Positions 1 through 64,000 of a DNA stretch of 64,000 nucleotides are shown here, one piece after another. The notes under the pieces are model-generated. The model had not been told where the DNA came from. It was given only the letters and a program-made list of their open reading frames with translations, and searched no databases. The stretch comes from a virus: the IMG/VR virus record IMGVR_UViG_3300023049_000387, positions 1 to 64,000 of that record; one strand, written 5' to 3'. Numbering within the stretch: the first letter of the stretch is position 1; each line of letters starts with the position of its first letter. Position numbers and translations under genes: made by a program.

Positions 1-40
1 ATTCCGAAAGGTATTGTGGGTTCGAGTCCCACTACGCCCA
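1..40 (+). tRNA. tRNA, 3' part only (specificity not visible)
   Basis: The window opens inside a tRNA. A T-arm (GTGGG, loop TTCGAGT, CCCAC) is followed by a 3' acceptor strand ending in CGCCCA. The anticodon lies outside the window. This tRNA and the Glu tRNA 10 nt further on are the tail of a cluster whose start, and any leader ORF, cannot be seen. Confidence 0.85.
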
Positions 41-50
41 CTTAGTACAT

Positions 51-123
51 GCTCCGTTCGTCTAGTGGACTAGGACCCCAGGCTTTCAACTTGGTAACGG
101 GAGTTCAATTCTCCCACGGAGTA
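51..123 (+). tRNA. tRNA-Glu(UUC)
   Basis: Acceptor strands GCTCCGT and ACGGAGT pair. The anticodon stem CCAGG/CTTGG closes loop CTTTCAA, giving anticodon TTC. The T-arm is GGGAG-TTCAATT-CTCCC. No CCA is encoded. Confidence 0.93.
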
Positions 124-205
124 CTAGTTTTAATATTGTTTAAAATAGGATTATAATAATATAATGCTTATATTTGCCTATTATTTAATTTTAAAAAGCT
201 TTTAA

Positions 206-370
206 ATGGAAAAAAACACAATACAAGATTTTAAGTGTGTATATGTTTATAGAACTGGTAAAAAAATACATGAATGTGTATTTAAAGCCTACAATGTTGA
301 GCAAGCTAAGACACATTTTTCGTTTTTTTATCCGAAAAGGATATTGAAAGAAATTGAATTACAAAAATAA
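206..370 (+). CDS. small hypothetical protein (54 aa)
   Basis: An open frame of 54 codons starts MEKNTIQDFKCVYVYRTGKK and ends LKEIELQK. It lies between the Glu tRNA and the next gene, 6 nt upstream of it. It is preceded by the A/T-rich leader typical of genes here. No family is recognised. Fit to gene spacing and strand is the only support. Confidence 0.6.
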   Translation: MEKNTIQDFKCVYVYRTGKKIHECVFKAYNVEQAKTHFSFFYPKRILKEIELQK

Positions 371-376
371 ATTATT

Positions 377-595
377 ATGGTTTTAAAAATAGAGATAGAA
401 GGAATTGGCGAATTCGACATAAAACATGATTTGTTACATCGAGGTAATCGACCAAGACTGAAAACTTACCATAAAGGGATATTTAGAGAAGTATCTTTTA
501 ATAGCTTTGAAGACTATCTGAATCCTACCTATCAGAGAGGATTTGATTATGAAGGAACTGAGATACAGATTAAAATTTTAGAAAATACAGATTAA
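377..595 (+). CDS. hypothetical protein (72 aa)
   Basis: This 72-residue acidic protein starts MVLKIEIEGIGEFDIKHD. The opening resembles that of the gene at 21794 (MITEINIEGIGIIEVTE), so the two may share a small beta-rich N-terminal module. No signal peptide or membrane segment is seen. It ends about 20 nt before the TTAATATATA motif that precedes the first tRNA leader. Function unknown. Confidence 0.65.
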   Translation: MVLKIEIEGIGEFDIKHDLLHRGNRPRLKTYHKGIFREVSFNSFEDYLNPTYQRGFDYEGTEIQIKILENTD

Positions 596-616
596 TTTAA
601 GAGGGAGAGTAAACTT

Positions 617-626
617 TTAATATATA
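617..626 (+). promoter_or_regulatory. TTAATATATA motif before tRNA leader 1
   Basis: The ten-base motif TTAATATATA lies 17 nt before the start of leader ORF 1. The same motif precedes leader ORFs 2 and 3 and many virion-type genes. It is a candidate phage-specific promoter element, proposed from recurrence and position only. Confidence 0.5.
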
Positions 627-642
627 GTGTAATATAACAATT

Positions 643-717
643 ATGAGAACAATTAATAACATAGCAATAATAGCGATAGGCAAAGGGAAAACTCATTGGC
701 TGGGAATTGTTATGTAA
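643..717 (+). CDS. tRNA-cluster leader peptide 1 (24 aa), Ile/Ala/Gly-rich
   Basis: The peptide is MRTINNIAIIAIGKGK followed by THWLGIVM. Residues 4-15 (INNIAIIAIGKG) are dominated by Ile, Ala and Gly, with four AUA codons, GCA, GCG, GGC and GGG. The four tRNAs that follow are Ile(UAU), Gly(UCC) twice and Ala(UGC). Immediately after this stretch, bases 697-704 (TGGCTGGG, codons for H-W-L-G) can pair with the 5' arm of the terminator (744-751, CCCAGTCA) in 8 bp with one G-U pair. The arrangement matches an attenuation leader: stalling at Ile/Ala/Gly codons would leave the complementary segment free to disrupt the terminator. Translation is inferred. Confidence 0.7.
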   Translation: MRTINNIAIIAIGKGKTHWLGIVM

Positions 718-740
718 TTAATTTAATTATAAATTATCAT

Positions 741-768
741 AAACCCAGTCAGAAATGACTGGGTTTTT
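741..768 (+). terminator. intrinsic terminator / attenuator before tRNA cluster 1
   Basis: An 11-bp stem AAACCCAGTCA/TGACTGGGTTT with loop GAAA is followed by a T-run. It lies 17 nt before tRNA-Ile and after the leader ORF, so it would stop transcription before the tRNAs unless the stem is prevented from forming. Confidence 0.85.
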
Positions 769-784
769 TATTTTATTATAAATT

Positions 785-856
785 GGTATGTAGCTTAGAT
801 GGTAAAAGCACATGGCTTATATCCATGAGATAGTGGGTTCGATACCCATCATACCA
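785..856 (+). tRNA. tRNA-Ile(UAU)
   Basis: Anticodon stem CATGG/CCATG closes loop CTTATAT, giving anticodon TAT, which reads AUA directly. The acceptor is GGTATG paired with CATACC. Most bacteria read AUA with a lysidine-modified CAU tRNA, so a UAU isoacceptor is uncommon. The leader ORF just upstream has four AUA codons. Confidence 0.85.
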
Positions 857-865
857 ACAAAATAA

Positions 866-939
866 GCAGGTAACGCATAAGTGATGGTGCACTAGCCTTC
901 CAAGCTAGAATAGAATCGGTTTGATCCCGATTACCTGCT
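866..939 (+). tRNA. tRNA-Gly(UCC)
   Basis: Acceptor GCAGGTA/TACCTGC is perfect. Anticodon stem CTAGC/GCTAG closes loop CTTCCAA, anticodon TCC. The discriminator is T, as in bacterial tRNA-Gly. Confidence 0.92.
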
Positions 940-950
940 CGATATAAAAT

Positions 951-1024
951 GCAAATGTAGCTCAATTGGCTAGAGTGTCTGATTTCCATTCAGAAAGTTG
1001 TAGGTTCGAATCCTATCATTTGCT
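951..1024 (+). tRNA. tRNA-Gly(UCC), second copy
   Basis: Acceptor GCAAATG/CATTTGC. Stem TCTGA/TCAGA closes loop TTTCCAT, anticodon TCC, discriminator T. It differs strongly in sequence from the neighbouring Gly(UCC) gene, so it is not a recent duplicate. Confidence 0.88.
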
Positions 1025-1031
1025 CATTAAT

Positions 1032-1109
1032 GGGGGATTAGCTCAGTCTGGTCGTAAGCGATAGCTTTGCAAGCTGTGTCATACATCGGTTCAAATCCGA
1101 TATCCTCCA
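1032..1109 (+). tRNA. tRNA-Ala(UGC)
   Basis: Acceptor GGGGGAT/ATCCTCC, anticodon stem ATAGC/GCTGT around loop TTTGCAA, anticodon TGC. It is the last tRNA of the cluster controlled by leader 1. Confidence 0.9.
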
Positions 1110-1159
1110 CAGGTTAATTAAAAAAAACAATAATTATAGAAGATTTGAGTGCGAGATAG

Positions 1160-1357
1160 ATAGAGAGAGGAGTAATTACTAAATTTGCATCAGATGAATT
1201 GGAGAAGTTGTCTAAAAATCATCAGGCTAGAAAATATCAAAGCTTCACTATAGATAGGTGAGTTGTTGATATTGTGGACATGTCACCGATTTCTAAGCTA
1301 ACAAATTCAGTAGATGTGATAGTTTATGGTGGTGATTCATTAATGGAGATTTCTTAG
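1160..1357 (+). pseudogene. decayed ORF with in-frame TGA
   Basis: One reading frame stays open from 1160 to a TAG at 1357 apart from a TGA at 1259-1261. It reads TKFASDELEKLSKNHQARK..., then after the stop VVDIVDMSPISKLTNSVDV. There is no ATG at its 5' end. Composition is gene-like on both sides of the stop, so I read it as a remnant. TGA ends intact genes elsewhere (for example at 2714 and 18105), so recoding is unlikely. A sequencing error cannot be excluded. Confidence 0.5.
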
Positions 1358-1401
1358 AAACATATTAATAATATATATATAGAGAAAATGTACATATTAT
1401 T

Positions 1402-2157
1402 ATGATTATAAGATTTAGAAGTAGAGGAGAAAAAGTTAAGGATTTGCAAAACTTGTTAGGACTAAAACCTGATGGTATATTTGGTCCTAACACTTTGAAA
1501 GCTTTGAAGAATTTTCAAAGAGATAATGGATTAAGCGTAGATGGTATAGTTGGTCCTAATACTTGGTCTGTTTTAGTAAAAAACGATAAGAATAGAATAA
1601 GACCAATTTACGATGTTGATCTAAACGAAGAAGATTCTGTATCTGATCCAGAGTGTATGTTCTGTGTAGAAGATATTGAGGAAACACAACCTTTGTCCCC
1701 TAGTACAAGGGAACTTATAAACCTAATAGAATCTAGTGATATTACTAGGAATATAAAAAGGCTTGTTTTCCATTGTACTGCAACATCTCAAAAAGCTACT
1801 GTATCTGCCATTGTGAATTATTGGAAGAATACACTTGGGTGGCGTTCACCAGGTTATCATATAATTGTTAGGCCAGATGGAACTTGGAATCAACTACTAG
1901 ACTTTAACAGAGTCTCTAATGGTGTTCGTGGTATCAATTCTACTACTATAAATATATCATATATTGGTGGTGTTGACCGAAATGGTAGAGCATTGGATAA
2001 TAGAACTAAAAAGCAAAAGGATGTCTATGAAACCATTTATAGAGCTTTTAAGCATAAATTACCTAGAATAACATTTCATGGACATAATGAATTTTCATCA
2101 AAAGCATGTCCATCTTTTAATGTTAAAAATTGGATAAAGTCTTTAAGAGTAATTTAA
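1402..2157 (+). CDS. N-acetylmuramoyl-L-alanine amidase (endolysin) with PG-binding domain
   Basis: The protein (251 aa) should cut peptidoglycan at lysis. Residues 5-58 form a PG_binding_1 domain with two DGI(F/V)GPNT motifs. A linker of about 50 residues contains two cysteines. From residue 118 follows an Amidase_2/T7-lysozyme-like domain: H124 in FHCTAT, NISYIGG near 184-190, and GHNEFSSKACPSFN with H228 and C236, matching the zinc ligands of T7 lysozyme. No signal peptide is seen, so export would need a holin or another route. Both flanking genes are decayed. The N-terminal position of the binding domain is less common than C-terminal. Family assignment is confident; its exact lysis role is inferred. 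Confidence 0.92.
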   Translation: MIIRFRSRGEKVKDLQNLLGLKPDGIFGPNTLKALKNFQRDNGLSVDGIVGPNTWSVLVKNDKNRIRPIYDVDLNEEDSVSDPECMFCVEDIEETQPLSPSTRELINLIESSDITRNIKRLVFHCTATSQKATVSAIVNYWKNTLGWRSPGYHIIVRPDGTWNQLLDFNRVSNGVRGINSTTINISYIGGVDRNGRALDNRTKKQKDVYETIYRAFKHKLPRITFHGHNEFSSKACPSFNVKNWIKSLRVI

Positions 2158-2285
2158 TTAGTATATATTTGCATAGTAAGAATTCTAAAAGAAAGAAAAA
2201 TTATAATATTATTTTACTATATATCATGATGTTGCATGTTTTTAGATGAATTAACAACACTAATCACTTAATAATACAAATCTAT

Positions 2286-2714
2286 ATGACCACAATTCAA
2301 ACAAATAATATAATTAACTTTTATTTCAATATTAGCACTGAATGTGGTATTGATATATTACATCTATCACCAAGCTATCTTAGAGAAAAGTGGATACTCC
2401 ATATAGGAACTGATATTGAAAATAATAATATAACCAAAAGTGTTAAGTTGGATACTTGGACTAAAATATGGGGTGTTACTGATAAAAATACAACATCAAT
2501 ATATTATATAATTCTAGAATTAAATTCAGTTCCACTAAGGGAAGCTAATATAACGTCTGTAGTTAATAAAATTATTCCTTATATTGATGAAAATAAGATA
2601 AACAAAGAAGAATATAATGGTTTACACCCATCAATAAATAGTTGTAAGGATCAATGGATGATGAAGAAAGAAAACAAAAGATACTTAAATATTCAAATGT
2701 TATTGAATGACTGA
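2286..2714 (+). CDS. hypothetical protein (142 aa)
   Basis: The reading frame of 142 codons ends in TGA and follows a possible TATATTTG promoter near 2163. The protein is rich in Asn, Ile and Tyr and begins MTTIQTNNIINFYFNISTEC. No motif, membrane segment or signal peptide is recognised. It lies between the lysin and a broken acetyltransferase gene. Confidence 0.6.
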   Translation: MTTIQTNNIINFYFNISTECGIDILHLSPSYLREKWILHIGTDIENNNITKSVKLDTWTKIWGVTDKNTTSIYYIILELNSVPLREANITSVVNKIIPYIDENKINKEEYNGLHPSINSCKDQWMMKKENKRYLNIQMLLND

Positions 2715-2737
2715 TATTTATATATAAGAGAAAAACA

Positions 2738-3193
2738 ATGAAATTAAGAAAGACTATAGCAACCACAATGAGAGGATATCTTAATGAGAATAATAGTAAT
2801 GAAAGTCATTTTTTATCTGAAAGTGAAAAATATGGCTCTTATGAAGGTATTATTCATTCTGATATAGAAAAAGTCAAGAATTAGTTCTCAAAACGAGGTA
2901 TTGACTACAATTCATATCTTAATCAAATTGAACTACCTGTAGCATTTTTAAACAATATAAATGTAGAATTAAAATATAGAGGAAAGGGATATGGTGATGA
3001 ACTATATTTTGATTTTGAACAGAATTGTTATTATTATAACACTAAATGCATAATATTAGAAAGTGATAGTGGCGAATCACAGAAGAAAGGTTTTAATTTG
3101 GACAATTGGTATGAAATCTTAGACTATGAGATAATTGGGGAAGAAAGTGGTAATTCAATTATGAAAAAAAAATTAATTAGTTCACAACGATGA
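2738..3193 (+). pseudogene. broken GNAT acetyltransferase gene (in-frame TAG)
   Basis: From an ATG the frame reads MKLRKTIATTMRGYLNENN, then meets TAG at 2882-2884. It continues open for about 100 codons with a GNAT core: NINVELKYRGKGYGDELYFDF, including the RGKGYG acetyl-CoA loop, then CIILESDSGESQ. It ends with TGA at 3193. A further piece in another frame (about 3178-3245, VHNDDGDNSALLNSDYEM) may be a frameshifted tail. The gene is therefore either inactivated or read through. The N-terminus resembles the short leader shared by other virion-type proteins here. Confidence 0.65.
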
Positions 3194-3254
3194 TGGTGAT
3201 AATAGTGCTTTACTTAATTCTGATTATGAAATGATAATTATTTAAAAATAAATT

Positions 3255-3476
3255 ATGGGACTATACGATACAGTAAAAGTACCTTGCCCTTCATGTGGTG
3301 AGAAGAAAGATTTTCAAAGTAAGAGTGGTGATGGTTTTTTAGAAGTAGTTGATTTAGAAAACTGCCCATATGATATACTAGTAGGCGTAAACAGACATTC
3401 ACCCCATACTTGTAAGTGTGGAGAAATATTTAAAGTGGATTTAAATACTAGAAAAAGTGTAAAAACAGAAAAATAG
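3255..3476 (+). CDS. small zinc-ribbon protein (73 aa)
   Basis: The protein begins MGLYDTVKVPCPSCGEKKDF and carries two Cys pairs, CPSC near residue 11 and CKCG near residue 53, plus His residues between. This suggests one bound zinc. Such small phage zinc ribbons have no assigned role. It stands alone upstream of a 257-nt non-coding gap that holds only a weak GTCCC...GGGAC hairpin (3488-3514). Confidence 0.65.
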   Translation: MGLYDTVKVPCPSCGEKKDFQSKSGDGFLEVVDLENCPYDILVGVNRHSPHTCKCGEIFKVDLNTRKSVKTEK

Positions 3477-3733
3477 ACTATGATAATGTCCCAAATATCT
3501 ATTAAATAAGGGACTTTAAAAATTAGGTAATTTTATACATTGTTGTGCAGAGTAGGTTATTAATTTAATTATGAGATGAGTAGTATTAATTATATAAAAA
3601 ATACAACTTATTATCTGTTTGTAAGTATAAGTGTGTAAGTGCTACTTATGATAAACTTCTAATATCACAAACAATCAATTTTAATAAAAGCATATACTAG
3701 AAAATAGAAAATAAAAAATAATAAATTAAATAT

Positions 3734-4969
3734 ATGAATAACACATCAATTATAGATTCATTTACTGAGCTTAAGTCAGACAAAATGATTAATAAAATAG
3801 AGATAATGGAAATCCTAGACTCTGTTTTTAGATTTGAGTTTAGAAAAAAATATGATACAGATGAAAACTTTGATATAATTCTAAACCCAGATAACGGAGA
3901 TTTAGAAATATGGCAAAACAAAATCGTTGTACAAGATGGCGAGGTTGAAAACCACAATACTGAAATAGAAATTTCAGAAGTTCTTAAGGTGGAGTCAGAT
4001 TTTGAAATAGGGGAAGAATATCCACAAGAATTCAAAATATCAGAATTAGGAAGAAGATCTATATTAAGTTTAAGACAGAATCTAAAGGCTAGAATAAAAG
4101 ACTACGAAAATAAATCAACAATAGAGAAGTTTGAAGATATGATTGGATATATTTTCAATGCCGAAGTCCATCACATAAAAAGAAATATGGTTATATTACT
4201 AGATGATGAGGGTATTGAAATTTGTTTACCAAAAGATAATCAGATACCTGGTGAGTTTTACAGAAAAGGTGATACAATATCATTTGTGGTAGAAGAAGCT
4301 GAAATTAGAAACAATAAGCCATACATTATTGCATCAAGAACATCAAGTAAGTTTCTAGAAAGAATAATGGAACAAGAAATACCTGAAATATTCGATGGTC
4401 TAATAAATATAAAGAACATAGTTAGAGTACCTGGTATTAAAGCTAAGGTAGCAGTGGAAACATATGATGATAGAATTGATCCTGTTGGAACTTGTGTTGG
4501 TAGTAGAGGAAGTCGAATAATGGCAGTTACTAGAGAGCTAAATGGTGAGAGTATAGATATCATAAGCTACACAAATAATATGGATTTATATATAACTAGG
4601 TCGTTAAAACCAGCCGTTGTTAAATTTATAAAGGTAGAAGATGGTAAAGCTGACGTTCATTTAAATGGTGAAGATATTGGTAAGGCTATTGGTAAGAAAG
4701 GTTCTAATATAAGATTAACTAGCTTACTTACTGGTCTAGAAATAAATCTTATAAATGATGAGCAAGCTACAGAGGAAGATATAGATCTTATGGAATTTTC
4801 TGATGAAGTTGATTTATGGGTAATAAATGAATTTAAAAAAGCTGGTATAGATACTGCTAAATCATTACTATCTTATGGTTTTAGTGAACTTGTAAATATG
4901 ACAGATTTAGAGGATGTGACTATTGAGAAGATAATAAAAATAATCAAACAAGAATTTGTTGATAGTTAA
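3734..4969 (+). CDS. nusA: NusA-like transcription elongation/termination factor
   Basis: The 411-residue protein has the full architecture of bacterial NusA. An RNA polymerase-binding N-domain (about 1-135) is followed by an S1 domain (about 139-205). KH1 contains RVPGIKAKVAV and YDDRIDPVGTCVGSRGSRI, the most conserved NusA signature. KH2 contains GKAIGKKGSNIRL near residue 320. A short C-terminal helical segment ends it. Length matches Bacteroidetes NusA. Known NusA binds RNAP and nascent RNA, and affects pausing, intrinsic termination and antitermination. A phage copy could reprogram host RNAP. It may also matter at the three hairpin attenuators before the tRNA clusters. That link is inference. 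It was probably acquired from a host. Confidence 0.9.
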   Translation: MNNTSIIDSFTELKSDKMINKIEIMEILDSVFRFEFRKKYDTDENFDIILNPDNGDLEIWQNKIVVQDGEVENHNTEIEISEVLKVESDFEIGEEYPQEFKISELGRRSILSLRQNLKARIKDYENKSTIEKFEDMIGYIFNAEVHHIKRNMVILLDDEGIEICLPKDNQIPGEFYRKGDTISFVVEEAEIRNNKPYIIASRTSSKFLERIMEQEIPEIFDGLINIKNIVRVPGIKAKVAVETYDDRIDPVGTCVGSRGSRIMAVTRELNGESIDIISYTNNMDLYITRSLKPAVVKFIKVEDGKADVHLNGEDIGKAIGKKGSNIRLTSLLTGLEINLINDEQATEEDIDLMEFSDEVDLWVINEFKKAGIDTAKSLLSYGFSELVNMTDLEDVTIEKIIKIIKQEFVDS

Positions 4970-4978
4970 AACAAAATA

Positions 4979-5206
4979 ATGTCAAATAGAAACTATAAAA
5001 TAGATAAGGAAATCGAGGTAACACTTAAAGTTAAAGTAAAGATTAATTCTTGCAATGACTATAATAGGTTGAACGAATTACAAATAGAAAATAATGTATC
5101 TGATTTTAAAAATGATATTAAAGAACATCTGCTAGATAAGCTAAGAAATAGCTATCAAGAAGAAGTTACAATAGGTATTGATTTTTGGGATTATGAAGTA
5201 GATTAA
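4979..5206 (+). CDS. hypothetical protein (75 aa)
   Basis: This charged 75-residue protein starts MSNRNYKIDKEIEVTLKVKV, 9 nt after nusA and on the same strand, so it is probably cotranscribed with it. The alternating pattern at 10-25 suggests a beta strand followed by helices. No family recognised. Confidence 0.6.
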   Translation: MSNRNYKIDKEIEVTLKVKVKINSCNDYNRLNELQIENNVSDFKNDIKEHLLDKLRNSYQEEVTIGIDFWDYEVD

Positions 5207-5224
5207 TTAAATACCATAAAATAC

Positions 5225-5253
5225 TTGTATAATATTTTTTATTTGTATATTTG
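5225..5253 (+). promoter_or_regulatory. Bacteroidetes-type promoter (TTG...TATATTTG)
   Basis: TTG at 5225 and TATATTTG at 5246-5253 match the Bacteroidetes -33 and -7 elements (TTTG and TAnnTTTG). The start codon of the next gene lies 13 nt downstream. Confidence 0.65.
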
Positions 5254-5265
5254 TAAAAAAATAAT

Positions 5266-5535
5266 ATGAAAACTTTTAAGAAATCATTTATTATAATAGG
5301 ACTTGGCGTACTTAACATACTACATGCTAGCCTTCATATATTTCAATTTGTTCAATCTTTTATGCTTGTAAAGGCATCTATAGAACTACAAGACACACCA
5401 ACAAATCACAGTGGTTTATTTTCAGATTTACTACACAGTCCATATTTTACAATAGTTTGGGCATTAGTAGGCATCTTGACCTTATACATCGGTATCAAGG
5501 ATTTTATTCATCATAAAAAATGTAAAAATGGGTAG
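5266..5535 (+). CDS. small membrane protein with two predicted TM helices (89 aa)
   Basis: Two hydrophobic segments, about residues 7-28 (SFIIIGLGVLNILHASLHIF) and 62-80 (YFTIVWALVGILTLYIGI), are joined by a polar loop, with a basic C-terminal tail (HHKKCKNG). Size and topology could fit a holin or a superinfection-exclusion protein, but there is no family match and it is not next to the lysin. It has its own host-type promoter, suggesting early or middle expression. Its end overlaps the next gene by 8 nt. Confidence 0.65.
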   Translation: MKTFKKSFIIIGLGVLNILHASLHIFQFVQSFMLVKASIELQDTPTNHSGLFSDLLHSPYFTIVWALVGILTLYIGIKDFIHHKKCKNG

Positions 5536-6433
5536 TTTTAATATAATATGTTCAATATCTAATACAGTCATAAGTGACGGCGATAGAGCAAGTATTCAGA
5601 TATTAGTCCCTGGTGGAAGTGAAAATTTCAATTCACATAAGAACATAATTGTATCAGAAAGTGGTACACAAGAGTTCTTCTCACCATTTGGGTTTCCAAT
5701 AAATGGTCGATATGATAGCTATGGAAGATTAAGACATATAGAAAATGACATAAATGTAGAAATGTTAGAAAAATTCTTTAACATAAATATATATGAATTA
5801 CTTAATCTAATACATTCTAGTAGTAGAACTTATGATGAAGAGGTTAAAAACACAGACATAATTGACAATTTGTTCATATCTTTTTTTAGAACAGAAGTCA
5901 TTGACTACATAGACAATGGAAGCCTAGATATAAATATTGACAACCCCGAAGAATATACTAGAGGTGCTTACATAAAAAGTATTTTAGATGGTATTGATGA
6001 TTATAACATAACAAACATATCAGAAAGAATATCATATATTGAAAGTATGGCAGAAGCTGATATTACAGAAGAAATTTCGAAAGAGTTTTTTGATTTAATA
6101 AGAAAACAAACTACAAGAAAAAAGACATATATTCAATCATTATGGCAATATAATATGTTTGAATTGCTACCAATTGATTTAATATTTAAAGACTATATAA
6201 TTAAACAATATAATCTTATTTCAACGATGACAAATGAATTGAAAGTATTATTGAGACCAAGCTTATATGGATCACAAGAAGGTGATGATTTATATAGATA
6301 CAAATTTAATAAAGAAATAAATAATCTAATCATTAATGATTTAGAATCAGAATCAGAATGGTTAGATGGTGAAGAAAAATCCATTATAAAGACACATAAT
6401 CGATCTGTCAAACTAGACAAATTGTATTCATAG
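5528..6433 (+). CDS. hypothetical protein (301 aa)
   Basis: The start ATG lies within the last codons of the upstream membrane-protein gene, indicating translational coupling. The N-terminal 90 residues look beta-rich. The remainder is helical and acidic (for example SEFLDLIRKQTTRKKTYIQSLWQYN-like region). No motif or known family is recognised, and there are no membrane segments. Confidence 0.65.
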   Translation: MGSFNIICSISNTVISDGDRASIQILVPGGSENFNSHKNIIVSESGTQEFFSPFGFPINGRYDSYGRLRHIENDINVEMLEKFFNINIYELLNLIHSSSRTYDEEVKNTDIIDNLFISFFRTEVIDYIDNGSLDINIDNPEEYTRGAYIKSILDGIDDYNITNISERISYIESMAEADITEEISKEFFDLIRKQTTRKKTYIQSLWQYNMFELLPIDLIFKDYIIKQYNLISTMTNELKVLLRPSLYGSQEGDDLYRYKFNKEINNLIINDLESESEWLDGEEKSIIKTHNRSVKLDKLYS

Positions 6434-6697
6434 ATGAAATTTAATAAAGAAGATAGCCTTATTGGTATGCATTTTGTATACATGTCTGGATATGATAAGA
6501 ATCCTAAATTTGATAAGATAATAAAACTCGTTGAACCAGTAGGTTTAACTATACAAGAATTTATAAATAAAGCTTATTATCCTATAGATTCATATGTAAT
6601 TTCACAAAATGGCATAAGGTACGAAATGAGAGAGATAAAGCTAACTCCAATTAGTGAAATTAGAAAAAACAGATTAAAAAAATTAGGAATTAAATAG
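6434..6697 (+). CDS. hypothetical protein (87 aa)
   Basis: The ATG directly follows the stop of the preceding gene (tagATG), so the two are likely translated together. The protein has a basic C-terminal tail (EIRKNRLKKLGIK). Function unknown. Confidence 0.6.
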   Translation: MKFNKEDSLIGMHFVYMSGYDKNPKFDKIIKLVEPVGLTIQEFINKAYYPIDSYVISQNGIRYEMREIKLTPISEIRKNRLKKLGIK

Positions 6698-6713
6698 ATA
6701 TATGTAATTAGTT

Positions 6714-7151
6714 ATGGCAGAACTTAAAAAGAAAAGAAAACGTTATAGATTAAATACATTTTTCTACATTGAAGTATATGATATAGCAGCACTTAGGAGT
6801 AAAAAACTAAATAAAGTAATGGGATTAGATAATAACATAAGACCCACCTATTTTAGTACACTAAGTAGAAATACTTCTATAAAGAATATATATCTTTCTA
6901 GCTTTTGGAAGAAGAAACAAAGTGCTATCAACCAAAAGGCTGCTATGAAAGAAATGTGTGATAAAAAGAATCTAACTATGGAAATAATCGAAATTAATAG
7001 ATTAGAGTTTATAAAATTAATACCGCTAAAAGTACCAGAGTGTTCAAAATGGGATATGGGATTATACATAATTAATATAGGCATTGTGCGTGATGAGAAA
7101 GCATATATGGAAACATTAAAGTGTAGGGAAATAGACAACATTAATGAATAA
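6714..7151 (+). CDS. hypothetical protein, paralog of next gene (145 aa)
   Basis: A basic N-terminus (MAELKKKRKRYRLN) leads into TFFYIEVYDIAALRSKKLNKVM. The next gene has RIRYLYYIEMYTLVQYRRLRIAQVL in the same place, and both share an Ile-rich region ending near IPLKV/IPTTK. The pair therefore appears to be an old tandem duplication. The genes overlap by 8 nt. No known family. Confidence 0.6.
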   Translation: MAELKKKRKRYRLNTFFYIEVYDIAALRSKKLNKVMGLDNNIRPTYFSTLSRNTSIKNIYLSSFWKKKQSAINQKAAMKEMCDKKNLTMEIIEINRLEFIKLIPLKVPECSKWDMGLYIINIGIVRDEKAYMETLKCREIDNINE

Positions 7152-7560
7152 TCAAAATAAGACACGAATTAGATATCTATATTATATAGAAATGTACACA
7201 CTTGTACAATATAGAAGATTAAGGATTGCTCAAGTGTTGTCTCATCAAACAGAAACATTAGAGACCCTTTACTATAATGGACCTAGGGGATATATCGAAC
7301 CCCAAAATAATATATACTTTGCCTTATTTTTTAGAAGTTCAGAAAGTGCAAGGAAGTGTATAAACCTAGTTAGTGAGAATAACTACAAAAATTTTCAATT
7401 TATTATTAACAAAATTAGTTCGACTGACTTTGTTAATATAATACCAACTACAAAACCATTTAGGATAAACACAAGTCTTACATCAAGATACTACTATAGA
7501 AATAACCTAGGGCTAAGAAATGTTGAACTAACTCACTTAAAAGAATTAAATTTAAAATAA
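7144..7560 (+). CDS. hypothetical protein, paralog of preceding gene (138 aa)
   Basis: The start overlaps the end of the upstream paralog. The protein is rich in Tyr, Asn and Arg and starts MNNQNKTRIRYLYYIEMYTL. Shared blocks with its neighbour (Y(Y/F)YIE(M/V)Y, and a SAR/SAI..KC/KA block) support common ancestry. Function unknown. Confidence 0.6.
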   Translation: MNNQNKTRIRYLYYIEMYTLVQYRRLRIAQVLSHQTETLETLYYNGPRGYIEPQNNIYFALFFRSSESARKCINLVSENNYKNFQFIINKISSTDFVNIIPTTKPFRINTSLTSRYYYRNNLGLRNVELTHLKELNLK

Positions 7561-7570
7561 TTAATACACT

Positions 7571-7945
7571 ATGGAAAGCATGGATACAAATATTAAAGAC
7601 ATTATAAGAGGTATTAAAATTGATATAGTTAATAATAGATATAAATGTATATCAGCATACAAAATACCAAAAGACGTTGAGCATTGGTTGAATTGTCCAA
7701 TTTGTGATTTAAAGCCACTTATATGGGAATTTAATAATGGATCTTCTACTGGTTGTGGCTGTGGTGAAAACCAATACAGAAACTTTAGTATTGTGACAGA
7801 ATCTATAATGTCACATATAAGTAGAAATAATGGATCTGCACTTAATTATGACCATCGTAAATTGAAAAATAACTGGAATCATTGGGTATGTACTAGAGAA
7901 GAACTAGAAACACACAAAGGATTATTAGAAGAGGGTAAGTGGTAG
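7571..7945 (+). CDS. small zinc-binding phage protein (124 aa)
   Basis: Residues near 42-66 carry NCPICDLKP and TGCGCGENQY, two Cys pairs that would bind zinc. A helical stretch follows, then LKNNWNHWVCTREEL with conserved-looking Trp residues. Small proteins of this build are common in phages and sit near DNA-metabolism genes, but I cannot name a role. Confidence 0.6.
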   Translation: MESMDTNIKDIIRGIKIDIVNNRYKCISAYKIPKDVEHWLNCPICDLKPLIWEFNNGSSTGCGCGENQYRNFSIVTESIMSHISRNNGSALNYDHRKLKNNWNHWVCTREELETHKGLLEEGKW

Positions 7946-7946
7946 T

Positions 7947-8288
7947 TTATTCCACAATATCTTCTGCTGTTTCTGATAGTGCTATACAAGCCTTTGCAGT
8001 TTCTTCGTGTTTAAACTCTAAACACCTATCAGCACAATAAACAGAACTTTCAAATACCAAATCCGATATATTAGAGAGATGGTGTGATTTATTCTCAAGT
8101 GCATACACAAAAGCTTCACATATCTTAATAAACTCTCCTAGGTCTACTGAAAAGGCTTTAACTTTAGTCTTTTCCATTGACTTATTTAGTAACTCTATAC
8201 AGCTATTAACATCATCTATTAGCTGAGAGTTATCATTTACCTCCTCTGTTTCTTCATTCTGTTCTAAAAACTTTTTAAGATGTATCAT
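7947..8288 (-). CDS. candidate internal virion protein with capsid-targeting-like N-terminus (113 aa)
   Basis: The protein begins MIHLKKFLEQNEETEEVNDN, one of a set in this window that start with a short basic/aromatic segment and then an acidic patch. In T4, internal head proteins carry a similar N-terminal capsid-targeting sequence (MKTYQEFI.E) that is removed by the prohead protease. The remaining 90 residues are acidic and helical with three Cys. TTAATATATA lies upstream on the sense strand (8308-8317). It is convergent with the zinc-binding gene. Role in the head is inferred. Confidence 0.65.
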   Translation of the reverse strand: MIHLKKFLEQNEETEEVNDNSQLIDDVNSCIELLNKSMEKTKVKAFSVDLGEFIKICEAFVYALENKSHHLSNISDLVFESSVYCADRCLEFKHEETAKACIALSETAEDIVE

Positions 8289-8404
8289 TATAATTTATTT
8301 ATTTACTTATATATTAAATATTTACATAGTAAACAGATACAAATGTTAAAGTATCCTTTTTATATAAACTTTTCCATAGGTATGTATATATTAATAAAGA
8401 AACT

Positions 8405-9076
8405 ATGGTAGAGTTATTACATTTTGATATAGAAACCACAAGTGAGTATGAAAACTTCGAATCATTTAAGGAAAACGATGAGAGGGGATCAGCTTTATTT
8501 GAAGCCAAATGCAAAAAAATGAATTGGATAGAAAAGTGTGGGAGTATAGAGCAAGCATACATTGAAAATGGTGGGATAATATCAACATATGGTAAGATAA
8601 TATGTATATCATTTGGATTTACCGTTAACGGAGAAAAAAGAATAAAATCGTTATACTCTGATAATGAAAAGGATTTAGTCAATAAGTTCAATGAATCTCT
8701 AAAATACATAGAAAAAAAAGCTTTTCATTTATGTGGATTCAGGATAAAACATTTTGATATTCCTTGGATATTACACAAATTACATAAATATGGTATAGAG
8801 CCAGTTGATATGATATATGTATATGATAAGAAACCATGGGAGATGAGAGTAGCTGATATGTCTGATGATTGGAAAACTGGTTACTTATTATCACATACCT
8901 TTGATGAAATGTGTTATGAATTAGGTGTGGAATCCCCTAAGAATGAACTAGATGGTTCTAAAGTCCATAAAGCATACTGGTCTGGTAATTTAGATTCAGT
9001 TGTAAAATACTGCGAATCAGATGTTTCATCATCAATTGATGCTGGGATTAAACTATATAAACATTATAAACATTAG
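8405..9076 (+). CDS. DEDD-family 3'-5' exonuclease (PolB-like)
   Basis: The 223-residue protein has the three exonuclease motifs. ExoI is HFDIETTS (D8, E10), ExoII is GFRIKHFDIPWI (D118), and ExoIII is YCESDV (D206). This spacing matches the predicted 3'-5' exonucleases related to the proofreading domain of B-family polymerases. It should degrade single-stranded DNA ends, perhaps in replication or recombination. No polymerase domain is attached, and the tail (KLYKHYKH) is short. A small unknown gene follows after 2 nt. Confidence 0.85.
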   Translation: MVELLHFDIETTSEYENFESFKENDERGSALFEAKCKKMNWIEKCGSIEQAYIENGGIISTYGKIICISFGFTVNGEKRIKSLYSDNEKDLVNKFNESLKYIEKKAFHLCGFRIKHFDIPWILHKLHKYGIEPVDMIYVYDKKPWEMRVADMSDDWKTGYLLSHTFDEMCYELGVESPKNELDGSKVHKAYWSGNLDSVVKYCESDVSSSIDAGIKLYKHYKH

Positions 9077-9078
9077 AT

Positions 9079-9519
9079 ATGGGAGAAAAAATCACAAAAG
9101 GAGATTTATTTTTATTTACATCACATTATGATAATGGTCGTTCAGTCCATTACTATGGTTCACTTGTAGAAATAATTGGTATTGCAAGTAATAGCATAAT
9201 GATGGTAACTGGTGAAGGAGATTTAAACACTAAAGAGAAATTGCTTATAAGAATAATAAAGGATAGTAACTTTAAAGACATTGATTCTAGTAAATTTTCT
9301 AAAACGCTTGTAAAAGATTTAAAAATTAAATTTAAATTTAATCTAGAAAATGATACCATTGAAGCAGATTCACATGATGTGCACAAGATAAATATAGACT
9401 ATGGATTAGTTGAAATTGATAAAAAAATAGATAGGCTTTTAAAAGAGAAAACTCTTTACAATGACTTTCATATCAGGACAAGAAAGCTAAGGAAATTATT
9501 AGATGATTCTAATGACTAG
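9079..9519 (+). CDS. hypothetical protein (146 aa)
   Basis: It lies 2 nt after the exonuclease gene and is likely cotranscribed. The N-terminal half (GDLFLFTSHYDNGRSVHYYGSLVEIIGIA) looks like a small beta-barrel. The C-terminal half is basic and helical. No family identified. Its stop overlaps the 3' end of the opposing hydrolase gene. Confidence 0.6.
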   Translation: MGEKITKGDLFLFTSHYDNGRSVHYYGSLVEIIGIASNSIMMVTGEGDLNTKEKLLIRIIKDSNFKDIDSSKFSKTLVKDLKIKFKFNLENDTIEADSHDVHKINIDYGLVEIDKKIDRLLKEKTLYNDFHIRTRKLRKLLDDSND

Positions 9520-10067
9520 TTATTCTCAAATGGACTTATCTTAGAATCTATCAAAGACATCAATTCATTGTGTGTTTGTGATAGATTCCTTGATACTAAA
9601 CCATCTAAAATAAATCTAGTTTCTGTCACATACTTGCTGACAAATTTATCACTACCTTGTTCTAAATCTGAGCAATTGTGTAATCTATCAGCTAACTTTA
9701 TAACAAGAGCATAACTAGTCATATTTAGCATTTTATCTAATAAATACTCTGATTTACCTACCTTCTCTATTTTGTTATTATCAGATGTAAGTTCTTCTAC
9801 TATACTACTGACCATTTTTCCAAACTCTTCTTCTATATTACTAATAGTAACATCACAATCTTCAACAGTGTCGTGAAGTAATGCCGCAATACAAATTAGC
9901 TCCTTATTTTTACTCACCTTGACCTCCCTAACTATTTTGCTTACTGCAATTGGGTGCCATGCATATTCTTTGCCAGAAAATTTTCTAAACTGTCCATCGT
10001 GTGCCTCTATCATAAATAATAGAGCCTTTCTTAGCTTTGTTTCTTTTTTAGTTTTCATAGTTGTCAT
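9516..10067 (-). CDS. (p)ppGpp hydrolase, small alarmone hydrolase type (HD domain)
   Basis: The 183-residue protein is a stand-alone HD domain of the SpoT/Mesh1 group. H38 lies in AWHPI, H65-D66 in LLHDTVED with E69-D70, and D127 in KLADRLHN. In Mesh1/SpoT the matching residues bind Mn2+ and catalyse removal of the 3' pyrophosphate. No synthetase or regulatory domain is attached. A phage copy could blunt the stringent response during infection, which fits the tRNA-charging theme of this window. A TATATTTG box on its strand (10078-10085) suggests host-RNAP transcription. A different HD nucleotidase remains possible. Confidence 0.85.
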   Translation of the reverse strand: MTTMKTKKETKLRKALLFMIEAHDGQFRKFSGKEYAWHPIAVSKIVREVKVSKNKELICIAALLHDTVEDCDVTISNIEEEFGKMVSSIVEELTSDNNKIEKVGKSEYLLDKMLNMTSYALVIKLADRLHNCSDLEQGSDKFVSKYVTETRFILDGLVSRNLSQTHNELMSLIDSKISPFENN

Positions 10068-10077
10068 ATATATTAAA

Positions 10078-10085
10078 CAAATATA
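10078..10085 (-). promoter_or_regulatory. TATATTTG promoter box for alarmone hydrolase
   Basis: The top strand reads CAAATATA, so the minus strand has TATATTTG about 11 nt before the hydrolase start codon. No clear -33 element was assigned. Confidence 0.45.
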
Positions 10086-10154
10086 ACCTTTTTATTTGAT
10101 ATATACAACAGGGGAGATATATACTTTTATATATATAATAAAATATAAAAAATC

Positions 10155-10313
10155 ATGGGTACAAAGAATAAAATGTTTTCATTTAGAATACCACCAAAAT
10201 TATTAGAAGAATATCACGAAATGTGTGATGAGAACTCAATAAACATATCAAAAAGGATTAGAAAGTTCATTGAGCGTGATTTAGAAGGATGGAGAAATAA
10301 GAAAAAGGAATAA
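10155..10313 (+). CDS. ribbon-helix-helix-like small DNA-binding protein (52 aa)
   Basis: The sequence MGTKNKMFSFRIPPKLLEEY runs into a helix, then NSINISKRIRKFIERDLEGW. A beta strand (MFSFRIP), a turn and two helices is the CopG/Arc ribbon-helix-helix pattern of small transcriptional regulators. No target site can be assigned. Confidence 0.6.
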   Translation: MGTKNKMFSFRIPPKLLEEYHEMCDENSINISKRIRKFIERDLEGWRNKKKE

Positions 10314-10423
10314 ATTTAATAAAATATTTCATAAATACTTTAATAATTCGAAATATATTCAGTATGTTTGTATCATATAATTTACTACAGATAATAGTAT
10401 TATGAACAAACAAAGAAGTTATT

Positions 10424-10660
10424 ATGAAAAATCTTAAAAAATGGTTTAGAAATTTATCAATTACTAACCTTGCTCACTACTACTGGCTAAAAATAAGAGA
10501 AGAATCAAAAGATAGACATGGTGAAAAATTATGTTATTGTGGACACACTAATAAATGTAGTTGTGATGACCCAGATAAACAAACTTTTAAAGATTCTGTA
10601 AAAAGAGGAACTATAATTATATTTGATAAAAAGAACGGTTGGAAAACTTCCAAAAAATAA
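10424..10660 (+). CDS. small Cys-rich protein (78 aa)
   Basis: The N-terminus (MKNLKKWFRNLSITNLAHYY) is amphipathic and basic. The middle contains LCYCGHTNKCSCDD, four Cys and one His in a tight cluster that could bind a metal. Function unknown. The upstream 110 nt show no recognisable signal beyond A/T-rich sequence. Confidence 0.55.
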   Translation: MKNLKKWFRNLSITNLAHYYWLKIREESKDRHGEKLCYCGHTNKCSCDDPDKQTFKDSVKRGTIIIFDKKNGWKTSKK

Positions 10661-10679
10661 ATGTAATAAATATAAAACT

Positions 10680-10889
10680 ATGGAATCTAATAAAAAAGAA
10701 ACTAATGGGATATTGTCAGTAGTTCTAAATGTTTTCCTAGTAGCTACAGAAAATAGGCTAATAAGCTTCGCTATCAAAAATAAAGAATTAAGCCCTGAGC
10801 AGACTAGTTATATAGAGTCTGAATACGGCAAAATAGAATCTATCGAAGATGGTAGTAGTGGGTTCACTAAAACTGTTATATACATTTAA
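10680..10889 (+). CDS. hypothetical protein (69 aa)
   Basis: I start this gene at the ATG at 10680 (MESNKKETNGILSVVLNVFL), not at an upstream in-frame ATG at 10623. The longer form would overlap the preceding gene by 38 nt and encode an unlikely KNKCNKYKT extension. Function unknown. Confidence 0.55.
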   Translation: MESNKKETNGILSVVLNVFLVATENRLISFAIKNKELSPEQTSYIESEYGKIESIEDGSSGFTKTVIYI

Positions 10890-10900
10890 TAAAATGAACT

Positions 10901-11095
10901 ATGTTAATTAGAAAAATGTATACCTTGTACATAAATACAACACTTAGAACTGCATACTTTGGTAATCTAAAGTTTGGATGTAGAATAGGTGGTGCAAAGT
11001 TTGGTAAAGTAATTGATTGTAATTTATCTGATTTGAAACACAACCTAAGAATACTAGCAGAAGAAAATTATTTAATTAATAAACGCACGTATTAA
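10901..11095 (+). CDS. hypothetical protein (64 aa)
   Basis: A short basic protein, MLIRKMYTLYINTTLRTAYF, with a glycine-rich middle (KFGCRIGGAKFGKV). It sits in a run of closely spaced plus-strand genes, 1 nt before the next one. No family recognised. Confidence 0.55.
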   Translation: MLIRKMYTLYINTTLRTAYFGNLKFGCRIGGAKFGKVIDCNLSDLKHNLRILAEENYLINKRTY

Positions 11096-11096
11096 A

Positions 11097-11444
11097 ATGA
11101 AAATAACAAAAGGAACATTCAAATATACTGGTATTAACGATATAGATATTGACTTAGTCACAGACAAGTGGAATCATTTATGGATGCTTGCTGAGTGGAA
11201 AGTAGACAATTCTTGGAAAATAGTCAAATATATTAGAAAAGACTCTCAAAATACCGAGATAAAGCTAACGATATCATGTGAACAAGCAACTGAACTTATT
11301 AAAAACCTTGGCTTAATTAATATTAATACTGGGTTTCAAAGTGGTTACTCTTGGAGGACTAAAAAGGATATGGTGTATTTAGAGAACTGGAGATTGGCAA
11401 GACATAAGAAATTACAGACCAAATTAATAACAAACAACTTTTAA
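11097..11444 (+). CDS. hypothetical protein (115 aa)
   Basis: The protein starts MKITKGTFKYTGINDIDIDL and is Trp-rich (WNHLWMLAEWKVDNSWK). It is followed by a basic C-terminus. It is tightly packed between neighbours, suggesting one transcript. Function unknown. Confidence 0.6.
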   Translation: MKITKGTFKYTGINDIDIDLVTDKWNHLWMLAEWKVDNSWKIVKYIRKDSQNTEIKLTISCEQATELIKNLGLININTGFQSGYSWRTKKDMVYLENWRLARHKKLQTKLITNNF

Positions 11445-11447
11445 ATT

Positions 11448-11714
11448 ATGAAAGATACATTTAGATACTTCATCAGAAAGAACTTCTCTGAGATTGGCGA
11501 AATAAGCAATGAGGATATTGATGAAATCGGAATTGAATTTCACAAGTACTTGGATAGCAAATTAAATGATGACCAAAAGGCTAAAATACTACCAAAAAGT
11601 GCGATTGATGTAATAATGAATAGCGACCACCCACTTAAAACAAACGGATTTGAGCCAGCATATATGCTACATTTTACACAATGGACAAAGGAACAAAGTG
11701 AATCGCAAGACTAG
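11448..11714 (+). CDS. hypothetical protein (88 aa)
   Basis: An 88-residue acidic helical protein beginning MKDTFRYFIRKNFSEIGEIS. It lies 3 nt after the previous gene and is the last of that tight run. No motif identified. Confidence 0.6.
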   Translation: MKDTFRYFIRKNFSEIGEISNEDIDEIGIEFHKYLDSKLNDDQKAKILPKSAIDVIMNSDHPLKTNGFEPAYMLHFTQWTKEQSESQD

Positions 11715-11779
11715 TTAAATGTTTTTATAAATTTTTTGGCTATTAGCTTCTATATTTACACAATAATAATAATAAAACA

Positions 11780-12001
11780 ATGAATAAAGACAATAATTCT
11801 ATTATAGATACTAATGTACCTCTTTTTAAGTATATCGAGATTAAGGATTATGACAATGATAGTGTTGTTAAGCGACTAGATGTAAGCGATAAATCCGATA
11901 GGCGTATAGATACTATCGAAAGTGGGATTGATATAAACTTAAACCATGACCAATACTATACGTTTAGTCATGATAGTGAAGTTGAATTAGAACTCATATG
12001 A
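11780..12001 (+). CDS. hypothetical protein (73 aa)
   Basis: A highly acidic 73-residue protein (MNKDNNSIIDTNVPLFKYIE...), ending in TGA. It precedes the promoter of tRNA leader 2. Function unknown. Confidence 0.55.
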   Translation: MNKDNNSIIDTNVPLFKYIEIKDYDNDSVVKRLDVSDKSDRRIDTIESGIDINLNHDQYYTFSHDSEVELELI

Positions 12002-12030
12002 AAATAAATTTAAATCTTTTTAAAAAACAC

Positions 12031-12061
12031 TTGTGAGAAACAAATATTAGTTATATATTTG
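12031..12061 (+). promoter_or_regulatory. Bacteroidetes-type promoter of tRNA cluster 2
   Basis: TTG at 12031 and TATATTTG at 12054-12061 have the same 23-nt offset as the pair upstream of cluster 3. The 85 nt between this promoter and the leader ORF are also conserved with cluster 3 (blocks TAAACTTTTA and ATAAATAACCA). Confidence 0.75.
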
Positions 12062-12131
12062 CACAGAACCTAAAATAATTTAAACTTTTAGTAAAAAAAA
12101 GAATATAAATAACCAAAGGAAGAAATAAAAT

Positions 12132-12141
12132 TTAATATATA
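12132..12141 (+). promoter_or_regulatory. TTAATATATA motif before tRNA leader 2
   Basis: The motif lies 7 nt before the leader ORF. It recurs at leaders 1 and 3 and at virion genes. It could be a second start site used by a modified polymerase. Confidence 0.5.
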
Positions 12142-12147
12142 ATAGTG

Positions 12148-12267
12148 ATGAAAAATTTAAACCTAAATACAAATAGAAACTTAACGCTCAATGTGGTGAA
12201 TATTATGTTATGTAATAGACCATCTAGGGGTTCTAGTGTATTTAATAAATTTCATCTTATGACATAG
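12148..12267 (+). CDS. tRNA-cluster leader peptide 2 (39 aa), all eight cognate residues present
   Basis: The peptide starts MKNLNLN. Residues 8-24 are TNRNLTLNVVNIMLCNR. They consist only of Asn, Leu, Thr, Arg, Val, Ile, Met and Cys. These are exactly the eight specificities of the 11 tRNAs that follow. Codons also match: AGA/AGG for Arg(UCU), GUG for Val(UAC), AUU for Ile(GAU), UGU for Cys(GCA), ACA/ACG for Thr(UGU). The next codons (PSRG) contain TCTAGGGGTT at 12223-12232, perfectly complementary over 10 nt to the terminator 5' arm at 12293-12302. This is the classic attenuation order: control codons, antiterminator, terminator. The MKNLNLN start is shared with leader 3 and is probably ancestral. 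Confidence 0.8.
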   Translation: MKNLNLNTNRNLTLNVVNIMLCNRPSRGSSVFNKFHLMT

Positions 12268-12290
12268 TGAAATAAAAAATACAAATAACT

Positions 12291-12327
12291 AAAACCCCTA
12301 GAAATGAAAATTCTAGGGGTTTTTTTG
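12291..12327 (+). terminator. intrinsic terminator / attenuator before tRNA cluster 2
   Basis: Stem AAAACCCCTAGAA/TTCTAGGGGTTTT with loop ATGAAAA is followed by a T-run. It ends 7 nt before the first tRNA. The 5' arm can pair instead with TCTAGGGGTT inside the leader ORF. Confidence 0.88.
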
Positions 12328-12333
12328 TTTTAT

Positions 12334-12418
12334 GCTAGTGTGGTGGAATGGTAGACACGAGGGATTCAAAATCCTTTAATCAGAAATGATTATATGAGTT
12401 CAAATCTCATCATTAGTA
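12334..12418 (+). tRNA. tRNA-Leu(CAA)
   Basis: Acceptor GCTAGTG/CATTAGT. Stem AGGGA/TCCTT closes loop TTCAAAA, anticodon CAA. A long variable arm (TAATCAGAAATGATTA) is typical of tRNA-Leu. Confidence 0.88.
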
Positions 12419-12430
12419 CATATATTACAA

Positions 12431-12504
12431 TCCTCGTTAGCTCAGTGGTCAGAAGCTCTCGTCTGTTAAACGAAAGGTCGGTGGTTCGAATCCACCACGA
12501 GGAG
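12431..12504 (+). tRNA. tRNA-Asn(GUU)
   Basis: Acceptor TCCTCGT/ACGAGGA is perfect. Loop CTGTTAA gives anticodon GTT, and the discriminator is G as in tRNA-Asn. The top anticodon-stem pair is a C-A mismatch. Confidence 0.9.
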
Positions 12505-12511
12505 CAAATAA

Positions 12512-12595
12512 TCGGCATATACCAGCCCAAGCTGATACCTTGGAGAACTGTAGTTGGTAAGTTGAAAACGTAGGTTCGAGTCCTACTGTGCCGAC
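12512..12595 (+). tRNA. tRNA-Ile(GAU), non-canonical layout
   Basis: Acceptor TCGGCAT/GTGCCGA and T-arm GTAGG-TTCGAGT-CCTAC are good. Anticodon stem CCAAG/CTTGG closes loop CTGATAC, anticodon GAT. Only 8 nt (ATACCAGC) separate the acceptor from the anticodon stem, too few for a D-arm. About 26 nt, including D-loop-like TAGTTGGTAAG, lie between the anticodon arm and the T-arm. The Ile identity is supported by the AUU codon in leader 2. Confidence 0.65.
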
Positions 12596-12608
12596 TTTTA
12601 TGACACTT

Positions 12609-12693
12609 GTCGGAGTGGTGGAATGGCAGACACGCTGGGTTTAAGCTCCAGTGGGCAGTGATGTCCGTGAGGGTTCGAGTCCCTTCTCCGATA
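12609..12693 (+). tRNA. tRNA-Leu(UAA)
   Basis: Acceptor GTCGGAG/CTCCGAT, anticodon stem CTGGG/TCCAG (one wobble) around loop TTTAAGC, anticodon TAA, long variable arm. Confidence 0.9.
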
Positions 12694-12702
12694 CGAATAA
12701 AT

Positions 12703-12792
12703 GCCAGTGTGGTGAAATTGGATGAAACACGCTAGTCTTAGGAACTAGTACCCAAGAGGTAAACATTGTCGGTTCGAGTCCGACCACTGGTA
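12703..12792 (+). tRNA. tRNA-Leu(UAG)
   Basis: Acceptor GCCAGTG/CACTGGT, stem CTAGT/ACTAG around loop CTTAGGA, anticodon TAG, and a long variable arm. Confidence 0.92.
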
Positions 12793-12802
12793 CAAAATAA
12801 AT

Positions 12803-12883
12803 GCCTTAGTAGTCCCGATTGTCTTCTAAACAATTAAGGGTAATTGGAAGCTGAAAATATAGGTTCGAGTCCTATCTAGGGTA
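12803..12883 (+). tRNA. tRNA-Arg(UCU), non-canonical layout
   Basis: Acceptor GCCTTAG/CTAGGGT and T-arm ATAGG-TTCGAGT-CCTAT. Stem ATTGT/ACAAT closes loop CTTCTAA, anticodon TCT. As in the Ile(GAU) gene of this cluster, there is no D-arm before the anticodon (8 nt only), and about 24 nt with D-like GGTAATTGGAAGC lie after it. AGA/AGG codons in leader 2 support the identity. Confidence 0.65.
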
Positions 12884-12892
12884 CAAATAAAA

Positions 12893-12966
12893 AGTTCTGT
12901 AATTCAGGGGTTCAGAATGCTTCCCTTACAAGGAAGAAGTCGTTGGTTCGAATCCAACCAGAACTA
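12893..12966 (+). tRNA. tRNA-Val(UAC)
   Basis: Acceptor AGTTCTG/CAGAACT is perfect. Stem CTTCC/GGAAG closes loop CTTACAA, anticodon TAC. Confidence 0.92.
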
Positions 12967-12972
12967 CAAAAT

Positions 12973-13044
12973 GTACCTATGACCGAGTGATTTAGGTAGG
13001 TGGCTGCAACCCATCGTACGGGGGTTTGAATCCCTCTAGGTACT
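12973..13044 (+). tRNA. tRNA-Cys(GCA)
   Basis: Acceptor GTACCTA/TAGGTAC is perfect. Stem GGTGG/CCATC closes loop CTGCAAC, anticodon GCA. The discriminator is T, as expected for Cys. Confidence 0.9.
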
Positions 13045-13051
13045 CTAATAT

Positions 13052-13124
13052 GCTGACATAGCTCAATTGGTAGAGCATTTGATTTGTAATCAAAAGGTTG
13101 TGGGTTCGAAGCCCTCTGTCAGCT
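13052..13124 (+). tRNA. tRNA-Thr(UGU)
   Basis: Acceptor GCTGACA/TGTCAGC, stem TTTGA/TCAAA around loop TTTGTAA, anticodon TGT, and a regular D-arm. Confidence 0.93.
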
Positions 13125-13134
13125 CTGAAAAAAT

Positions 13135-13224
13135 GCACTAGTGGCGAAGTGGATGAAACGCATCAGACTTAAAATCTGATACCCTTTGAGGTGAACAACG
13201 TGGGTTCAAATCCCACCTGGTGTA
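13135..13224 (+). tRNA. tRNA-Leu(UAA), second copy
   Basis: Acceptor GCACTAG/CTGGTGT, stem TCAGA/TCTGA around loop CTTAAAA, anticodon TAA, long variable arm. It differs from the other Leu(UAA) gene in most positions. Confidence 0.9.
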
Positions 13225-13228
13225 CTAA

Positions 13229-13314
13229 ATCGCTATGAACAGATGTGGTAATTGTGCTTGGCTCATATCCAAGTTAGAGAAATCTTATTGTTGGTTCAAG
13301 TCCAACTAGCGGTA
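13229..13314 (+). tRNA. tRNA-Met or Ile2 (CAU)
   Basis: Acceptor ATCGCTA/TAGCGGT, stem CTTGG/CCAAG around loop CTCATAT, anticodon CAT. The variable region is unusually long for a CAU tRNA (about 16 nt with AGA/TCT). Initiator, elongator Met and lysidine-modified Ile2 cannot be told apart here. Internal AUG codons in leader 2 favour Met. Confidence 0.8.
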
Positions 13315-13315
13315 C

Positions 13316-13356
13316 AAAAAAAGAGGGGATATAATTAATTATATCCCCTCTTTTTT
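13316..13356. terminator. bidirectional terminator after tRNA cluster 2
   Basis: A-run, then GAGGGGATATAAT/ATTATATCCCCTC with almost no loop, then a T-run. It ends the tRNA transcript and, on the other strand, the converging virion-type gene. Confidence 0.9.
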
Positions 13357-13368
13357 ATATTATTTGTT

Positions 13369-13800
13369 TTATTTATTTTTAAGACTTTCTATATCATCCC
13401 TTATCTCATCTATATCATCTAAAGATATATCATCCAAATCTTTACCAGCATCACCAGTATTATCTGTTACTACAGGAATAACATCTTCTATCCCTTTATC
13501 TATTTCCTTAGCAATGTAATCATCCCCTGCAATACTCTCTCTTTCTATTTGTAAACAGAACTGTGCTAATACTGCTAAATCATCATTTTTCTGTGCTAAA
13601 TCGAATACTTTGCTATTAAGTTCATATTTTGACATACCTCTAAATTTCTTTCTAGTATAGTAGTCATAGAAATCTTGCTCTTCTCTAGACATAACATTAG
13701 ATGGTTTTCTATCAATACCAAATATCTCTGTCTTTTTAGCTTTTGCAGTTACTGCTTCGCTCACTTTTTTATTGTTAAAGTCTTTATATTTTTTTATCAT
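13369..13800 (-). CDS. candidate internal virion protein with capsid-targeting-like N-terminus (143 aa)
   Basis: It begins MIKKYKDFNNKKVSEAVTAK. The run KKVSE|AV resembles the site where T4-type prohead protease cuts after (L/I/V)xE. The rest is charged, helical and strongly acidic at the C-terminus (DDISLDDIDEIRDDIESL). TTAATATATA lies 6 nt upstream on the sense strand (13806-13815). It lies in a minus-strand run with a tagged metallopeptidase and a large virion protein. Packaging is inferred. Confidence 0.65.
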   Translation of the reverse strand: MIKKYKDFNNKKVSEAVTAKAKKTEIFGIDRKPSNVMSREEQDFYDYYTRKKFRGMSKYELNSKVFDLAQKNDDLAVLAQFCLQIERESIAGDDYIAKEIDKGIEDVIPVVTDNTGDAGKDLDDISLDDIDEIRDDIESLKNK

Positions 13801-13818
13801 ACTCTTATATATTAATTT

Positions 13819-14454
13819 TTATTTACCATTTATTTCTTCAAACTCTTTTTCTAAATAAAGATAAATGTATTTTTTATACCTTTTCTTAATATCATCACTC
13901 ACCGCCCTTGATATTCCCATCCATAGACCAATACTTTTTAATTTAGAAAATGCATCTTTTATATCATTTGGATTTCTTTCCATTATTAGGTCTGTTATAG
14001 ATTGTGAAAAAGCCATTACCTCATCTTTATTCGAAAAATAAGCCTTTTGATCTGAAATGTTTCCTAAAAATTCAAAATTTAAATCAGCTGGTCGTCTCAA
14101 ACCTTGTTTTAAATGTATATTTTCATGCTTTAATACGTGGATAGCAAAACTGATATCATTACTCTCAAGATATCTTACATTATTAGCAAGAACCAATCTA
14201 GGCTTTTTAGTAACTGGGTTTAATAAACCAAATACTTTCATACCATTTGGTGGTGCATCTTCCCTCATTTTATCAGTTGGTAATTCATCATAGAATGTTC
14301 TGTAATAAACAACCTCTATATCATTTTTTGCACCAATTCTTTGTAATTCATCAACACTAATACTCCACTCAGCCTCGACCTCTTTTATAAACTTTTCTAA
14401 ATTATCAGACTTCCAATCTATTATTGCCTCATTAAACTTTTTTAAATGTTTCAT
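13819..14454 (-). CDS. HExxH metallopeptidase-like protein with capsid-targeting-like N-terminus (211 aa)
   Basis: The N-terminus MKHLKKFNEAIIDWKSDNLE matches the shared leader of several virion-type proteins here, with FNE|A as a possible cleavage point. Residues 110-114 are HENIH, an HExxH zinc-peptidase motif in a helix (IHVLKHENIHLKQ). E145 in KDEVMAF, about 30 residues later, could be the third ligand (gluzincin pattern). No signal peptide. It could be a protease carried into the host with the DNA, or a maturation enzyme. Activity is inferred from the motif alone. Confidence 0.65.
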   Translation of the reverse strand: MKHLKKFNEAIIDWKSDNLEKFIKEVEAEWSISVDELQRIGAKNDIEVVYYRTFYDELPTDKMREDAPPNGMKVFGLLNPVTKKPRLVLANNVRYLESNDISFAIHVLKHENIHLKQGLRRPADLNFEFLGNISDQKAYFSNKDEVMAFSQSITDLIMERNPNDIKDAFSKLKSIGLWMGISRAVSDDIKKRYKKYIYLYLEKEFEEINGK

Positions 14455-14470
14455 TATTATTCTTTTTTTT

Positions 14471-16696
14471 TTAGAAATTTTCGTTTAATGGAAAATTCTT
14501 TAGATAAATTTTATCATTGGCATTATCACCAAATATTAAATATTTAGAGTCATCACCCAATATATATTGATTCAATACTTTATTATGAGCTTCCTCTGGG
14601 ATAACATCACTAAAAAGTCTTATGTTAGTAACCTTCATATCAGATGCTAATATCTTAGGATTTTTATCAATATTATACTGAATAGGTTCTATGTCTTGTT
14701 TATTATAATACTCTTTTCTCAAAATTGTACTATTAAGCATTTTTGCATCATCTTCTATATCTACATTTCTCTTATATATATAATTTTCAATATACCTTTG
14801 ACGTTGGTTTAAATTTAGCACATAACAATACCAAGTATCTTCCTCTAATGCATCACTTTCCCCATCATTTAACTCAAATATATATTCTTCTTCATTCATA
14901 GTAACTGTAATGCTATCATTCTTTAGACTAGACTTCCATCCTTTATTAATCCCATTGTCATAAACGTCCATAAATTTATAAACTTCATCTTTTATGTAGT
15001 TATTTATACTAAACCAAACTTGTAATGATATGTTGTCAGATACATCAAGTATAGAATTAAAGTTCTTGTATTGAACTGCCAAACCATTATATTCTACTGT
15101 TGATAAATCATAACAATATTTAGATATTATGGTTGTTGAGTTTTCAATAAGTTCTTTATCAACTTCAGAAAAATACTCAAGTCTAATAGGATCTCTAGAT
15201 AAAGGTTGTTGTTCCTTCTTATTAGCAATTGACTTCTTATCTTGTTCTATCTCCTTTCCAAATAGTTCATCAATAGTAGTATTCTTTGTTAACTCACTAA
15301 TGCTATTAGAAATTTCTGGAATATCTGTCTGAACATTTGATTTTTGAGAATATTTTTTGAGAATAAGTTTATAATAAACAGCCGCATTATTAAAATTTCT
15401 AAACTGTTGAGCATGGTCAACTTGATACATTCTATTAACTTGACAAAAATGTATAAAATCTTCTTTAGAAGGTCTTCTCTGGACACCAAACATTTCCTTA
15501 AATTGTTTCTTTGTTATATGTGCTTCCATTGAATCAAATAATCCTAAATCGAATATGTTCATCTTAATCTGTGAGTCTGGAAAATTATTACCATCAATAG
15601 ATATTTTTAAATCTCCCTCACACACAACATTATATAATTGATATTCATTAAGTGTGTGGTCTTGACCATTGGCATCTGGATCAGTTGCATAATAAGTTAC
15701 TTTATGTCCTAGTACTTGTTCAGAGTCTGTACTTAATTTTTCATATAGTTGAGTAGCTTGTGTTTGTTCATAAGGATTATATAACTGAGCCTTGTCTGTA
15801 TCTGTCATTGGTTTAAATGCATCATTCTCACCTTCACAGTTGTTACCTGTTGTGTTTAAATTATCATTCATTATATACTTACCTTCACTGTTTATATAGC
15901 CTATCTGGTTGGATTTACAACATTCTCTTATCCCAAATAGATTACTCTTTTTATAATCTTCCTTAACATTTTGAAAATCTCCTACTAAATTTATGTCTTG
16001 AAACCTAGACACTGATCCCGATTTGTTATCAATAAGATATTCTATTTCAAAGAAACGTATAGGGTTTATCCTTTTGGTTGTTATATTTTCTTTAGTCAAT
16101 GGTTCCCATTCAGTCCAAGTTCTAGAGTTATCTTGTGAGAATCTATACTTTATACTTATGTCATCTAAACTAGTTATATTAATGATTTGTATATCTTCTA
16201 ATTTAAAAACTTTATATATGAAAGGTGCTTTTACTATCTTAGAATCACCTGGCTCTATATAAAATGCTTGTTCACCATTGAATTGTATTTCTTGTCTATC
16301 TATAATACCTTCTAATTTATATTCTAGTATTCTTATACTACCTATTTCAGAAGTTCCCTTTCTCACCCATTTAATTTCAAGGTACATACTATCTAGTGTA
16401 TCAACAACTGGGAAGTTGGTTATATTAATATTTAAGTCTAACCACTCAGACCATGTGTTACCATCTCTGGAAACTCTATAATATTGTAAGAGAAATCTAT
16501 CTTGTTTAAGACCTAAACTATCGTATGTAAATCTTTTGAACTTTTCCACATTATCTAACTTATCAAAAGATAATATGTATTCATCATTGATAGAATTTAG
16601 ATAAGGAGTTTCATCTTCAACACCAGTTGCCATCACGTCATATTCATCTGATATAGTTATTATTCCTTTCTCAAAATCTGAGTTTATATTTACCAT
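14471..16696 (-). CDS. large virion structural protein, tail/baseplate type (741 aa)
   Basis: The N-terminal half contains two related beta-domains. Each carries a Trp-rich turn, YYRVSRDGNTWSEWLDLNIN near residue 90 and YRFSQDNSRTWTEWEPL near residue 190, followed by (Y/F)(L/E)IE(Y/W) strands. The middle is Gln/Asn-rich and the C-terminal third looks like a concanavalin-type beta-sandwich (NISLQVWFSINNY, WYCYVLNLNQRQ). Size, repeats and TTAATATATA upstream (16702-16711) point to a virion protein such as a baseplate or tail-fibre component. The exact role is unknown. Confidence 0.6.
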   Translation of the reverse strand: MVNINSDFEKGIITISDEYDVMATGVEDETPYLNSINDEYILSFDKLDNVEKFKRFTYDSLGLKQDRFLLQYYRVSRDGNTWSEWLDLNINITNFPVVDTLDSMYLEIKWVRKGTSEIGSIRILEYKLEGIIDRQEIQFNGEQAFYIEPGDSKIVKAPFIYKVFKLEDIQIINITSLDDISIKYRFSQDNSRTWTEWEPLTKENITTKRINPIRFFEIEYLIDNKSGSVSRFQDINLVGDFQNVKEDYKKSNLFGIRECCKSNQIGYINSEGKYIMNDNLNTTGNNCEGENDAFKPMTDTDKAQLYNPYEQTQATQLYEKLSTDSEQVLGHKVTYYATDPDANGQDHTLNEYQLYNVVCEGDLKISIDGNNFPDSQIKMNIFDLGLFDSMEAHITKKQFKEMFGVQRRPSKEDFIHFCQVNRMYQVDHAQQFRNFNNAAVYYKLILKKYSQKSNVQTDIPEISNSISELTKNTTIDELFGKEIEQDKKSIANKKEQQPLSRDPIRLEYFSEVDKELIENSTTIISKYCYDLSTVEYNGLAVQYKNFNSILDVSDNISLQVWFSINNYIKDEVYKFMDVYDNGINKGWKSSLKNDSITVTMNEEEYIFELNDGESDALEEDTWYCYVLNLNQRQRYIENYIYKRNVDIEDDAKMLNSTILRKEYYNKQDIEPIQYNIDKNPKILASDMKVTNIRLFSDVIPEEAHNKVLNQYILGDDSKYLIFGDNANDKIYLKNFPLNENF

Positions 16697-16739
16697 AACT
16701 CTATATATTAAAAAAGATTATTTTAATTTAAAAAAAACC

Positions 16740-16770
16740 TTGTATAAACCATTTATTTATATTATATTTG
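16740..16770 (+). promoter_or_regulatory. Bacteroidetes-type promoter of tRNA cluster 3
   Basis: TTG at 16740 and TATATTTG at 16763-16770, same 23-nt offset as at cluster 2. The sequence from here to the leader start codon is a diverged copy of the cluster 2 upstream region. Confidence 0.75.
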
Positions 16771-16839
16771 CATAGAAATAATATAATTCTAAACTTTTAT
16801 AAAAAAAAGTCTATAAATAACCATAGAGAGAAATAAAAG

Positions 16840-16849
16840 TTAATATATA
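16840..16849 (+). promoter_or_regulatory. TTAATATATA motif before tRNA leader 3
   Basis: The motif lies 8 nt before leader ORF 3 in the same place as at leader 2. Confidence 0.5.
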
Positions 16850-16856
16850 AAACATA

Positions 16857-16961
16857 ATGAAAAATTTAAACTTAAACATAGTAGTTAACCCTCAACCCCA
16901 AGTTGATATCGATCAGGATTCTGATACGAAAGGTGCTAACTATGTTTTAAATTTAAGTTGA
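16857..16961 (+). CDS. tRNA-cluster leader peptide 3 (34 aa), Pro/Gln/Asp-rich
   Basis: The peptide is MKNLNLNIVVN, then PQPQVDIDQDSD, then TKGANYVLNLS. The control stretch has Pro (CCU, CCC), Gln (CAA, CAA, CAG) and Asp (GAU four times). The six tRNAs downstream are Asp(GUC) x2, Gln(UUG) x2 and Pro(UGG) x2, an exact match of specificities. TGCTAACT just after the stretch (16934-16941) can pair with the terminator 5' arm GGTTAG(T) over about 7 bp including G-U pairs, weaker than at leader 2. The first seven residues are identical to leader 2, so the two modules share ancestry while their control codons diverged to fit different tRNAs. Confidence 0.78.
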   Translation: MKNLNLNIVVNPQPQVDIDQDSDTKGANYVLNLS

Positions 16962-16980
16962 TATTTAAATAATAAAAACA

Positions 16981-17019
16981 AAAACTCGGTTAGTCTTTTA
17001 GATTAACCGAGTTTTTTTT
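16981..17019 (+). terminator. intrinsic terminator / attenuator before tRNA cluster 3
   Basis: Stem AAAACTCGGTTA/TAACCGAGTTTT with loop GTCTTTTAGAT is followed by further T residues. It ends 8 nt before tRNA-Asp. Confidence 0.88.
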
Positions 17020-17027
17020 GTTTATAT

Positions 17028-17100
17028 AGCTCTGAGGTCAAATGGTTAAGATGTACGTCTGTCTCACGTAACGGAGTGGGTTCGATTCCCATCAGAGCTG
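17028..17100 (+). tRNA. tRNA-Asp(GUC)
   Basis: Acceptor AGCTCTG/CAGAGCT, stem TACGT/ACGTA around loop CTGTCTC, anticodon GTC, discriminator G as for Asp. Confidence 0.93.
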
Positions 17101-17112
17101 CTAATATTAAAT

Positions 17113-17186
17113 TGCCCCATAGTGTAATTGGCTAACACATCTGGTTTTGGTCCAGAAGATTGCAGGTTCGAACCCTGCTGGGGTAA
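17113..17186 (+). tRNA. tRNA-Gln(UUG)
   Basis: Acceptor TGCCCCA/TGGGGTA, stem TCTGG/CCAGA around loop TTTTGGT, anticodon TTG. Confidence 0.92.
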
Positions 17187-17194
17187 CAAGTTAA

Positions 17195-17270
17195 TCGAGA
17201 AGTGACTAAGGTTATAAGCACGGGTGCATTGGAGGCATCAGTTAGCAGGTTCGATTCCTGTCTTCTCGAC
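17195..17270 (+). tRNA. tRNA-Pro(UGG)
   Basis: Acceptor TCGAGAA/TTCTCGA, stem GGTGC/GCATC around loop ATTGGAG, anticodon TGG. The discriminator would be C, unusual for Pro. Confidence 0.8.
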
Positions 17271-17281
17271 AAATTTTTAAT

Positions 17282-17353
17282 AGTCCATTAGTGTAAAGGT
17301 TATCATTTCCGACTGTCTCTCGGAAGATAGGGGTTCGAATCCCCTATGGACTG
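17282..17353 (+). tRNA. tRNA-Asp(GUC), second copy
   Basis: Acceptor AGTCCAT/ATGGACT, stem TCCGA/TCGGA around loop CTGTCTC, anticodon GTC, discriminator G. Confidence 0.92.
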
Positions 17354-17359
17354 CAAAAA

Positions 17360-17433
17360 TGCTCTATAGTGTAATTGGTTAACACGTCTGGCTTTGGTCC
17401 AGGAGATTGTAGGTTCGAACCCTACTGGGGCAA
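17360..17433 (+). tRNA. tRNA-Gln(UUG), second copy
   Basis: Acceptor TGCTCTA/TGGGGCA, stem TCTGG/CCAGG around loop CTTTGGT, anticodon TTG. It is close in sequence to the first Gln gene, indicating duplication within the cluster. Confidence 0.9.
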
Positions 17434-17442
17434 CAAGTATAG

Positions 17443-17515
17443 CGAGGGTGTAGTGTAATCTGGTAACACACGATGTTTGGGACATCGAATTGCTGTTCGA
17501 ATCGGACATCTTCGA
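17443..17515 (+). tRNA. tRNA-Pro(UGG), weak T-arm
   Basis: Acceptor CGAGGGT/ATCTTCG with wobble pairs, stem CGATG/CATCG around loop TTTGGGA, anticodon TGG. The T-stem (TGCTG/CGGAC) pairs in only about three positions, so this copy may be impaired. Confidence 0.7.
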
Positions 17516-17535
17516 CAAAAATTATAGTTAAAACT

Positions 17536-17590
17536 AAATGTTGTTAATAAGCAACATTTTAGCACTTTTTGTTGTTAATAAGCAACAAAA
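17536..17590. repeat. twin hairpins with identical core GTTGTTAATAAGCAAC
   Basis: Two hairpins share the core GTTGTTAATAAGCAAC but have different, still paired, outer stems: AAATGTTG/CAACATTT (17536-17559) and TTTTGTTG/CAACAAAA (17567-17590). They lie between the last tRNA of cluster 3 and a promoter at 17633-17640. They may be terminators or paired operator sites. The compensating outer-stem changes suggest that structure or symmetry is selected. Confidence 0.6.
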
Positions 17591-17632
17591 AAAATTAACA
17601 CAAAAAACAACATATAATTCAAACTAAACTGT

Positions 17633-17640
17633 TATATTTG
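17633..17640 (+). promoter_or_regulatory. TATATTTG promoter box
   Basis: A -7 type box 13 nt before the next start codon and just downstream of the twin hairpins, which could act as its operators. Confidence 0.5.
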
Positions 17641-17652
17641 AATATATAGTAT

Positions 17653-18105
17653 ATGGATCGTATATATAAAATTAAGTTTGATGTTACTGATGAAGAGTTA
17701 GATGACCTATTTATGTATTTCTCTGATGAAGACCTAGATGATGTTGAAGAGTTAGAGGCTGAGGCATATTTCTATTTTCACGAAGAAGGTAACTATGTAT
17801 GTTATTTAATAACTACTGAGGTAGAGATGAGAACTTACGTGGGTGTTATAGATAAAAACAAAATAAATATATATGTTAAAGATTTTTCCGATAGAATATT
17901 AAATTCAACTGTTAATCTAGAAGATAACTTAAGACATAACATCGATAAGGAAAATTGTGAAGACTTTGAAGACTTCATTATTTGCCTAAATGAATGGGTT
18001 CTTGGAAAATTAGATATAGACTTTGTATTAGATAGGATATCTAGCGTAGGAATTGATAATCTAACAGAAAATGAAAAATACTTTTTAAACTCATATAAAA
18101 TATGA
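17653..18105 (+). CDS. acidic hypothetical protein (150 aa)
   Basis: A strongly acidic protein (MDRIYKIKFDVTDEELDDLF...), with Asp/Glu-rich patches throughout. Its negative surface could mimic nucleic acid, but no family is recognised. The next gene overlaps its stop by 4 nt, so the two form an operon from the promoter at 17633. Confidence 0.6.
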   Translation: MDRIYKIKFDVTDEELDDLFMYFSDEDLDDVEELEAEAYFYFHEEGNYVCYLITTEVEMRTYVGVIDKNKINIYVKDFSDRILNSTVNLEDNLRHNIDKENCEDFEDFIICLNEWVLGKLDIDFVLDRISSVGIDNLTENEKYFLNSYKI

Positions 18106-18482
18106 ATATATTCTTAGATGATATAAGAGAACCAAATATGTCACATAATAAAACTAAAGGATTAGGTAATGAATATTCTGATTCTAATAAATGGATTATA
18201 ATAAGAGATTATTTTTCTTTCATTAAATTCTTAGATGATAATATAGAAAATATAACACTTATATCATTTGATCACGACATAGCTTCATATAAAGATAGTA
18301 AAGAATACACTGGTAAAGATGCTGCCAATTATTTAATAGAGATATGTTTAGATAATAGTTTAAAAATGCCTAAATGGTATGTACATTCTGACAACACAGT
18401 TGGTGCTCATAATATAAATAGCATACTACATAACTATGTTAGGGTTGTTGAGCAGTTTAAAGGTCCAAATCACCACCTCTAG
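18102..18482 (+). CDS. cyclic-phosphate processing receiver-domain (cREC) protein
   Basis: The 126-residue protein starts MNIFLDDIREP and has SFDHDIASYKDS, TGKDAANYLIEICLDN and WYVHSDNTVGAHNI. These blocks define the receiver-like domain named for predicted processing of cyclic-phosphate RNA ends. The paired Asp residues (LDD, FDHD) and HSDN are the family's putative active site. Genes for it are frequent in phages and near RNA-repair enzymes. A P-loop kinase-like gene follows within 1.1 kb, and tRNA cluster 3 lies just upstream, consistent with RNA end repair. The biochemical role is not established. Confidence 0.7.
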   Translation: MNIFLDDIREPNMSHNKTKGLGNEYSDSNKWIIIRDYFSFIKFLDDNIENITLISFDHDIASYKDSKEYTGKDAANYLIEICLDNSLKMPKWYVHSDNTVGAHNINSILHNYVRVVEQFKGPNHHL

Positions 18483-19494
18483 TGTTATATCCACCACATG
18501 TGCTATCAAGTAGATAGTATCCCTCATATTCTACATTATTGTTATATAAAATTTTTCTTTCCTTATCGTAATTTCTGAAAGTATCCATAAATGGATAAGC
18601 ATTATAATCACCTTCTAACTTTATGTTCATATTAACTCTATATGTCTTATCACCATAGTTCATTAAATCCATGTTTTTAATACTATTGTGAGTTCTGTAA
18701 CCCCAACCATTATCCTTAGCATATTTAACTAACTTATCACCATCTGAATCAGTGAAATAATATCTTCTATCCATATAATATTCTACATCCCCAAGTTCAT
18801 CACTTATAGTATTAATACCATTTAGTTTAAATACTAAAGCTCTAGCTAATAACTTACCATCTTTAACTAATATTGCTAGGCTACAAACATCTTTATTATT
18901 TACAAACATTTTAAACAAATTAGAATCAACGCCTACCATACAAGACTTCCCTAGTGTACCAGTTCGTTTTTTTATAAAGTGTTTGTCCGCGTCATACCAC
19001 TCTGGTATTTCATCACCAGATACTATTTCAATGTGTGCTTCTGAATAATTTGAGTTTGATTTATATTTATTTACAAAATTTTCAACTTCTTCTTTACTAA
19101 ATCGGCTCGGGAATGCTCTATTAATAAATTTGCCTATTTTAAACTCACTTCTATTCCCTTTGTATATGCCACCAACATCATTATTGTGTATCTCATCTGC
19201 CAATTCTTCACTAAACTCATCAAATTTAGTTATGGGTACTCTGACATTATTATTAACTTTTCTAATAGCACTATTCATTGTTGTAAAACTAACATATCCT
19301 TCTTTTTTACCGTTATCAATAAAAGTTATATCTGGGTTTATATCCTCGCCTTCTAATGAAAGTAATGCATCTGATATATCACCACCAATTATTGATATAG
19401 TATTTCTAAAATTTGGTGAGTAATACACAACAGATTCTGTTATTAACTTTTCCATAATAGAATGGTTTTTAAAACTTAAATAATTTTTAATCAT
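18457..19494 (-). CDS. conserved phage protein with capsid-targeting-like N-terminus (345 aa)
   Basis: It begins MIKNYLSFKNHSIMEKLITE followed by SVVYY. The run LITE|S fits a prohead-protease-type site. The body has a block seen in many phage proteins of unknown function: GTLGKSCMVG, then VCSLAILVKDGKLLARALVF, YYMDRRYYFTDSDGDKLVKYAKDNGW. TTAATATATA lies 7 nt upstream (19501-19510). Its C-terminus overlaps the 3' end of the cREC gene on the other strand. Probably a virion-associated protein; function unknown. Confidence 0.62.
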   Translation of the reverse strand: MIKNYLSFKNHSIMEKLITESVVYYSPNFRNTISIIGGDISDALLSLEGEDINPDITFIDNGKKEGYVSFTTMNSAIRKVNNNVRVPITKFDEFSEELADEIHNNDVGGIYKGNRSEFKIGKFINRAFPSRFSKEEVENFVNKYKSNSNYSEAHIEIVSGDEIPEWYDADKHFIKKRTGTLGKSCMVGVDSNLFKMFVNNKDVCSLAILVKDGKLLARALVFKLNGINTISDELGDVEYYMDRRYYFTDSDGDKLVKYAKDNGWGYRTHNSIKNMDLMNYGDKTYRVNMNIKLEGDYNAYPFMDTFRNYDKERKILYNNNVEYEGYYLLDSTCGGYNTRGGDLDL

Positions 19495-19520
19495 ATAAGG
19501 TATATATTAAATATAATTAC

Positions 19521-19528
19521 TACATTTG
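19521..19528 (+). promoter_or_regulatory. TACATTTG promoter box
   Basis: Matches the TAnnTTTG consensus and lies only 5 nt before the ATG, implying a very short or leaderless mRNA. Confidence 0.45.
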
Positions 19529-19532
19529 CAAA

Positions 19533-20051
19533 ATGAAGCCAGCCTTAAACATATCCGAATTAAAGACACCATTTATCATAATGTTGATTGGATTACCACT
19601 ATCTGGCAAAACCACTTGGATTAAAGAGAATATACTAAATATGAAAGGTTATGAAAATATTGATATTATATCTAGAGATGATATAATTATGGAGTTATCA
19701 AGTAGTGATGATTATAATAAGTCTTATTCAGAAGTTGATGAGAAAGAAGTAAATACACTATTAAGAGAAAGGCTCATAGAATCTAACAAAAATAGAAGAT
19801 GTGCTATTGTTGATATGACTAATATGTCTAAAAAAAGAAAAAACACTCTTAACTATTTTAAAAAAGATTATACTAGAGTAGCTATTTTATTCCCTTTGTT
19901 AGATGATGAAAAGTATACTATTAGAAATGATAAAAGAAAACGAGAAGAAAAAAAGCATATCTCCTTAACAGTATTAAAGGATATGTTAGAAAAATACGCA
20001 ATTATTAATGAGGAAGATAAATTTGATATAGTAGTTACCGTTGAAAAATAA
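19533..20051 (+). CDS. P-loop kinase, polynucleotide-kinase-like (172 aa)
   Basis: MLIGLPLSGKTTW at about 16-28 is a Walker A motif (GLPLSGKT). It is followed by a kinase core with SRDDI (like SxD of polynucleotide kinases), CAIVDMTNMSKKRKN (the conserved (I/V)VD(D/M)TN motif) and the basic lid IRNDKRKREEKKHI. This is the AAA_33/T4 Pnkp kinase-domain pattern, which phosphorylates 5'-OH RNA or DNA ends. The 3'-phosphatase domain of T4 Pnkp is absent. Its position between the cREC gene and a DNA methylase suggests nucleic-acid repair. Confidence 0.78.
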   Translation: MKPALNISELKTPFIIMLIGLPLSGKTTWIKENILNMKGYENIDIISRDDIIMELSSSDDYNKSYSEVDEKEVNTLLRERLIESNKNRRCAIVDMTNMSKKRKNTLNYFKKDYTRVAILFPLLDDEKYTIRNDKRKREEKKHISLTVLKDMLEKYAIINEEDKFDIVVTVEK

Positions 20052-20063
20052 ATAAAAATATAA

Positions 20064-20765
20064 ATGAAGTATTTAGGGAGTAAGAATAGAATATCTAAGT
20101 ACATATTGCCAATTATACTAGAAGGTAGAACTAATGGACAATATTATGTCGAGCCTTTTGTGGGTGGTGGGAACACAATTGATAAAGTTGGTGGCAATAG
20201 AATTGGTTCTGATAGTAATAAATATATGATAGCACTACACAAAGCTTTACAAAAAGGCTGGATACCACCAAAGAATGTGTCTAAGGAAGAATATCTACAT
20301 TTGAAGGATAACAGAGATGATTATCCACTTGAAATGGTTGGTTACTTTGCTACACAACTAGTATTCGGTAGTGTGTGGTTCGGCTCTTATAGAAGAGATA
20401 ACAAAGGAAATAGAGACTATGATATTGAAGCATATAATAATGTTATGAAACAACAACCAAATCTAACAGATGTTGAATTTGTTTGTTGTAGCTATGAGTG
20501 TCTAGATATACCACCAAACAGTCTTATTTATTGCGATCCACCTTATAGAGGTGCTAGACCTTATATTGGTGATAATAAAATTAATCATAATATGTTTTGG
20601 GACTGGTGTAGAAAGGCATCAAATGAAGGTCATCAAGTATTTATAAGTGAATATAATGCTCCTGATGATTTTGAATGTGTGTGGGAAAAAGAAATATCAT
20701 CAAGTGGGAATGGGATAACAGATAAAAAGTTAAGAGCCACAGAAAAACTATTCACAATAAAATAA
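20064..20765 (+). CDS. DNA N6-adenine methyltransferase (Dam/D12 class)
   Basis: The 233-residue protein has VEPFVGGGNTID (AdoMet-binding motif I), YCDPPYRG (catalytic DPPY) and ISEYNAPDDFECVWEKE, as in Dam-type D12 enzymes. It starts MKYLGSKNRISKYILPII, the usual (Y/P)xGxKxRxxxxI opening. It should methylate adenine in phage DNA, giving restriction protection or timing signals. The recognition site cannot be read from the sequence, although Dam-like enzymes often use GATC. No cognate nuclease is nearby. Confidence 0.88.
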   Translation: MKYLGSKNRISKYILPIILEGRTNGQYYVEPFVGGGNTIDKVGGNRIGSDSNKYMIALHKALQKGWIPPKNVSKEEYLHLKDNRDDYPLEMVGYFATQLVFGSVWFGSYRRDNKGNRDYDIEAYNNVMKQQPNLTDVEFVCCSYECLDIPPNSLIYCDPPYRGARPYIGDNKINHNMFWDWCRKASNEGHQVFISEYNAPDDFECVWEKEISSSGNGITDKKLRATEKLFTIK

Positions 20766-20794
20766 AAAATATATACAAATCAATTATTTATTCG

Positions 20795-20802
20795 TATATT
20801 TG
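20795..20802 (+). promoter_or_regulatory. TATATTTG promoter box
   Basis: A -7 type box 33 nt before the next small gene and upstream of the two tRNA-like genes. Confidence 0.5.
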
Positions 20803-20834
20803 TTTAAACAAAACCATAAACTAAAACTATAACC

Positions 20835-21074
20835 ATGGTAGACACATTTAAAAATCATAGATTTGAAAGAAATTTATTAGAGAAAAAAATGGTAGATGAG
20901 TTCTCAGAGGAAGTAAACTTAGCAGAAATAGAATCAAGAGTTTTTGGTGATTTTAATTCTAAGTATGAAATACTAACAAAAAGAGAATTAAAAATTGTAA
21001 ATTCTACTGTACAATGGTTAGGTACAGAAGTTGGACAAGACTATCTTAAAAGATGTGGATTTGAAAAAGTATAG
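20835..21074 (+). CDS. hypothetical protein (79 aa)
   Basis: A charged helical protein (MVDTFKNHRFERNLLEKKMV...) ending RCGFEKV. It lies directly upstream of a tRNA-like gene and probably shares its transcript. No family recognised. Confidence 0.6.
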   Translation: MVDTFKNHRFERNLLEKKMVDEFSEEVNLAEIESRVFGDFNSKYEILTKRELKIVNSTVQWLGTEVGQDYLKRCGFEKV

Positions 21075-21079
21075 AATAT

Positions 21080-21166
21080 GAGAGAGTTCCAGAGTGGTCA
21101 AATGGGCTTATATAAAGTAATATGAGTGTCTTAACAGACTTCGGGGTTCGAATCCTATCCTCTCTC
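21080..21166 (+). tRNA. type II tRNA-like gene, anticodon uncertain
   Basis: Acceptor GAGAGAG/CTCTCTC is perfect. A D-region AGAGTGGTCAAATGGGC and a long variable arm (GTCT-TAAC-AGAC) resemble tRNA-Ser or Leu, and TTCGAAT is a normal T-loop. The anticodon arm is CTTATA-TAAAGTAA-TATGAG, with an 8-nt or larger loop, so no standard anticodon can be assigned. It may be a degenerate tRNA or one with an expanded loop. Confidence 0.5.
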
Positions 21167-21172
21167 ACTAAT

Positions 21173-21243
21173 TGGGTGCTAGTATAATAGGCAAAGCTTA
21201 ATTGTGATAAGCCCTTCCCATCTCGAAGGATAAAATCATAGCC
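21173..21243 (+). tRNA. degenerate tRNA-like sequence
   Basis: GGGTGCTAGTATAATAGGCA resembles the 5' half of a tRNA with a D-arm. A stem GCTTA/TAAGC surrounds loop ATTGTGA (TGT in frame, or GTG if shifted). The T-arm is poor (ATCTCGAAGGAT), and the 3' end ATAGCCC pairs only partly with the 5' end. I read it as a decayed tRNA. Confidence 0.35.
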
Positions 21244-21251
21244 CTTTGTAA

Positions 21252-21281
21252 AAAAGTTTATCTTTTAAAGATAAACTTTTT
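21252..21281 (+). terminator. intrinsic terminator after tRNA-like genes
   Basis: Stem AAAAGTTTATCTTT/AAAGATAAACTTTT with a minimal loop, followed by T residues, 19 nt before the next gene. Confidence 0.75.
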
Positions 21282-21299
21282 AAATTTAATTAAAAAATT

Positions 21300-21797
21300 A
21301 TGAAAAAAGAAGAAAATCTAGAATTAAGAATGTATGGACTAGTCCCTTATAATATATCGGACATACAAAAGGGAATACAGTTTGGACACTCCGTAGTTAG
21401 ATATGGAAGAAATGTTACTAAACTCAATTCCTTTAATAAATATCATAAACAGTATATAGATTGGGCAGATAATCACGAAACTTTTGTTATATTAAATGGT
21501 GGTACTACTAACATCAGAAAAGGTATTGATGGTAATTGTCTAGGTAGTCTCAATAATTATCACAAGATGTTAACTGATAGAGGTATCCTAACAAGTGATT
21601 TTTACGAACCAGATCTCGGAGATCAATTAACTGCCTTTTGTCTAATAATAGACGAGAGAGTTTTTAATAGGAAAAAATATCCTGAATATGACACTGACAT
21701 TCTTGGTGGTCAATCTTATGAAGAATGGGTTGATACAATAGGTGGTGAGGAAAATGTATTTATAAGAAATTTACTATATCCACTTAGACTAGCATGA
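21300..21797 (+). CDS. conserved phage protein, possible PTH2-like fold (165 aa)
   Basis: The N-terminus carries YGLVPYNISDIQKGIQFGHSVVRYG. It is followed by ETFVILNGGTTN, FYEPDLGDQLTAFCLIIDERVF and NVFIRNLLYPLRLA. These blocks recur in a phage protein family of unknown role. The (Y/L)VP..(L/I)S..Q.G.Q.GHA segment resembles the N-terminal strand and helix of PTH2-type peptidyl-tRNA hydrolases. If it acts on peptidyl-tRNA it would fit the tRNA theme, but catalytic residues cannot be confirmed. It overlaps the next gene by 4 nt. Confidence 0.6.
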   Translation: MKKEENLELRMYGLVPYNISDIQKGIQFGHSVVRYGRNVTKLNSFNKYHKQYIDWADNHETFVILNGGTTNIRKGIDGNCLGSLNNYHKMLTDRGILTSDFYEPDLGDQLTAFCLIIDERVFNRKKYPEYDTDILGGQSYEEWVDTIGGEENVFIRNLLYPLRLA

Positions 21798-22150
21798 TAA
21801 CTGAAATTAATATAGAGGGGATAGGAATAATAGAAGTTACTGAAATAATAGAAGTTACTGATTTTAACACTCTATCAAATTCATATACAACATACACTGA
21901 TGTAATACCTTCTATAGATTGGTCAATTATTACAAATTTGGATTTGGATCTATTGAATAAACTAAAAAATATGTACAAATTTAATGTTAATAGCAATGTG
22001 TTTAATTTTTATAACACATTTGTTAAAAATGTTACGTATGGATATAATCCCAATTCTAAATCAATGCATATTACTTTTTGCAGTGATCACTTTGTAAGAT
22101 TAAGCAAACAAGAAATAAGAAGCTACAAATTAAAAAAAATACTTCATTAA
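21794..22150 (+). CDS. hypothetical protein (118 aa)
   Basis: Begins MITEINIEGIGIIEVTEIIE, including a short internal duplication (IIEVTE twice), and resembles the start of the gene at 377. Translationally coupled to the upstream gene. Function unknown. Confidence 0.6.
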   Translation: MITEINIEGIGIIEVTEIIEVTDFNTLSNSYTTYTDVIPSIDWSIITNLDLDLLNKLKNMYKFNVNSNVFNFYNTFVKNVTYGYNPNSKSMHITFCSDHFVRLSKQEIRSYKLKKILH

Positions 22151-22227
22151 AACACAATGAATCAGTTGGTTATAAAAACTAAAAAAATTATTGAGCAAAT
22201 TATAACAATTTAATTAAAACTATTTTG

Positions 22228-22235
22228 TATATTTG
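22228..22235 (+). promoter_or_regulatory. TATATTTG promoter box of clpC-like gene
   Basis: A -7 type box 45 nt before the ATG of the ClpC-like gene. Confidence 0.55.
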
Positions 22236-22279
22236 TCCATATTTAAGAAACAAAATACTTATCAATCACTATAAACATT

Positions 22280-24421
22280 ATGAATAAAAATCAAATTATG
22301 CAAAAAGACAAAGAAGGGAAAGATTACTTAAGAAAAACTATCGATGTGAAAAACTCTATTGCAGATGATGGACCACCAGATGAAGATTTTAAAGTCCCTG
22401 ACAAGAAGAATGGTAAATCTAAGACTCCTGTCCTTGATACATATAGTAGAGATCTTACTAATATGGCAGAAGATGGTAAGCTAGATCTTATTGTTGGTAG
22501 AGATAAAGAAATAGAACGTGTTTCTCAAATTTTATCTAGGAGAAAAAAGAACAATCCTATTCTCATTGGTGAAGCTGGTGTTGGTAAATCTTCTATTGCA
22601 GAAGGTCTAGCACTTAGAATTGTACAGAGAAAGGTAAGTAGAGTTCTTTTTGATAAAAGAATTGTTATGTTAGACTTAGCATCTATGGTAGCTGGTACTA
22701 AATATAGGGGTCAATTTGAAGAAAGAGTTAAGGCTCTTATGAGTGAAATAGAAGATGAACCAAATGTTATTCTTTTTATCGATGAAATTCATACTATGGT
22801 TGGTGCTGGTGGAGCATCTGGTAGCCTAGATGCCTCCAATATGTTCAAACCAGCATTAGCACGTGGTGAAATTCAGATAATTGGTGCAACAACATTAGAC
22901 GAATACAGAAAGCATGTTGAGAAAGATGCTGCTTTGGAAAGAAGATTTCAAAAAGTAATCGTAGAACCTGCCACACCAGAGGAAACTTTACAAATCATAG
23001 GAAACATCAAAGATAAATATGAGAAGCATCATAATGTGGTTTACTCACAAGAGGCAATTGAATCTTGTGTTGATCTTACAGTCAGATATATGAGTGATAG
23101 ATTCTTACCAGACAAAGCAATTGATGCATTAGATGAGGCAGGATCAAGAGTTCATATCTCAAATATAGTTGTTCCTAAAAGGATAACTGAAATCGAGAAA
23201 AAGATTGAGGATATTAAAGAAGAAAAGAAAAAAGTAATTAGGTCTCAAAAATATGAACAAGCTGCTAGACTTAGAGATGTTGAGAAAGAACTTGATGCCG
23301 AATTAGAATTGGCTAGAGATAAGTGGGAAGAAGATACTAAAAATAACCCACAAGTTGTGTCACAAGAAGATGTTGCACAAGTAGTATCTATGATAACTGG
23401 AGTTCCTGTTAGTAAGGTTGGGCAAAAAGAAAATTCTAAATTAGCCAAAATGTTTGATGTTATTTCAAATAACGTTGTTGGTCAAGACAAAGCAGTTAAA
23501 AAAGTAGTACAAGCTATACAGAGAGGTAGAGTTGGTATGAAAGATCCTAACAAGCCAATTTTCTCAGGAATACTAATTGGTAATAGTGGAGTTGGTAAAA
23601 CTGAATTGGCTAAACAAATTGCTAAGTATATGTTTGACTCAGAGGATTCTATTATTCGTTTAGATATGTCTGAATACATGGAGAAAGTCTCCCTTACTAG
23701 AATCCAAGGTTCTGCACCTGGATATGTTGGATATGAAGATAGTAATGTATTGGATAAGGTAAGGAGAAAGCCTTACTCTGTTATTCTTTTTGATGAAATT
23801 GAGAAAGCCCACCCTGATGTTGTCAATCTATTTTTACAAATGTTAGATGATGGAGTTGTAACAGATTCACATGGAAGAAAAGTATCTTTTAAGAATTGTG
23901 TTATTCTGATGACATCAAACGTTGGTACTAGAAAGGTTAAGAGTTTTGGAACTGGACTAGGCTTCTCAACAAAAACATCAGTTGAGAAAGAACACAATAA
24001 AGTTAAAGCTATTTTACAAAAGGAATTAAGTGTGGCTTTTCCACCAGAGTTTATCAATAGATTAGATGATATTATCTACTTCAAAGATTTGGACAGAGAT
24101 GACATTATGAAGATTGTTGAACTTGAAATTACTAAGACACTTAAAAGAGGTTCTGATATTGGATATAATCTAATTGTAACAGATGAATTGAAGGAACACC
24201 TTCTAGATGTTGGTTATAACTTAGATAGTGGTGCTAGACCTCTTAAAAGAGCTTTACAGACTTGGATTGATGATTATGTAACAGAGTTTATCATCCAAGA
24301 AAGTCCTAAAGAGGGTTCTACACTAACAATTAGCTATGATAAAGATTTGGATGAGTCAGTAGTTAGTCTTGGTAAGAAAAGAAAGAAGAGAGTTTCTAAG
24401 CCCAGGGACGAAGAAATTTAG
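22280..24421 (+). CDS. clpC: ClpC/ClpA-type AAA+ unfoldase lacking the N-domain
   Basis: The 713-residue protein has two AAA+ modules. NBD1 has GEAGVGKS (97-104) and LFIDEIHTMVGAGG. NBD2 has GNSGVGKTELAK and ILFDEIEKAHPDV. A short middle region has a UVR-like coiled coil (EEKKKVIRSQKYEQAARLRD), as in ClpC. The pair of N-terminal Clp_N adaptor repeats is missing and replaced by about 50 charged residues. The loop TGLGFSTKT in NBD2 keeps an LGF tripeptide like the ClpP-docking loop, so it may dock on host ClpP. I infer a phage unfoldase redirecting host proteolysis. ClpB is less likely because the long coiled-coil insertion is absent. Confidence 0.9.
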   Translation: MNKNQIMQKDKEGKDYLRKTIDVKNSIADDGPPDEDFKVPDKKNGKSKTPVLDTYSRDLTNMAEDGKLDLIVGRDKEIERVSQILSRRKKNNPILIGEAGVGKSSIAEGLALRIVQRKVSRVLFDKRIVMLDLASMVAGTKYRGQFEERVKALMSEIEDEPNVILFIDEIHTMVGAGGASGSLDASNMFKPALARGEIQIIGATTLDEYRKHVEKDAALERRFQKVIVEPATPEETLQIIGNIKDKYEKHHNVVYSQEAIESCVDLTVRYMSDRFLPDKAIDALDEAGSRVHISNIVVPKRITEIEKKIEDIKEEKKKVIRSQKYEQAARLRDVEKELDAELELARDKWEEDTKNNPQVVSQEDVAQVVSMITGVPVSKVGQKENSKLAKMFDVISNNVVGQDKAVKKVVQAIQRGRVGMKDPNKPIFSGILIGNSGVGKTELAKQIAKYMFDSEDSIIRLDMSEYMEKVSLTRIQGSAPGYVGYEDSNVLDKVRRKPYSVILFDEIEKAHPDVVNLFLQMLDDGVVTDSHGRKVSFKNCVILMTSNVGTRKVKSFGTGLGFSTKTSVEKEHNKVKAILQKELSVAFPPEFINRLDDIIYFKDLDRDDIMKIVELEITKTLKRGSDIGYNLIVTDELKEHLLDVGYNLDSGARPLKRALQTWIDDYVTEFIIQESPKEGSTLTISYDKDLDESVVSLGKKRKKRVSKPRDEEI

Positions 24422-24696
24422 GCTTCGAAAGAATGCCCCCCTATATTCTGTAGAATAGGCACATATTCAAGCGAGTTAGATTTCTGACTCGCTTTTCTTA
24501 TGTTATCATTGCTTATAGAATGTACCATTTCATTTGGATACTTAGTAAAGTACTCAATCATAGAATCTACATTTTCATCCTCAGACAAACTCTTGTTCCA
24601 TAAATCTGGTAGGTTGTACTTATTCATACTCACATACTCCTTTACTTTTAAATCTAATACAGGATTGAACTCTTTCCATTCTTTTAAATATTCCAT
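24418..24696 (-). CDS. small protein with tag-like N-terminus (92 aa)
   Basis: Starts MEYLKEWKEFNPVLDLKVKE, which loosely matches the shared N-terminal leader of virion-type proteins. It overlaps the end of the convergent clpC-like gene by 4 nt and directly follows the next virion gene (5' side). Function unknown. Confidence 0.55.
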   Translation of the reverse strand: MEYLKEWKEFNPVLDLKVKEYVSMNKYNLPDLWNKSLSEDENVDSMIEYFTKYPNEMVHSISNDNIRKASQKSNSLEYVPILQNIGGHSFEA

Positions 24697-24700
24697 ATAA

Positions 24701-25300
24701 TTATATTTTTTGTATTATAGTAGTAATATTCTTTGTCTCTAATACCTTACTCTTATCTAATAAAAATTCTATGTCATAGAAGTTGAAACTAAACGTTAGT
24801 GTAAATTCTTTACCAGTAACTCTTTGTTGGGAGTAATTGAAATTGACATCTGATAAACTCCTAAGAATTATCTCACCAAATTTAATTATGTATATAGCAT
24901 CTCTATGTATGTCCAATGATGTTATAGTAAATGGATCCAGAAAAGAATTCTCAACATCTATATAATGCTTGTTTATAATATCAAATAATAGCCAATAATT
25001 AAGATAAGCATCAACTGATCTAAAAGTTATTTGAAGTTCTCTAGTAGATACTATATCTTGTGGATTCTTAGAAGGTTTGAAATTTCTTTTCTTACCCCTC
25101 ATTCTTATCTGCTCTGGCATATCAAAAGATATACCTGGAAAATTCACTGACAAGATTGTAGAATTTATATAGTCTATGACGTTTTCATACTGAACCCAGT
25201 TTTTTTCCAATATAGGTTGATAACTCTCTATCAATTCATTTGGAAGAAATGATTGTGGTAGGTTAAAGATGAACTGTGATGATTGCGAACTAAGTCTCAT
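24701..25300 (-). CDS. virion structural protein, tail type (199 aa)
   Basis: A beta-rich protein with PGISFDMPEQIRMRGKKRN, ELQITFRSVDAYLNYWLLFD and TLTFSFNFYDIEFLL. The alternating strands and tail-tube-like length suggest a tail tube or tube-related baseplate protein. The sense strand has TTAATATATA at 25321-25330. It lies downstream of another virion gene. The exact role is not resolved. Confidence 0.55.
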   Translation of the reverse strand: MRLSSQSSQFIFNLPQSFLPNELIESYQPILEKNWVQYENVIDYINSTILSVNFPGISFDMPEQIRMRGKKRNFKPSKNPQDIVSTRELQITFRSVDAYLNYWLLFDIINKHYIDVENSFLDPFTITSLDIHRDAIYIIKFGEIILRSLSDVNFNYSQQRVTGKEFTLTFSFNFYDIEFLLDKSKVLETKNITTIIQKI

Positions 25301-25344
25301 TCAATTATATGTATTTATAGTATATATTAACTTATGAAAATCTC

Positions 25345-27294
25345 TTATTCATTGAATATATCATCACCAGAATCCCTAAATCTAACATCATTTGGTCTGC
25401 TATTAGTATTGGGTGTATTAGCAGAACTAGACTTTTTAATTGGTCTGTTGTCATCACTAATAACTCTTCTAGTTACTATTGCAGTTTCCTTCTCTGGTTC
25501 AGTTACAACATCTTGTTCTACCCCACCATTTTCTATGTCATCATTTAATTCTCCAACATTGTTCATATCATCATATATTTTAAATAACCCAGTATAGACA
25601 ACTGAAGTAGTTGATGAATTAGTACCAGTTATATAAAAAACGTTTATACCACTAGTAAATATTTGTTTTATTTGACTGAATTTACCTTGTGTTATTTTAA
25701 ATACAACTATACCATTTGCTAGGTCTACTTCACCAGATTCTATAAAAGGAGAGAATGATATTGATGTTTTGTCGTTCTTTATGGTAAATAGAATTTCAGA
25801 ATAACCTGTTAAATCTAGGTATTTTGGTTTTTCATTAGTACCAGAAGCTATTGTGAATGATATTACATTATCAAACGGATATAAAAGTATTTGTATTTTA
25901 CCAAATCCATAGAACCTACTTTCGTCCAATACTGAACTTTCTGATTTAGCCATTATATTAAACCTATCTACCAAAACAGGGAATGGTACTTTAACTTGTT
26001 CTACAATAACGCCACCATTGCCACCATTATTACTATTGTTATTATTTGAATTTAATTCATCTAGTGTTATTCTAGGTCTAATAGGTGATTTAGGAGTGTT
26101 GTTTATTGGTATAACACCAAAAGAGTTAGCAACTCCAACTAAATCTGGATTTATTGAAGATTTTATATTATACACCTTTGGCTTGGATGCATTAGCTATA
26201 TTTATTTTAGTCATTCTAAGAGAATACTTAGATACCTCATCTTGTAACATACCATATGATGCCCTTCTTATTATATAAGACTGGTCAACAGAGTCTATAA
26301 GTCTAAGTTCTACATCTATAATAGCAGTTGTAGTTGAGTACTTTATAATAGGTCTATATTCAACAGTCTCATTGAAGTTATTAGTAAGTGTTATAGTAGT
26401 TGTTTTACCCCTTATATTTTGCTCATATATCGTTATATTGTATTGTACATAGTATCTGTTACCCAATGGTATTGCATCATCTATAAACCTTTTAAATTCA
26501 GCTATATTACCATTGTATGTTCCATAAATCTCAAAAAAGTCACCATTAGGCGAGTTTTCTATTTTAAGACCTAGTTTTTCAAATTCTGGTGTCTGTGGAA
26601 TTGTTGTAGTAATTGCACTTTCTAATAAATATGTCTTTATTTGATTTATTCTCTGAGTTTTATTTATAAAATGAAAATCTATAAATACTGGGGAATTTAT
26701 ATTTAGACCAAGACCATTAGTAAGAACAGAGTTAAGACTATTTTCAGTTGGTTCTTGATTTGTTAATTGTGTAGAAACCTCACTTAAAGCTGGTATATCT
26801 AATACAATATTCTTACCCCAAAGTTTCTCTTGGAATAGAAGTGGTGGTGATGAAAAATTAAGTAAATACTGTTGTTCAACATCTGTCATATCAAAATAGA
26901 AATTTGATAAATCATGTTGTGTTTGATTTAACCTATCAAATGCATATATTCTAACATAAAATCCTAAGTATTGTCCAAATGTCCAATTTATAGGTAAATG
27001 TATTTTAACTGTATCATGTCTTAGTGGTGAGGATGCAGTATAGTTTTTTTCTTGTAAAAATGTATAATTACTTTCATCTACCTTACCCCATTTAGATTCT
27101 ATTGGATCTAGTCTAAATAATTGATTTGTTTTTGTATTGCTAGTGGATGATGTACTTGTTGAAAAATATCCAGTTGTCCTATCTTTTGAGTTAACCAATA
27201 TGTTATATGGTTCACTCAGTAGGTTAGCATCATTATAAATATATTCTAATAATATATCTTTATTTAATTTTACAAATTTAGAGATTTTAGCCAT
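25345..27294 (-). CDS. large virion structural protein (649 aa)
   Basis: Long beta-rich regions rich in Thr, Ser, Asn and Tyr are followed by a Gly/Asn-rich linker (NSNNNNSNNGGNGGVIVEQ) and an acidic, Ser-rich C-terminus. No catalytic motif. TTAATATATA lies upstream (27313-27322). Size and composition suggest a baseplate or tail protein. It directly precedes the CRISPR-Cas locus but on a separate unit, with an inverted repeat in between. Confidence 0.55.
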   Translation of the reverse strand: MAKISKFVKLNKDILLEYIYNDANLLSEPYNILVNSKDRTTGYFSTSTSSTSNTKTNQLFRLDPIESKWGKVDESNYTFLQEKNYTASSPLRHDTVKIHLPINWTFGQYLGFYVRIYAFDRLNQTQHDLSNFYFDMTDVEQQYLLNFSSPPLLFQEKLWGKNIVLDIPALSEVSTQLTNQEPTENSLNSVLTNGLGLNINSPVFIDFHFINKTQRINQIKTYLLESAITTTIPQTPEFEKLGLKIENSPNGDFFEIYGTYNGNIAEFKRFIDDAIPLGNRYYVQYNITIYEQNIRGKTTTITLTNNFNETVEYRPIIKYSTTTAIIDVELRLIDSVDQSYIIRRASYGMLQDEVSKYSLRMTKINIANASKPKVYNIKSSINPDLVGVANSFGVIPINNTPKSPIRPRITLDELNSNNNNSNNGGNGGVIVEQVKVPFPVLVDRFNIMAKSESSVLDESRFYGFGKIQILLYPFDNVISFTIASGTNEKPKYLDLTGYSEILFTIKNDKTSISFSPFIESGEVDLANGIVVFKITQGKFSQIKQIFTSGINVFYITGTNSSTTSVVYTGLFKIYDDMNNVGELNDDIENGGVEQDVVTEPEKETAIVTRRVISDDNRPIKKSSSANTPNTNSRPNDVRFRDSGDDIFNE

Positions 27295-27351
27295 TAATGT
27301 AATTGTTTTACATATATATTAAATGGTAGTTGCTCTAATTAAGTTGTTTTA

Positions 27352-27410
27352 AAGTGTTCATTATTTTAAAGTGTTCAGTGTCACTGAACAGGATAAAATA
27401 ATGAACACTT
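27352..27410. terminator. nested inverted repeat after cas3
   Basis: An outer 17-bp perfect repeat, AAGTGTTCATTATTTTA at 27352-27368 and its complement at 27394-27410, encloses an inner 7-bp stem GTTCAGT/ACTGAAC. It begins 1 nt after the cas3 stop. There is no clear T-run, so it may be a terminator, an mRNA-stabilising hairpin or a cassette boundary. Confidence 0.6.
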
Positions 27411-27411
27411 A

Positions 27412-29661
27412 TTAAATAATCTTTTTAATTATCCCTAGCCTATAGTCGTAAGAGAAATTAATAGCTATATAGGGTGATTTATCTAACCTAGCTTTTCTTC
27501 TAAGATCGTCTATTTTAATATTTTTATAATGTTTATTACTATTTATACCATAATTATATTTATACCCAGAAGTAGGTGATGATATATTTTTTATTATTTT
27601 TATCATCTTACCTACCGAAATGGCGGTACCACCTTCATTAAAATCTTTATCAAAACTATCGTACATGCTCTTGGTGAATGGACCAACCCATTTGCCTTTA
27701 ACGTCCTGTACTATAAAAAATACTTCTGAACCGTTGCTTCTAAGTGGGTTAGAATTTGCCGACATATAACTTGGTGGTGTTGTGTTATAATGCTTGACTG
27801 GGTATATATTGTTACTCGAACTTTCATTACTTTGATGAAGACTGTCATCTATGTAATCTACTATTTCAGTATTATTTGTAATATTAAAATCATTATAATG
27901 TACATATATCTCGTCAAGTGTTAAGGAACTACCACTCAATAATTTTAAATGATCAACCCAAAGTTTTCTTAAACTCTCATTATATTTTATATCAACGACA
28001 TAGCCATTTGATGTGGTGGGACAAGTGTCTATAATATTTATAGTAGCAGTTTTATTCCGACCCCATCTGTTACATCTTCCTATCCGTTGTAATGTGGATT
28101 CTGGGGATAATGGTATCTCATATAGATTATTAAAAGATATATCAAGAGCCGCTTGTAAAATAAGTGTTGATATGTAAGGCTTTCTGTTAGTTGTTTTAGA
28201 ATCCTTACCATAATCCTTTAATAATTTATCAAACATCTTTAATTTATCACCTTCTATGAAATTAGAGTGTATTAATATAGCATCTGTTAACTCCTTTGCA
28301 ATTTCTTGAGATTCTTTTATTGAGTTAACAAATAATATCTCATCGTTTGATATTGTACTAGGTATCTTATTTATAATATTAACTTTATATTCTTTCTTAT
28401 GTATAGAAGGTAAGTGGTTTTTTCCATTAGGTATAATCTTAGTTTTGTTTGAATTAGTAGTCCACAAATGGCTTATATCGATGGGTGTAGCACTTAATAA
28501 CAAAGTTCTAGAATCTGTCTTTATGTTTCTAACTCTCATAAGGTTTATAAAGAGGCTAAATATAGGTAAATCAGTTACATTTTCATGATACTCATCAAAT
28601 ATAACATCACTATGTATTATAAAATACATAAGAGACATGTCTTTACCAGCATTACTATATGGTCTTAGATAATAATCAATGTTTGTAATAATGATATCTG
28701 CTTCTTTTCCTTCTCCATTAAAGCTTGACTTTTGAACCTTCCCAGCATACCTTAGTTCTATATTTACTTTCTTTTCAGAGTCTTCTAATTCTTTTACAAT
28801 AGAATAGTATGTTGATATTGCTATATTATTTCTAGGACATACCCACAATAACTTTTTATCTGACTTCTCACTCCACATAAGACCTAACATAGTTTTACCA
28901 AATCCTGTAGGTGCTTTAATTATTGTAGTTTTATCCTCATCCTTAATATCATTTATAATCTTTTTTTGCTCTTTGAATCTTTTGTCGTCAGGGAAGTGAC
29001 AAACTTCAAATAAGAACTTGTTTGCTTTTTTAAGATTTATATCATCAGCACCAGATATAGTTCTATCAGAATAAACTAATATCATTCTAATTAATGTTAT
29101 ATCTCGGTTGAGGTTGTCTGTTTTTTCTTTCCTATCTTTGTTAAATAAAAAGTAATCAGGTCTAGTATTGTTATTTTTTTTAGGATTATTAATGATATAC
29201 TTACTGTCAATTAGTTTACCAAGCTCTTTCTTCATGGTATCTATATCACTAGATGGTATACTACCTAAAACATCTTTGGCACAAATCCCCTCATTGTCCA
29301 AGATACCATGATGCCAATATATTAGATTGGGTATTATGTTTTTACCAACACAATTCTTTATTTCGTTGTCTTTGAAATAATTTACATAATCGAAATAAGT
29401 ATCTACAAAAGCCCATGAAACTTGTTGATGTAAGTACTTGTTTTTATGTTTCTTATCTACTTTCTCTCCATTTATATGTTTTTGGAAAGAGTCTGTTGAC
29501 TTCCCAATATCGTGTAATAGAGAAGCTACCTTTATGTTTACCATTAAGTGTTCTTTCACATTTGGTAATTTTTTTAATTCTTTCACAGCCTTATCACTGA
29601 CTTCCTTTGAATGTTCCTCTAATGATATATTATTACCATTATTCGACTTTGCTACTATCAT
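27412..29661 (-). CDS. cas3: Cas3 nuclease-helicase (HD + SF2)
   Basis: The 749-residue protein joins an N-terminal HD nuclease (H17, H50-D51 in LLHDIGK, then YLHQQVSWAF and YWHHG) to a superfamily 2 helicase. Walker A is APTGFGKTMLG, motif II is FDEYHEN, motif III is LLLSATP, and motif VI is QRIGRCNRWGR. This is the Class 1 type I signature enzyme, which nicks and degrades target DNA after Cascade binding. All catalytic residues seem intact. It lies on the far side of the array from the other cas genes and reads in the same direction. No Cas2 fusion is present. Confidence 0.93.
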   Translation of the reverse strand: MIVAKSNNGNNISLEEHSKEVSDKAVKELKKLPNVKEHLMVNIKVASLLHDIGKSTDSFQKHINGEKVDKKHKNKYLHQQVSWAFVDTYFDYVNYFKDNEIKNCVGKNIIPNLIYWHHGILDNEGICAKDVLGSIPSSDIDTMKKELGKLIDSKYIINNPKKNNNTRPDYFLFNKDRKEKTDNLNRDITLIRMILVYSDRTISGADDINLKKANKFLFEVCHFPDDKRFKEQKKIINDIKDEDKTTIIKAPTGFGKTMLGLMWSEKSDKKLLWVCPRNNIAISTYYSIVKELEDSEKKVNIELRYAGKVQKSSFNGEGKEADIIITNIDYYLRPYSNAGKDMSLMYFIIHSDVIFDEYHENVTDLPIFSLFINLMRVRNIKTDSRTLLLSATPIDISHLWTTNSNKTKIIPNGKNHLPSIHKKEYKVNIINKIPSTISNDEILFVNSIKESQEIAKELTDAILIHSNFIEGDKLKMFDKLLKDYGKDSKTTNRKPYISTLILQAALDISFNNLYEIPLSPESTLQRIGRCNRWGRNKTATINIIDTCPTTSNGYVVDIKYNESLRKLWVDHLKLLSGSSLTLDEIYVHYNDFNITNNTEIVDYIDDSLHQSNESSSNNIYPVKHYNTTPPSYMSANSNPLRSNGSEVFFIVQDVKGKWVGPFTKSMYDSFDKDFNEGGTAISVGKMIKIIKNISSPTSGYKYNYGINSNKHYKNIKIDDLRRKARLDKSPYIAINFSYDYRLGIIKKII

Positions 29662-29678
29662 ATTAATATTTTAGACTG

Positions 29679-29686
29679 CGAATATA
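29679..29686 (-). promoter_or_regulatory. TATATTCG promoter-like box of cas3
   Basis: The minus strand reads TATATTCG 18 nt before the cas3 start codon, one base off the TATATTTG box, with a TTG further upstream at 29702-29700. It would allow cas3 to be transcribed independently of the array. Confidence 0.4.
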
Positions 29687-29714
29687 CTAATAAAAAAAAC
29701 AATTGCTATATATA

Positions 29715-31254
29715 TTTATGATTACCTTATGTATTAATATGATTACTACTAATAATTAGCTTCGATTGTTGCGAAGGTCGGTTTTGATTACCTTATGTAT
29801 TAATATGGTTACTATCTCCAAAAAGGGGTGTTAAGTCTACTTCGTAGTTGTGATTACCTTACGTATTAATATGATTACTATCTACATAACTTTTACTCCT
29901 GGGAGAAGAGTAGTTGTGATTACCTTGCGTATTAATATGATTACTATCATCACGTTTACAATGATTAAAGGGGTGATGGTTGTGATTACCTTGCGTATTA
30001 ATACGATTAGTACAAACCGCTAGCATTCATGTTGTGATTACCTTGTGTATTAATATGATTATTATCTCCTTTAACTGAAAATTAGACCATTTCATGTTGT
30101 GATTACCTTGCGTATTAATATGATTAATATTTCATATTCAGACAGTTTAAACGTGTATTTAGTTGTGATTACCTTATGTATTAATATGATTACTATCTAA
30201 AGTAGGAGGCAGAACATCATCTATATTGTTGTGATTACCTTACGTGTTAATATGATTACTATCATGCTACCATGCTTTATAAAATAATTACCAGTTGAGA
30301 TTACCTTACGTATTAATATGATTACTATCTTAAAATCAAAACAGCCAATATAGACGAGTGTTGTGATTACCCTATGTATTAATATGATTACTATTTTTTG
30401 TATAATCCTAGCCATAATGGCGTTGTTGTGATTACCTTATGTATTAATATGATTATTATCACTTTTCAAAAAGAGTCCTATTAAGTATTTGTTGTGATTA
30501 CCTTGCGTATTAATATGATTACTATCAAAAATAACACTAAGATATTCAGGTTCTATGTTATGATTACCTTACGTATTAATATGATCACTATCTAAGCCTT
30601 TTGGTAGATATTTGTGTTAAGGTTGTGATTACCCTATGTATTAATATGATTTCTATATAGTGCTATTAAAGCATATGTCAATAAAGTGTTGTAATTACTA
30701 CATTTAATTATTTAGTGGTTTGTTTTAAAATGTCAAAGAACTATTTTTATCTATGTAGATAATTACCTTACGTATTAATATGATTACTATCAAAGAATGA
30801 TGAAGCTACTTATTAAGCTACCGTTGTGATTACCTTACGTATTAATATGATTACTATCTAGGAGGTCTTTTGCTACAAATTTTTATGGGTTGTGATTACC
30901 TTGCGTATTAATATGATTACTATCATAATCGAGTTGTTGGAACTTTGATTTGTGGTTGTGATTACCTTGTGTATTAATATGATTACTATCTTGCAAGATT
31001 TTCTAGCTTGCGTTGTAAGTGTTGTGATTACCTTGCGTATTAATATGATTACTATCATGCTGTAATTAAGATGATGGTAGGTCCATGTTGTGATTACCTT
31101 GCGTATTAATATGATTACTATCTATCACGTACCAATTCATTTTTACCCTTATGTTGTGATTACCTTGCGTATTAATATGATTACTATCAGAAAATTTATC
31201 CAAAGGAATACTTATCCCGTTGTGATTACCTTGCGTATTAATATGATTACTATC
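29715..31254 (-). CRISPR. CRISPR array, 24 repeats of 36 bp and 23 spacers
   Basis: On the top strand each repeat starts GTTGTGATTACC and ends GATTACTATC. Repeats recur every 65-67 nt with spacers mostly 30 nt (29-32). Four repeats at the high-coordinate end (31021-31254) are identical. Repeats become variable towards the low end, and the outermost (29715) and those at 29979, 30096, 30622, 30688 and 30756 are degenerate. One spacer (30015-30030) is only 16 nt. This polarity places the leader end next to cas6, so I assign minus-strand transcription, with crRNA repeats ending CACAAC. The repeat contains GATTAC twice and the palindrome TATTAATA. No adaptation genes are visible. Confidence 0.97.
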
Positions 31255-31257
31255 CTA

Positions 31258-31292
31258 ACTTATATATCTAGCTGAAAGCTAGATATATAAGT
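31258..31292. repeat. 16-bp perfect hairpin between cas6 and the array
   Basis: ACTTATATATCTAGCT (31258-31273) and its exact complement (31277-31292) flank a 3-nt loop, 3 nt after the last repeat. No T-run follows on either strand. It sits at the presumed leader end of the array. Confidence 0.85.
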
Positions 31293-31314
31293 GTCATTTA
31301 GGATATAAAAACTA

Positions 31315-32019
31315 CTAAAATAGCTCTTCTTTTGGATGGTATTTGCTAATATTATCAGTTCTAATTAGAGTCCCAAACCCCGAACCAGTGCTATTACCCA
31401 ATCCATAATTATATATATGTTCAATAAGACTTCTATCACCATATATAGTGAGTGGACAATAGCTAGATTTGTTTCTGATGTTATTTACATAAACATTTAT
31501 AGTTCTGTTTGATTTGTTATTATGACCAATTTCAATTTTGAAGTCTTTGAAACTTAATCCTTTATTTATCTTAGAAAACTTGGATCTAGTTTGTTCTTCT
31601 AAAGCTTTTTCAAATCCACTATCTTTTAATGTTAAAAATCCTAATTTTGTCTTTAGAAGAATACCATTCCTAAGTGTTTTAAAATGATTATATCCACTAT
31701 AAAAATTTCCAGATATGTAATCAATACCATTTACTTTCATACCCTTTCCTAGATTACCATCTAAATGTAATCCATTTATGACTTTACCGATAAAATCTTC
31801 TTTCAACGAACTCACAACAATAAAGCCACCATTTGGAAAATTTACATCTCGTCCACCATTTATAAACACACCACCTTCTAGGTTTGATATTGTATAATCT
31901 GATACAGAGTTATGATATTTGTTGTTCTTGCCTAGACATTTATGTATAAATCCATTTACTATTTTCTGATTATTAATTAATGGTTCAGTGTTTGGAGTAA
32001 AACTAATTTTAATTCTCAT
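31315..32019 (-). CDS. cas6: Cas6 crRNA endonuclease
   Basis: The 234-residue protein has two ferredoxin-like halves and the C-terminal glycine-rich loop GLGNSTGSGFGTL that typifies Cas6. A candidate general base is the His in NKYHNSVSDY (about residue 36). It should cut the repeat transcript within the 3' part of each repeat and may remain bound to the crRNA. The gene lies between cas5 and the array, with 10 nt to the former. Confidence 0.85.
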   Translation of the reverse strand: MRIKISFTPNTEPLINNQKIVNGFIHKCLGKNNKYHNSVSDYTISNLEGGVFINGGRDVNFPNGGFIVVSSLKEDFIGKVINGLHLDGNLGKGMKVNGIDYISGNFYSGYNHFKTLRNGILLKTKLGFLTLKDSGFEKALEEQTRSKFSKINKGLSFKDFKIEIGHNNKSNRTINVYVNNIRNKSSYCPLTIYGDRSLIEHIYNYGLGNSTGSGFGTLIRTDNISKYHPKEELF

Positions 32020-32029
32020 GTTTTATGTT

Positions 32030-32899
32030 TTAATGGTTAATAATTTGATTTGATATATCAGATACTTTTTTGTATTTATCAAACTCTCTGCTACTTATAT
32101 CTTCTTCATCAATGATGCCATCAATAAATACAATACCACCATCTAATATAGTTGAAAATGGCTTCATCACACTCTCCCTTTCTCGTAAAAAGTCATTTAC
32201 TGGTATTAATATTTCACCATTGTATATTTCAAACTTCTCAATACCACTATTTACCAATATAGGACTTCCGTCTTGTATTGATGAAGTTACAGTATTTTTA
32301 CCAGTCTGGATAGTTCTAACCAATGCTGTTTTACCAAGTCTAGAAATAGCTACAAAAACAGCTTTGACTTTTGTGTCATCTTTTATATTTCTTATCTCTG
32401 ACTCTATGTCTTTGTAGTTATATTCTAGAATGTTCTTTTTAAGTATTTTTGAAAACTCCTTTACAAAATACCCCCAGGCTAGACCTTTATTATAAGTCAT
32501 ATATTTTCTAACTAGTTCCCAATTCAATTTAATTGATGGATTAAATGAATTGTAGAAAGCTTTCTTAGTTGATATAGTCTCTAGATACTTATTGACCTTA
32601 TTGTTTTTAAAAACAGGTTTAAACACAGTTTCTACACGAATAAGTGAATTTGACACCAAGTCATCAATTTCACTTATTCTCTTATAAAAGACTTTTCTAT
32701 GAAGAGGAACAGGTCTCTCACCTAGAAGTACATGAATTGAATTAGACAATTGATGATGTGTTATTGGCTCTACATAAGAAAATAAGTTATTTCTATTAAC
32801 TCTATGAACTTTAGGCCCAGAATATATAGACTTGTCTTTAGTGCCTTTATTATACCTAAATAATTTGGCATCTTTGAATATTAGTTTAAGATATTCCAT
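32030..32899 (-). CDS. cas5: Cas5-like Cascade subunit (289 aa)
   Basis: Assigned mainly from position between cas7 and cas6. The N-terminus MEYLKLIFKDAKLFRYNKGT fits a first RAMP strand with FRY, and the protein has a mixed beta/alpha composition. At 289 residues it is longer than many Cas5 proteins. Because no cas8 is visible, the extra length might supply a large-subunit role, as in minimal type I-F2 systems where Cas5fv carries an added domain. That is inference. The glycine-rich loop typical of many Cas5 proteins is not obvious. Confidence 0.6.
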   Translation of the reverse strand: MEYLKLIFKDAKLFRYNKGTKDKSIYSGPKVHRVNRNNLFSYVEPITHHQLSNSIHVLLGERPVPLHRKVFYKRISEIDDLVSNSLIRVETVFKPVFKNNKVNKYLETISTKKAFYNSFNPSIKLNWELVRKYMTYNKGLAWGYFVKEFSKILKKNILEYNYKDIESEIRNIKDDTKVKAVFVAISRLGKTALVRTIQTGKNTVTSSIQDGSPILVNSGIEKFEIYNGEILIPVNDFLRERESVMKPFSTILDGGIVFIDGIIDEEDISSREFDKYKKVSDISNQIINH

Positions 32900-32908
32900 A
32901 AATTATTT

Positions 32909-33994
32909 TTATTTCTTTTTAGACTTTAATGCTTTCTCTTCAGCCGCCTCTTTGATTATAGCCTTTTCTTTTTCGATACCTTTATTAATTCTTTCTTCTG
33001 TTTTTTCAACTATATGACCACTAACTTCCTCATAAAAATCAAAGGGTTTAAACGAGATATTTTTAATATCTTTCATATTTTTTATATCATCCCAACCTTC
33101 TGGATTTCTCATAGTATCTACATAAGGATCTCTTACTAGCTTTATTCTAACGCTAATTACATCAGCACTAGCATTACTTCTTTTTATTTGTGTTTTTAAC
33201 AAACGGTATATATATTCTTTTACCAAATATACAACATTATCATCATTCAGCTTAATACCATATTCTGCAAGATCTAGACATGATGTTGATAATTTGTAAT
33301 ATGCCAACTTTGTATCAGTGCTATTAAGATTCATATTCAAAGACTTTATCAATATCTCAGCATTATCTGGATTAAATCCATATCTATCGAAAGCTGCATC
33401 ACAAGATAAAAATTGTAATTGTCCAATGTCTATAAAGGAAGTACCACTATATTTTATATCTCCTAAAGACTCATATTGAAACAAGCTTGTACTACCCTTT
33501 CCAGAGATTGGAGACTTTTTACTACCTGCTTTAACTGCTTGTGGTAAAGTAGGTAGTGCAGTACATGTCTGTTGGATATTGCCTGTGGTTATTGGACCTT
33601 TTCTTTTTAAACTTTCACCCTTTGTTGCTTTCAAATAACCCTTTAGGATTGCATGTGTAGATCCTAGGTAGTTATAAAGAGTATTCTTATCATATAAAGC
33701 TCTTGGGTTATCTTCTACGTAATCTTCTTTAAACAGTGCCTTGTTAAAACATTCTGCTGATATCTTAACCTTAAAATCTAACTGACCTTTCTCGTTATAG
33801 AAGAAATTCTTTTTAGAATAGTTACAATTATCGTTAATCTGTGCCAATGCTTTTACTTTTGGCATTCTATCATCATCTTTTTTATTAGCATCTTTGAAGA
33901 ACATGAACTTCTGATCTGTTGAATCAAAGTTTACAATACCACTTCCTTCTAATTTAAAGTCTACTAGAATACCACTTACTGGTGAATTACTCAT
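32909..33994 (-). CDS. cas7: Cas7-like Cascade backbone protein (361 aa)
   Basis: The first gene of the cas7-cas5-cas6 unit. The opening (SGILVDFKLEGSGIVNFDS) resembles the first strand of Cas7 RAMP proteins. The middle (STSLFQYESLGDIKYSGTSFIDIGQLQFLSCD-like region) and length fit a backbone subunit. The C-terminus is a long basic/acidic helix ending KSKKK. In type I systems six or so copies coat the crRNA. Subtype cannot be assigned. A TATATTTG box precedes it at 34025-34032. Confidence 0.7.
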   Translation of the reverse strand: MSNSPVSGILVDFKLEGSGIVNFDSTDQKFMFFKDANKKDDDRMPKVKALAQINDNCNYSKKNFFYNEKGQLDFKVKISAECFNKALFKEDYVEDNPRALYDKNTLYNYLGSTHAILKGYLKATKGESLKRKGPITTGNIQQTCTALPTLPQAVKAGSKKSPISGKGSTSLFQYESLGDIKYSGTSFIDIGQLQFLSCDAAFDRYGFNPDNAEILIKSLNMNLNSTDTKLAYYKLSTSCLDLAEYGIKLNDDNVVYLVKEYIYRLLKTQIKRSNASADVISVRIKLVRDPYVDTMRNPEGWDDIKNMKDIKNISFKPFDFYEEVSGHIVEKTEERINKGIEKEKAIIKEAAEEKALKSKKK

Positions 33995-34024
33995 AATTTA
34001 TGTTTTAAGTTTATATTATTTTGA

Positions 34025-34032
34025 CAAATATA
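34025..34032 (-). promoter_or_regulatory. TATATTTG promoter box of cas7-cas5-cas6
   Basis: The minus strand reads TTTTGTATATTTGTC, with the -7 box ending 31 nt before the cas7 start. It suggests transcription by unmodified host RNA polymerase, so the interference genes could be expressed early. Confidence 0.55.
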
Positions 34033-34113
34033 CAAAACATATTCTATTAAAATGTAGTTTTTTACTTTTATTATGAGATAATACAGTAATCGATTATTTT
34101 ACATAGTCAGAAT

Positions 34114-34509
34114 TTATAAATTTTCTTGTCTAAGCCTATCCCCAACCTCTTTAATTATCTGATCATCAGATAATTCTGGGTTTTTTTCTTTTAATGTTCT
34201 AAATAACTCATTTTCTTCCTTTTGTAGTTTCTCAATCTCTTTATTCATGGGTGCCATAAGTGTTTCTAGCTTATTTCCCTCTACCTCTACCTCTTTAATA
34301 ACCTCCATTAGCTTAGATATTGACTTCTCTGGATCAGTTACCTTCTTACTCTTGATGTCTTTTTGTAGCTTATCTAGACTCTCTATATTCTTATCTAGAA
34401 TAGATACTATTTCTTTTGATCTTTTGTGATATAGTTCTATATTAGATGAAACCTTTAAATACTCTTGTCTTATAGTTACTGCTGATTGTAATAAATTTTC
34501 TTGAATCAT
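34114..34509 (-). CDS. coiled-coil protein (131 aa)
   Basis: Nearly all residues from 15 to 120 show heptad-like spacing of Leu/Ile with charged residues (for example EEVEVEGNKLETLMAPMNKEIEKL-like region). No Cas motif is present. It lies 120 nt upstream of cas7 and 7 nt downstream of the next gene, so it belongs with that gene, not with the cas operon. Function unknown. Confidence 0.6.
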   Translation of the reverse strand: MIQENLLQSAVTIRQEYLKVSSNIELYHKRSKEIVSILDKNIESLDKLQKDIKSKKVTDPEKSISKLMEVIKEVEVEGNKLETLMAPMNKEIEKLQKEENELFRTLKEKNPELSDDQIIKEVGDRLRQENL

Positions 34510-34516
34510 ATTATAT

Positions 34517-35491
34517 CTATTTTTTTAGTTCACTAATTCTTTTCTTACCCGCTTCTTTTACAGTCTTAGCAGTCTCGCCTTTTAAAGCTACATCAATTTC
34601 TTCTACTGTTTCTAACTTAGATATCGATTTAACCCTATCACTTGCACTAGGCTTTTTACTAGATTTAGCTTTAGGTTTAGATTCTTTCTTATCAGATTCA
34701 GATTCACCATAGACTTTTATCTCAATTTCTCTCTTAATTCTATCTTTTACTAAGGATGGATTATGTAATAACTCTCTAGTGAATTCCTCAGCTAAAAAAT
34801 CAATAATAGATACATTATATGAATCCTCCATCATCTCTATAAAATCTAGACGAGGTATTTTCCTATCTATCTCTAAATCAAAAGTAAACGGTACATTCTT
34901 CTTGACATTTTTAAACATTGCTATAATCGGATCTTCATCTATCCTCTGTGTTTGTTGTATAGGTTCTGCATTAGATTGTCTTGTTGTAGTTTCCCTAGTT
35001 TCGCTAGTTTGTTTAGTATCATAAGATATATCTTGTGATTTTCTAGCATTACTAGGATTTTCACTAGGGGTATCATCACCGTTTATGATTCTATTCATAG
35101 CTTCATTCTGCTTATTCACACTATCAGAAACATCAACCTCAGCACCATACTTTTTAGCTAATGCTGCTCTTTCTTCCTCTTCGCTAGATTGTATGATTGC
35201 ACTCTCATTACTAGAAGGTTTAAAAGAGTCATCTCTATCAAAACTAACATTTTCATCAATCATATCATCTGTTTTTAGATTTTTGATGTCATTAAGCACA
35301 CTAGAAAAGGCACTAGATGTATCTAAAAAAGAACTAGGATCTATTTGTTCCGAGTATTTAGATGTATCTAATAATACACTCTTATCAATCTTAGTCTTGT
35401 TTTCTAAAACTACAGTATCCCCAAAATTATCTAAAACTCTTATAGTTTCTCCTGTCTTATTGTTTCTAAAAGTTTTGTTAGCTAAAGTCAT
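34517..35491 (-). CDS. hypothetical phage protein, Ser/Lys-rich tail (324 aa)
   Basis: I use the internal start at 35491 (MTLANKTFRNNKTGETIRVL). The upstream in-frame extension is hydrophobic, A/T-driven and lies in the apparent 5' UTR. A small beta domain (about 1-45) is followed by a Ser/Glu-rich disordered middle and a helical region (LDFIEMMEDSYNVSIIDFLAEEFTRELL). A Lys/Ser-rich tail ends the protein. It may be a scaffold or DNA-associated protein, but there is no firm match. Confidence 0.6.
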   Translation of the reverse strand: MTLANKTFRNNKTGETIRVLDNFGDTVVLENKTKIDKSVLLDTSKYSEQIDPSSFLDTSSAFSSVLNDIKNLKTDDMIDENVSFDRDDSFKPSSNESAIIQSSEEEERAALAKKYGAEVDVSDSVNKQNEAMNRIINGDDTPSENPSNARKSQDISYDTKQTSETRETTTRQSNAEPIQQTQRIDEDPIIAMFKNVKKNVPFTFDLEIDRKIPRLDFIEMMEDSYNVSIIDFLAEEFTRELLHNPSLVKDRIKREIEIKVYGESESDKKESKPKAKSSKKPSASDRVKSISKLETVEEIDVALKGETAKTVKEAGKKRISELKK

Positions 35492-35604
35492 GTTATTTAT
35501 TTTATTTTTTATTGTTTTAATAATTTTGTTTAAATATTCTATCAAAACACTTTTATTATTTATTATTATATACTTAAATATTAATTTGTTTAATAATACA
35601 ACAA

Positions 35605-35637
35605 AAAAAAGCACACATTGTATAATGTGTGCTTTCT
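35605..35637 (-). terminator. intrinsic terminator after gene 32
   Basis: On the minus strand AAAGCACACATT/AATGTGTGCTTT with a short loop is followed by a T-run (A residues at 35601-35609 on top). It directly follows the ssDNA-binding protein gene. Confidence 0.85.
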
Positions 35638-35653
35638 TAATATTAACTATCTA

Positions 35654-36628
35654 CTAGAGGTCGTCAAAAAAGTCATCTTCGTCAGTACTAACTGCTTCTT
35701 CTTTACCTTCCGTGAAGTTATTCTCGAAATCGAAGTCGCTTGATTCGGGCTTTTGTTCAGAAGCACTAGTTGAATTAGCACTATTAAAGCTATTAGACGA
35801 CTTACCAAGTAATATATTCGTAATTTCTGAAATTTTCGAATGTTGTTCGTCAGTAAGTGGCTTAGGACCGAAGTCTTCTACATTATGATCTCTATCTAAT
35901 AAAAATCCTTTAATCTTTCCTTGTGCCTTTTGACTTACTTTGTTATTTTCATCTAAAGGTACATTCTTAAACTCTTTAGTTTCTTTAAAGTAGATTGGTA
36001 GAGATGTAGTTTGTTGCTTAAACATACTCATTTTGTAATCAGGGTAAGTTGCATCTCCTGTAGAGATTTCTTTTACGATTAATACAAAGTCCTTACCATC
36101 TGCTAGTTCAAACACATTACAAGGTTCACCAGAGATTTCTCCATTCTTTTCTGCCGAAATCTTGTCCTTAATTGTCTTACCATACTGCATAACCATAATC
36201 TTACCAACTAACTCTGGTTGTTGCTCATCTTCAAGTACTAATACATAAGAGTAGTACTTTCTAGAGTAGTTAAGAACGTTCGCCTTCTCAACAAGAACTG
36301 CATTCTTAGAGTTCTTCATCTGGTAAAAAAGATTTGTAAGTGGACATGGTTCTCCAAAGTTTTTAGGAGAGTCATAATAACCACCTAATTCTCTTGGTTC
36401 TTTAATTTCTACATAGTGTGAAATCTTTTCAAGTGCTACTTGTCCTAATTTACCTTCCTCTGTTAGGTTAGGTAAAAACCTAACAACTGAACGATATCCT
36501 CTTTTAGTGTCCTTAACCTTTGTCAAGTCAACACGATAAATTCCATCGTTGTTTGAGGTCTTTTTTTCCTCTAAGAAGTCCATTTTCGTGTCTAGACTTC
36601 CGTCAAATAATTGATCTAATTCTTCCAT
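35654..36628 (-). CDS. 32: T4 gp32-like single-stranded DNA-binding protein
   Basis: The 324-residue protein coats ssDNA at the replication fork. It has a basic/aromatic N-terminal core with YRSVVRFLPN, GGYYDSPKNFGEPCPLTNLFYQ and YSRKYYSYVLVLEDEQQPELVGKI-type blocks typical of T4 gp32 homologs. It ends in an acidic tail (NFTEGKEEAVSTDEDDFFDDL-like), as in gp32, for protein contacts. The full Cys/His zinc site of T4 gp32 is not evident. It has its own terminator and a 200-nt upstream region, consistent with high, separate expression and possible autogenous control. Confidence 0.88.
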   Translation of the reverse strand: MEELDQLFDGSLDTKMDFLEEKKTSNNDGIYRVDLTKVKDTKRGYRSVVRFLPNLTEEGKLGQVALEKISHYVEIKEPRELGGYYDSPKNFGEPCPLTNLFYQMKNSKNAVLVEKANVLNYSRKYYSYVLVLEDEQQPELVGKIMVMQYGKTIKDKISAEKNGEISGEPCNVFELADGKDFVLIVKEISTGDATYPDYKMSMFKQQTTSLPIYFKETKEFKNVPLDENNKVSQKAQGKIKGFLLDRDHNVEDFGPKPLTDEQHSKISEITNILLGKSSNSFNSANSTSASEQKPESSDFDFENNFTEGKEEAVSTDEDDFFDDL

Positions 36629-36830
36629 AATATTGCTTTTTATTTATTTTTATATTCAACTTAATTGTTGATATATGTTATATTAAAAAGGTCTGAAAAG
36701 TTTAGATTTATTTTTATTTATTTTTCTTTATTTCTCGACACTTTATAATACTGAATCTTTATATAAGCAATATTACTGTTTGTTTATTTTTTAGTATTTA
36801 TTTAACATATTCACTCTATCTATCTAAGGT

Positions 36831-37034
36831 TTACTGGGTCCAAATAATAGATAGTTCAATTAAAGGAACTTCTAATTTTGGTATATCAAAGTCTTTGAAA
36901 GATATTGTTGCAGTATCTGTTTCTTTATTATATACTCTAAGATATACCATTTCCTCATATTTCCAAAACACTAAACAACCTTCAAATAGCTTGGAATCTG
37001 GTCTTGTTGTTTTATCTGTTGTATCTAATTTCAT
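36831..37034 (-). CDS. hypothetical protein (67 aa)
   Basis: Small protein MKLDTTDKTTRPDSKLFEGC, overlapping the exonuclease gene by 4 nt and therefore coupled to it. Downstream (36808-36822) the sequence repeats 14 nt of the exonuclease 3' end (ATTCACTCTATCTA), a sign of local duplication. Function unknown. Confidence 0.6.
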   Translation of the reverse strand: MKLDTTDKTTRPDSKLFEGCLVFWKYEEMVYLRVYNKETDTATISFKDFDIPKLEVPLIELSIIWTQ

Positions 37035-37771
37035 TGTTTCTTAGTCTTTATAACATTCACTCTATCTAGCTGATACTTCTCTATGTCTAAAGAATGGTTA
37101 TCTTTCATAGTTCTAAATATACTTATACACATCTCACCCATTAATACACAATCTGTAAGTGCATCATGGTATCCTTTCATATCTATATCTAGTGCTGGAC
37201 CGATTTTGGACAAAGAAGATGATATAAGACCATTGTCTCTATCAGATGTTCCAATTTTATTTAGGAGTTCTTTATAATGGTTATCAGTTTCAGATAATTT
37301 TTGGAAAATAGGTATTAAATATAACCTAATAAGCATTTTAGTATCAAAAACTTCTTCAACTATTTTATGATTATACCTACCAGTTAACATATCAACATCA
37401 AACGGTGCGTTTTGTGCAACTAATAGACTAGGAGTATTTTGTTTTATAAATTCAAAAAAACTATCTAGTACAATATTTTCATTTTTATACACATAATCAC
37501 CATCATCATAATGATTAAACTCTAATATAGGCTTAACTATATCATAACGCCTAATTGTTTCAGCGGTTAATAATATTTTTTCATCAAATTCTGCCTTGTA
37601 TAAGAATTTATTTTCTAAATAATCATATTTAACTAACTTAGCAGACACTTGAGTTAGTTGCTCTATTTTAGAACCTTTGAGTCCTGTGGTTTCAGTGTCC
37701 AGTAAAATCCAATTTATTTCAGATTTATTTTCTAACCAACTAAGCATTTCTGGTATTGACTTGTAATTCAT
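37031..37771 (-). CDS. DnaQ-like DEDDh 3'-5' exonuclease
   Basis: The 246-residue protein has ExoI LLDTETTGL, ExoII VAQNAPFDVDML and ExoIII GYHDALTDC (the HxxxxxD form), which define the DnaQ/RNase T group. It should remove nucleotides from DNA or RNA 3' ends for proofreading or host DNA breakdown (compare T4 DexA). It is next to the gp32 gene. A 14-nt piece of its 3' end is repeated downstream. Confidence 0.87.
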   Translation of the reverse strand: MNYKSIPEMLSWLENKSEINWILLDTETTGLKGSKIEQLTQVSAKLVKYDYLENKFLYKAEFDEKILLTAETIRRYDIVKPILEFNHYDDGDYVYKNENIVLDSFFEFIKQNTPSLLVAQNAPFDVDMLTGRYNHKIVEEVFDTKMLIRLYLIPIFQKLSETDNHYKELLNKIGTSDRDNGLISSSLSKIGPALDIDMKGYHDALTDCVLMGEMCISIFRTMKDNHSLDIEKYQLDRVNVIKTKKQ

Positions 37772-37787
37772 TTTATTTATTTTAAGG

Positions 37788-38321
37788 TTATTCTTCTAGT
37801 TTAAACATAGTCTTTTCATCTGCCGAGTACATAACTTTTTTAGATGATAGAGTAGCATTGTAATTATCAACAACATACTTTTTACCCTTACCTTTCTTCA
37901 CATAAGCTATTGTGATATGTGGATTATAATCAGGGAAGTCTGTAGTATGTGGCAATATAGATAATTTTTCATTAATATCTAACAATTCTTTAGTTTTTTT
38001 AACTTTGAATTTAACAACATCAAACTTATCATTCTCAAATAAATCAACTGACTCTAATTCTATATCAATAGAAGTATAACCTTCAAATGCCTTTTTCACG
38101 TCATCTATGCTAACTTCATCTTTATGAAGTCCAAATAGAAGTGTTAAGTGAGGCTCATCTTCCAAACCATCTTCACCTATATCCTCTTTGTCTATAAAGC
38201 TAGTTATTTCTTCCCAGTTCTTAACATTGAAGTATAACATAGCACATCCATATTCATATATTTTTTCTTCTTTGGTTTCGTTTTTCTCATTGATGAACAA
38301 TGAATAGCTTGTAATTATCAT
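37788..38321 (-). CDS. 2H phosphoesterase (LigT-like) with tag-like N-terminus
   Basis: Two HxT motifs, PHLTLLFG (about residue 56) and NPHITIAYV (about residue 140), define the 2H superfamily, which opens 2',3'-cyclic phosphates or hydrolyses 2'-5' links. Possible roles are RNA end processing in tRNA repair or destruction of 2'-5' or cyclic nucleotide signals used in defence. T4 and other phages encode such enzymes. The start, MIITSYSLFINEKNETKEEK, resembles the LFINE|K form of a capsid-targeting propeptide, and TTAATATATA lies upstream (38346-38355), so it may be packaged. Confidence 0.8.
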   Translation of the reverse strand: MIITSYSLFINEKNETKEEKIYEYGCAMLYFNVKNWEEITSFIDKEDIGEDGLEDEPHLTLLFGLHKDEVSIDDVKKAFEGYTSIDIELESVDLFENDKFDVVKFKVKKTKELLDINEKLSILPHTTDFPDYNPHITIAYVKKGKGKKYVVDNYNATLSSKKVMYSADEKTMFKLEE

Positions 38322-38360
38322 ATTTTTACTTATTTTTAATTTATATATATATTAAAATAT

Positions 38361-38368
38361 TATATTTG
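38361..38368 (+). promoter_or_regulatory. TATATTTG promoter box
   Basis: A -7 type box 18 nt before the small basic gene at 38387. It lies divergently beside the TTAATATATA motif of the 2H phosphoesterase gene. Confidence 0.55.
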
Positions 38369-38386
38369 TAAAAAAAAACAACTGCT

Positions 38387-38554
38387 ATGGAAAAATTTTC
38401 AATGAAAGAACTTCTTAAAAATAAGTATGGAGAACCAGAAAAGAATAAAAAAACCGCTTCGTCTACTAAAAAGTCAACTAAGAAAAAAGTAAATGATGGT
38501 AGTAAGTATGAAACTAAAATAGTTAATGGTATTAAGTATATGGTTCTTAGGTAA
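38387..38554 (+). CDS. small basic protein (55 aa)
   Basis: Reads MEKFSMKELLKNKYGEPEKN, then a Lys/Ser/Thr-rich middle (KKTASSTKKSTKKK) and VNDGSKYETKIVNGIKYMVLR. Support comes from a good promoter box, an isolated plus-strand position and an intact frame whose stop abuts the convergent gene. The basic middle could contact nucleic acid. Confidence 0.6.
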   Translation: MEKFSMKELLKNKYGEPEKNKKTASSTKKSTKKKVNDGSKYETKIVNGIKYMVLR

Positions 38555-39103
38555 TTACTTAATCTTAATATCTAAGTAGCTTTCATCTTCATCTGCACCT
38601 AAATCTTGTTCCATATCAAGGTCGAATCCTTTATCAACAACATGGTGCATTACTGAGTCAAATTTACTTTTGTGTATATCTAGCTTATCTAACATCTTAT
38701 CCAATACTCTTACTGTTACAGATTCACCATCACTTCTCATTTTTTCTAAACGAGGAAGTATTTCAGTTGCTATTTTTTCTGTCTCGGTGTGATCTGTATT
38801 ACCTCTAGAATCTTTATCATACTCAAAGCTTTCGTTAAAAGGAGACATTAAGTGTTTTAAGTTCCATGATGGTATAAACTTTTTATTCTTTTTTTCAAAA
38901 TCTTCATATGACTCTAATCCATTCTCAATAGGATTTCTAATATACACAATATTAGCACCTTCCTTACTCATATCTGATATTCTATTCCCTATATCTGTCT
39001 TAGAAGATAACTTCATAACTCTTTCCAGCTGGTCTACACTTTTTTGCCTAGGTAAAGATTCATTTATTACTTCTACTTCACTGAATTTGCTTAAATATTT
39101 CAT
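38555..39103 (-). CDS. candidate internal virion protein with capsid-targeting-like N-terminus (182 aa)
   Basis: Begins MKYLSKFSEVEVINESLPRQ. The run VINE|S resembles a prohead-protease site. The rest is charged and helical and includes VVYIRNP-like and MSKEGANIVYIRNPIENG segments. TTAATATATA lies upstream at 39140-39149. No known family; packaging is inferred from the leader. Confidence 0.62.
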   Translation of the reverse strand: MKYLSKFSEVEVINESLPRQKSVDQLERVMKLSSKTDIGNRISDMSKEGANIVYIRNPIENGLESYEDFEKKNKKFIPSWNLKHLMSPFNESFEYDKDSRGNTDHTETEKIATEILPRLEKMRSDGESVTVRVLDKMLDKLDIHKSKFDSVMHHVVDKGFDLDMEQDLGADEDESYLDIKIK

Positions 39104-39155
39104 AGTTTATTTTACTCATTTTAAGTTTATCACTTACGTTATATATTAAATAAAA

Positions 39156-39181
39156 AAACCCATAATATAATTATGGGTTTT
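39156..39181 (-). terminator. intrinsic terminator after nrdB
   Basis: AAACCCATAAT/ATTATGGGTTT with a 4-nt loop, followed on the minus strand by a T-run. It follows nrdB by 22 nt. Confidence 0.8.
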
Positions 39182-39203
39182 CATTAAAATAAAATATAAA
39201 TCT

Positions 39204-40172
39204 CTAGAAATCTTCATCAAGGTCATCATAATCAATAGCTTTATCAGATACTTTTTGATATTCACCCACTCTTTTTTCGAAAAAGTTGGTTTTGTTTTGT
39301 AAAGAAAGCATGTCCATAAAATCAAATGGATTTTCAGAATTATAAACTTTTTCACAACCTAGTTCTAATAACCAGAAGTCTGCAACAAACTCTATATACT
39401 GCTTCATAAGGTCTGAGTTCATACCAATAAGTGCAACTGGTAAAGATTCTGATACGAATTCTTTCTCAATTTCAACAGCATCACATAATATAGCCTTAAT
39501 TCTTTCTTTTGGAACTTGGTCTATAACATGATCGTTATGTATCATAGTTGCAAATTGACAATGTAAGCCTTCATCTCTTGATATAAGTTCATTTGAAAAT
39601 GTAAGACCTGGCATTAAACCTCTTTTCTTCAACCAGAAGATAGAACAAAATGATCCAGAGAAAAATATACCCTCAACTGCTGCAAAAGCAATTAAACGCT
39701 CAGCAAATGAATCTGATTCAATCCATTGTAAAGCCCAATCTGCTTTCTTTTTCACAGAAGGCACAGTCTCTAGTGCATTAAACAAGCGGTCTTTCTCCTC
39801 ATTATCTTTGATGTAAGTATCAATTAATAGAGAGTAAGTCTCCGAGTGAATATTTTCTACCATGATTTGGAAGCCATAAAAGAATTTAGCCTCTGCATAC
39901 TGAACTTCAGTTAAGAAATTTTCAGCTAAATTCTCGTTAACTATCCCGTCACTTGCTGCAAAGAAAGCCAAGACATTCTTAACATAAAATCTTTCATCAT
40001 CATTTAACTTATTTTCCCAATCGTCCATATCTTGTGATAGGTCAATTTCTTCGGCAGTCCAAAATGAATGTTCTGCTGTTTTATACATTTGCCAAATATC
40101 GTTATGTTGTAATGGAAATATTACAAATCTATTTGGATTTTCCTTTAAAATTGGTTCTTCTTGTTTGCTCAT
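39204..40172 (-). CDS. nrdB: ribonucleotide reductase class I small subunit (R2)
   Basis: The 322-residue protein holds the di-iron/tyrosyl radical site for dNTP synthesis. Visible ligand blocks are [21 protein letters not shown] and [11 protein letters not shown]. The acidic C-terminus ([10 protein letters not shown]) matches the tail that docks into the large subunit NrdA. NrdA is not in this window, so it must come from elsewhere in the genome or from the host. There is a strong terminator downstream. No intron or split is seen although two homing endonuclease genes lie nearby. Confidence 0.93.
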
Positions 40173-40288
40173 ATAATTAAATTTTGTTTACTATATATAT
40201 CATTATAACTCTACTATGTTTAGTTATTTCTAGATATTTTTTAATATCTTTTGATATGTTTAACTTATATTAATACAGGACCTGTTTA

Positions 40289-42025
40289 TCAATATATTTT
40301 TTCAAACTTTATCTGTCCACAATCAAATATTTTATAAGAACCAAGGTTATCTTCCATTATTTTGGATTCTGATAAATTTTTATCATAACCCATCTTAATA
40401 AGCTTTTTCTTAGTCCACTTTTGTTTATTTGATCTATTTTTATTAACTATATATGAATAATTGGGATATGTGATATTTTTAATATAAAATCCTAGATTAG
40501 TATACAAATTACCAGTTGACCATGATTTATCTGCAAATGATATGACACGAGTTGGTTTATATGTTTTATTAAAATATGATATTAATTTACTAGCACCTCC
40601 TATAACACTAGTATTTATTTTATTACAAAACCTTGACAAATTCCATTCAGAGTCTAACATCTTCTTACGTCCTTCAAAATGGTCAAATGTCATCAAGGAC
40701 ACCAATTCATCATTGTAATATAGTCCTATTTTTAAAGACGCAGATACATATCCCTGTATATGGTTATTATTTAAGAAGTTTCTATATTCACTAACATCAT
40801 CTATTTCTTTTATAACACATTTTCTACCATATATTTTATTATCCGTTAATCCAATCCAATTTTTTATCTGACTTTCTAAGATATCCCTTCTATCTGACCA
40901 ATCATCTTCCCAAATATGTATAATTCTTATATCCCTTTTGTTAAAATGCTTGGTTTTGTCTAGGTGATAGTTTTTATCTTTGAATAATTCACTATGCCAG
41001 TATAATCCATTAAACTCAAATCCAATTTTTAATTCAGGTAAATATATGTCTATTTCTAGACCATCTCTATAGGATTGTATAATTTGTCCATTATATATGC
41101 TCTTTATAAAGTTATACAATTCTAATTCCTTAAACGAAGTACTCATAACTGGGAAACATGTAGTGCATTGCTTATTATTTAGTCTATTCCTAGAATGGTA
41201 TAAACTAGAATTGGTAATAAATGTGTGGTTTTCTTTGTTATCACAATACATCTCATGTTTTCCCAAACCTAAGTAATTCATATAATTCGTACTAGTATTT
41301 AAGTTAGTTCTAATATCACAACCTCTATATTTCTCAAACATTAATTCTTTATACATTTTAGTTTTTGTATAATTATTAACACCCCATCTATTTATATTGT
41401 CTTTTTTAAGTTTATCAATCACTTTTCCCAACTTCATATGATGTGTGACACCATATTTTACCATATTTTGCTTCTTTATTATATTTTTAATTTCCTCTGA
41501 CTCAAAAGGATTATCAACACCAAAGTTATGTTTAGTTGTTATTTTTTTCTTTGCCTTTATTTCATCTATTTGTGATACGTTATCAACTCCATATCTTTCA
41601 TTATTTGTCTTTTTCACTTTTTCATTCACTTTATCGTAATCTATCATAGATTTACTTTTTTTGATTTTATCTCTGACCACTTCACTTTTAGATGGATTAT
41701 CAACACCCCATTTATCTATGCTATTTTTTTTAAAAGATAATATTTTAGTACTAATTAAGGCTAAATTATTATTAGAACATTTATAAGAACAAAATTCCCT
41801 ATATCCCCTTTTTATTGATAAAAATTTTACATTACCATCACATGATTTACACTTAGCTTTTTCATTTTCTATTAAGTATACCTTTTCTGTAAATGATATT
41901 CCAATTAAATTATTTGTAAATTCATAAAAATTGGGCAAATTCTTTTTAACCCAAGACTCTTTTACTGAGTGTTGACTTACCTTTTCTATAAATGTATTAT
42001 ATTCTTCTCTTGTTTTATTATCCAT
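40289..42025 (-). CDS. homing endonuclease, Vsr/EDxHD-like (578 aa)
   Basis: The N-terminal half has zinc-binding Cys pairs (CKSCDGNVKF, FCSYKCSN) and a run of NUMOD-like DNA-binding repeats (KWGVDNPSKSEVV, RYGVDNVSQIDE, NFGVDNPFESEE). The C-terminal half holds a nuclease core, EIDIYLPELKIGFEFNGLYW, then HS...YHLDKT and IRIIHIWEDDW. The same core occurs in the gene at 47735 on the other strand. Such free-standing enzymes spread by cutting uninfected alleles. No intron surrounds it. It sits beside nrdB, a classic homing target. Confidence 0.78.
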   Translation of the reverse strand: MDNKTREEYNTFIEKVSQHSVKESWVKKNLPNFYEFTNNLIGISFTEKVYLIENEKAKCKSCDGNVKFLSIKRGYREFCSYKCSNNNLALISTKILSFKKNSIDKWGVDNPSKSEVVRDKIKKSKSMIDYDKVNEKVKKTNNERYGVDNVSQIDEIKAKKKITTKHNFGVDNPFESEEIKNIIKKQNMVKYGVTHHMKLGKVIDKLKKDNINRWGVNNYTKTKMYKELMFEKYRGCDIRTNLNTSTNYMNYLGLGKHEMYCDNKENHTFITNSSLYHSRNRLNNKQCTTCFPVMSTSFKELELYNFIKSIYNGQIIQSYRDGLEIDIYLPELKIGFEFNGLYWHSELFKDKNYHLDKTKHFNKRDIRIIHIWEDDWSDRRDILESQIKNWIGLTDNKIYGRKCVIKEIDDVSEYRNFLNNNHIQGYVSASLKIGLYYNDELVSLMTFDHFEGRKKMLDSEWNLSRFCNKINTSVIGGASKLISYFNKTYKPTRVISFADKSWSTGNLYTNLGFYIKNITYPNYSYIVNKNRSNKQKWTKKKLIKMGYDKNLSESKIMEDNLGSYKIFDCGQIKFEKIY

Positions 42026-42095
42026 TTTCTATATATAATCTAAACCATCGCTCCTTGCAAAAAACACTAAAAATATATTTTTTATAATGATTATG

Positions 42096-42125
42096 TTGTC
42101 AATATATAATTATTTAGTATATTTG
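42096..42125 (+). promoter_or_regulatory. Bacteroidetes-type promoter
   Basis: TTG at 42096 and TATATTTG at 42118-42125 (22-nt offset), 24 nt before the next start codon. Confidence 0.6.
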
Positions 42126-42148
42126 TTTTAAATTAATAAATAAATAAA

Positions 42149-42499
42149 ATGAAATTCATATACAATAGTGTATTTTACATTTGTAATAAGATTGTTAGTA
42201 ACATAAGACCTAATAGCTGGCAAAGTTGGGAATCAGTCAGAATGACATGCACCATTCCAAAAAAAGTGTATTTAGATATTAAAGGAACTAGTGGCGATAT
42301 TGAATTTATAATATATGATGATAATAGTCCTAAAGTGTCTTATGTATTATACAATTCTACTATAGAAAGAATGACAATTTCATCGGCTTTCAAAAACGGT
42401 GATGTTAGAGTTACATTTATATTGTCAGTTACTGATTCACAAGCTATAGAAAATAAATCATTTATAAGAAATTTAAAGTTAAAGCAAGTATATCTTTAA
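42149..42499 (+). CDS. hypothetical protein (116 aa)
   Basis: A 116-residue beta-rich protein, MKFIYNSVFYICNKIVSNIR, with no recognisable motif. It forms a single-gene unit with a promoter upstream and a terminator just downstream. Confidence 0.6.
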   Translation: MKFIYNSVFYICNKIVSNIRPNSWQSWESVRMTCTIPKKVYLDIKGTSGDIEFIIYDDNSPKVSYVLYNSTIERMTISSAFKNGDVRVTFILSVTDSQAIENKSFIRNLKLKQVYL

Positions 42500-42503
42500 A
42501 AAT

Positions 42504-42535
42504 AAAAGCCAGAAGTAGCGAATTTCTGGCTTTTT
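42504..42535 (+). terminator. intrinsic terminator
   Basis: AAAGCCAGAA/TTCTGGCTTT around GTAGCGAAT, followed by T residues, 5 nt after the preceding stop codon. Confidence 0.85.
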
Positions 42536-42550
42536 ATAGTTGTTATAACT

Positions 42551-42588
42551 ACACCGATCCTAAAGTAAGGGCATTCGCCCCTCGGTGT
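42551..42588 (+). ncRNA. compact GC-rich structured element
   Basis: Outer stem ACACCGA/TCGGTGT encloses an 11-nt single-stranded side (TCCTAAAGTAA) and an inner hairpin GGGC-ATTC-GCCC. It is markedly richer in G+C than its surroundings. It lies between a terminator and the 5' UTR of the gene at 42684, with 95 nt to that ATG. It may be a small RNA or cis-regulatory element. I match it to no known class. Confidence 0.4.
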
Positions 42589-42683
42589 TAAAAGTATATA
42601 TTATTATTCAAAGCCTCCTTTTATTAAACTTTTTAGAACATTGAGCATAAAACAATAAATAATAAATAATAAAAATCATTAAA

Positions 42684-42992
42684 ATGACAAAACACGAAGT
42701 AAAAGTAGAAATCACAGAGAAAGACTCTATCTTGAGTATGATTAACAAAGCCTATCCCAAAAGTATGAAGGGTAGGATAAATGGTAATGAGAACTTTATG
42801 GAAATATATAGCACTAGTGATAGTTTTTCTGTATTCAAAGGTCTTAATGGCTCAACTGCTAAGATAAGTAATCAAGAGATTATAGATGGAACTATTAGAG
42901 TTATGGTAAAGGAAGAGAAAGGAATTGTCAAACTATACCCCATTTCTATTTATTGTATAGATGATGAACAAGGTAGATATATCTTTTACTAA
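42684..42992 (+). CDS. hypothetical protein (102 aa)
   Basis: Starts MTKHEVKVEITEKDSILSMI and looks alpha/beta. It ends 1 nt before the ATG I choose for the IMPDH/GMP-reductase gene, so both are probably on one mRNA. Function unknown. Confidence 0.6.
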   Translation: MTKHEVKVEITEKDSILSMINKAYPKSMKGRINGNENFMEIYSTSDSFSVFKGLNGSTAKISNQEIIDGTIRVMVKEEKGIVKLYPISIYCIDDEQGRYIFY

Positions 42993-42993
42993 T

Positions 42994-44022
42994 ATGAGAG
43001 ATATAAAACTAGATTGGAATGACATATCATTAGTACCACAGGGTACAAGTAGCATATCTTCAAGAAATGAAGTTACTATAAAAGACTTATATAATATGCT
43101 TCCTTTATTCACTGCACCAATGGATACAGTTATTGATGGGAATAATTCTAAAACATTTCACGATAAGGATATAAACGTTTGTCTACCCAGAAATGTTAAG
43201 TTCAAGAAAGGCAGTGAACAGAAGTATTTCTATTCATATGGACTTGATGATATTATAGAGAAAGTAAATAATGATTTGTTATTACCAAATAGGATACTAA
43301 TAGATGTTGCTAATGGTCATATGGAAAAACTTATAAATATATCAAAAAAGATAAAAGATAAGTATGGCAATGATAAGGAACTTATGGTTGGTAATATAGC
43401 CAACCCAGAAACATATAAAACTTATTGTGCTATTGGTGTTGATTATATAAGAGTTGGTATAGGTGGTGGAAGTTCTTGTACAACATCTGCCAATGTATCT
43501 ATCCATTACCCAATGGCATCGCTTATATCAGAGTGTTATGATATAGGATTGTTGTATGCTAAGCCAACAAAAATAATAGCAGACGGTGGCTTTAGAAGCT
43601 TTTCAGATGTTATAAAAGCCATTGCAGTTGGTGCTGATTATGTTATGCTTGGTGGTATTTTTAATAAATGTATGGAAAGTTGTAGCACTAGTTATACTAA
43701 GCTTAGTGATAATACTTATGTAGAAAAGGATTATATGACTGCTAGGACATTATTTGAAAGTGGTGATAATGTATATAAATACTATAGAGGTATGTCAACA
43801 AAAGAAGTACAGAAAGCCTGGAATAAAAAAGATTTAAAAACAGGTGAAGGTATAACCAAATATAACTTGGTCGAATATACTTTGGACGGATGGGTAGAAA
43901 ACTTTAGCGATTATTTAAAATCCGCTATGTCATATACTGGATGTAGAACACTAGAAGATTTTATAGGCGGACCAGAGATTATTCAAATATCACAAATGTC
44001 TTTTAATAGATTCCATAAATAA
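42994..44022 (+). CDS. IMP dehydrogenase / GMP reductase family enzyme
   Basis: A TIM-barrel enzyme of purine metabolism. Family blocks are LFTAPMDTVI, LIDVANGHMEKL, GNIANPETY, VGIGGGSSCTT (phosphate loop with the catalytic Cys), IADGGFRSFSDVIKA and GADYVMLGG, then YYRGMSTKEVQ. No CBS domains are present and the order resembles GMP reductase more than bacterial IMPDH, but the reaction cannot be settled by eye. I start at MRDIKLDWNDISLVP; an upstream in-frame ATG at 42961 would overlap the previous gene. A tnpB remnant abuts the 3' end. With a guanylate kinase-like gene at 53638 it suggests guanine-nucleotide management. Confidence 0.87.
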   Translation: MRDIKLDWNDISLVPQGTSSISSRNEVTIKDLYNMLPLFTAPMDTVIDGNNSKTFHDKDINVCLPRNVKFKKGSEQKYFYSYGLDDIIEKVNNDLLLPNRILIDVANGHMEKLINISKKIKDKYGNDKELMVGNIANPETYKTYCAIGVDYIRVGIGGGSSCTTSANVSIHYPMASLISECYDIGLLYAKPTKIIADGGFRSFSDVIKAIAVGADYVMLGGIFNKCMESCSTSYTKLSDNTYVEKDYMTARTLFESGDNVYKYYRGMSTKEVQKAWNKKDLKTGEGITKYNLVEYTLDGWVENFSDYLKSAMSYTGCRTLEDFIGGPEIIQISQMSFNRFHK

Positions 44023-44035
44023 AGAGCAAGAAATC

Positions 44036-45154
44036 TTGTTGTCTAAACATTTTGGGTGTTCAAGATTCATATATAACCATTTTCTTAATGAGCGTAAAGA
44101 ACAATATCAAAAAGATAAGAAATCAGATAACTATTATGTTCAAGCAAAATCTTTAACAGAATTAAAGAAAGATGAAGATTATAAATGGTTAAAAGAAGTT
44201 AATAGCCAGACTATACAATTTGCTTTAAGGTGTTTAGATACTTCTTATGTTAATTTTTTTCGTGGTAATGCTCAGTTTCCTAATTTTAAATCAAGAAAAA
44301 ACAAAAACACATTCACTATTCCTCAGTTTGGTAGATTAGAAGAAAATAAAATAATTATACCTAAATTTAAAGGTGGTATTAAAGTTAAATTAGATAGGAG
44401 AAAAATTAAAGGCAAAATTGGTAAAATGAGCATTACTAAAACACCAACAGGTAAATATTATGTTTCTATTTTCACCGAACAAGAAATCGAACAATTACCT
44501 AAAACTGGTAAAAAAGTGGGTATTGATTTAGGTATCAAAGATTTTGTGATTACCTCAGATAATAAAAAATATAAAAATAATAAATATACTAAAAAGTATG
44601 CTAGAGAATTAAAGAAAGTACAACAGCATTTATCTCGTAAACAAAAAGGTAGTAATGGGTTTGAAAAACAAAGACTCAAAGTTGCTAAAATTCACGAAAA
44701 GATAGCAAGTTGTAGATTGGATACCTTACACAAAGTTAGTAGAGAACTTGTCGAATCTTATGATTTAATAAGTGTTGAAGATTTGAATGTAAAGGGTATG
44801 ATTAAAAATCATAAGTTATCTAAACATATTGCTGATGTAAGTTGGGGTAATTTTGTTACATTACTTCAATATAAGTGTAATTGGTATGGAAAAGAACTTG
44901 TTAAAATAGGTAGATTTTTTCCATCATCAAAAACTTGTAATAGTTGTGGTTGGATAAATCAAGGATTAAAACTTTCAGACAGAGAATGGACTTGCTCACC
45001 TTGTGGTGAAACTCATGATAGGGACATAAATGCAAGTAAAAACATTCTAAAAGAAGGTTTAAAAATATTTGGGCAGGGACTGTCCAATACAAAGGTGGAG
45101 AGTAAATCAGACTTCTGTGAAGAAGCACACTCTGTGAAACCCGAAACACATTAG
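44036..45154 (+). CDS. tnpB: TnpB (IS200/IS605-family RNA-guided nuclease), 5'-truncated
   Basis: A RuvC-type protein with all three acidic motifs, GIDLGIKDF, ISVEDLNVKGM and HDRDINASKN. A zinc ribbon (CNSCGWINQG and CSPCGETHD) lies between the last two. Family members normally begin with a strand such as YRIYPNKEQ. Here the NKEQE residues are still encoded just upstream of the TTG start, but the preceding sequence switches to the end of the IMPDH/GMP-reductase gene. About a dozen residues and any ATG are therefore lost. The 3' end keeps the element's right end. No tnpA is present. The nuclease core may still be active if translated. Confidence 0.88.
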   Translation: MLSKHFGCSRFIYNHFLNERKEQYQKDKKSDNYYVQAKSLTELKKDEDYKWLKEVNSQTIQFALRCLDTSYVNFFRGNAQFPNFKSRKNKNTFTIPQFGRLEENKIIIPKFKGGIKVKLDRRKIKGKIGKMSITKTPTGKYYVSIFTEQEIEQLPKTGKKVGIDLGIKDFVITSDNKKYKNNKYTKKYARELKKVQQHLSRKQKGSNGFEKQRLKVAKIHEKIASCRLDTLHKVSRELVESYDLISVEDLNVKGMIKNHKLSKHIADVSWGNFVTLLQYKCNWYGKELVKIGRFFPSSKTCNSCGWINQGLKLSDREWTCSPCGETHDRDINASKNILKEGLKIFGQGLSNTKVESKSDFCEEAHSVKPETH

Positions 45155-45175
45155 TCTTTAGCTAATGGGTAGTTC
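45142..45175 (+). mobile_element. right end of IS605-type element (hairpin + GGGTAGTTCAT)
   Basis: CATTAG-TCTTTAG-CTAATG forms a small hairpin immediately followed by GGGTAGTTCAT, the form seen at right ends of IS605-family elements and at the 3' end of omegaRNA scaffolds. The sequence just beyond it would be the guide. The left end is not present. Confidence 0.6.
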
Positions 45176-45516
45176 ATTTTATACATTATGAAAGTTTTAA
45201 AACCAGCCTTAGTAGTTTTGTCTGTTTTAGACAAACAATCTATTTTATCAGCTATTCTTTCTTCATCACCACCTTTCTCTATCCACACAGCATCTATTAA
45301 CATGTTATCAGATAATATCTTACTTATATCAATGTAAGATTCTCCTTCCAATGTATTAGCATAAAACTGTGTTTTTAATGGACTATCCGCAATTTTGTGT
45401 ATAGTTAATGTTTCATCATCAAATTCAATTGTCTCTATATAAGTTTCGTCCACTTCAGCACTTTCTTTTATAAACATTGCCATTGTTTTTATAAATCTTT
45501 TGTTTCTTTTTCCCAT
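45151..45516 (-). CDS. hypothetical protein, C-terminus formed by IS right end (121 aa)
   Basis: Begins MGKRNKRFIKTMAMFIKESA, a basic/aromatic start followed by IKESAE that is similar to the tag-like leaders of virion-type genes. The last residues (MNYPLAKD) are encoded by the complement of the IS right end, so insertion replaced the original C-terminus. It follows the next virion-type gene by 2 nt. Function unknown. Confidence 0.6.
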   Translation of the reverse strand: MGKRNKRFIKTMAMFIKESAEVDETYIETIEFDDETLTIHKIADSPLKTQFYANTLEGESYIDISKILSDNMLIDAVWIEKGGDEERIADKIDCLSKTDKTTKAGFKTFIMYKMNYPLAKD

Positions 45517-45518
45517 AA

Positions 45519-45959
45519 TTATATTGAGTATTTTTTGAGTATTTTTTTTATATCACTAAATGATTTTGTAGTTAGTTTAGCTCTTTTGACATCCATGTAA
45601 TCAATTTCACCATCCTCATAATCAAATTCTAACCAAGTAAGTGTCCCAGCTTCAATCTTCACAAAGCATTTAGTTTTCTCTTTCTTATCAGTCATATCAT
45701 ATGTGACCGAAAAATTAAATCTAACTTGCTCTGGTATACTTCCTTCGTAACTATTATCCCTATTAGGATCTTTACTATCTAAACGATAGTCCATAAATAC
45801 CTTATTAGATCCTGGTACAAATGCAACTCTTTTATATGTTGCTTTAGGATTACTAAAAGTTAGAGTTTTGGGAAAATCCGACTCTTTGAATTTTTTATAA
45901 TATTCTAATGAATAGTTTAATTCAGGCGTATAATTTTCGAATTTTTTAATATGATTCAT
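45519..45959 (-). CDS. candidate internal virion protein with capsid-targeting-like N-terminus (146 aa)
   Basis: Starts MNHIKKFENYTPELNYSLEY. The MNHIKKFE leader is nearly the same as MKHLKKFNE in the metallopeptidase-like protein at 13819. The body is beta-rich (TLTFSNPKATYKRVAFVPGS). TTAATATATA lies 4 nt upstream (45964-45973). No known family. Confidence 0.63.
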   Translation of the reverse strand: MNHIKKFENYTPELNYSLEYYKKFKESDFPKTLTFSNPKATYKRVAFVPGSNKVFMDYRLDSKDPNRDNSYEGSIPEQVRFNFSVTYDMTDKKEKTKCFVKIEAGTLTWLEFDYEDGEIDYMDVKRAKLTTKSFSDIKKILKKYSI

Positions 45960-45987
45960 AAAGTATATATTAAGTTACAAATATTGC

Positions 45988-46812
45988 TTATCTTATCAAA
46001 TCTAAATCAATCTTAATGAACTCATCTTTATATCTCCATATGAATCCCATTGCTGTCTTTGACAAACCCCTACACACATTTGCTATATTGCCTTTATTAT
46101 AACCTAGTTCTCTATTTACTTGAGCTGGGGAATCCCATTCTTTTAAAAAGTTACCATCTAAACTATATTGATACACAATTTTCTTTGAGTTACTAAGTTG
46201 TTTTTTCCAAACTTCTTTTTCTTTTTTAATATTATGGTCTTGTAAAGACTGCCATATTTTCTTTCCACTAAAACCTAATTCCTTAGAAATACTTGGTATA
46301 GATAGATTATCCGTTATATATAATTTGTATAGTAAGTCTTTATCAATTACTTTTTTAATATTATTACCACTCCTATTATAGTTTGGCCTATCTATGTATA
46401 TGTCTTTCACAGACTTTGAAATTTCTTCTTTATGTGAATTTGTCAAAGTACATCCTAGTTTGGATTTTCTCATTTTTAGCTTACTATCTTTATTATGTTT
46501 ATAACCATTGAGTCCTATGCCACCACTAGTTAAGTTTGTTAGGTTAAATCCCCAGCATCTTAGTTGTGTTATCCAGTAAGTTTCCCAAAACTCCCAATCC
46601 TCACTAGAAACCTCATCAATAACTTCTATAGTAGGTTTTTTATCTTTTTCAAGTAGAGATCTAATCCAATTAGCTTTGTGAGATTTTGATCCTAGCTTAG
46701 AAGTTGTTATATGTGCATTTAGCCTTTTATTTACCTTTAATTGGGTTTTGCCAACATACCTTATCTGATTAGTTATTGGATCTACTAGTGTATATATGCA
46801 TATTGTTTTCAT
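45988..46812 (-). CDS. GIY-YIG homing endonuclease with NUMOD repeats
   Basis: The N-terminal domain has CIYTLVDPITNQIRYVGKTQ (the GIY-YIG pair as IYT/YVG), then the catalytic Arg region LNAHITTSK and a Glu in EFWETYWI. It is followed by a NUMOD3-like block (GHKHNKDSKLKMRKSK-like) and a C-terminal helix-turn-helix/NUMOD1 region (VYQYSLDGNFLKEWDSPAQVNRELGY). It resembles SegA-type phage enzymes. No intron is visible. Confidence 0.85.
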   Translation of the reverse strand: MKTICIYTLVDPITNQIRYVGKTQLKVNKRLNAHITTSKLGSKSHKANWIRSLLEKDKKPTIEVIDEVSSEDWEFWETYWITQLRCWGFNLTNLTSGGIGLNGYKHNKDSKLKMRKSKLGCTLTNSHKEEISKSVKDIYIDRPNYNRSGNNIKKVIDKDLLYKLYITDNLSIPSISKELGFSGKKIWQSLQDHNIKKEKEVWKKQLSNSKKIVYQYSLDGNFLKEWDSPAQVNRELGYNKGNIANVCRGLSKTAMGFIWRYKDEFIKIDLDLIR

Positions 46813-46861
46813 ATATTATATATGAGAAAAATATGGATACCATAGATGGTGAACAAAGATT

Positions 46862-47647
46862 TTATTTTTTAACCATGAAGAAGAATGATGAATTAGACAT
46901 TTCGCCTATATAATCCGTAACCTCCTTAGTTTCCTCCTTTCCCTGTGATACCAAGTCAGCTCCATTTATCTTAACAGCACCAGGCAATGAGAAGTCATAC
47001 CTACCAACCATGTTGCCTAGTTGTTGTTTAGCATACCCTGCTACATATTTAAAGAAAAGGTCATCGTTAAATAAATTCTCTTTAGGAATATCGGCATAGG
47101 CTTCCATAATCACGTTGTGCTTAATATTAGTCAATATGTGTAATCTGTGGTTTAATTGGTTGTATTGGTGCTTTAATGTATACTTATTCATCTGGTTAAG
47201 CATATCAGACATACTATCTAGTACTGTTTTATACACCCCAAGCTCACCGATTGTGGTTACGTAGGAAGATAGGTAGGGTTGATTTGTAACACCTAAATTA
47301 ACCGACATATTAGGAGTATTAATACCCAACTGAAACAATGAATCCCCTCTAACTTCATATAAGTAAGTTACAGACTGTATTTCACAAGGAACTGTCACAT
47401 AGTTATACTTAGTAAATTCATCTGTCTGAAAGGCTTCCTTTCTTATTAAAAAGTACATTTTCTGAACTGCATACATATAAGACCTATAGAAATATGGCAA
47501 TGCTCTTTTTTCTATTGTAAGCCTTATTGCCTCATCTGGTAATGTCTTAGGTAAAGAACATGCTATTGTTAATTCTGTTTGTATAGAATCTATAAACTCT
47601 TCTATTGTTTGACCACCTTGAAATGGTTTGTAATCTTCTCCTTCCAT
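46862..47647 (-). CDS. putative virion structural protein (261 aa)
   Basis: A mostly helical protein with FKYVAGYAKQQLGNMVGRYDFSLPGAVKINGADLVSQGKEE near residue 205 and FFFMVKK at the very end. These blocks recur in structural genes of T4-like phages. A head-tail connector or neck role is possible. A near-match of the late motif lies upstream (47665). Confidence 0.5.
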   Translation of the reverse strand: MEGEDYKPFQGGQTIEEFIDSIQTELTIACSLPKTLPDEAIRLTIEKRALPYFYRSYMYAVQKMYFLIRKEAFQTDEFTKYNYVTVPCEIQSVTYLYEVRGDSLFQLGINTPNMSVNLGVTNQPYLSSYVTTIGELGVYKTVLDSMSDMLNQMNKYTLKHQYNQLNHRLHILTNIKHNVIMEAYADIPKENLFNDDLFFKYVAGYAKQQLGNMVGRYDFSLPGAVKINGADLVSQGKEETKEVTDYIGEMSNSSFFFMVKK

Positions 47648-47734
47648 AAATAAATAGTATTTTACTTATATATTATTTTCTGATATTAAGAAAGTGGCTA
47701 TATTTGATATATACTAAAACATATATGCTTACTC

Positions 47735-49543
47735 ATGCGAGAACTAATAGAAAAAAAGACATGCAATATAGGATCATTGTGTAGCTTTTTGAATAAAAGT
47801 GAGAATTTTTTGTATTTAAAACACATAAATGACTCACTTGGTAAATCATTTATGGATATTCCCTTAACAACATCAGAAAAAATATATTATTATATAAATA
47901 GAATTAATATACCGAATCTATGTTTTTGTGGACAAAGAACTAAGTTCATAGGCTTTAAAAATGGACATAGAAAAACATGTGGTTCTAAAGAATGTGTAGT
48001 TATATCAAGAAAAAATACTTGTATAGATAAATATGGTGTAGACAATCCCAAGAAGTCAAAAGAGATAAAAGATAAAGAACAATATAAGATTAAAGAGAAA
48101 TGGGATGGTAAGCATTATATGCACAATAATGATGTTAAGGCTAAATTTAACTCCACTATGGATGATAGGTATGGTGTTAAATGGGCTCAGCAATCAAATC
48201 TAATATCTAAGAAAAGCATAAGTACCTTTTCACACAACACAGATAGAGAGGATATAATTAGAACAAGGGCAAATTCTAATAAGGACAAATCATTAGATGA
48301 AAAGAAGTTAATAGATGAAAAGAAGAAGAAAACACTAGAAGAAAATTGGGGTAGTATATCATTATTTAATGACTATAGGAATGAGAAGATAAAAGAATCA
48401 TCAATGAAAAAATGGGGAGTTGACCATCACTTTAAGGCAAATACAATAGCTAAAAAAAGAATTGATTCTTATAATAATACACAAATGAAAAGCCTTATAG
48501 ATTCTTTACCAAAAGAAGTATCCTTTATATCAAAGAAGCAAAATAATAACAATACTGATACTGTGTTTAAGCTAGTGTGTGAAACATGTGATAAGCATTT
48601 TAGTATAAATAGACAACTTATGTGGTTTCGTATTAATTCAAATAGTGGAGTATGTGTATATTGTAATCCTATATCTAGTGGTAAATCTAATAAAGAGCTA
48701 GAAGTATTAGACTTTATAAAAAGCATATACAAGGAAAAGATTGTTTCAAATGCTAGGAATATTATATCAAAGGAGTTAGACATATATATACCTTCTTTAA
48801 AAATAGCATTTGAGTTTAATGGACTTTACTGGCATAGTGATTTGTTTAAGACCAAGAGTTACCATTTAGACAAAAGTAAAGAGTGTGAAGATGTTGATAT
48901 TCAATTAATACACATTTGGGAAGATGATTGGGATTATAAGAAAGATATTGTAAAATCTATTATATCTTATAAGTTAAATAAATCAGATAGGATATTTGCT
49001 AGAAAGTGTGTTATTAAAGAGATAAAAGATAACTCTATAGTTAAGAAGTTTTTATTAGACAATCATATACAGGGATTTGTTGGTTCTAGAGTTAAAATAG
49101 GCTTATTTTTTGAGAAAGAACTAGTTAGTTTAATAAGTTTTGGTAGCCTTAGAAAATCTTTAGGTCATAAATCCTCTGCAAATAGATGGGAGTTATTAAG
49201 GTTCTGTAATAAGATAAATACATCTGTTATAGGTGGTGCATCTAAGTTATTTAATTTCTTCATAAAGAATTATAATCCAGAATATGTAATGAGTTATAGT
49301 GATTCGTCTAGGGGAAAGGGAAATCTGTATGATGTATTAAAATTTAAGAGAAATCATCAAACTGTACCTAATTATTACTGGGTTATTGATGGTATAAAAA
49401 CACATAGGTTTAACTGGAGGAAGGACAAGCTTGTTAAAATGGGGTATAGTTCAGATAAAACAGAAATAGAAATAATGAATGAAATTGGATATTATAGAAT
49501 TTTTGATTGTGGATCTTGTAGATGGGACTGGTTGGGTAAATAA
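47735..49543 (+). CDS. homing endonuclease, Vsr/EDxHD-like, paralog of the 40289 gene (602 aa)
   Basis: Shares architecture and many blocks with the minus-strand gene at 40289. Zinc Cys pairs near the N-terminus are followed by NUMOD-like repeats (KYGVDNPKKSKEI, RYGVKWAQQSNL, KWGVDHHFKAN). The nuclease core is ELDIYIPSLKIAFEFNGLYW, then HS, YHLDKS and IQLIHIWEDDW, then RKCVIKEI and NTSVIGGASKL. The two copies have diverged enough to recognise different sites. Confidence 0.8.
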   Translation: MRELIEKKTCNIGSLCSFLNKSENFLYLKHINDSLGKSFMDIPLTTSEKIYYYINRINIPNLCFCGQRTKFIGFKNGHRKTCGSKECVVISRKNTCIDKYGVDNPKKSKEIKDKEQYKIKEKWDGKHYMHNNDVKAKFNSTMDDRYGVKWAQQSNLISKKSISTFSHNTDREDIIRTRANSNKDKSLDEKKLIDEKKKKTLEENWGSISLFNDYRNEKIKESSMKKWGVDHHFKANTIAKKRIDSYNNTQMKSLIDSLPKEVSFISKKQNNNNTDTVFKLVCETCDKHFSINRQLMWFRINSNSGVCVYCNPISSGKSNKELEVLDFIKSIYKEKIVSNARNIISKELDIYIPSLKIAFEFNGLYWHSDLFKTKSYHLDKSKECEDVDIQLIHIWEDDWDYKKDIVKSIISYKLNKSDRIFARKCVIKEIKDNSIVKKFLLDNHIQGFVGSRVKIGLFFEKELVSLISFGSLRKSLGHKSSANRWELLRFCNKINTSVIGGASKLFNFFIKNYNPEYVMSYSDSSRGKGNLYDVLKFKRNHQTVPNYYWVIDGIKTHRFNWRKDKLVKMGYSSDKTEIEIMNEIGYYRIFDCGSCRWDWLGK

Positions 49544-49547
49544 AGCA

Positions 49548-50231
49548 TTATCTTAACTTCATTTTAATAAATGTCATAACAATATTTTCTTTTGTTTTAT
49601 TATCCTCTGTATTAAACCATTTCCAGGTAAAGGTAGATTCCAAAAATACTGTTTTATCTCGATAAGAATCTATTACTCCTAACATGTTATCCTTATCACT
49701 TTCATCTAGGCTATAATTTATATCTAACCCATCACATATTCTATACATAGCTATTCTATCCTTATCTTTATATGCAACAGTAGCATTTATATACGTATTA
49801 TTTTTTTTCTTATCTTTAACTTTATCTGGATGTGTTATTTTAGCAATAGACCTATATAATTGTTTTAACTTTATATCACCATCCACTTTTCCAACAGACT
49901 CTTCAATGCTTTCCTTCTCTTCCTTATTATCATCATTCTTTTCACTTTCTTGTGATATTTCATTTTTAAGTTCTTTTATTTTATTTTCTAAGTCTTTATT
50001 TAGAGCTTGTTCTAATTTATTGTTATATGCTTTTTTAAGACTAGGATTATCTTCTAGAACATCATCAATAGCTTTTGTGAATAAATCATCAGAATTTGAG
50101 ACTATTTCGGATACATAATTATAGTTTTCTTCTATATAATCTAACTCTTTTATAAGTTTTTTCAATTCTAACTCTTTAATTCTATCCATTGGGTGGTGGT
50201 TACCTTTATATTTATATATTATAAGAAACAT
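49548..50231 (-). CDS. J-domain protein (227 aa)
   Basis: An N-terminal coiled coil (about 1-120, acidic and Lys/Glu-rich) precedes a C-terminal J-domain: LKQLYRSIAKITHPDKVKDK with the HPD motif, then YINATVAYKDKDRIAMYRIC. J-domains stimulate Hsp70 (DnaK) ATPase, so the phage may recruit host DnaK for capsid or replisome assembly. Full DnaJ features (G/F region, zinc centre) are absent. Confidence 0.78.
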   Translation of the reverse strand: MFLIIYKYKGNHHPMDRIKELELKKLIKELDYIEENYNYVSEIVSNSDDLFTKAIDDVLEDNPSLKKAYNNKLEQALNKDLENKIKELKNEISQESEKNDDNKEEKESIEESVGKVDGDIKLKQLYRSIAKITHPDKVKDKKKNNTYINATVAYKDKDRIAMYRICDGLDINYSLDESDKDNMLGVIDSYRDKTVFLESTFTWKWFNTEDNKTKENIVMTFIKMKLR

Positions 50232-50278
50232 GTTTTGTTTATATTTTAATACATAATATACAAATTAATATATACTCT

Positions 50279-50890
50279 ATGAAACATATAAAACCTTATA
50301 AGATATTCGAGAGTGCTAGTACTAACTTCCCAACTACAAAAGAGGAAGTTATAGAAGTGTGTGAAAAGTATGATATAAGAAAATACACTATTAATGATGA
50401 TTTAAGTATTGATGTTAATGGTGGTGTTTTTTTGCGTAATAAAAAATTAGAATACTTACCACTTAGATTTAATTATGTGAGTGGTAGTTTTAATTGTTCT
50501 TATAATCGTAAATTAAGATCATTAAAAGGTAGTCCACAAACAGTATCTGGTGATTTTTATTGTAACAGTAGTGGATTAAAAACATTAGAAGGTTGTCCGC
50601 AAACAGTAGGTGGGGATTTTAATTGTTATAGTAATGAATTAAAATCATTAGAAGGTAGTCCACAAACAGTAGGTGATGGTATAAATATAGAGGAAAACAC
50701 AGTAAATTTATTAGTGTATACCTTTATTGAAAATGCTGATAGCTTTATGATAGAAGATTTTAACGACTATGAAATAGTTAGAAATAGAGATACTGTTATG
50801 TTAGATAGACTACAAACTTTCATTAGAGATAATGATTTAGAAATGCCTGATTTGGAAAAAATTAAAAAACACTATAAAATAATAGAATAA
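50279..50890 (+). CDS. leucine-rich-repeat protein, paralog 1 of 4 (203 aa, about 4 repeat units)
   Basis: The leader MKHIKPYKIFESASTNFPTT resembles the capsid-targeting-like starts elsewhere. Then follow 21-residue units of the type L(K/E)(S/T)LEGSPQTVGG(D/N)FNCxxN. A conserved C-terminal domain (ENTVNLLVYTFIENADSFMIED...) ends HYKIIE. About four units are present. TTAATATATA lies 5 nt before the ATG (50265-50274). Four paralogs lie head to tail. The repeat face may bind a ligand or surface; role unknown. Confidence 0.75.
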   Translation: MKHIKPYKIFESASTNFPTTKEEVIEVCEKYDIRKYTINDDLSIDVNGGVFLRNKKLEYLPLRFNYVSGSFNCSYNRKLRSLKGSPQTVSGDFYCNSSGLKTLEGCPQTVGGDFNCYSNELKSLEGSPQTVGDGINIEENTVNLLVYTFIENADSFMIEDFNDYEIVRNRDTVMLDRLQTFIRDNDLEMPDLEKIKKHYKIIE

Positions 50891-50892
50891 AA

Positions 50893-51687
50893 ATGAAACA
50901 TATAAAACCCTATAAGATATTCGAGAGTACGAGTCCTAACTTCCCAACTACTAGAGAGGGAGTTATACAAGTGTGTAAAAGGTATGAAATAAAGAACTAT
51001 ACCATTAATGATGATTTAAGTATTGATGTTAATGGTGGTGTTGAATTATATGGCGAAGGCTTAGAATATCTACCGCTTAAATTTAACTACGTAAGTGGTG
51101 TATTTTACTGTTCATATAATAAATTAAAATCGTTAGAAGGTAGTCCAAAAACATTAAATGGTCGTTTTAGTTGTTCTAATAATAATTTAGAATCATTAGA
51201 AGGTAGTCCGCAAACAGTAGGTGGGGATTTTAAATGTTCTTCTAATGGATTAAAATCATTAGAAGGTAGCCCACGAACAATAAATGGTCGTTTTAGTTGT
51301 TCTAATAATGAATTAAAAACATTAAAGGGTAGTCCACAAACAGTAAATGGTGATTTTAATTGCTTTAACAATAAACTAGAATCATTAGAAGGTAGTCCAC
51401 AAACAGTAAATGGGAATTTTCTTTGTTTTAATAATGAATTAAAAGACTTAGAATACTTCCCAGAGGTAAATGGGATTATATATATAAAGAAAAACACAGT
51501 AAATTTATTAGTGTATACCTTTATTGAAAATGCTGATAGCTTTATGATAGAAGATTTTGTAGATTATGAAATAGTTAGAAATAGAGATACTGTTATGTTA
51601 GATAGACTCCAAACTTTCATTAGAGATAATGATTTAGAAATGCCTGATTTGGAAAAAATTAAAAAACACTATAAAATAATAGAATAG
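50893..51687 (+). CDS. leucine-rich-repeat protein, paralog 2 of 4 (264 aa, about 7 units)
   Basis: Same plan as its neighbours, with the longest repeat region (about seven 21-residue units). N- and C-terminal domains are nearly identical to paralog 1 at the DNA level, while the repeats differ in number and order. This points to recombination among the copies. It begins 2 nt after paralog 1. Confidence 0.75.
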   Translation: MKHIKPYKIFESTSPNFPTTREGVIQVCKRYEIKNYTINDDLSIDVNGGVELYGEGLEYLPLKFNYVSGVFYCSYNKLKSLEGSPKTLNGRFSCSNNNLESLEGSPQTVGGDFKCSSNGLKSLEGSPRTINGRFSCSNNELKTLKGSPQTVNGDFNCFNNKLESLEGSPQTVNGNFLCFNNELKDLEYFPEVNGIIYIKKNTVNLLVYTFIENADSFMIEDFVDYEIVRNRDTVMLDRLQTFIRDNDLEMPDLEKIKKHYKIIE

Positions 51688-51689
51688 AA

Positions 51690-52358
51690 ATGAAACATAT
51701 AAAACCCTATAAAATATTCGAGAATAAAAGTCCTAACTTCCCAACTACAAGAGAAGAAGTTATACAAGTGTGTAATAGGTATGGAATAGGAAACTATACT
51801 ATTAATGATGATTTAAGTATCGATGTTGATGGTGATGTTCATTTATATAGTAAAAATTTAGAATACTTACCACTTAGATTTAGTTATGTGAGTGGTGCAT
51901 TTCTATGTTTTGATAATGAATTAAAAACATTAGAAGGTTGTCCACTAACAGTAGGTGGTAATTTTGGCTGTGGTTATAATGAATTAAAGACATTAGAAGG
52001 TAGTCCACAAACGGTAAATGGGGATTTTAATTGTTATAATAATGAATTAAAAACACTAGAGGGTGGTCCACAGACAGTAGGTGGTAATTTTAGTTGTTAT
52101 AGAAATGAATTAAAAGACCTAGAACACTTCCCAGAAGTAAATGGAATTATAGATATAGAGGAAAACACAGTAAATTTATTAGTATATACTTTCATTGATA
52201 ATGCTGATATATTTATGATAGAAGACTTTGTAGACTATGAGATTGTTAGAAATGGTGATACTGTTATGTTAGATAGACTCCAAACTTTTATTAAAGATAA
52301 TGATTTAGAAATGCCTGACTTAGATAAAATTAAGGAACACTATAAAATAATAGAATAA
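51690..52358 (+). CDS. leucine-rich-repeat protein, paralog 3 of 4 (222 aa, about 5 units)
   Basis: Leader MKHIKPYKIFENKSPNFPTT, about five repeat units, then the shared C-terminal domain with small changes (ENADIFMIEDF-like). It begins 2 nt after paralog 2, so the first three copies are one transcription unit. Confidence 0.75.
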   Translation: MKHIKPYKIFENKSPNFPTTREEVIQVCNRYGIGNYTINDDLSIDVDGDVHLYSKNLEYLPLRFSYVSGAFLCFDNELKTLEGCPLTVGGNFGCGYNELKTLEGSPQTVNGDFNCYNNELKTLEGGPQTVGGNFSCYRNELKDLEHFPEVNGIIDIEENTVNLLVYTFIDNADIFMIEDFVDYEIVRNGDTVMLDRLQTFIKDNDLEMPDLDKIKEHYKIIE

Positions 52359-52407
52359 CTAATACATTATCTTATTTTTATATATACTTTAAATGCTTTA
52401 AAAGAAT

Positions 52408-52920
52408 ATGAAAAATCTTAATTTAGAACAACTTTATAATTTAAAGAGCAAATTAATAAGTAATAGAGAGCTTAGTAGTTTGAAAATGTATAACGTTTTA
52501 GATGCTATAAAAATAGAAGAATCTAAACTAACTGAAAACACTTCGGCTACTGGCGGACCATCAGCAGGTGGTGGTGCAGGAGCTATCGTCTCATCACAAC
52601 CATCAGGTCTTGGTGGTCAGACTATAGGAACTAGCTGGGCAAGCAATGGTGGAACATCTGGATCTGGTGATGTGGCAGCACCTTATAATCCAAGTGGTAA
52701 TAATAGGGTTTTCCAAATGGTACCGATGGGTAGAAATCATGGTGCTATGACTGGTAAGAAGTCAAGAGAGAAGAAAATAGATTTAAAAGCTCTTAGAAAT
52801 TCATTCAATCAGAAGAAAAAAGATGATAAGAATGGTGTTAAAGATGATAGCAAGAAGGGCAAATCTGTTATGAATTTCAATAACTTCTTAAAAAAAGAGT
52901 TTACCACAATTAAAAAGTAA
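52408..52920 (+). CDS. Gly/Ser-rich linker protein (170 aa)
   Basis: An N-terminal helix (MKNLNLEQLYNLKSKLISNR) is followed by a low-complexity region (TGGPSAGGGAGAIVSSQPSG, GGTSGSGDVAAPYN) and a basic C-terminus (KKKDDKNGVKDDSKKGKS). Similar Gly-rich proteins occur among virion genes of large phages. It splits the fourth leucine-rich-repeat paralog from the first three. Function unknown. Confidence 0.6.
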   Translation: MKNLNLEQLYNLKSKLISNRELSSLKMYNVLDAIKIEESKLTENTSATGGPSAGGGAGAIVSSQPSGLGGQTIGTSWASNGGTSGSGDVAAPYNPSGNNRVFQMVPMGRNHGAMTGKKSREKKIDLKALRNSFNQKKKDDKNGVKDDSKKGKSVMNFNNFLKKEFTTIKK

Positions 52921-52921
52921 A

Positions 52922-53590
52922 ATGAAACACATAAAACGTTACAAGATATTCGAAAGCAATAGTCCTAACTTACCAACTACTAGAGATGGTGTTATAAAAG
53001 TGTGTAAAAGGTATAGAATAGAAAACTATACTATTAATGATGATTTAAGTATTGATGTTGATGGTGATGTTTCCTTAACTAGTAATGGCTTAGAATATCT
53101 ACCAGTTAGATTCAATTATGTGAGTGGGAGTTTTTATTGTTATAAAAATGAATTAAAATCATTAAAAGGTAGTCCACAAACAGTAGGTGGTCATTTTTAT
53201 TGCCATAGTAATAAATTAAAAACATTAGAAGGTTGTCCACAAACAGTAGATGGTTTTTTTGATTGTTCTCATAATGAATTAAAGACATTAGAAGGTAGCC
53301 CACAAACAGTAGGTGGTAATTTTTATTGTAGCTTTAATGAATTAAGAGACTTAGAACATTTCCCAGAAGTAAGTGGTAGTATAAATATAGAGGAAAACAC
53401 AGTATATTTACTAGTGTATACTTTTATTGAAAATGCTGATAGCTTTATGATAGAAGATTTTAACGACTATGAAATAGTCAGAAACCGAGATACTGTTATG
53501 TTAGATAGGCTTCAAACATTTATAAGGGATAATGATTTAGAAATACCTGACTTAGAAGATATTAAAAAACACTATAAAATAATAGAATAA
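52922..53590 (+). CDS. leucine-rich-repeat protein, paralog 4 of 4 (222 aa, about 5 units)
   Basis: Leader MKHIKRYKIFESNSPNLPTT, about five units, and the common C-terminal domain. It is the most diverged at the DNA level in the leader. It starts 1 nt after the Gly-rich gene. Confidence 0.74.
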   Translation: MKHIKRYKIFESNSPNLPTTRDGVIKVCKRYRIENYTINDDLSIDVDGDVSLTSNGLEYLPVRFNYVSGSFYCYKNELKSLKGSPQTVGGHFYCHSNKLKTLEGCPQTVDGFFDCSHNELKTLEGSPQTVGGNFYCSFNELRDLEHFPEVSGSINIEENTVYLLVYTFIENADSFMIEDFNDYEIVRNRDTVMLDRLQTFIRDNDLEIPDLEDIKKHYKIIE

Positions 53591-53637
53591 TAATATAAAC
53601 TTAAAATGTTTATGGTATATAATTAAAAAAGTTATTT

Positions 53638-54195
53638 GTGTTTAATAAGAAAATAATAATAGTTGGGAAAAGTGGATCTGGTAAAGATTACTTAATGGAT
53701 AGTTTAGATAAAGAAAATATGGTAAAGTGTTTAAAATATACAACACGTCCAATTCGGAAGAATGAGAAACATAATATAACTTACCATTATACTAATAATA
53801 AAAAATTCGAACACTATATAAAAAATAATGAGATGGTAATATATCAAAAAATAGAGATAACATCTAGTTTAGATAAACCAATCTGGTATTATGGTATAAC
53901 TCTAGATAATTTTAATACCTCTGATTTTATGGTAATGACACCACATGAAATCAATTCATACTTAAAAAACAACCAAAGAGATAGCATATTTGTAATATAT
54001 CTAGATATAGATAAAGATGTTAGAAAAAAAAGAGTTATTAATAGAAATGACCACAGTGATAGTGTATCTCGAAGATTCATTGGGGATGATATAGACTTTA
54101 AAGATTTTAATATTTATGATTTACAAATCACTGATACTTTTTTTGATACATCCAATATAATTGACATAATAAAAAATTCCATTAAAAGACTTTAA
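53638..54195 (+). CDS. guanylate-kinase-like P-loop protein (185 aa)
   Basis: Starts at GTG. IIIVGKSGSGKDYLMD is a Walker A motif. KYTTRPIRKNEK is the guanylate-kinase signature (TTRxxRxxE), which binds GMP. The C-terminal part (DVRKKRVINRNDHSDSVSRRF) is a lid-like Arg-rich helix. It may phosphorylate GMP or dGMP for phage DNA synthesis, or be a divergent nucleotide kinase. The basic lid supports kinase activity. Confidence 0.75.
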   Translation: MFNKKIIIVGKSGSGKDYLMDSLDKENMVKCLKYTTRPIRKNEKHNITYHYTNNKKFEHYIKNNEMVIYQKIEITSSLDKPIWYYGITLDNFNTSDFMVMTPHEINSYLKNNQRDSIFVIYLDIDKDVRKKRVINRNDHSDSVSRRFIGDDIDFKDFNIYDLQITDTFFDTSNIIDIIKNSIKRL

Positions 54196-54202
54196 TTTAA
54201 TA

Positions 54203-54919
54203 TTATGGTTCTATCTTACCCTCAAATGTATTTCCACTTAGCTTACCATTTATAGAGTCACAAACAGCCCCTGATCCTGATATAGTACTTTCTAGTATAG
54301 ATAGAATAATATTTAATATTGAATATATTTTCAATAAATTTTTAGTAGACTCATAAAATTGTGAACTACAAATCCCCTCTATCAAATCTATAGTTAATGA
54401 TATATTAGAGTTGTTCTTAACTCTCATTTTATCTATAACTATTTGTGGAATACCAACATCATTAGCCTCTTTTTCATAATCATAAATTATGATATTCAAC
54501 AGATTCAGTAAAGAAGTTGATAGTTCTGCTTGATCCATATCTTGATAATTTTTACAATCAATATAATTATAAATGTTTTTTTTATAAGAAGCTAAGAATA
54601 TTGTCAAATATTTTCTAAATACAACAGTCCTATATGCAGTCGAAAGTTGTAATGCAGGAAGTTTAGATATAGTCCAGTAATCAACATAATTAAATATGTC
54701 ATGATTAAGTACATCTGATTCAGTAGCATCCTTAATTGGCTTTGATGTCTTTGTTTTACTTCTCATAAATCTTTTTATAATACTTGTATAGAAGTTGCTA
54801 AGAATATCACCAAACCACCTACTTTTAACAATAGATACTATTGAAAATATGGCAACAATAGACAAAATGCCTAACACACCATACTCATCTATTAATTGTC
54901 TTATGTCTGAGAAACCCAT
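54203..54919 (-). CDS. membrane-anchored protein (238 aa)
   Basis: One N-terminal membrane segment (about 13-31, YGVLGILSIVAIFSIVSIV) is followed by a basic stretch (KRFMRSKTKTSKP) and a long helical soluble domain. The topology could fit a holin-like or spanin-like role, but the soluble domain is too large for a usual holin and no lysin lies beside it. Function unknown. Confidence 0.6.
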   Translation of the reverse strand: MGFSDIRQLIDEYGVLGILSIVAIFSIVSIVKSRWFGDILSNFYTSIIKRFMRSKTKTSKPIKDATESDVLNHDIFNYVDYWTISKLPALQLSTAYRTVVFRKYLTIFLASYKKNIYNYIDCKNYQDMDQAELSTSLLNLLNIIIYDYEKEANDVGIPQIVIDKMRVKNNSNISLTIDLIEGICSSQFYESTKNLLKIYSILNIILSILESTISGSGAVCDSINGKLSGNTFEGKIEP

Positions 54920-55052
54920 TCGTTTTTAAATTATTTTTTAACCTTTAAGTGTATTATATATTTAATTTCTCAAATGGAAATGCAACTAATGTCTTAAATA
55001 CATTAATGAATAGGTGGGATTGATAAATTTAATATATAAAAGAAAAATAAAG

Positions 55053-55382
55053 ATGGGGTTAAAGAAAAATATAAATAAAATACACTCTGACTTATCAGAT
55101 AAGTTTTCTTCAGTAGTAATAGTAGAAAAATATAACAAAAAACATAGCAATTATATAGAAATAGTTGTTAATGAGGAAAATAGGACTATGTTTTCTATAA
55201 TTAAGAAAGAAGATCTAGAGAGAGAAGAATTTAAATGGTCGTATAAGTCAAATCCTATGCTAGAGGACTCTTACCTCGTAGAAAGAAATTCTAGTATTGA
55301 TAAATTTACAAGTGATGTTAAAGATATTTTTGAAAAGGATAGATTTGATTATGATTACATAAGAGATATTGAGAAAAAATAA
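55053..55382 (+). CDS. hypothetical protein (109 aa)
   Basis: I choose the ATG at 55053 (MGLKKNINKIHSDLSDKFSS), because a TTAATATATA motif at 55029-55038 falls inside the longer frame that begins at 55014. The protein is charged and alpha/beta. It lies 14 nt before the baseplate gene and probably belongs to its operon. Confidence 0.6.
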   Translation: MGLKKNINKIHSDLSDKFSSVVIVEKYNKKHSNYIEIVVNEENRTMFSIIKKEDLEREEFKWSYKSNPMLEDSYLVERNSSIDKFTSDVKDIFEKDRFDYDYIRDIEKK

Positions 55383-55396
55383 AACAATAAAATAAT

Positions 55397-57124
55397 ATGT
55401 CAGTTACTAAATTTTCAGAAATAACCTTTAGTGGTATAAAGGAAGAAATCGAGAGGTATCTAAGAGAGACTTATAATAAAGCTGGTGTGTTGTTCTCCCC
55501 CGCCTCTCCTTATGGTCAGATATTATATGTTGTGCAAAACTTACACCAAATGTCACTATTGTATCTAAAAAACTCAATAAGTCAATTTGACTTAACCAAT
55601 CCAGGGTCTAACAATCCTAGAATAATAAGAAACGAAGCAATAGCAGCTGGTCATATACCAGGTAGAGCAATTAGTTCATCTGGTACAATAAGAATGACAC
55701 TTAAAACAGACTCTGATATATCAAGTAGCATACCTGGTGGTAGAATTACATTTACAAATAGAACTCTAATTAGAAACAATACTAATTCATTAGATTATTC
55801 TATTAACCTAGGCGTTGATACTATCACACATAAGATAACACCAAATTATAGCTTATTCTTACCAATAATTCAAGGTAGGTGGGAAGTAAGGCGATATACA
55901 GGTGATGGATCTCAATTACAAACCTATTCAGTTAGAAATCCTGGACAAAGAGACATAGAAAATTTTAATGTTGAAGTTACTGTTAATGGAGATGTTTGGG
56001 AATCCAAAAAACACATATGGGAAATGATACCAGAAGAAGAGGCATGTGTTATAAGAACTGGGTTTAATGGTGGTGTTGATATAATATTCGGGAACTCTGG
56101 ATTTGGTGCTATTCCAAAGATAGGATCTATTATAACTGTTAATTATTTATTAACAGATGGTTCTAATGGTAATATGTTCAGAAGAACTAGAAATGACTGG
56201 AGATTCGTTGGGGATGTAATAGATGGAAATGGTGAGGTTATTGATCCTACTGATGTATTTAATATAGACATATATACTGATGTAAACTTTGGTGCTGATG
56301 CAGAAAGCATAGAGTTTACCAAAAATATATTACCAATATCTAGTAATAATTTTGTATTAGCATTACCTCAACAGTATGCATATCAAATTAAAAAATTAGG
56401 TGTTTTCTCACATGTTAATGCATATGAAAGGACTGGTACTATATTTATAGTTGCAACACCAAATGTAAGACTATTCAAAAACCAAAATGCTGATTATTTT
56501 ACAATAGATAAAAGAGCCTTTGAGTTAGATAGATATGAAAAATCTAAAATAGATAAATATCTCAAATCTAGTGGAACAATACAACTTACTAGAAAATATA
56601 GAATAGACTCACCAAAATTATCATATTATGTTATGAATGTTTTTGTAATACCATATTCTGACACAACCGATGATTCTGTAAATGCACAAATATTAGATAA
56701 AATATCCGAGTATTTCTTAGATTTGAGAAGAATAGACAGAATACCTAAGTTAGACCTAATACGTGAATTGTCAACTATAACAGATATACATTCGGTTGAT
56801 GTTAAATTCATAAGTAAAAAAAATGAAGACTATCATAGAGAGAATATAAATAGGCAAAAAAATAGCCTAGCTAAATTTGACTCCAAGTACAACAATGATA
56901 TATCCATAAAGAAGTCAGTATCTTATAACCCAAATGAAGTCATTGGATTAGATCCAGTGTTAGGTGATATTATATTTGAACCAGAAGAATTGCCTATAAT
57001 AAGAGGTGGGTTTTATGATCGTAATGATATATACTATTCTACAGATATAGATGTTAATCAAATGAAGTCTGTGAATATAATTAAAAAGGGAACTGTTGAT
57101 TCTAAAAATAAACCAAATTCATAA
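55397..57124 (+). CDS. baseplate wedge protein, Baseplate_J / T4 gp6-like
   Basis: The 575-residue protein has an N-terminal helical region with LFSPASPYGQILYVVQNLHQ and RNEAIAAGHIPGRA. A middle beta region carries IIFGNSGFGAIPKIGSIITV followed by NYLLTDGSNGN. That last block is the hallmark of Baseplate_J/gp6 proteins. The C-terminal domain is alpha/beta and likely contacts other wedge proteins. In T4, gp6 forms the inner ring of the baseplate that triggers sheath contraction. This supports a contractile-tailed phage. Confidence 0.85.
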   Translation: MSVTKFSEITFSGIKEEIERYLRETYNKAGVLFSPASPYGQILYVVQNLHQMSLLYLKNSISQFDLTNPGSNNPRIIRNEAIAAGHIPGRAISSSGTIRMTLKTDSDISSSIPGGRITFTNRTLIRNNTNSLDYSINLGVDTITHKITPNYSLFLPIIQGRWEVRRYTGDGSQLQTYSVRNPGQRDIENFNVEVTVNGDVWESKKHIWEMIPEEEACVIRTGFNGGVDIIFGNSGFGAIPKIGSIITVNYLLTDGSNGNMFRRTRNDWRFVGDVIDGNGEVIDPTDVFNIDIYTDVNFGADAESIEFTKNILPISSNNFVLALPQQYAYQIKKLGVFSHVNAYERTGTIFIVATPNVRLFKNQNADYFTIDKRAFELDRYEKSKIDKYLKSSGTIQLTRKYRIDSPKLSYYVMNVFVIPYSDTTDDSVNAQILDKISEYFLDLRRIDRIPKLDLIRELSTITDIHSVDVKFISKKNEDYHRENINRQKNSLAKFDSKYNNDISIKKSVSYNPNEVIGLDPVLGDIIFEPEELPIIRGGFYDRNDIYYSTDIDVNQMKSVNIIKKGTVDSKNKPNS

Positions 57125-57372
57125 TGCTATACGAGAAGAAACAAAATTCTGAATTATTGTTTATGAAAAGCAGACATAATGATAATACTTCCTTTGTCAA
57201 ATATGATGAATCGGTACTAGATAATAGCCTAAGCCCACATATATATAAGAATGATACAATGAATACATTTTTAAAATTACTACAACCTCTTGTATCTATA
57301 ATCCTAGACCACATGAATGTTGTTAAAAACTTCAAAAACTATATCGTTGATAAATACGATTATAAGCAGTAG
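57124..57372 (+). CDS. hypothetical protein (82 aa)
   Basis: Its ATG overlaps the last base of the baseplate gene (TAATG-type junction), so it is cotranslated. MLYEKKQNSELLFMKSRHND is followed by an amphipathic helix. A small baseplate-associated protein is likely from context only. Confidence 0.6.
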   Translation: MLYEKKQNSELLFMKSRHNDNTSFVKYDESVLDNSLSPHIYKNDTMNTFLKLLQPLVSIILDHMNVVKNFKNYIVDKYDYKQ

Positions 57373-57422
57373 AGAAAAACATTTTAGATATTTAATATAT
57401 AACAATAAATATAAACAAACAA

Positions 57423-58109
57423 ATGGCAGATAGTAAAAGAAAGGTAGTTGGATTTAAAAAATTTTCCGACATTAAAAGATCTAAAGTAGAAGAAGTCGAT
57501 TTATCAACTGGTATAAAACCAGATGATGGTTCTGACATACCTATGAATCCTAACTTATCTAGAAAATCTACTAAGATAGAAAAACCAGGTTCTAGTAAGA
57601 ATTTAAAGCCATTTAAGCAAGATGTTAGCTTACCTAATGATAAAGATTTAAAAACAGTTAAGGATTCTGTGAGTAAAACTATTGGTAAGACTGCTAGCCA
57701 AGAAGAAAAGGAAGAGAAAGTATCTAATGAACAAGTAGAAACTATTGGAAGAGTAGCCAAATTTCCTAAGAATGCAGAAGCATCAAAGGCATATAGCTTC
57801 TTAGAGAGCGTTAAAGTGTCTAAAAAGTCAATATGGTATATAATGATAGAGAAGCAAAATAACGAGCTACAGATGGTTAAATACAATTATAAAGAAGGTG
57901 TTAACCTAAACAAGTTTGTGAATGAATTAAAGACATACTATGTGAGTAAGTATAGTGGTAATAAAGAAGCTTGTAGAGTAATAGAAAAAATAGAAGTGGG
58001 TGGAAATGATAAGTTTTCAATGGTCAAGAATATACCTCTTATAGATGTAGATGGGAAGAAAATGATTACGGTTATAACAGAGGACTTGATAAGTCTTTTG
58101 AGCAAATAA
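57423..58109 (+). CDS. hypothetical virion-type protein (228 aa)
   Basis: A disordered, Lys/Ser-rich N-terminal 110 residues is followed by a small folded C-terminal domain (SIWYIMIEKQNNELQMVKYN...). TTAATATATA lies 21 nt upstream (57392-57401). It is the last gene of the baseplate unit, ending at a bidirectional terminator. Function unknown. Confidence 0.62.
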   Translation: MADSKRKVVGFKKFSDIKRSKVEEVDLSTGIKPDDGSDIPMNPNLSRKSTKIEKPGSSKNLKPFKQDVSLPNDKDLKTVKDSVSKTIGKTASQEEKEEKVSNEQVETIGRVAKFPKNAEASKAYSFLESVKVSKKSIWYIMIEKQNNELQMVKYNYKEGVNLNKFVNELKTYYVSKYSGNKEACRVIEKIEVGGNDKFSMVKNIPLIDVDGKKMITVITEDLISLLSK

Positions 58110-58126
58110 GTAAAATATTTATTAAC

Positions 58127-58154
58127 AAAAAACCACTCATTTGAGTGGTTTTTT
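58127..58154. terminator. bidirectional terminator
   Basis: AAAAAACCACTCA/TGAGTGGTTTTTT with a 2-nt loop, between two convergent genes. Confidence 0.9.
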
Positions 58155-58722
58155 ATATTCTATCCGTGATGTATTTAACTCTTTTCGAAATATCAATATC
58201 AGTTAAATCATAATGATCAATATTTTCTAGTTCTAAGTAAGACTTTATCCATTTCTCTATATTACTTATTTCATTCTCATTATGAAACCTTATTCCGTCA
58301 TTTATATCATTATTAACCATAGATGGTATGTAGAATATGCTATCTATCTTATTTATATGTTTTAATATTTCTTTTTGTAAATGATTTATTGATGCTATAT
58401 CTTTATTTGACAGTTCTTTATCAAATAGTTGCCTAAAGTAAAAATAATTTAGAATAGAGGAGGAATCACAAACAATATAGTCTTTTGTTTTCATAAACAT
58501 TTTCTCCTTGTTAAGTTGTTTATAAAATATAACCATTTGGTCTATTGGTGTATCTGGTGTCCCATATTCAGCTATATAGTCAGTTGCTACCTCTGATACA
58601 AATATAGAATTTATATTATTTTTCTTTAGTGCTGTATGCACCTCAGTTGCTAGTGTAGACTTCCCACTATTAGGTGGCCCAACTACCATTATTATTTTAC
58701 CTTTAGAATTTATATCTTTCAT
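58153..58722 (-). CDS. P-loop nucleotide kinase, NadR-kinase-like AAA_28 (189 aa)
   Basis: Walker A is MVVGPPNSGKSTLATEVH. FVSEVATDYIAEYG and YIVCDSSSILNYFY match the AAA_28 group, which includes the ribosylnicotinamide kinase domain of NadR. A role in NAD salvage or another small-molecule phosphorylation is possible. Its start overlaps the DHFR gene by 20 nt, so the two are translationally coupled. Confidence 0.7.
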   Translation of the reverse strand: MKDINSKGKIIMVVGPPNSGKSTLATEVHTALKKNNINSIFVSEVATDYIAEYGTPDTPIDQMVIFYKQLNKEKMFMKTKDYIVCDSSSILNYFYFRQLFDKELSNKDIASINHLQKEILKHINKIDSIFYIPSMVNNDINDGIRFHNENEISNIEKWIKSYLELENIDHYDLTDIDISKRVKYITDRI

Positions 58723-59182
58723 AGTTTACAAATGTATAATCATATTCATTTTTATAATCTTTATTATTACTTTCGCTTAGTACTTCAGTCCAGTTTTCAT
58801 CTAGTTCAGGAAATGTGGTATCGCCGTCAAAAGTGTTATGAACGATAGTTAGGTATAACTTATTTGCAATTGGTAGTGCTTGTCTATATATCTCACCACC
58901 GCCAATCACAAAACAATCATTGTTAGTTAACATAAGAGCCTCTGGTAATGAGTTACACATCACACAACCTTCTACTTCATAATCTTCATTTCTAGTAATT
59001 ATTATATTCCTTCTATTTGGAAGAGGTCTACCAATTGATTCATATGTTTTCCTACCCATAACTACTGCACTTCCACTAGTTATGCTTTTAAACCTCTTCA
59101 AGTCATTGGGTAGCTTCCATATTAAAGAATTGTTATTACCAATAACTCTATTTTCTGACATTGCCACTATTATAGATATCAT
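58703..59182 (-). CDS. folA: dihydrofolate reductase
   Basis: A standard-length DHFR (159 aa). It has ISIIVAMSENRVIG, IWKLPNDLKRFK (catalytic acidic residue in LPNDL), VVMGRKTYESIG and CFVIGGGEIYRQAL. It regenerates tetrahydrofolate for thymidylate synthesis. T4 likewise carries one (frd). No thymidylate synthase is in the window. Confidence 0.95.
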   Translation of the reverse strand: MISIIVAMSENRVIGNNNSLIWKLPNDLKRFKSITSGSAVVMGRKTYESIGRPLPNRRNIIITRNEDYEVEGCVMCNSLPEALMLTNNDCFVIGGGEIYRQALPIANKLYLTIVHNTFDGDTTFPELDENWTEVLSESNNKDYKNEYDYTFVNYERYKF

Positions 59183-60360
59183 TATTTGTTAAAAATTTTT
59201 TCGTTATGATTTATCTTAGATATATCATCTTCACTAAACAGTGAAGGATTGATTGATATTAGATTTTTTAGAATTTTAAAATCAGACTTAGCTTCCTCTT
59301 TCCTACCAGTATAATAACTAGCTACCACATTTGCCTCCACAAACTTCCATTCATATAAAGAGTTATCTAAAAATAATATTCTTTGGGGATATGGATTTTT
59401 ACCACAGAAGGTTGACTTTGAAAACTTAGTATAAATATATGCCTTATCCCAATCCCCCATTTGTAAATAATAATCTATAATTGCTTTTATGGATTCGCCC
59501 CTAAGTGGATCTAATGAGTAAGCTTTTAGTAGTTCTTGATGTGTTAAATACCAAGGTTCTTCAAGGCGTTTCATAATAGTACCTATTCTAAACTGTGAGA
59601 AGAATATTTCTTCTTTAAAACCATCTTTTCTTTCAACTCTTTCTTTATAGTAATGCATAGATCTTCTTAGCCTTTCATCATTATCACTTTTTGACTCAGT
59701 TGAAGCTGAGTCATAATAGGACTGTGCGGTGTAGAATATCCATCTTGGATCTGTTCTATCATTATCTATATAATTCTCTAGAATAGATGCATGTGATCTA
59801 TATTTGTCTGAAATATTACCTTGCCACGATGCTCCCTCCATCTTAACATCAACATACAATCCTTTGATTACACCACCTAGACTATATTCTTTTTGTGTTG
59901 GCCTTATAAATTCGTGTACTGGTCCATACCATTCAAATTTTTTTGACAATTTAAAAAAAGTATTTCTAGTATATTTCATCTTACCAATATGTGCACTTAG
60001 CATATAGATATCCTTTAATAAGTTTTTTCTATTAAAGTCTTTGGATATAACTAATGTCTCGTCACAATCTATCCAAAACCCATAAGATTTATCAAGATCC
60101 CATTTAAGTAATTTTGAAGTTTCTATCAACTTCTGCATAGAATGATTTCTACTATTTTCAAAGTTGTCAAATGGTCTATCAAATACATAAGTAGGTATGT
60201 TATTGTCTTTACCAAACTTTTTTATAATATCTTGTGTACCATCCGAAGAACCAGTATCAGTTGCTACTATTAAGTCAACTATTGGCTTAGTTGAATAAAG
60301 CATTTTCTCTATAATATGAGATTCGTTTTTACAAATAAAATTAAGTGCAAGTTTAACCAT
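59182..60360 (-). CDS. family 2 glycosyltransferase with TPR-like C-terminus
   Basis: An N-terminal GT-A domain has ALNFICKNESHIIEKMLYST, IVATDTGSSDGTQDIIKKF and FWIDCDETLV (the DxD-like metal site). The C-terminal half is helical with TPR-like repeats (WIFYTAQSYYDSAS...). Such proteins glycosylate phage DNA or proteins, or modify host surface polysaccharide. The start codon of DHFR overlaps its stop region by one base, so it heads the operon with DHFR and the AAA_28 kinase. Substrate unknown. Confidence 0.8.
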   Translation of the reverse strand: MVKLALNFICKNESHIIEKMLYSTKPIVDLIVATDTGSSDGTQDIIKKFGKDNNIPTYVFDRPFDNFENSRNHSMQKLIETSKLLKWDLDKSYGFWIDCDETLVISKDFNRKNLLKDIYMLSAHIGKMKYTRNTFFKLSKKFEWYGPVHEFIRPTQKEYSLGGVIKGLYVDVKMEGASWQGNISDKYRSHASILENYIDNDRTDPRWIFYTAQSYYDSASTESKSDNDERLRRSMHYYKERVERKDGFKEEIFFSQFRIGTIMKRLEEPWYLTHQELLKAYSLDPLRGESIKAIIDYYLQMGDWDKAYIYTKFSKSTFCGKNPYPQRILFLDNSLYEWKFVEANVVASYYTGRKEEAKSDFKILKNLISINPSLFSEDDISKINHNEKIFNK

Positions 60361-60420
60361 TAAATTTCTTATTTACTTTTATATAATTAAATATTGGTTA
60401 AGTTTGGTATTTTAATATAT

Positions 60421-60475
60421 AAATTTAAAGAAGCTAAATCTGTATAAAACTCATATATTTAGCTTCTTTAAATTT
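60421..60475 (-). terminator. 19-bp perfect inverted repeat at gene end
   Basis: AAATTTAAAGAAGCTAAAT (60421-60439) and its exact complement (60457-60475) flank 17 nt. The right arm lies inside the last codons of the minus-strand gene at 60451. It probably acts as its terminator. The long paired stem overlapping coding sequence is unusual. Confidence 0.65.
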
Positions 60476-60843
60476 ATAACACGCTTCTCTTCCTTTTGAA
60501 GATTTTCATCAATATAGATATTATAGGATTCTTCATAATTATCTATTACAAAATCTAGTACACGACCACTTGATACTATATTAGTAGAACACCTTGTCCT
60601 ATAAACAGTTGATAAGAATTTAAAATTATCACCAATAGTCAAATTTGTGTTTACCGATTGCAGTGTTATTTCTTTTGTGGTGTTCATATCATGTTCTTGT
60701 CTTATCTCAACAAGCAAATAATAATTAGAAATCCCATATCTAGAAACACCCACGGTTATTATCTTCGAATGTACTGGTATTGTTAAAGTAATTGGAGTGT
60801 TACTACCATCCATCATAAAATCATATTCTAGTATTGTTTTCAT
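60451..60843 (-). CDS. hypothetical protein (130 aa)
   Basis: A beta-rich protein, MKTILEYDFMMDGSNTPITL, with strands such as KIITVGVSRYGISNYYLLVEI. Small beta proteins of this kind are common in phages and lack assigned roles. Its 3' end is built from one arm of a long inverted repeat. Confidence 0.62.
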   Translation of the reverse strand: MKTILEYDFMMDGSNTPITLTIPVHSKIITVGVSRYGISNYYLLVEIRQEHDMNTTKEITLQSVNTNLTIGDNFKFLSTVYRTRCSTNIVSSGRVLDFVIDNYEESYNIYIDENLQKEEKRVINLKKLNI

Positions 60844-60895
60844 TTAATTATTTTTAAAATTTAAAAAATATACATTTAACAAATCATCATTATAA

Positions 60896-61174
60896 CTAAC
60901 TAAACACATCATAGTTGTCACCGTCATCATAACTTTCTTCTTCATTTAAATATAGTGTAGTTATATAAAAATCTGTTGTTACTTGAAAACTTCTACTTTC
61001 TAAAACATATGACATATCTCCTAGTTTCATAAACTCACCAATATTGGGCATTATTATATGTTTAATATCACTTATTTCACTTGGTATGTTATTTTTTAAA
61101 ATGTTCAAGTTAAAAGTTCTTTTATTGGCTTTACACATCTCCACACTAGGCTTTATTTTTAACAAATGCTTCAT
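60896..61174 (-). CDS. hypothetical protein (92 aa)
   Basis: MKHLLKIKPSVEMCKANKRT has a start slightly like the virion-leader group, but the pattern breaks after residue 6 and no late motif is seen upstream. The end is acidic. It begins 1 nt after the next gene on its strand. Confidence 0.58.
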   Translation of the reverse strand: MKHLLKIKPSVEMCKANKRTFNLNILKNNIPSEISDIKHIIMPNIGEFMKLGDMSYVLESRSFQVTTDFYITTLYLNEEESYDDGDNYDVFS

Positions 61175-61175
61175 A

Positions 61176-61466
61176 TTATTCTAATATATGTTTTAATACA
61201 GATTTTCGATATGCTTTTTTGGTAGGTATATAGTAATCCATTTTTTTAACACCAATTATAAAATGTTTAAATTTAGGTGGATATATCTTAACCTTTTCCC
61301 TTTCACTACTATACGAATCAGCATAAACTTTCCGATATATAACAAGTGGTCTTTCTAGATTGTTCCTAAATTTAAAATTTTTCCACATAAATAGTATGTC
61401 ATATCTTTTTGAACTCACTAGTGAACTGAACCATATTTTATCGCTATTGTTCATTTTATTCACCAT
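61176..61466 (-). CDS. hypothetical basic protein (96 aa)
   Basis: A Lys/Arg/Tyr-rich protein (MVNKMNNSDKIWFSSLVSSK). A TATATTTG box lies upstream on its strand (61536-61543), suggesting host-type early expression together with the gene at 60896. Confidence 0.58.
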   Translation of the reverse strand: MVNKMNNSDKIWFSSLVSSKRYDILFMWKNFKFRNNLERPLVIYRKVYADSYSSEREKVKIYPPKFKHFIIGVKKMDYYIPTKKAYRKSVLKHILE

Positions 61467-61535
61467 TGACTTTAACTCTTTTTTATGCTTTCTAATATTT
61501 CTATATTATCCATTTATACATTTAATTAACTTATG

Positions 61536-61543
61536 CAAATATA
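61536..61543 (-). promoter_or_regulatory. TATATTTG promoter box
   Basis: The top strand reads CAAATATA. The box lies 70 nt before the basic protein gene and within the gap after the MazG-like gene. Confidence 0.45.
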
Positions 61544-61554
61544 GGTTAAATAAT

Positions 61555-62028
61555 TTACTCCTCAATCAATATAGACTTCAAATTTGCAGGTGAATAATTG
61601 ATTGATTTCAAAACCTTATTGTCTAGTGTTCTGTATACTAAATACTTTTTACCCTTTTTAACCCAATATGACACCGTGCCATCTTTATCCAAGTAATGCT
61701 TAATAGTTTTATCAGCTTCTTCAATAGAACCACAAGCTTTACTCATATTACTTCTGTGGACTTCGTTGAATATTTCTTCATACTTATCACCTATTCCAAA
61801 TTCTAATATGGCTCCTGATAGCACGTAATTCAAATCTGCAAAAGCATCTGCTATTTCTACCAAATCTTTTTCTCTTATTGCACCAATAAACTCATTTAAT
61901 TCCTCCTTTAGAAGTTCAGCTCTCAAATCACACCTATCTTTAGATGGTATTTGTGGATTATCTAATACTGGTAAGTCAAATAATTTGTGGAACTCTTCTA
62001 CTTTTTTTTCTGCATCTGTGTTTTTCAT
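61555..62028 (-). CDS. MazG-like / PRA-PH-type nucleotide pyrophosphohydrolase
   Basis: The helical core LLKEELNEFIGAIREKDLVEIADAFADLNYVL carries the ExxE...ExxD metal-binding pattern of the all-alpha NTP pyrophosphatases. The C-terminal 50 residues form a short beta extension (GTVSYWVKKGKKYLVYR). These enzymes clear abnormal NTPs or lower ppGpp indirectly in the case of MazG. Phage copies are common. Confidence 0.82.
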   Translation of the reverse strand: MKNTDAEKKVEEFHKLFDLPVLDNPQIPSKDRCDLRAELLKEELNEFIGAIREKDLVEIADAFADLNYVLSGAILEFGIGDKYEEIFNEVHRSNMSKACGSIEEADKTIKHYLDKDGTVSYWVKKGKKYLVYRTLDNKVLKSINYSPANLKSILIEE

Positions 62029-62111
62029 TTTGATATCTTTTCTTGTTATATGAAAAATATCTATATGGTTTAATTATTTTAATATATAAGCTATAAAAAT
62101 AAATTATAAAG

Positions 62112-62990
62112 ATGAAAAAAAGATATATCCACACCTTCTCTAATTTCAGAACAGATAAGAATATAAAGCCTGTGATGACTGTAAATGAAGAATTTATAGG
62201 TAAACTATTTAAAGGTTTGAAGAATAAAATATCTATTGGATTTTCTAAAATGTTTGGATCTGCAAAGAAGGTTGAAAAGCTAATGGATGAGTATAAATCT
62301 GAAATACTTTCTTCACAAGAACAAAAGAGAGAAGCCATAAAAAAATACGGTGAATATATAAACTCAGAGAAAGATTCTAAGGATGATATAGATGTAGATG
62401 CACTTAAAAATAATATAAAAAAAGCAACAAAAAACTTTGAAGATGAGGTGAGAATAATAAAAAAGAAATTTGACATTAGATTTGATGAGATTGTGAGAGA
62501 AGAGTCTAATAAGAAGATTAAAAGTTACATAAGTCTTAAGAAGTTAGAAATGCAACAAGATGTACTTAGAAAAGAAACATCTAGTATACTAAATGATACT
62601 GGTCTTACAGAAGATATGGCTAAAGATGATGAATTTTTTAAGAGTATGATTGATGGTATAGAAGAAAAGATATCAAAAAATAAGGAATCTCAAAGTAATA
62701 GAAAGAAAGAGTTAGAGGAAATATCCAAAGATGAAGCTTTTGACTTAAAGAAAGCTAAAGAACTTGCAGAAAATGGCGAGGAATATGAATGGAATGGTTC
62801 TCCTTATCTAGAAAAGGGTTTTAGTAAGGGGGATAAAATAGCCTATTTTTCTAAGGGAAATAAGGATAAGACTAACGCAATAGTAATATCTAATAAAGAT
62901 GGTTTTGTTGAAATAGAAACAGAAGAATCAAAACAAGATAGTAAAACATTTGATATCAAAAAAAGTTCTATTATTGAACTAGTTGAATAA
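62112..62990 (+). CDS. coiled-coil protein with tag-like N-terminus (292 aa)
   Basis: Begins MKKRYIHTFSNFRTDKNIKP, then VMTVNEEFIGKLFKGLKNKI. VNE|EF is a possible propeptide site. The middle is a long charged coiled coil (about 60-210), and the C-terminus is a small beta domain resembling an SH3-type fold (KGDKIAYFSKGNKDKTNAIVI). TTAATATATA lies at 62079-62088. Likely a virion component; function unknown. Confidence 0.62.
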   Translation: MKKRYIHTFSNFRTDKNIKPVMTVNEEFIGKLFKGLKNKISIGFSKMFGSAKKVEKLMDEYKSEILSSQEQKREAIKKYGEYINSEKDSKDDIDVDALKNNIKKATKNFEDEVRIIKKKFDIRFDEIVREESNKKIKSYISLKKLEMQQDVLRKETSSILNDTGLTEDMAKDDEFFKSMIDGIEEKISKNKESQSNRKKELEEISKDEAFDLKKAKELAENGEEYEWNGSPYLEKGFSKGDKIAYFSKGNKDKTNAIVISNKDGFVEIETEESKQDSKTFDIKKSSIIELVE

Positions 62991-63675
62991 TATGAGAAAT
63001 AGCAAAAATTTATATAGGAAAAAATTAGAAAAGATTTTTAAAAAGATTGACCTATTGGCTTCAAGAGGAAGGGATAGTGAATTAAAATTTTTCAAATATA
63101 TTAATGAATTACTTGACAAGGGAGACTATACAACACTTGTAGAGGCTCTATACATATATTATAACATAGATGTATCAAAAGAGTCAGATGTTAAATCACA
63201 TAGGCTTAAAACGTGGTACAGAGTATGTGAACAGACCAATTCAAAATTTTCTAAACGCTTAAACACATTACTAAAAAGGTTAGCAAAAGAATGGAGTACA
63301 GAACTAAGTAGTGATGGGATCAAATACCTAGAAGTATACCAAGTGGGACTTGGGGTATTTGTTAAGAAAGAGGACAATGCATCTGTTGTGTCGGACATTT
63401 TAATAGGATATATAAGAGAGGTTGATGATTTTTTAGATGAATCTAAATACCATATTAAAAATAAACACTATGCAAAACTTATTGGTGATAGGAAAACTCT
63501 TGTAGAAATAGAATATAATAAAGTCACAGAGGAAGGTATAGTTATAAATGGATTAATAGAGTTAATTGACACACCACCAGATTCTACACTAAGCGAAGAT
63601 CATAAGCTTATAGAAAGATACGAGATTGCATTAAATATGCTAATTGATGAATATGAAAATCCTACTGATATTTAG
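62983..63675 (+). CDS. hypothetical protein (230 aa)
   Basis: Its start overlaps the coiled-coil gene by 8 nt. MNNMRNSKNLYRKKLEKIFK opens a mainly helical basic half, followed by a beta-rich half (HYAKLIGDRKTLVEIEYNKV). No family recognised. Context suggests a virion or assembly role. Confidence 0.6.
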   Translation: MNNMRNSKNLYRKKLEKIFKKIDLLASRGRDSELKFFKYINELLDKGDYTTLVEALYIYYNIDVSKESDVKSHRLKTWYRVCEQTNSKFSKRLNTLLKRLAKEWSTELSSDGIKYLEVYQVGLGVFVKKEDNASVVSDILIGYIREVDDFLDESKYHIKNKHYAKLIGDRKTLVEIEYNKVTEEGIVINGLIELIDTPPDSTLSEDHKLIERYEIALNMLIDEYENPTDI

Positions 63676-63740
63676 ATTGGTAGTAAATGATATCCTAAAC
63701 TTTTGTACTCATTGATACTATAATAAATAAAAGTTTAAAC

Positions 63741-64000
63741 ATGGCAACAAATATAAAAGCAGTAGATTTTCAAATATTGACTAAACACTACAAGACATAC
63801 AGATTAGGTGTTGGTAAGATAGAAGAAAAGAAGAAAGAATTTTTAAATGAATTAGAGCCTTATAAAAAGGAAATAAACAAACTTTTAAAAGATTCTTCAA
63901 GCAATGGCAAGAGAGATGAAAAAACTGATATGCAAATACAGACAGTATCAGAGAAAGCATTAGATTTGGAAAAGGGATTTAAAGAAGAATTGAAAAAGAT
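63741..64000 (+). CDS. hypothetical protein, 3' end outside the window
   Basis: An open frame from MATNIKAVDFQILTKHYKTY runs to the window edge without a stop. It is helical and Lys/Glu-rich, consistent with a coiled coil. Only the first 86 codons are visible, so its function cannot be judged. Confidence 0.6.
   Translation, partial: MATNIKAVDFQILTKHYKTYRLGVGKIEEKKKEFLNELEPYKKEINKLLKDSSSNGKRDEKTDMQIQTVSEKALDLEKGFKEELKK

Follow-up and report, generated by a model that had tools for sequence, protein, structure and literature searches.

Putative ribosome-mediated attenuators that would sense their own tRNAs ahead of tRNA operons in huge phages

What switches on the tRNA operons of a phage, and could the signal be the supply of the encoded tRNAs themselves? 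We examined this question in a viral DNA stretch of 64,000 nucleotides (IMG/VR record IMGVR_UViG_3300023049_000387, positions 1–64,000, one strand; hereafter the window). Its tRNAs were called with ARAGORN, and further tRNAs were taken from Rfam. Three tRNA clusters are complete in the window, and each follows the order short leader ORF, intrinsic terminator, tRNAs, as a first, sequence-only reading had described. All features given below lie on the + strand.

In the first unit, leader ORF 1 (643–717; 24 aa, MRTINNIAIIAIGKGKTHWLGIVM) carries Ile, Ala and Gly codons, with ATA as four of its six Ile codons. It is followed by terminator 1 (741–766, hairpin 3:4, −16.6 kcal/mol) and by tRNA operon 1 (784–1110) encoding Ile-UAU, Gly-UCC (866–939), a second Gly-UCC and Ala-UGC. 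Leader ORF 2 (12148–12267; 39 aa, MKNLNLNTNRNLTLNVVNIMLCNRPSRGSSVFNKFHLMT) carries Asn, Leu, Thr, Val, Met, Cys and Arg codons and precedes terminator 2 (12291–12323, −17.4 kcal/mol) and tRNA operon 2 (12334–13315; four Leu, Asn, Arg-UCU at 12803–12883, Val, Cys, Thr and a Met/CAU tRNA), which is closed by a further terminator (13317–13356). Leader ORF 3 (16857–16961; 34 aa, MKNLNLNIVVNPQPQVDIDQDSDTKGANYVLNLS) carries Pro, Gln and Asp codons and precedes terminator 3 (16980–17016, −20.5 kcal/mol) and tRNA operon 3 (17028–17516; Asp, Gln, Pro-UGG at 17196–17269, Asp, Gln, Pro). The tRNAs at 866–939, 12803–12883 and 17196–17269 were found by Rfam only, and their identities were read by eye from the anticodon loops. 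A promoter-like −7 element, TATATTTG, lies 94 nt before leader 2 (12054–12061) and 94 nt before leader 3 (16763–16770), and was absent close to leader 1; the promoter type of this phage, which we take to be that of Bacteroidota, is the sole basis for assuming a Bacteroidota host. A lone tRNA-Met of this record has no leader–terminator unit.

Within each ORF, past most of the biased codons, lies a segment complementary to the 5′ arm of the terminator, as had been proposed. This region 2 occupies 696–705 in leader 1 (−14.4 kcal/mol), 12222–12233 in leader 2 (−17.3 kcal/mol) and 16930–16949 in leader 3 (−11.4 to −12.3 kcal/mol). Candidate protector or pause hairpins (1:2) of −15.6, −13.7 and −17.5 kcal/mol were predicted for window leaders 1–3, respectively.

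The residues before region 2 were enriched for the amino acids of the downstream tRNAs in all three leaders: 9/16 in leader 1 (expected 2.8, binomial P 0.0005), 21/23 in leader 2 with Arg counted (expected 7.6, P 9e-9) and 9/23 in leader 3 (expected 2.8, P 0.001), with expectations taken from the codon usage of this phage itself. The earlier statement that leader bias equals the tRNA specificities was too strong, because the leaders also contain unrelated residues. It had also listed Ile in the set of cluster 2, where no Ile tRNA was found; the only CAU tRNA there is Met or possibly Ile2.

The 3′ end of a fourth cluster lies at 1–124 and comprises the 3′ portion of tRNA-Tyr, cut by the window start, followed by tRNA-Glu (51–124). 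The tRNA-Tyr is whole in the related record L004, where the leader and terminator of this cluster, outside the window, lie at 6075–6158 and about 6177–6210. In both L003 and L004, a Tyr/Glu-rich leader, MNTFTNIEYYYEESERKRSASLLMSIM, stands ahead of the Tyr and Glu tRNAs, with 7/18 residues matching the tRNA set (expected 2.2, P 0.004). This leader was predicted and then found in relatives, and is an out-of-sample confirmation.

These features point to each tRNA operon being an autogenous, isoacceptor-sensing, ribosome-mediated transcription attenuator, a reading to which we assign a probability of roughly 0.92. Transcription would start upstream of a leader ORF of 16–43 residues, the first part of which is rich in codons of the operon's own tRNAs, and the next part of which (region 2) could pair with region 3, the 5′ arm of the 3:4 terminator placed directly before the first tRNA. 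With these tRNAs abundant and aminoacylated, the ribosome would cover region 2, 3:4 would form and transcription would stop before the tRNAs. When any of them runs short, the ribosome would stall at its codon, 2:3 would form, the terminator would fail and the operon would be transcribed, its product closing the loop. Since a stall would be possible for any of the operon's tRNAs, the leader would act as an OR gate over them.

Phage records recruited through terminator or leader patterns were surveyed automatically by a fixed procedure; because of this recruitment, no prevalence figure is given. Ninety terminator-then-tRNA units were found in 26 records; a short leader ORF stood just before the terminator in 90/90 of them versus 27/121 terminators without tRNA. 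The leader stop lay 18–35 nt from the hairpin (47 leaders). The leader was taken as the longest ORF, chosen blind to composition, a choice that probably went wrong in the second unit of L210 and the Gln unit of L372. Leaders of identical sequence entered the counts a single time, reducing 90 units to 75 leaders and a smaller set of 55 to 47; the sample contains near-copy records (G000–G002; G019, G022 and G023). Fifteen of 61 terminator stretches were inspected by choice, ten next to tRNAs and five that served as contrast or had no tRNA close by. Across stretches L124–L184, all of which were scanned, some terminators without tRNAs were also preceded by ORFs.

The match between leader composition and tRNA content was 0.343 for the 75 distinct leaders versus 0.153 when permuted, with 0 of 100,000 shuffles as high. 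It was 0.335 versus 0.150 for the 47 leaders and 0.293 versus 0.133 for 16 single cluster representatives. Enrichment was in the expected direction for 20/20 amino acids. Leader composition changed with tRNA content among relatives, including one fused-operon arrangement (two records), which, with the position of region 2, supports the attenuation-type reading first proposed from the sequence. Some leader residues lacked a tRNA in their unit, as with Ser in the HKHFSKS leaders and Val in those for Asp/Pro. In some units a tRNA had no codon in the leader, as with Glu in the L198 unit for Asp, Glu and Pro.

The geometry expected of a terminator competing with an antiterminator was also found in the relatives. 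Control residues made up 0.443 of the leader before region 2 and 0.145 from region 2 on, and were higher before it in 66/71 leaders. Leaders paired with their own terminator arm at −12.3 kcal/mol, versus −8.1 with the arms of other clusters and −7.2 for codon-shuffled leaders; at P 0.05, 20/47 leaders did not pair better than shuffles of their own codons, and the Asp/Pro/Gln leader of L372 paired weakly (−3.0 kcal/mol). Within families, the own arm beat relatives' arms in 21/28 comparisons; in the seven exceptions, all Asp/Pro or Gln leaders, it was no better. On the whole, alternation between antiterminator 2:3 and terminator 3:4 thus appears to be conserved by co-variation, in most families though not in all. 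Folding gave a contrast of 0.73 versus 0.09 between a stalled ribosome and one at the stop codon, which is partly built in, because an early stall frees more RNA.

Three AspRS genes lie behind Asp-rich leaders and an IleRS gene behind an Ile-rich leader, suggesting that this form of control also serves some aminoacyl-tRNA synthetase genes of phages, either by themselves or together with tRNA operons. Where units stand in tandem, Gln reached 0.10–0.15 in seven leaders whose next unit adds Gln, against a background of 0.02; the other 16 of 23 tandem pairs were mixed or at background.

What would make the tRNAs scarce in infection is a separate matter, and the triggers first suggested, a defence nuclease or phage takeover, would fit no better than starvation for amino acids or simple homeostasis of tRNAs. 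We put slightly better than even odds on a housekeeping trigger, that is, balancing of tRNA supply under the load of phage messages and not a response to defence. The units together include tRNAs for all 20 amino acids, with synthetases included, which fits general supply; PMC10264068 and PMC11555353 report that tRNAs of phages counteract defences that cleave tRNA, which is no direct counterpoint. Somewhat short of even is the wider proposal of a regulon in huge phages that keeps tRNAs under surveillance genome-wide and at isoacceptor resolution, in which multi-input leaders would watch the phage's own tRNAs (in places its synthetases), tandem leaders would nest neighbouring operons, and the whole would have evolved to detect and replace tRNAs lost in infection, among them tRNAs cleaved by the host's anticodon nucleases.

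The same anatomy might instead sense amino-acid starvation, with the tRNAs as incidental output. A shortage of amino acid would stall the ribosome alike, and this is the classical use (PMC1183508). Within one amino acid, however, the codons chosen match the anticodon of the operon (ATA with Ile-UAU, CGN with Arg-NCG, AGR with Arg-UCU): Ile was encoded by ATA in 19/27 cases in UAU-only units versus 2/20 in GAU-only units (P 7e-5), and Arg by CGN in 22/28 cases in NCG units versus 3/19 in UCU/CCU units (P 3e-5). The tRNA operons, moreover, yield tRNAs and synthetases, not biosynthetic enzymes, and we regard the starvation reading as very improbable.

Less probable still is a T-box-like riboswitch in which the codons, matching the anticodons of the downstream tRNAs, would pair directly with tRNA and need no translation. 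The composition signal was confined to the ORF frame, with frames +1 and +2 at background, substitutions were of the coding type, and each leader holds many codons. Before region 2, a dN/dS-like ratio of 0.25 in frame versus 1.33 and 1.24 out of frame shows a coding frame under purifying selection; from this strong, though indirect, support we infer that the leaders are translated. No T-box reached the Rfam gathering score in the window, where only tRNA did, and none appeared in any of the three leader regions at a cut-off of E 1. His_leader and Phe_leader were among the sub-threshold matches at E up to 1; we took these as generic hairpin-plus-T matches and rejected another Rfam leader family as an explanation.

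That the terminator merely ends upstream transcription, with the tRNAs under their own promoter and the ORF a small protein gene, draws on the presence of the same terminator family at ordinary gene ends and is comparably improbable, against the tracking of tRNAs by composition, the pairing of region 2 with the terminator, and the median of 18 nt from terminator to first tRNA, a spacing too short in most units to house a promoter. Chance was rejected too, on the controls by permutation, reading frame and codon as well as on the fourth cluster.

Attenuation of this kind is not a general feature of phage tRNAs. The T4 tRNA cluster had no unit in the same scan, and neither did 14/21 tRNA-bearing loci among the 228 recruited by the codon patterns of MKNLNLN and QQQQQIN. 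When the tRNA regions of 29 records were scanned, G012, G015 and G016 had no unit; G012 has two leader–terminator pairs without a tRNA within 150 nt. In fetched regions, 118/406 and 62/252 tRNAs lay outside counted units. Neither of two leader patterns was matched exactly in the set of bacterial and archaeal genomes, and a comparison of two leader peptides with 50,697 phage records gave matches solely in the uncultured LR745206 (634 kb) and LR756502 (642 kb). NusA was rejected as a standing partner, being present in 1/9 other records, that one of this lineage.

If the attenuator reading is right, a tRNA operon would be switched by its own tRNA in a closed loop, with several amino acids to each OR gate, in carriers among the largest known phages. 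Each leader, codon by codon, would be a list of the shortages that turn the operon on, and so of what each phage prepares for. The leaders would also provide ready-made sensors from nature that respond to single tRNA isoacceptors, and their layout a sequence criterion by which similar control could be sought elsewhere.

T-box riboswitches sense the charging of a specific tRNA and control tRNA-related genes by termination, binding the tRNA directly without translation. The phage units would share the sensing of charging and the use of termination and differ in the direct binding, and the window has no Rfam T-box match. In E. coli, pheST is a synthetase gene with a leader-peptide attenuator. Leader-peptide attenuators have likewise been predicted for Streptomyces trpS2 and leuS (PMC1262725). 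The logic of all three is that of the phage AspRS and IleRS leaders; they concern single synthetase genes of cellular bacteria, and the passages drawn on from PMC1262725 mention no tRNA operons. Huge phages rich in tRNAs and synthetases are known (Al-Shayeb 2020, PMC7162821), but control of the tRNAs is not described there, and attenuat-, leader and terminator occur 0 times in the main text. The open papers searched gave no precedent for such attenuation of tRNA operons, and the claim that this control is new for phage tRNA clusters holds to that extent. Also among the closest relatives are the trp, his and leu attenuators, treated in theory by Elf and Ehrenberg (2005, PMC1183508). They share the leader ORF with control codons, the alternative 2:3 and 3:4 hairpins, the terminator before the first gene and the dependence on whichever isoacceptor reads the control codon. 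Their output is biosynthetic enzymes, whereas here it is tRNA genes, in a phage; unlike them, the phage leaders hold up to eight amino acids, and the thing sensed would be the product itself.

In the window, which spans bases 1-64000 of a virus record of 78,802 bases, ARAGORN and Rfam located three tRNA clusters in full and the last part of a fourth. All three complete clusters share the order described in the sequence-only reading: the tRNA predictions, a terminator scan and the ORFs gave a leader ORF, 18–23 nt, an intrinsic terminator, 11–18 nt and the first tRNA. Leader 1 (MRTINNIAIIAIGKGKTHWLGIVM) precedes tRNAs for Ile, Gly and Ala; leader 2 (MKNLNLNTNRNLTLNVVNIMLCNRPSRG...) those for Leu, Asn, Val, Cys, Thr and Met, with an additional Rfam match read by eye as Arg-UCU; and leader 3 (MKNLNLNIVVNPQPQVDIDQDSD...) those for Asp, Gln and Pro. 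The proposed bias of each leader toward the tRNAs of its own cluster held ahead of the antiterminator segment (binomial P 0.0005, 9e-9 and 0.001 for clusters 1, 2 and 3, own-phage codon usage as background). Cluster 4 is whole in two stretches from close relatives, L003 and L004, which extend beyond the window's left edge; there, leader MNTFTNIEYYYEESERKRSASLLMSIM is followed by a terminator, tRNA-Tyr and tRNA-Glu, a leader–tRNA match outside the view of that reading.

The terminator pattern AAACCCAGTC(3-14)GACTGGGTTTTTT was searched in viral contigs and returned 61 stretches, 15 of which were inspected by eye: a leader of matching composition was present in all 10 next to tRNA genes and absent from the other five. 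Further contigs were recruited by leader patterns, and the tRNA-bearing regions located in the recruited records were surveyed by a fixed procedure. Units were ARAGORN tRNAs with a scanned terminator ending ≤150 nt from a tRNA, and the leader was the longest ATG ORF of 12–60 residues with its stop at −90 to +12 of the hairpin. An ORF was found in 55/55 units of the first set (window, L185-L217) and 35/35 of the second (L233, L234, L360-L374), by our own count from 26 of 29 records; the records were recruited by terminator or leader pattern, and these counts are no measure of prevalence. An ORF of 15–50 residues with its stop 16–36 nt ahead accompanied 90/90 tRNA-linked terminators vs 27/121 without a tRNA in the same regions. 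Units held 288/406 and 190/252 of the tRNAs in the fetched regions.

Leader composition followed tRNA content in these relatives, as anticipated. Across 47 distinct leaders, the share of residues cognate to the own tRNA set averaged 0.335 vs 0.150 after reassignment (sd 0.014; 0/100,000 shuffles reached 0.335), and with one leader per similarity cluster (n=16) it was 0.293 vs 0.133 permuted (sd 0.023). Out of frame it was 0.162 (+1) and 0.138 (+2), with a shuffled level of 0.155; a larger set of 75 leaders gave 0.343 vs 0.153 permuted. Every one of the 20 amino acids was commoner in leaders of units with the cognate tRNA, with ratios between 1.3 and 11.3 and the smallest effects for Val, Thr and Ile. 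Gln-only units carry MRTTTQYQQQQQINPTD or MTTSFQQQQQQQINRTD, Phe/His/Lys/Trp units ...HKHFSKSNKWFS..., and Arg/Ser units ...SSSSRSSR.... Tyr/Glu and Ile/Gly/Ala form separate units in several records, each with its own leader; in two others, G008 (a 507-kb phage) and G013, the five specificities lie in one operon behind a single leader with all five residues (MRTIINIEAIGYAYEAGSFV... in G013), so that operon fusion is accompanied by leader fusion. Seven Asp/Pro leaders (L186, L189, L192, L198, L202, L234 and L361) have Gln codon shares of 0.10–0.15 vs a background of 0.02, and each is followed by an attenuated unit for Gln alone, as if its own and the following unit were both under the first leader's control.

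ATA made up 19/27 Ile codons in leaders of units with UAU as the sole Ile anticodon vs 2/20 where that anticodon was GAU (P 7e-5), and CGN 22/28 Arg codons in NCG units vs 3/19 in UCU/CCU units (P 3e-5), P values that are optimistic because codons were counted in related leaders. This codon choice suggests a sensor of single isoacceptors, not of amino acids as such. Ahead of region 2, the leader segment complementary to the terminator 5' arm, homologous leaders showed 159/270/578 single-base codon differences at codon positions 1/2/3, with a dN/dS-like ratio of 0.25 in the ORF frame vs 1.33 and 1.24 for the two alternative frames, indirect but strong support for translation of the leaders. In the rest of the leader, region 2 included, where the sequence is also constrained by RNA pairing, the ratio was 0.52 in frame and 0.92 and 0.76 out of frame.

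For the 47 leaders, the strongest pairing to the unit's own terminator 5' arm averaged −12.3 kcal/mol, vs −8.1 kcal/mol for arms taken from other clusters and −7.2 kcal/mol for codon-shuffled leaders; singly, 27/47 reached P 0.05 against their own codon shuffles. Pairs include CCCCTAG opposite CTAGGGG in the window and CCCGAACC opposite GGTTCGGG in L195. The proposed complementarity followed the terminator in most comparisons: within families with a changed terminator sequence, the own arm was the stronger partner in 21/28 comparisons (Wilcoxon P 0.0002), but not in seven (five Asp/Pro and two Gln leaders), and one further leader (L372) barely pairs with its arm (−3.0). The share of control residues, those cognate to the unit's tRNAs, was 0.443 before region 2 and 0.145 from there on, and higher before it in 66/71 leaders. 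In the folding computation, the terminator arm paired with upstream RNA at 0.73 for a ribosome positioned at the final control codon ahead of region 2 vs 0.09 for one at the stop codon (same direction in 75/75); the earlier position leaves more RNA unoccupied, so part of this contrast arises by construction.

A hidden promoter between terminator and tRNA is unlikely in most units, given the short distance between them (median 18 nt, range 5–124). TAnnTTTG, presumably the Bacteroidota −7 element, was found within 160 nt upstream of 37/47 leaders (background 0.17 per 160 nt); window leader 1 has none close by. The lone tRNA-Met of the window's record (L002 11149-11223, minus strand) has TAnnTTTG close upstream and, by eye, a hairpin and T run after it, but it has no leader.

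Leaders also precede synthetase genes. A terminator identical over 35 bases to the window's first lies before an aspartyl-tRNA synthetase gene in LR756502, a 642-kb phage. In phages, three AspRS genes (above the cut-off of NCBIfam NF003483) follow terminators with leaders MRKIIKLKDDRYLWTDCLAD, MTIKRIKLADDCLTCLTVTD and MKNIRLNDDRFLLTNCKADW, and an IleRS gene (TIGR00392, 620.6 bits vs cut-off 621.4; truncated by the stretch end) follows leader MNFNTIIIIRYSIPWSIPIG. In G008 (L225 1450-3194), a gene for a HisRS-like protein of 211 aa (150 bits, under the cut-off of 287) stands in tandem with one for a 'PheS-related mystery ligase SrmL' behind a terminator and the HFHFHF leader MKTLNINTHFHFHFENLELGVH, which predicts that the pair would concern His and Phe supply. 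G008 also has matches to AsnRS, ThrRS, SerRS and ProRS above a cut-off, to LysRS slightly under one and, weakly, to GlyRS; a comparison of coordinates places them inside tRNA operons for the matching amino acid or shortly downstream. Synthetase matches in L221, L222 and L219 have no such leader nearby.

Other genes accompany some units. In some phages (L366, L369, L367, L368), ORFs that look endonuclease-like by eye separate the terminator from the tRNAs, and L216, a near relative, has about 0.9 kb of extra DNA between tRNA-Asn and tRNA-Leu-UAG relative to the window's Leu/Asn cluster. Elsewhere a leader and terminator (L206 11222-11258; L207 4332-4366; L208 2638-2662) precede a conserved 65-residue ORF (ME..KKIQENYEELKK...), with tRNAs farther on. 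The window's record also encodes an OrfB/TnpB-like gene (44036-45154, plus strand) and two HNH/homing endonuclease-like genes (40289-42025, minus; 47735-49543, plus). Host NusA affects attenuation, and a NusA homologue (NusA_N, NusA-like KH domain) is encoded between tRNA clusters 1 and 2 (3734-4969, plus strand); it was rejected as a standing partner of the leaders, being present in 1/9 other records, of the same lineage as the window.

Leader-peptide attenuation is classical, and an attenuator precedes the synthetase genes pheST of E. coli. Modelling has addressed how attenuation depends on the isoacceptor that reads the control codon (PMC1183508), and attenuators have been predicted before the synthetase genes trpS2 and leuS in Streptomyces (PMC1262725). 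The sequence-only reading knew of no such control for phage tRNAs; likewise, none of the matches listed from 5.39 million open papers, judged by title and abstract, described control of tRNA genes, or of phage tRNAs, by a leader peptide. The main text of the huge-phage paper (PMC7162821) contains no mention of attenuation, leaders or terminators, and the part available of one phage tRNA paper no operon, leader or attenuation. With the clearly testable features present, the phage tRNA units would probably work like a ribosome-mediated attenuator; any trigger proposed for them in infection is a guess. They share the working principle of such attenuators, but differ in output, multi-input isoacceptor logic and setting, and it is these three that are new.
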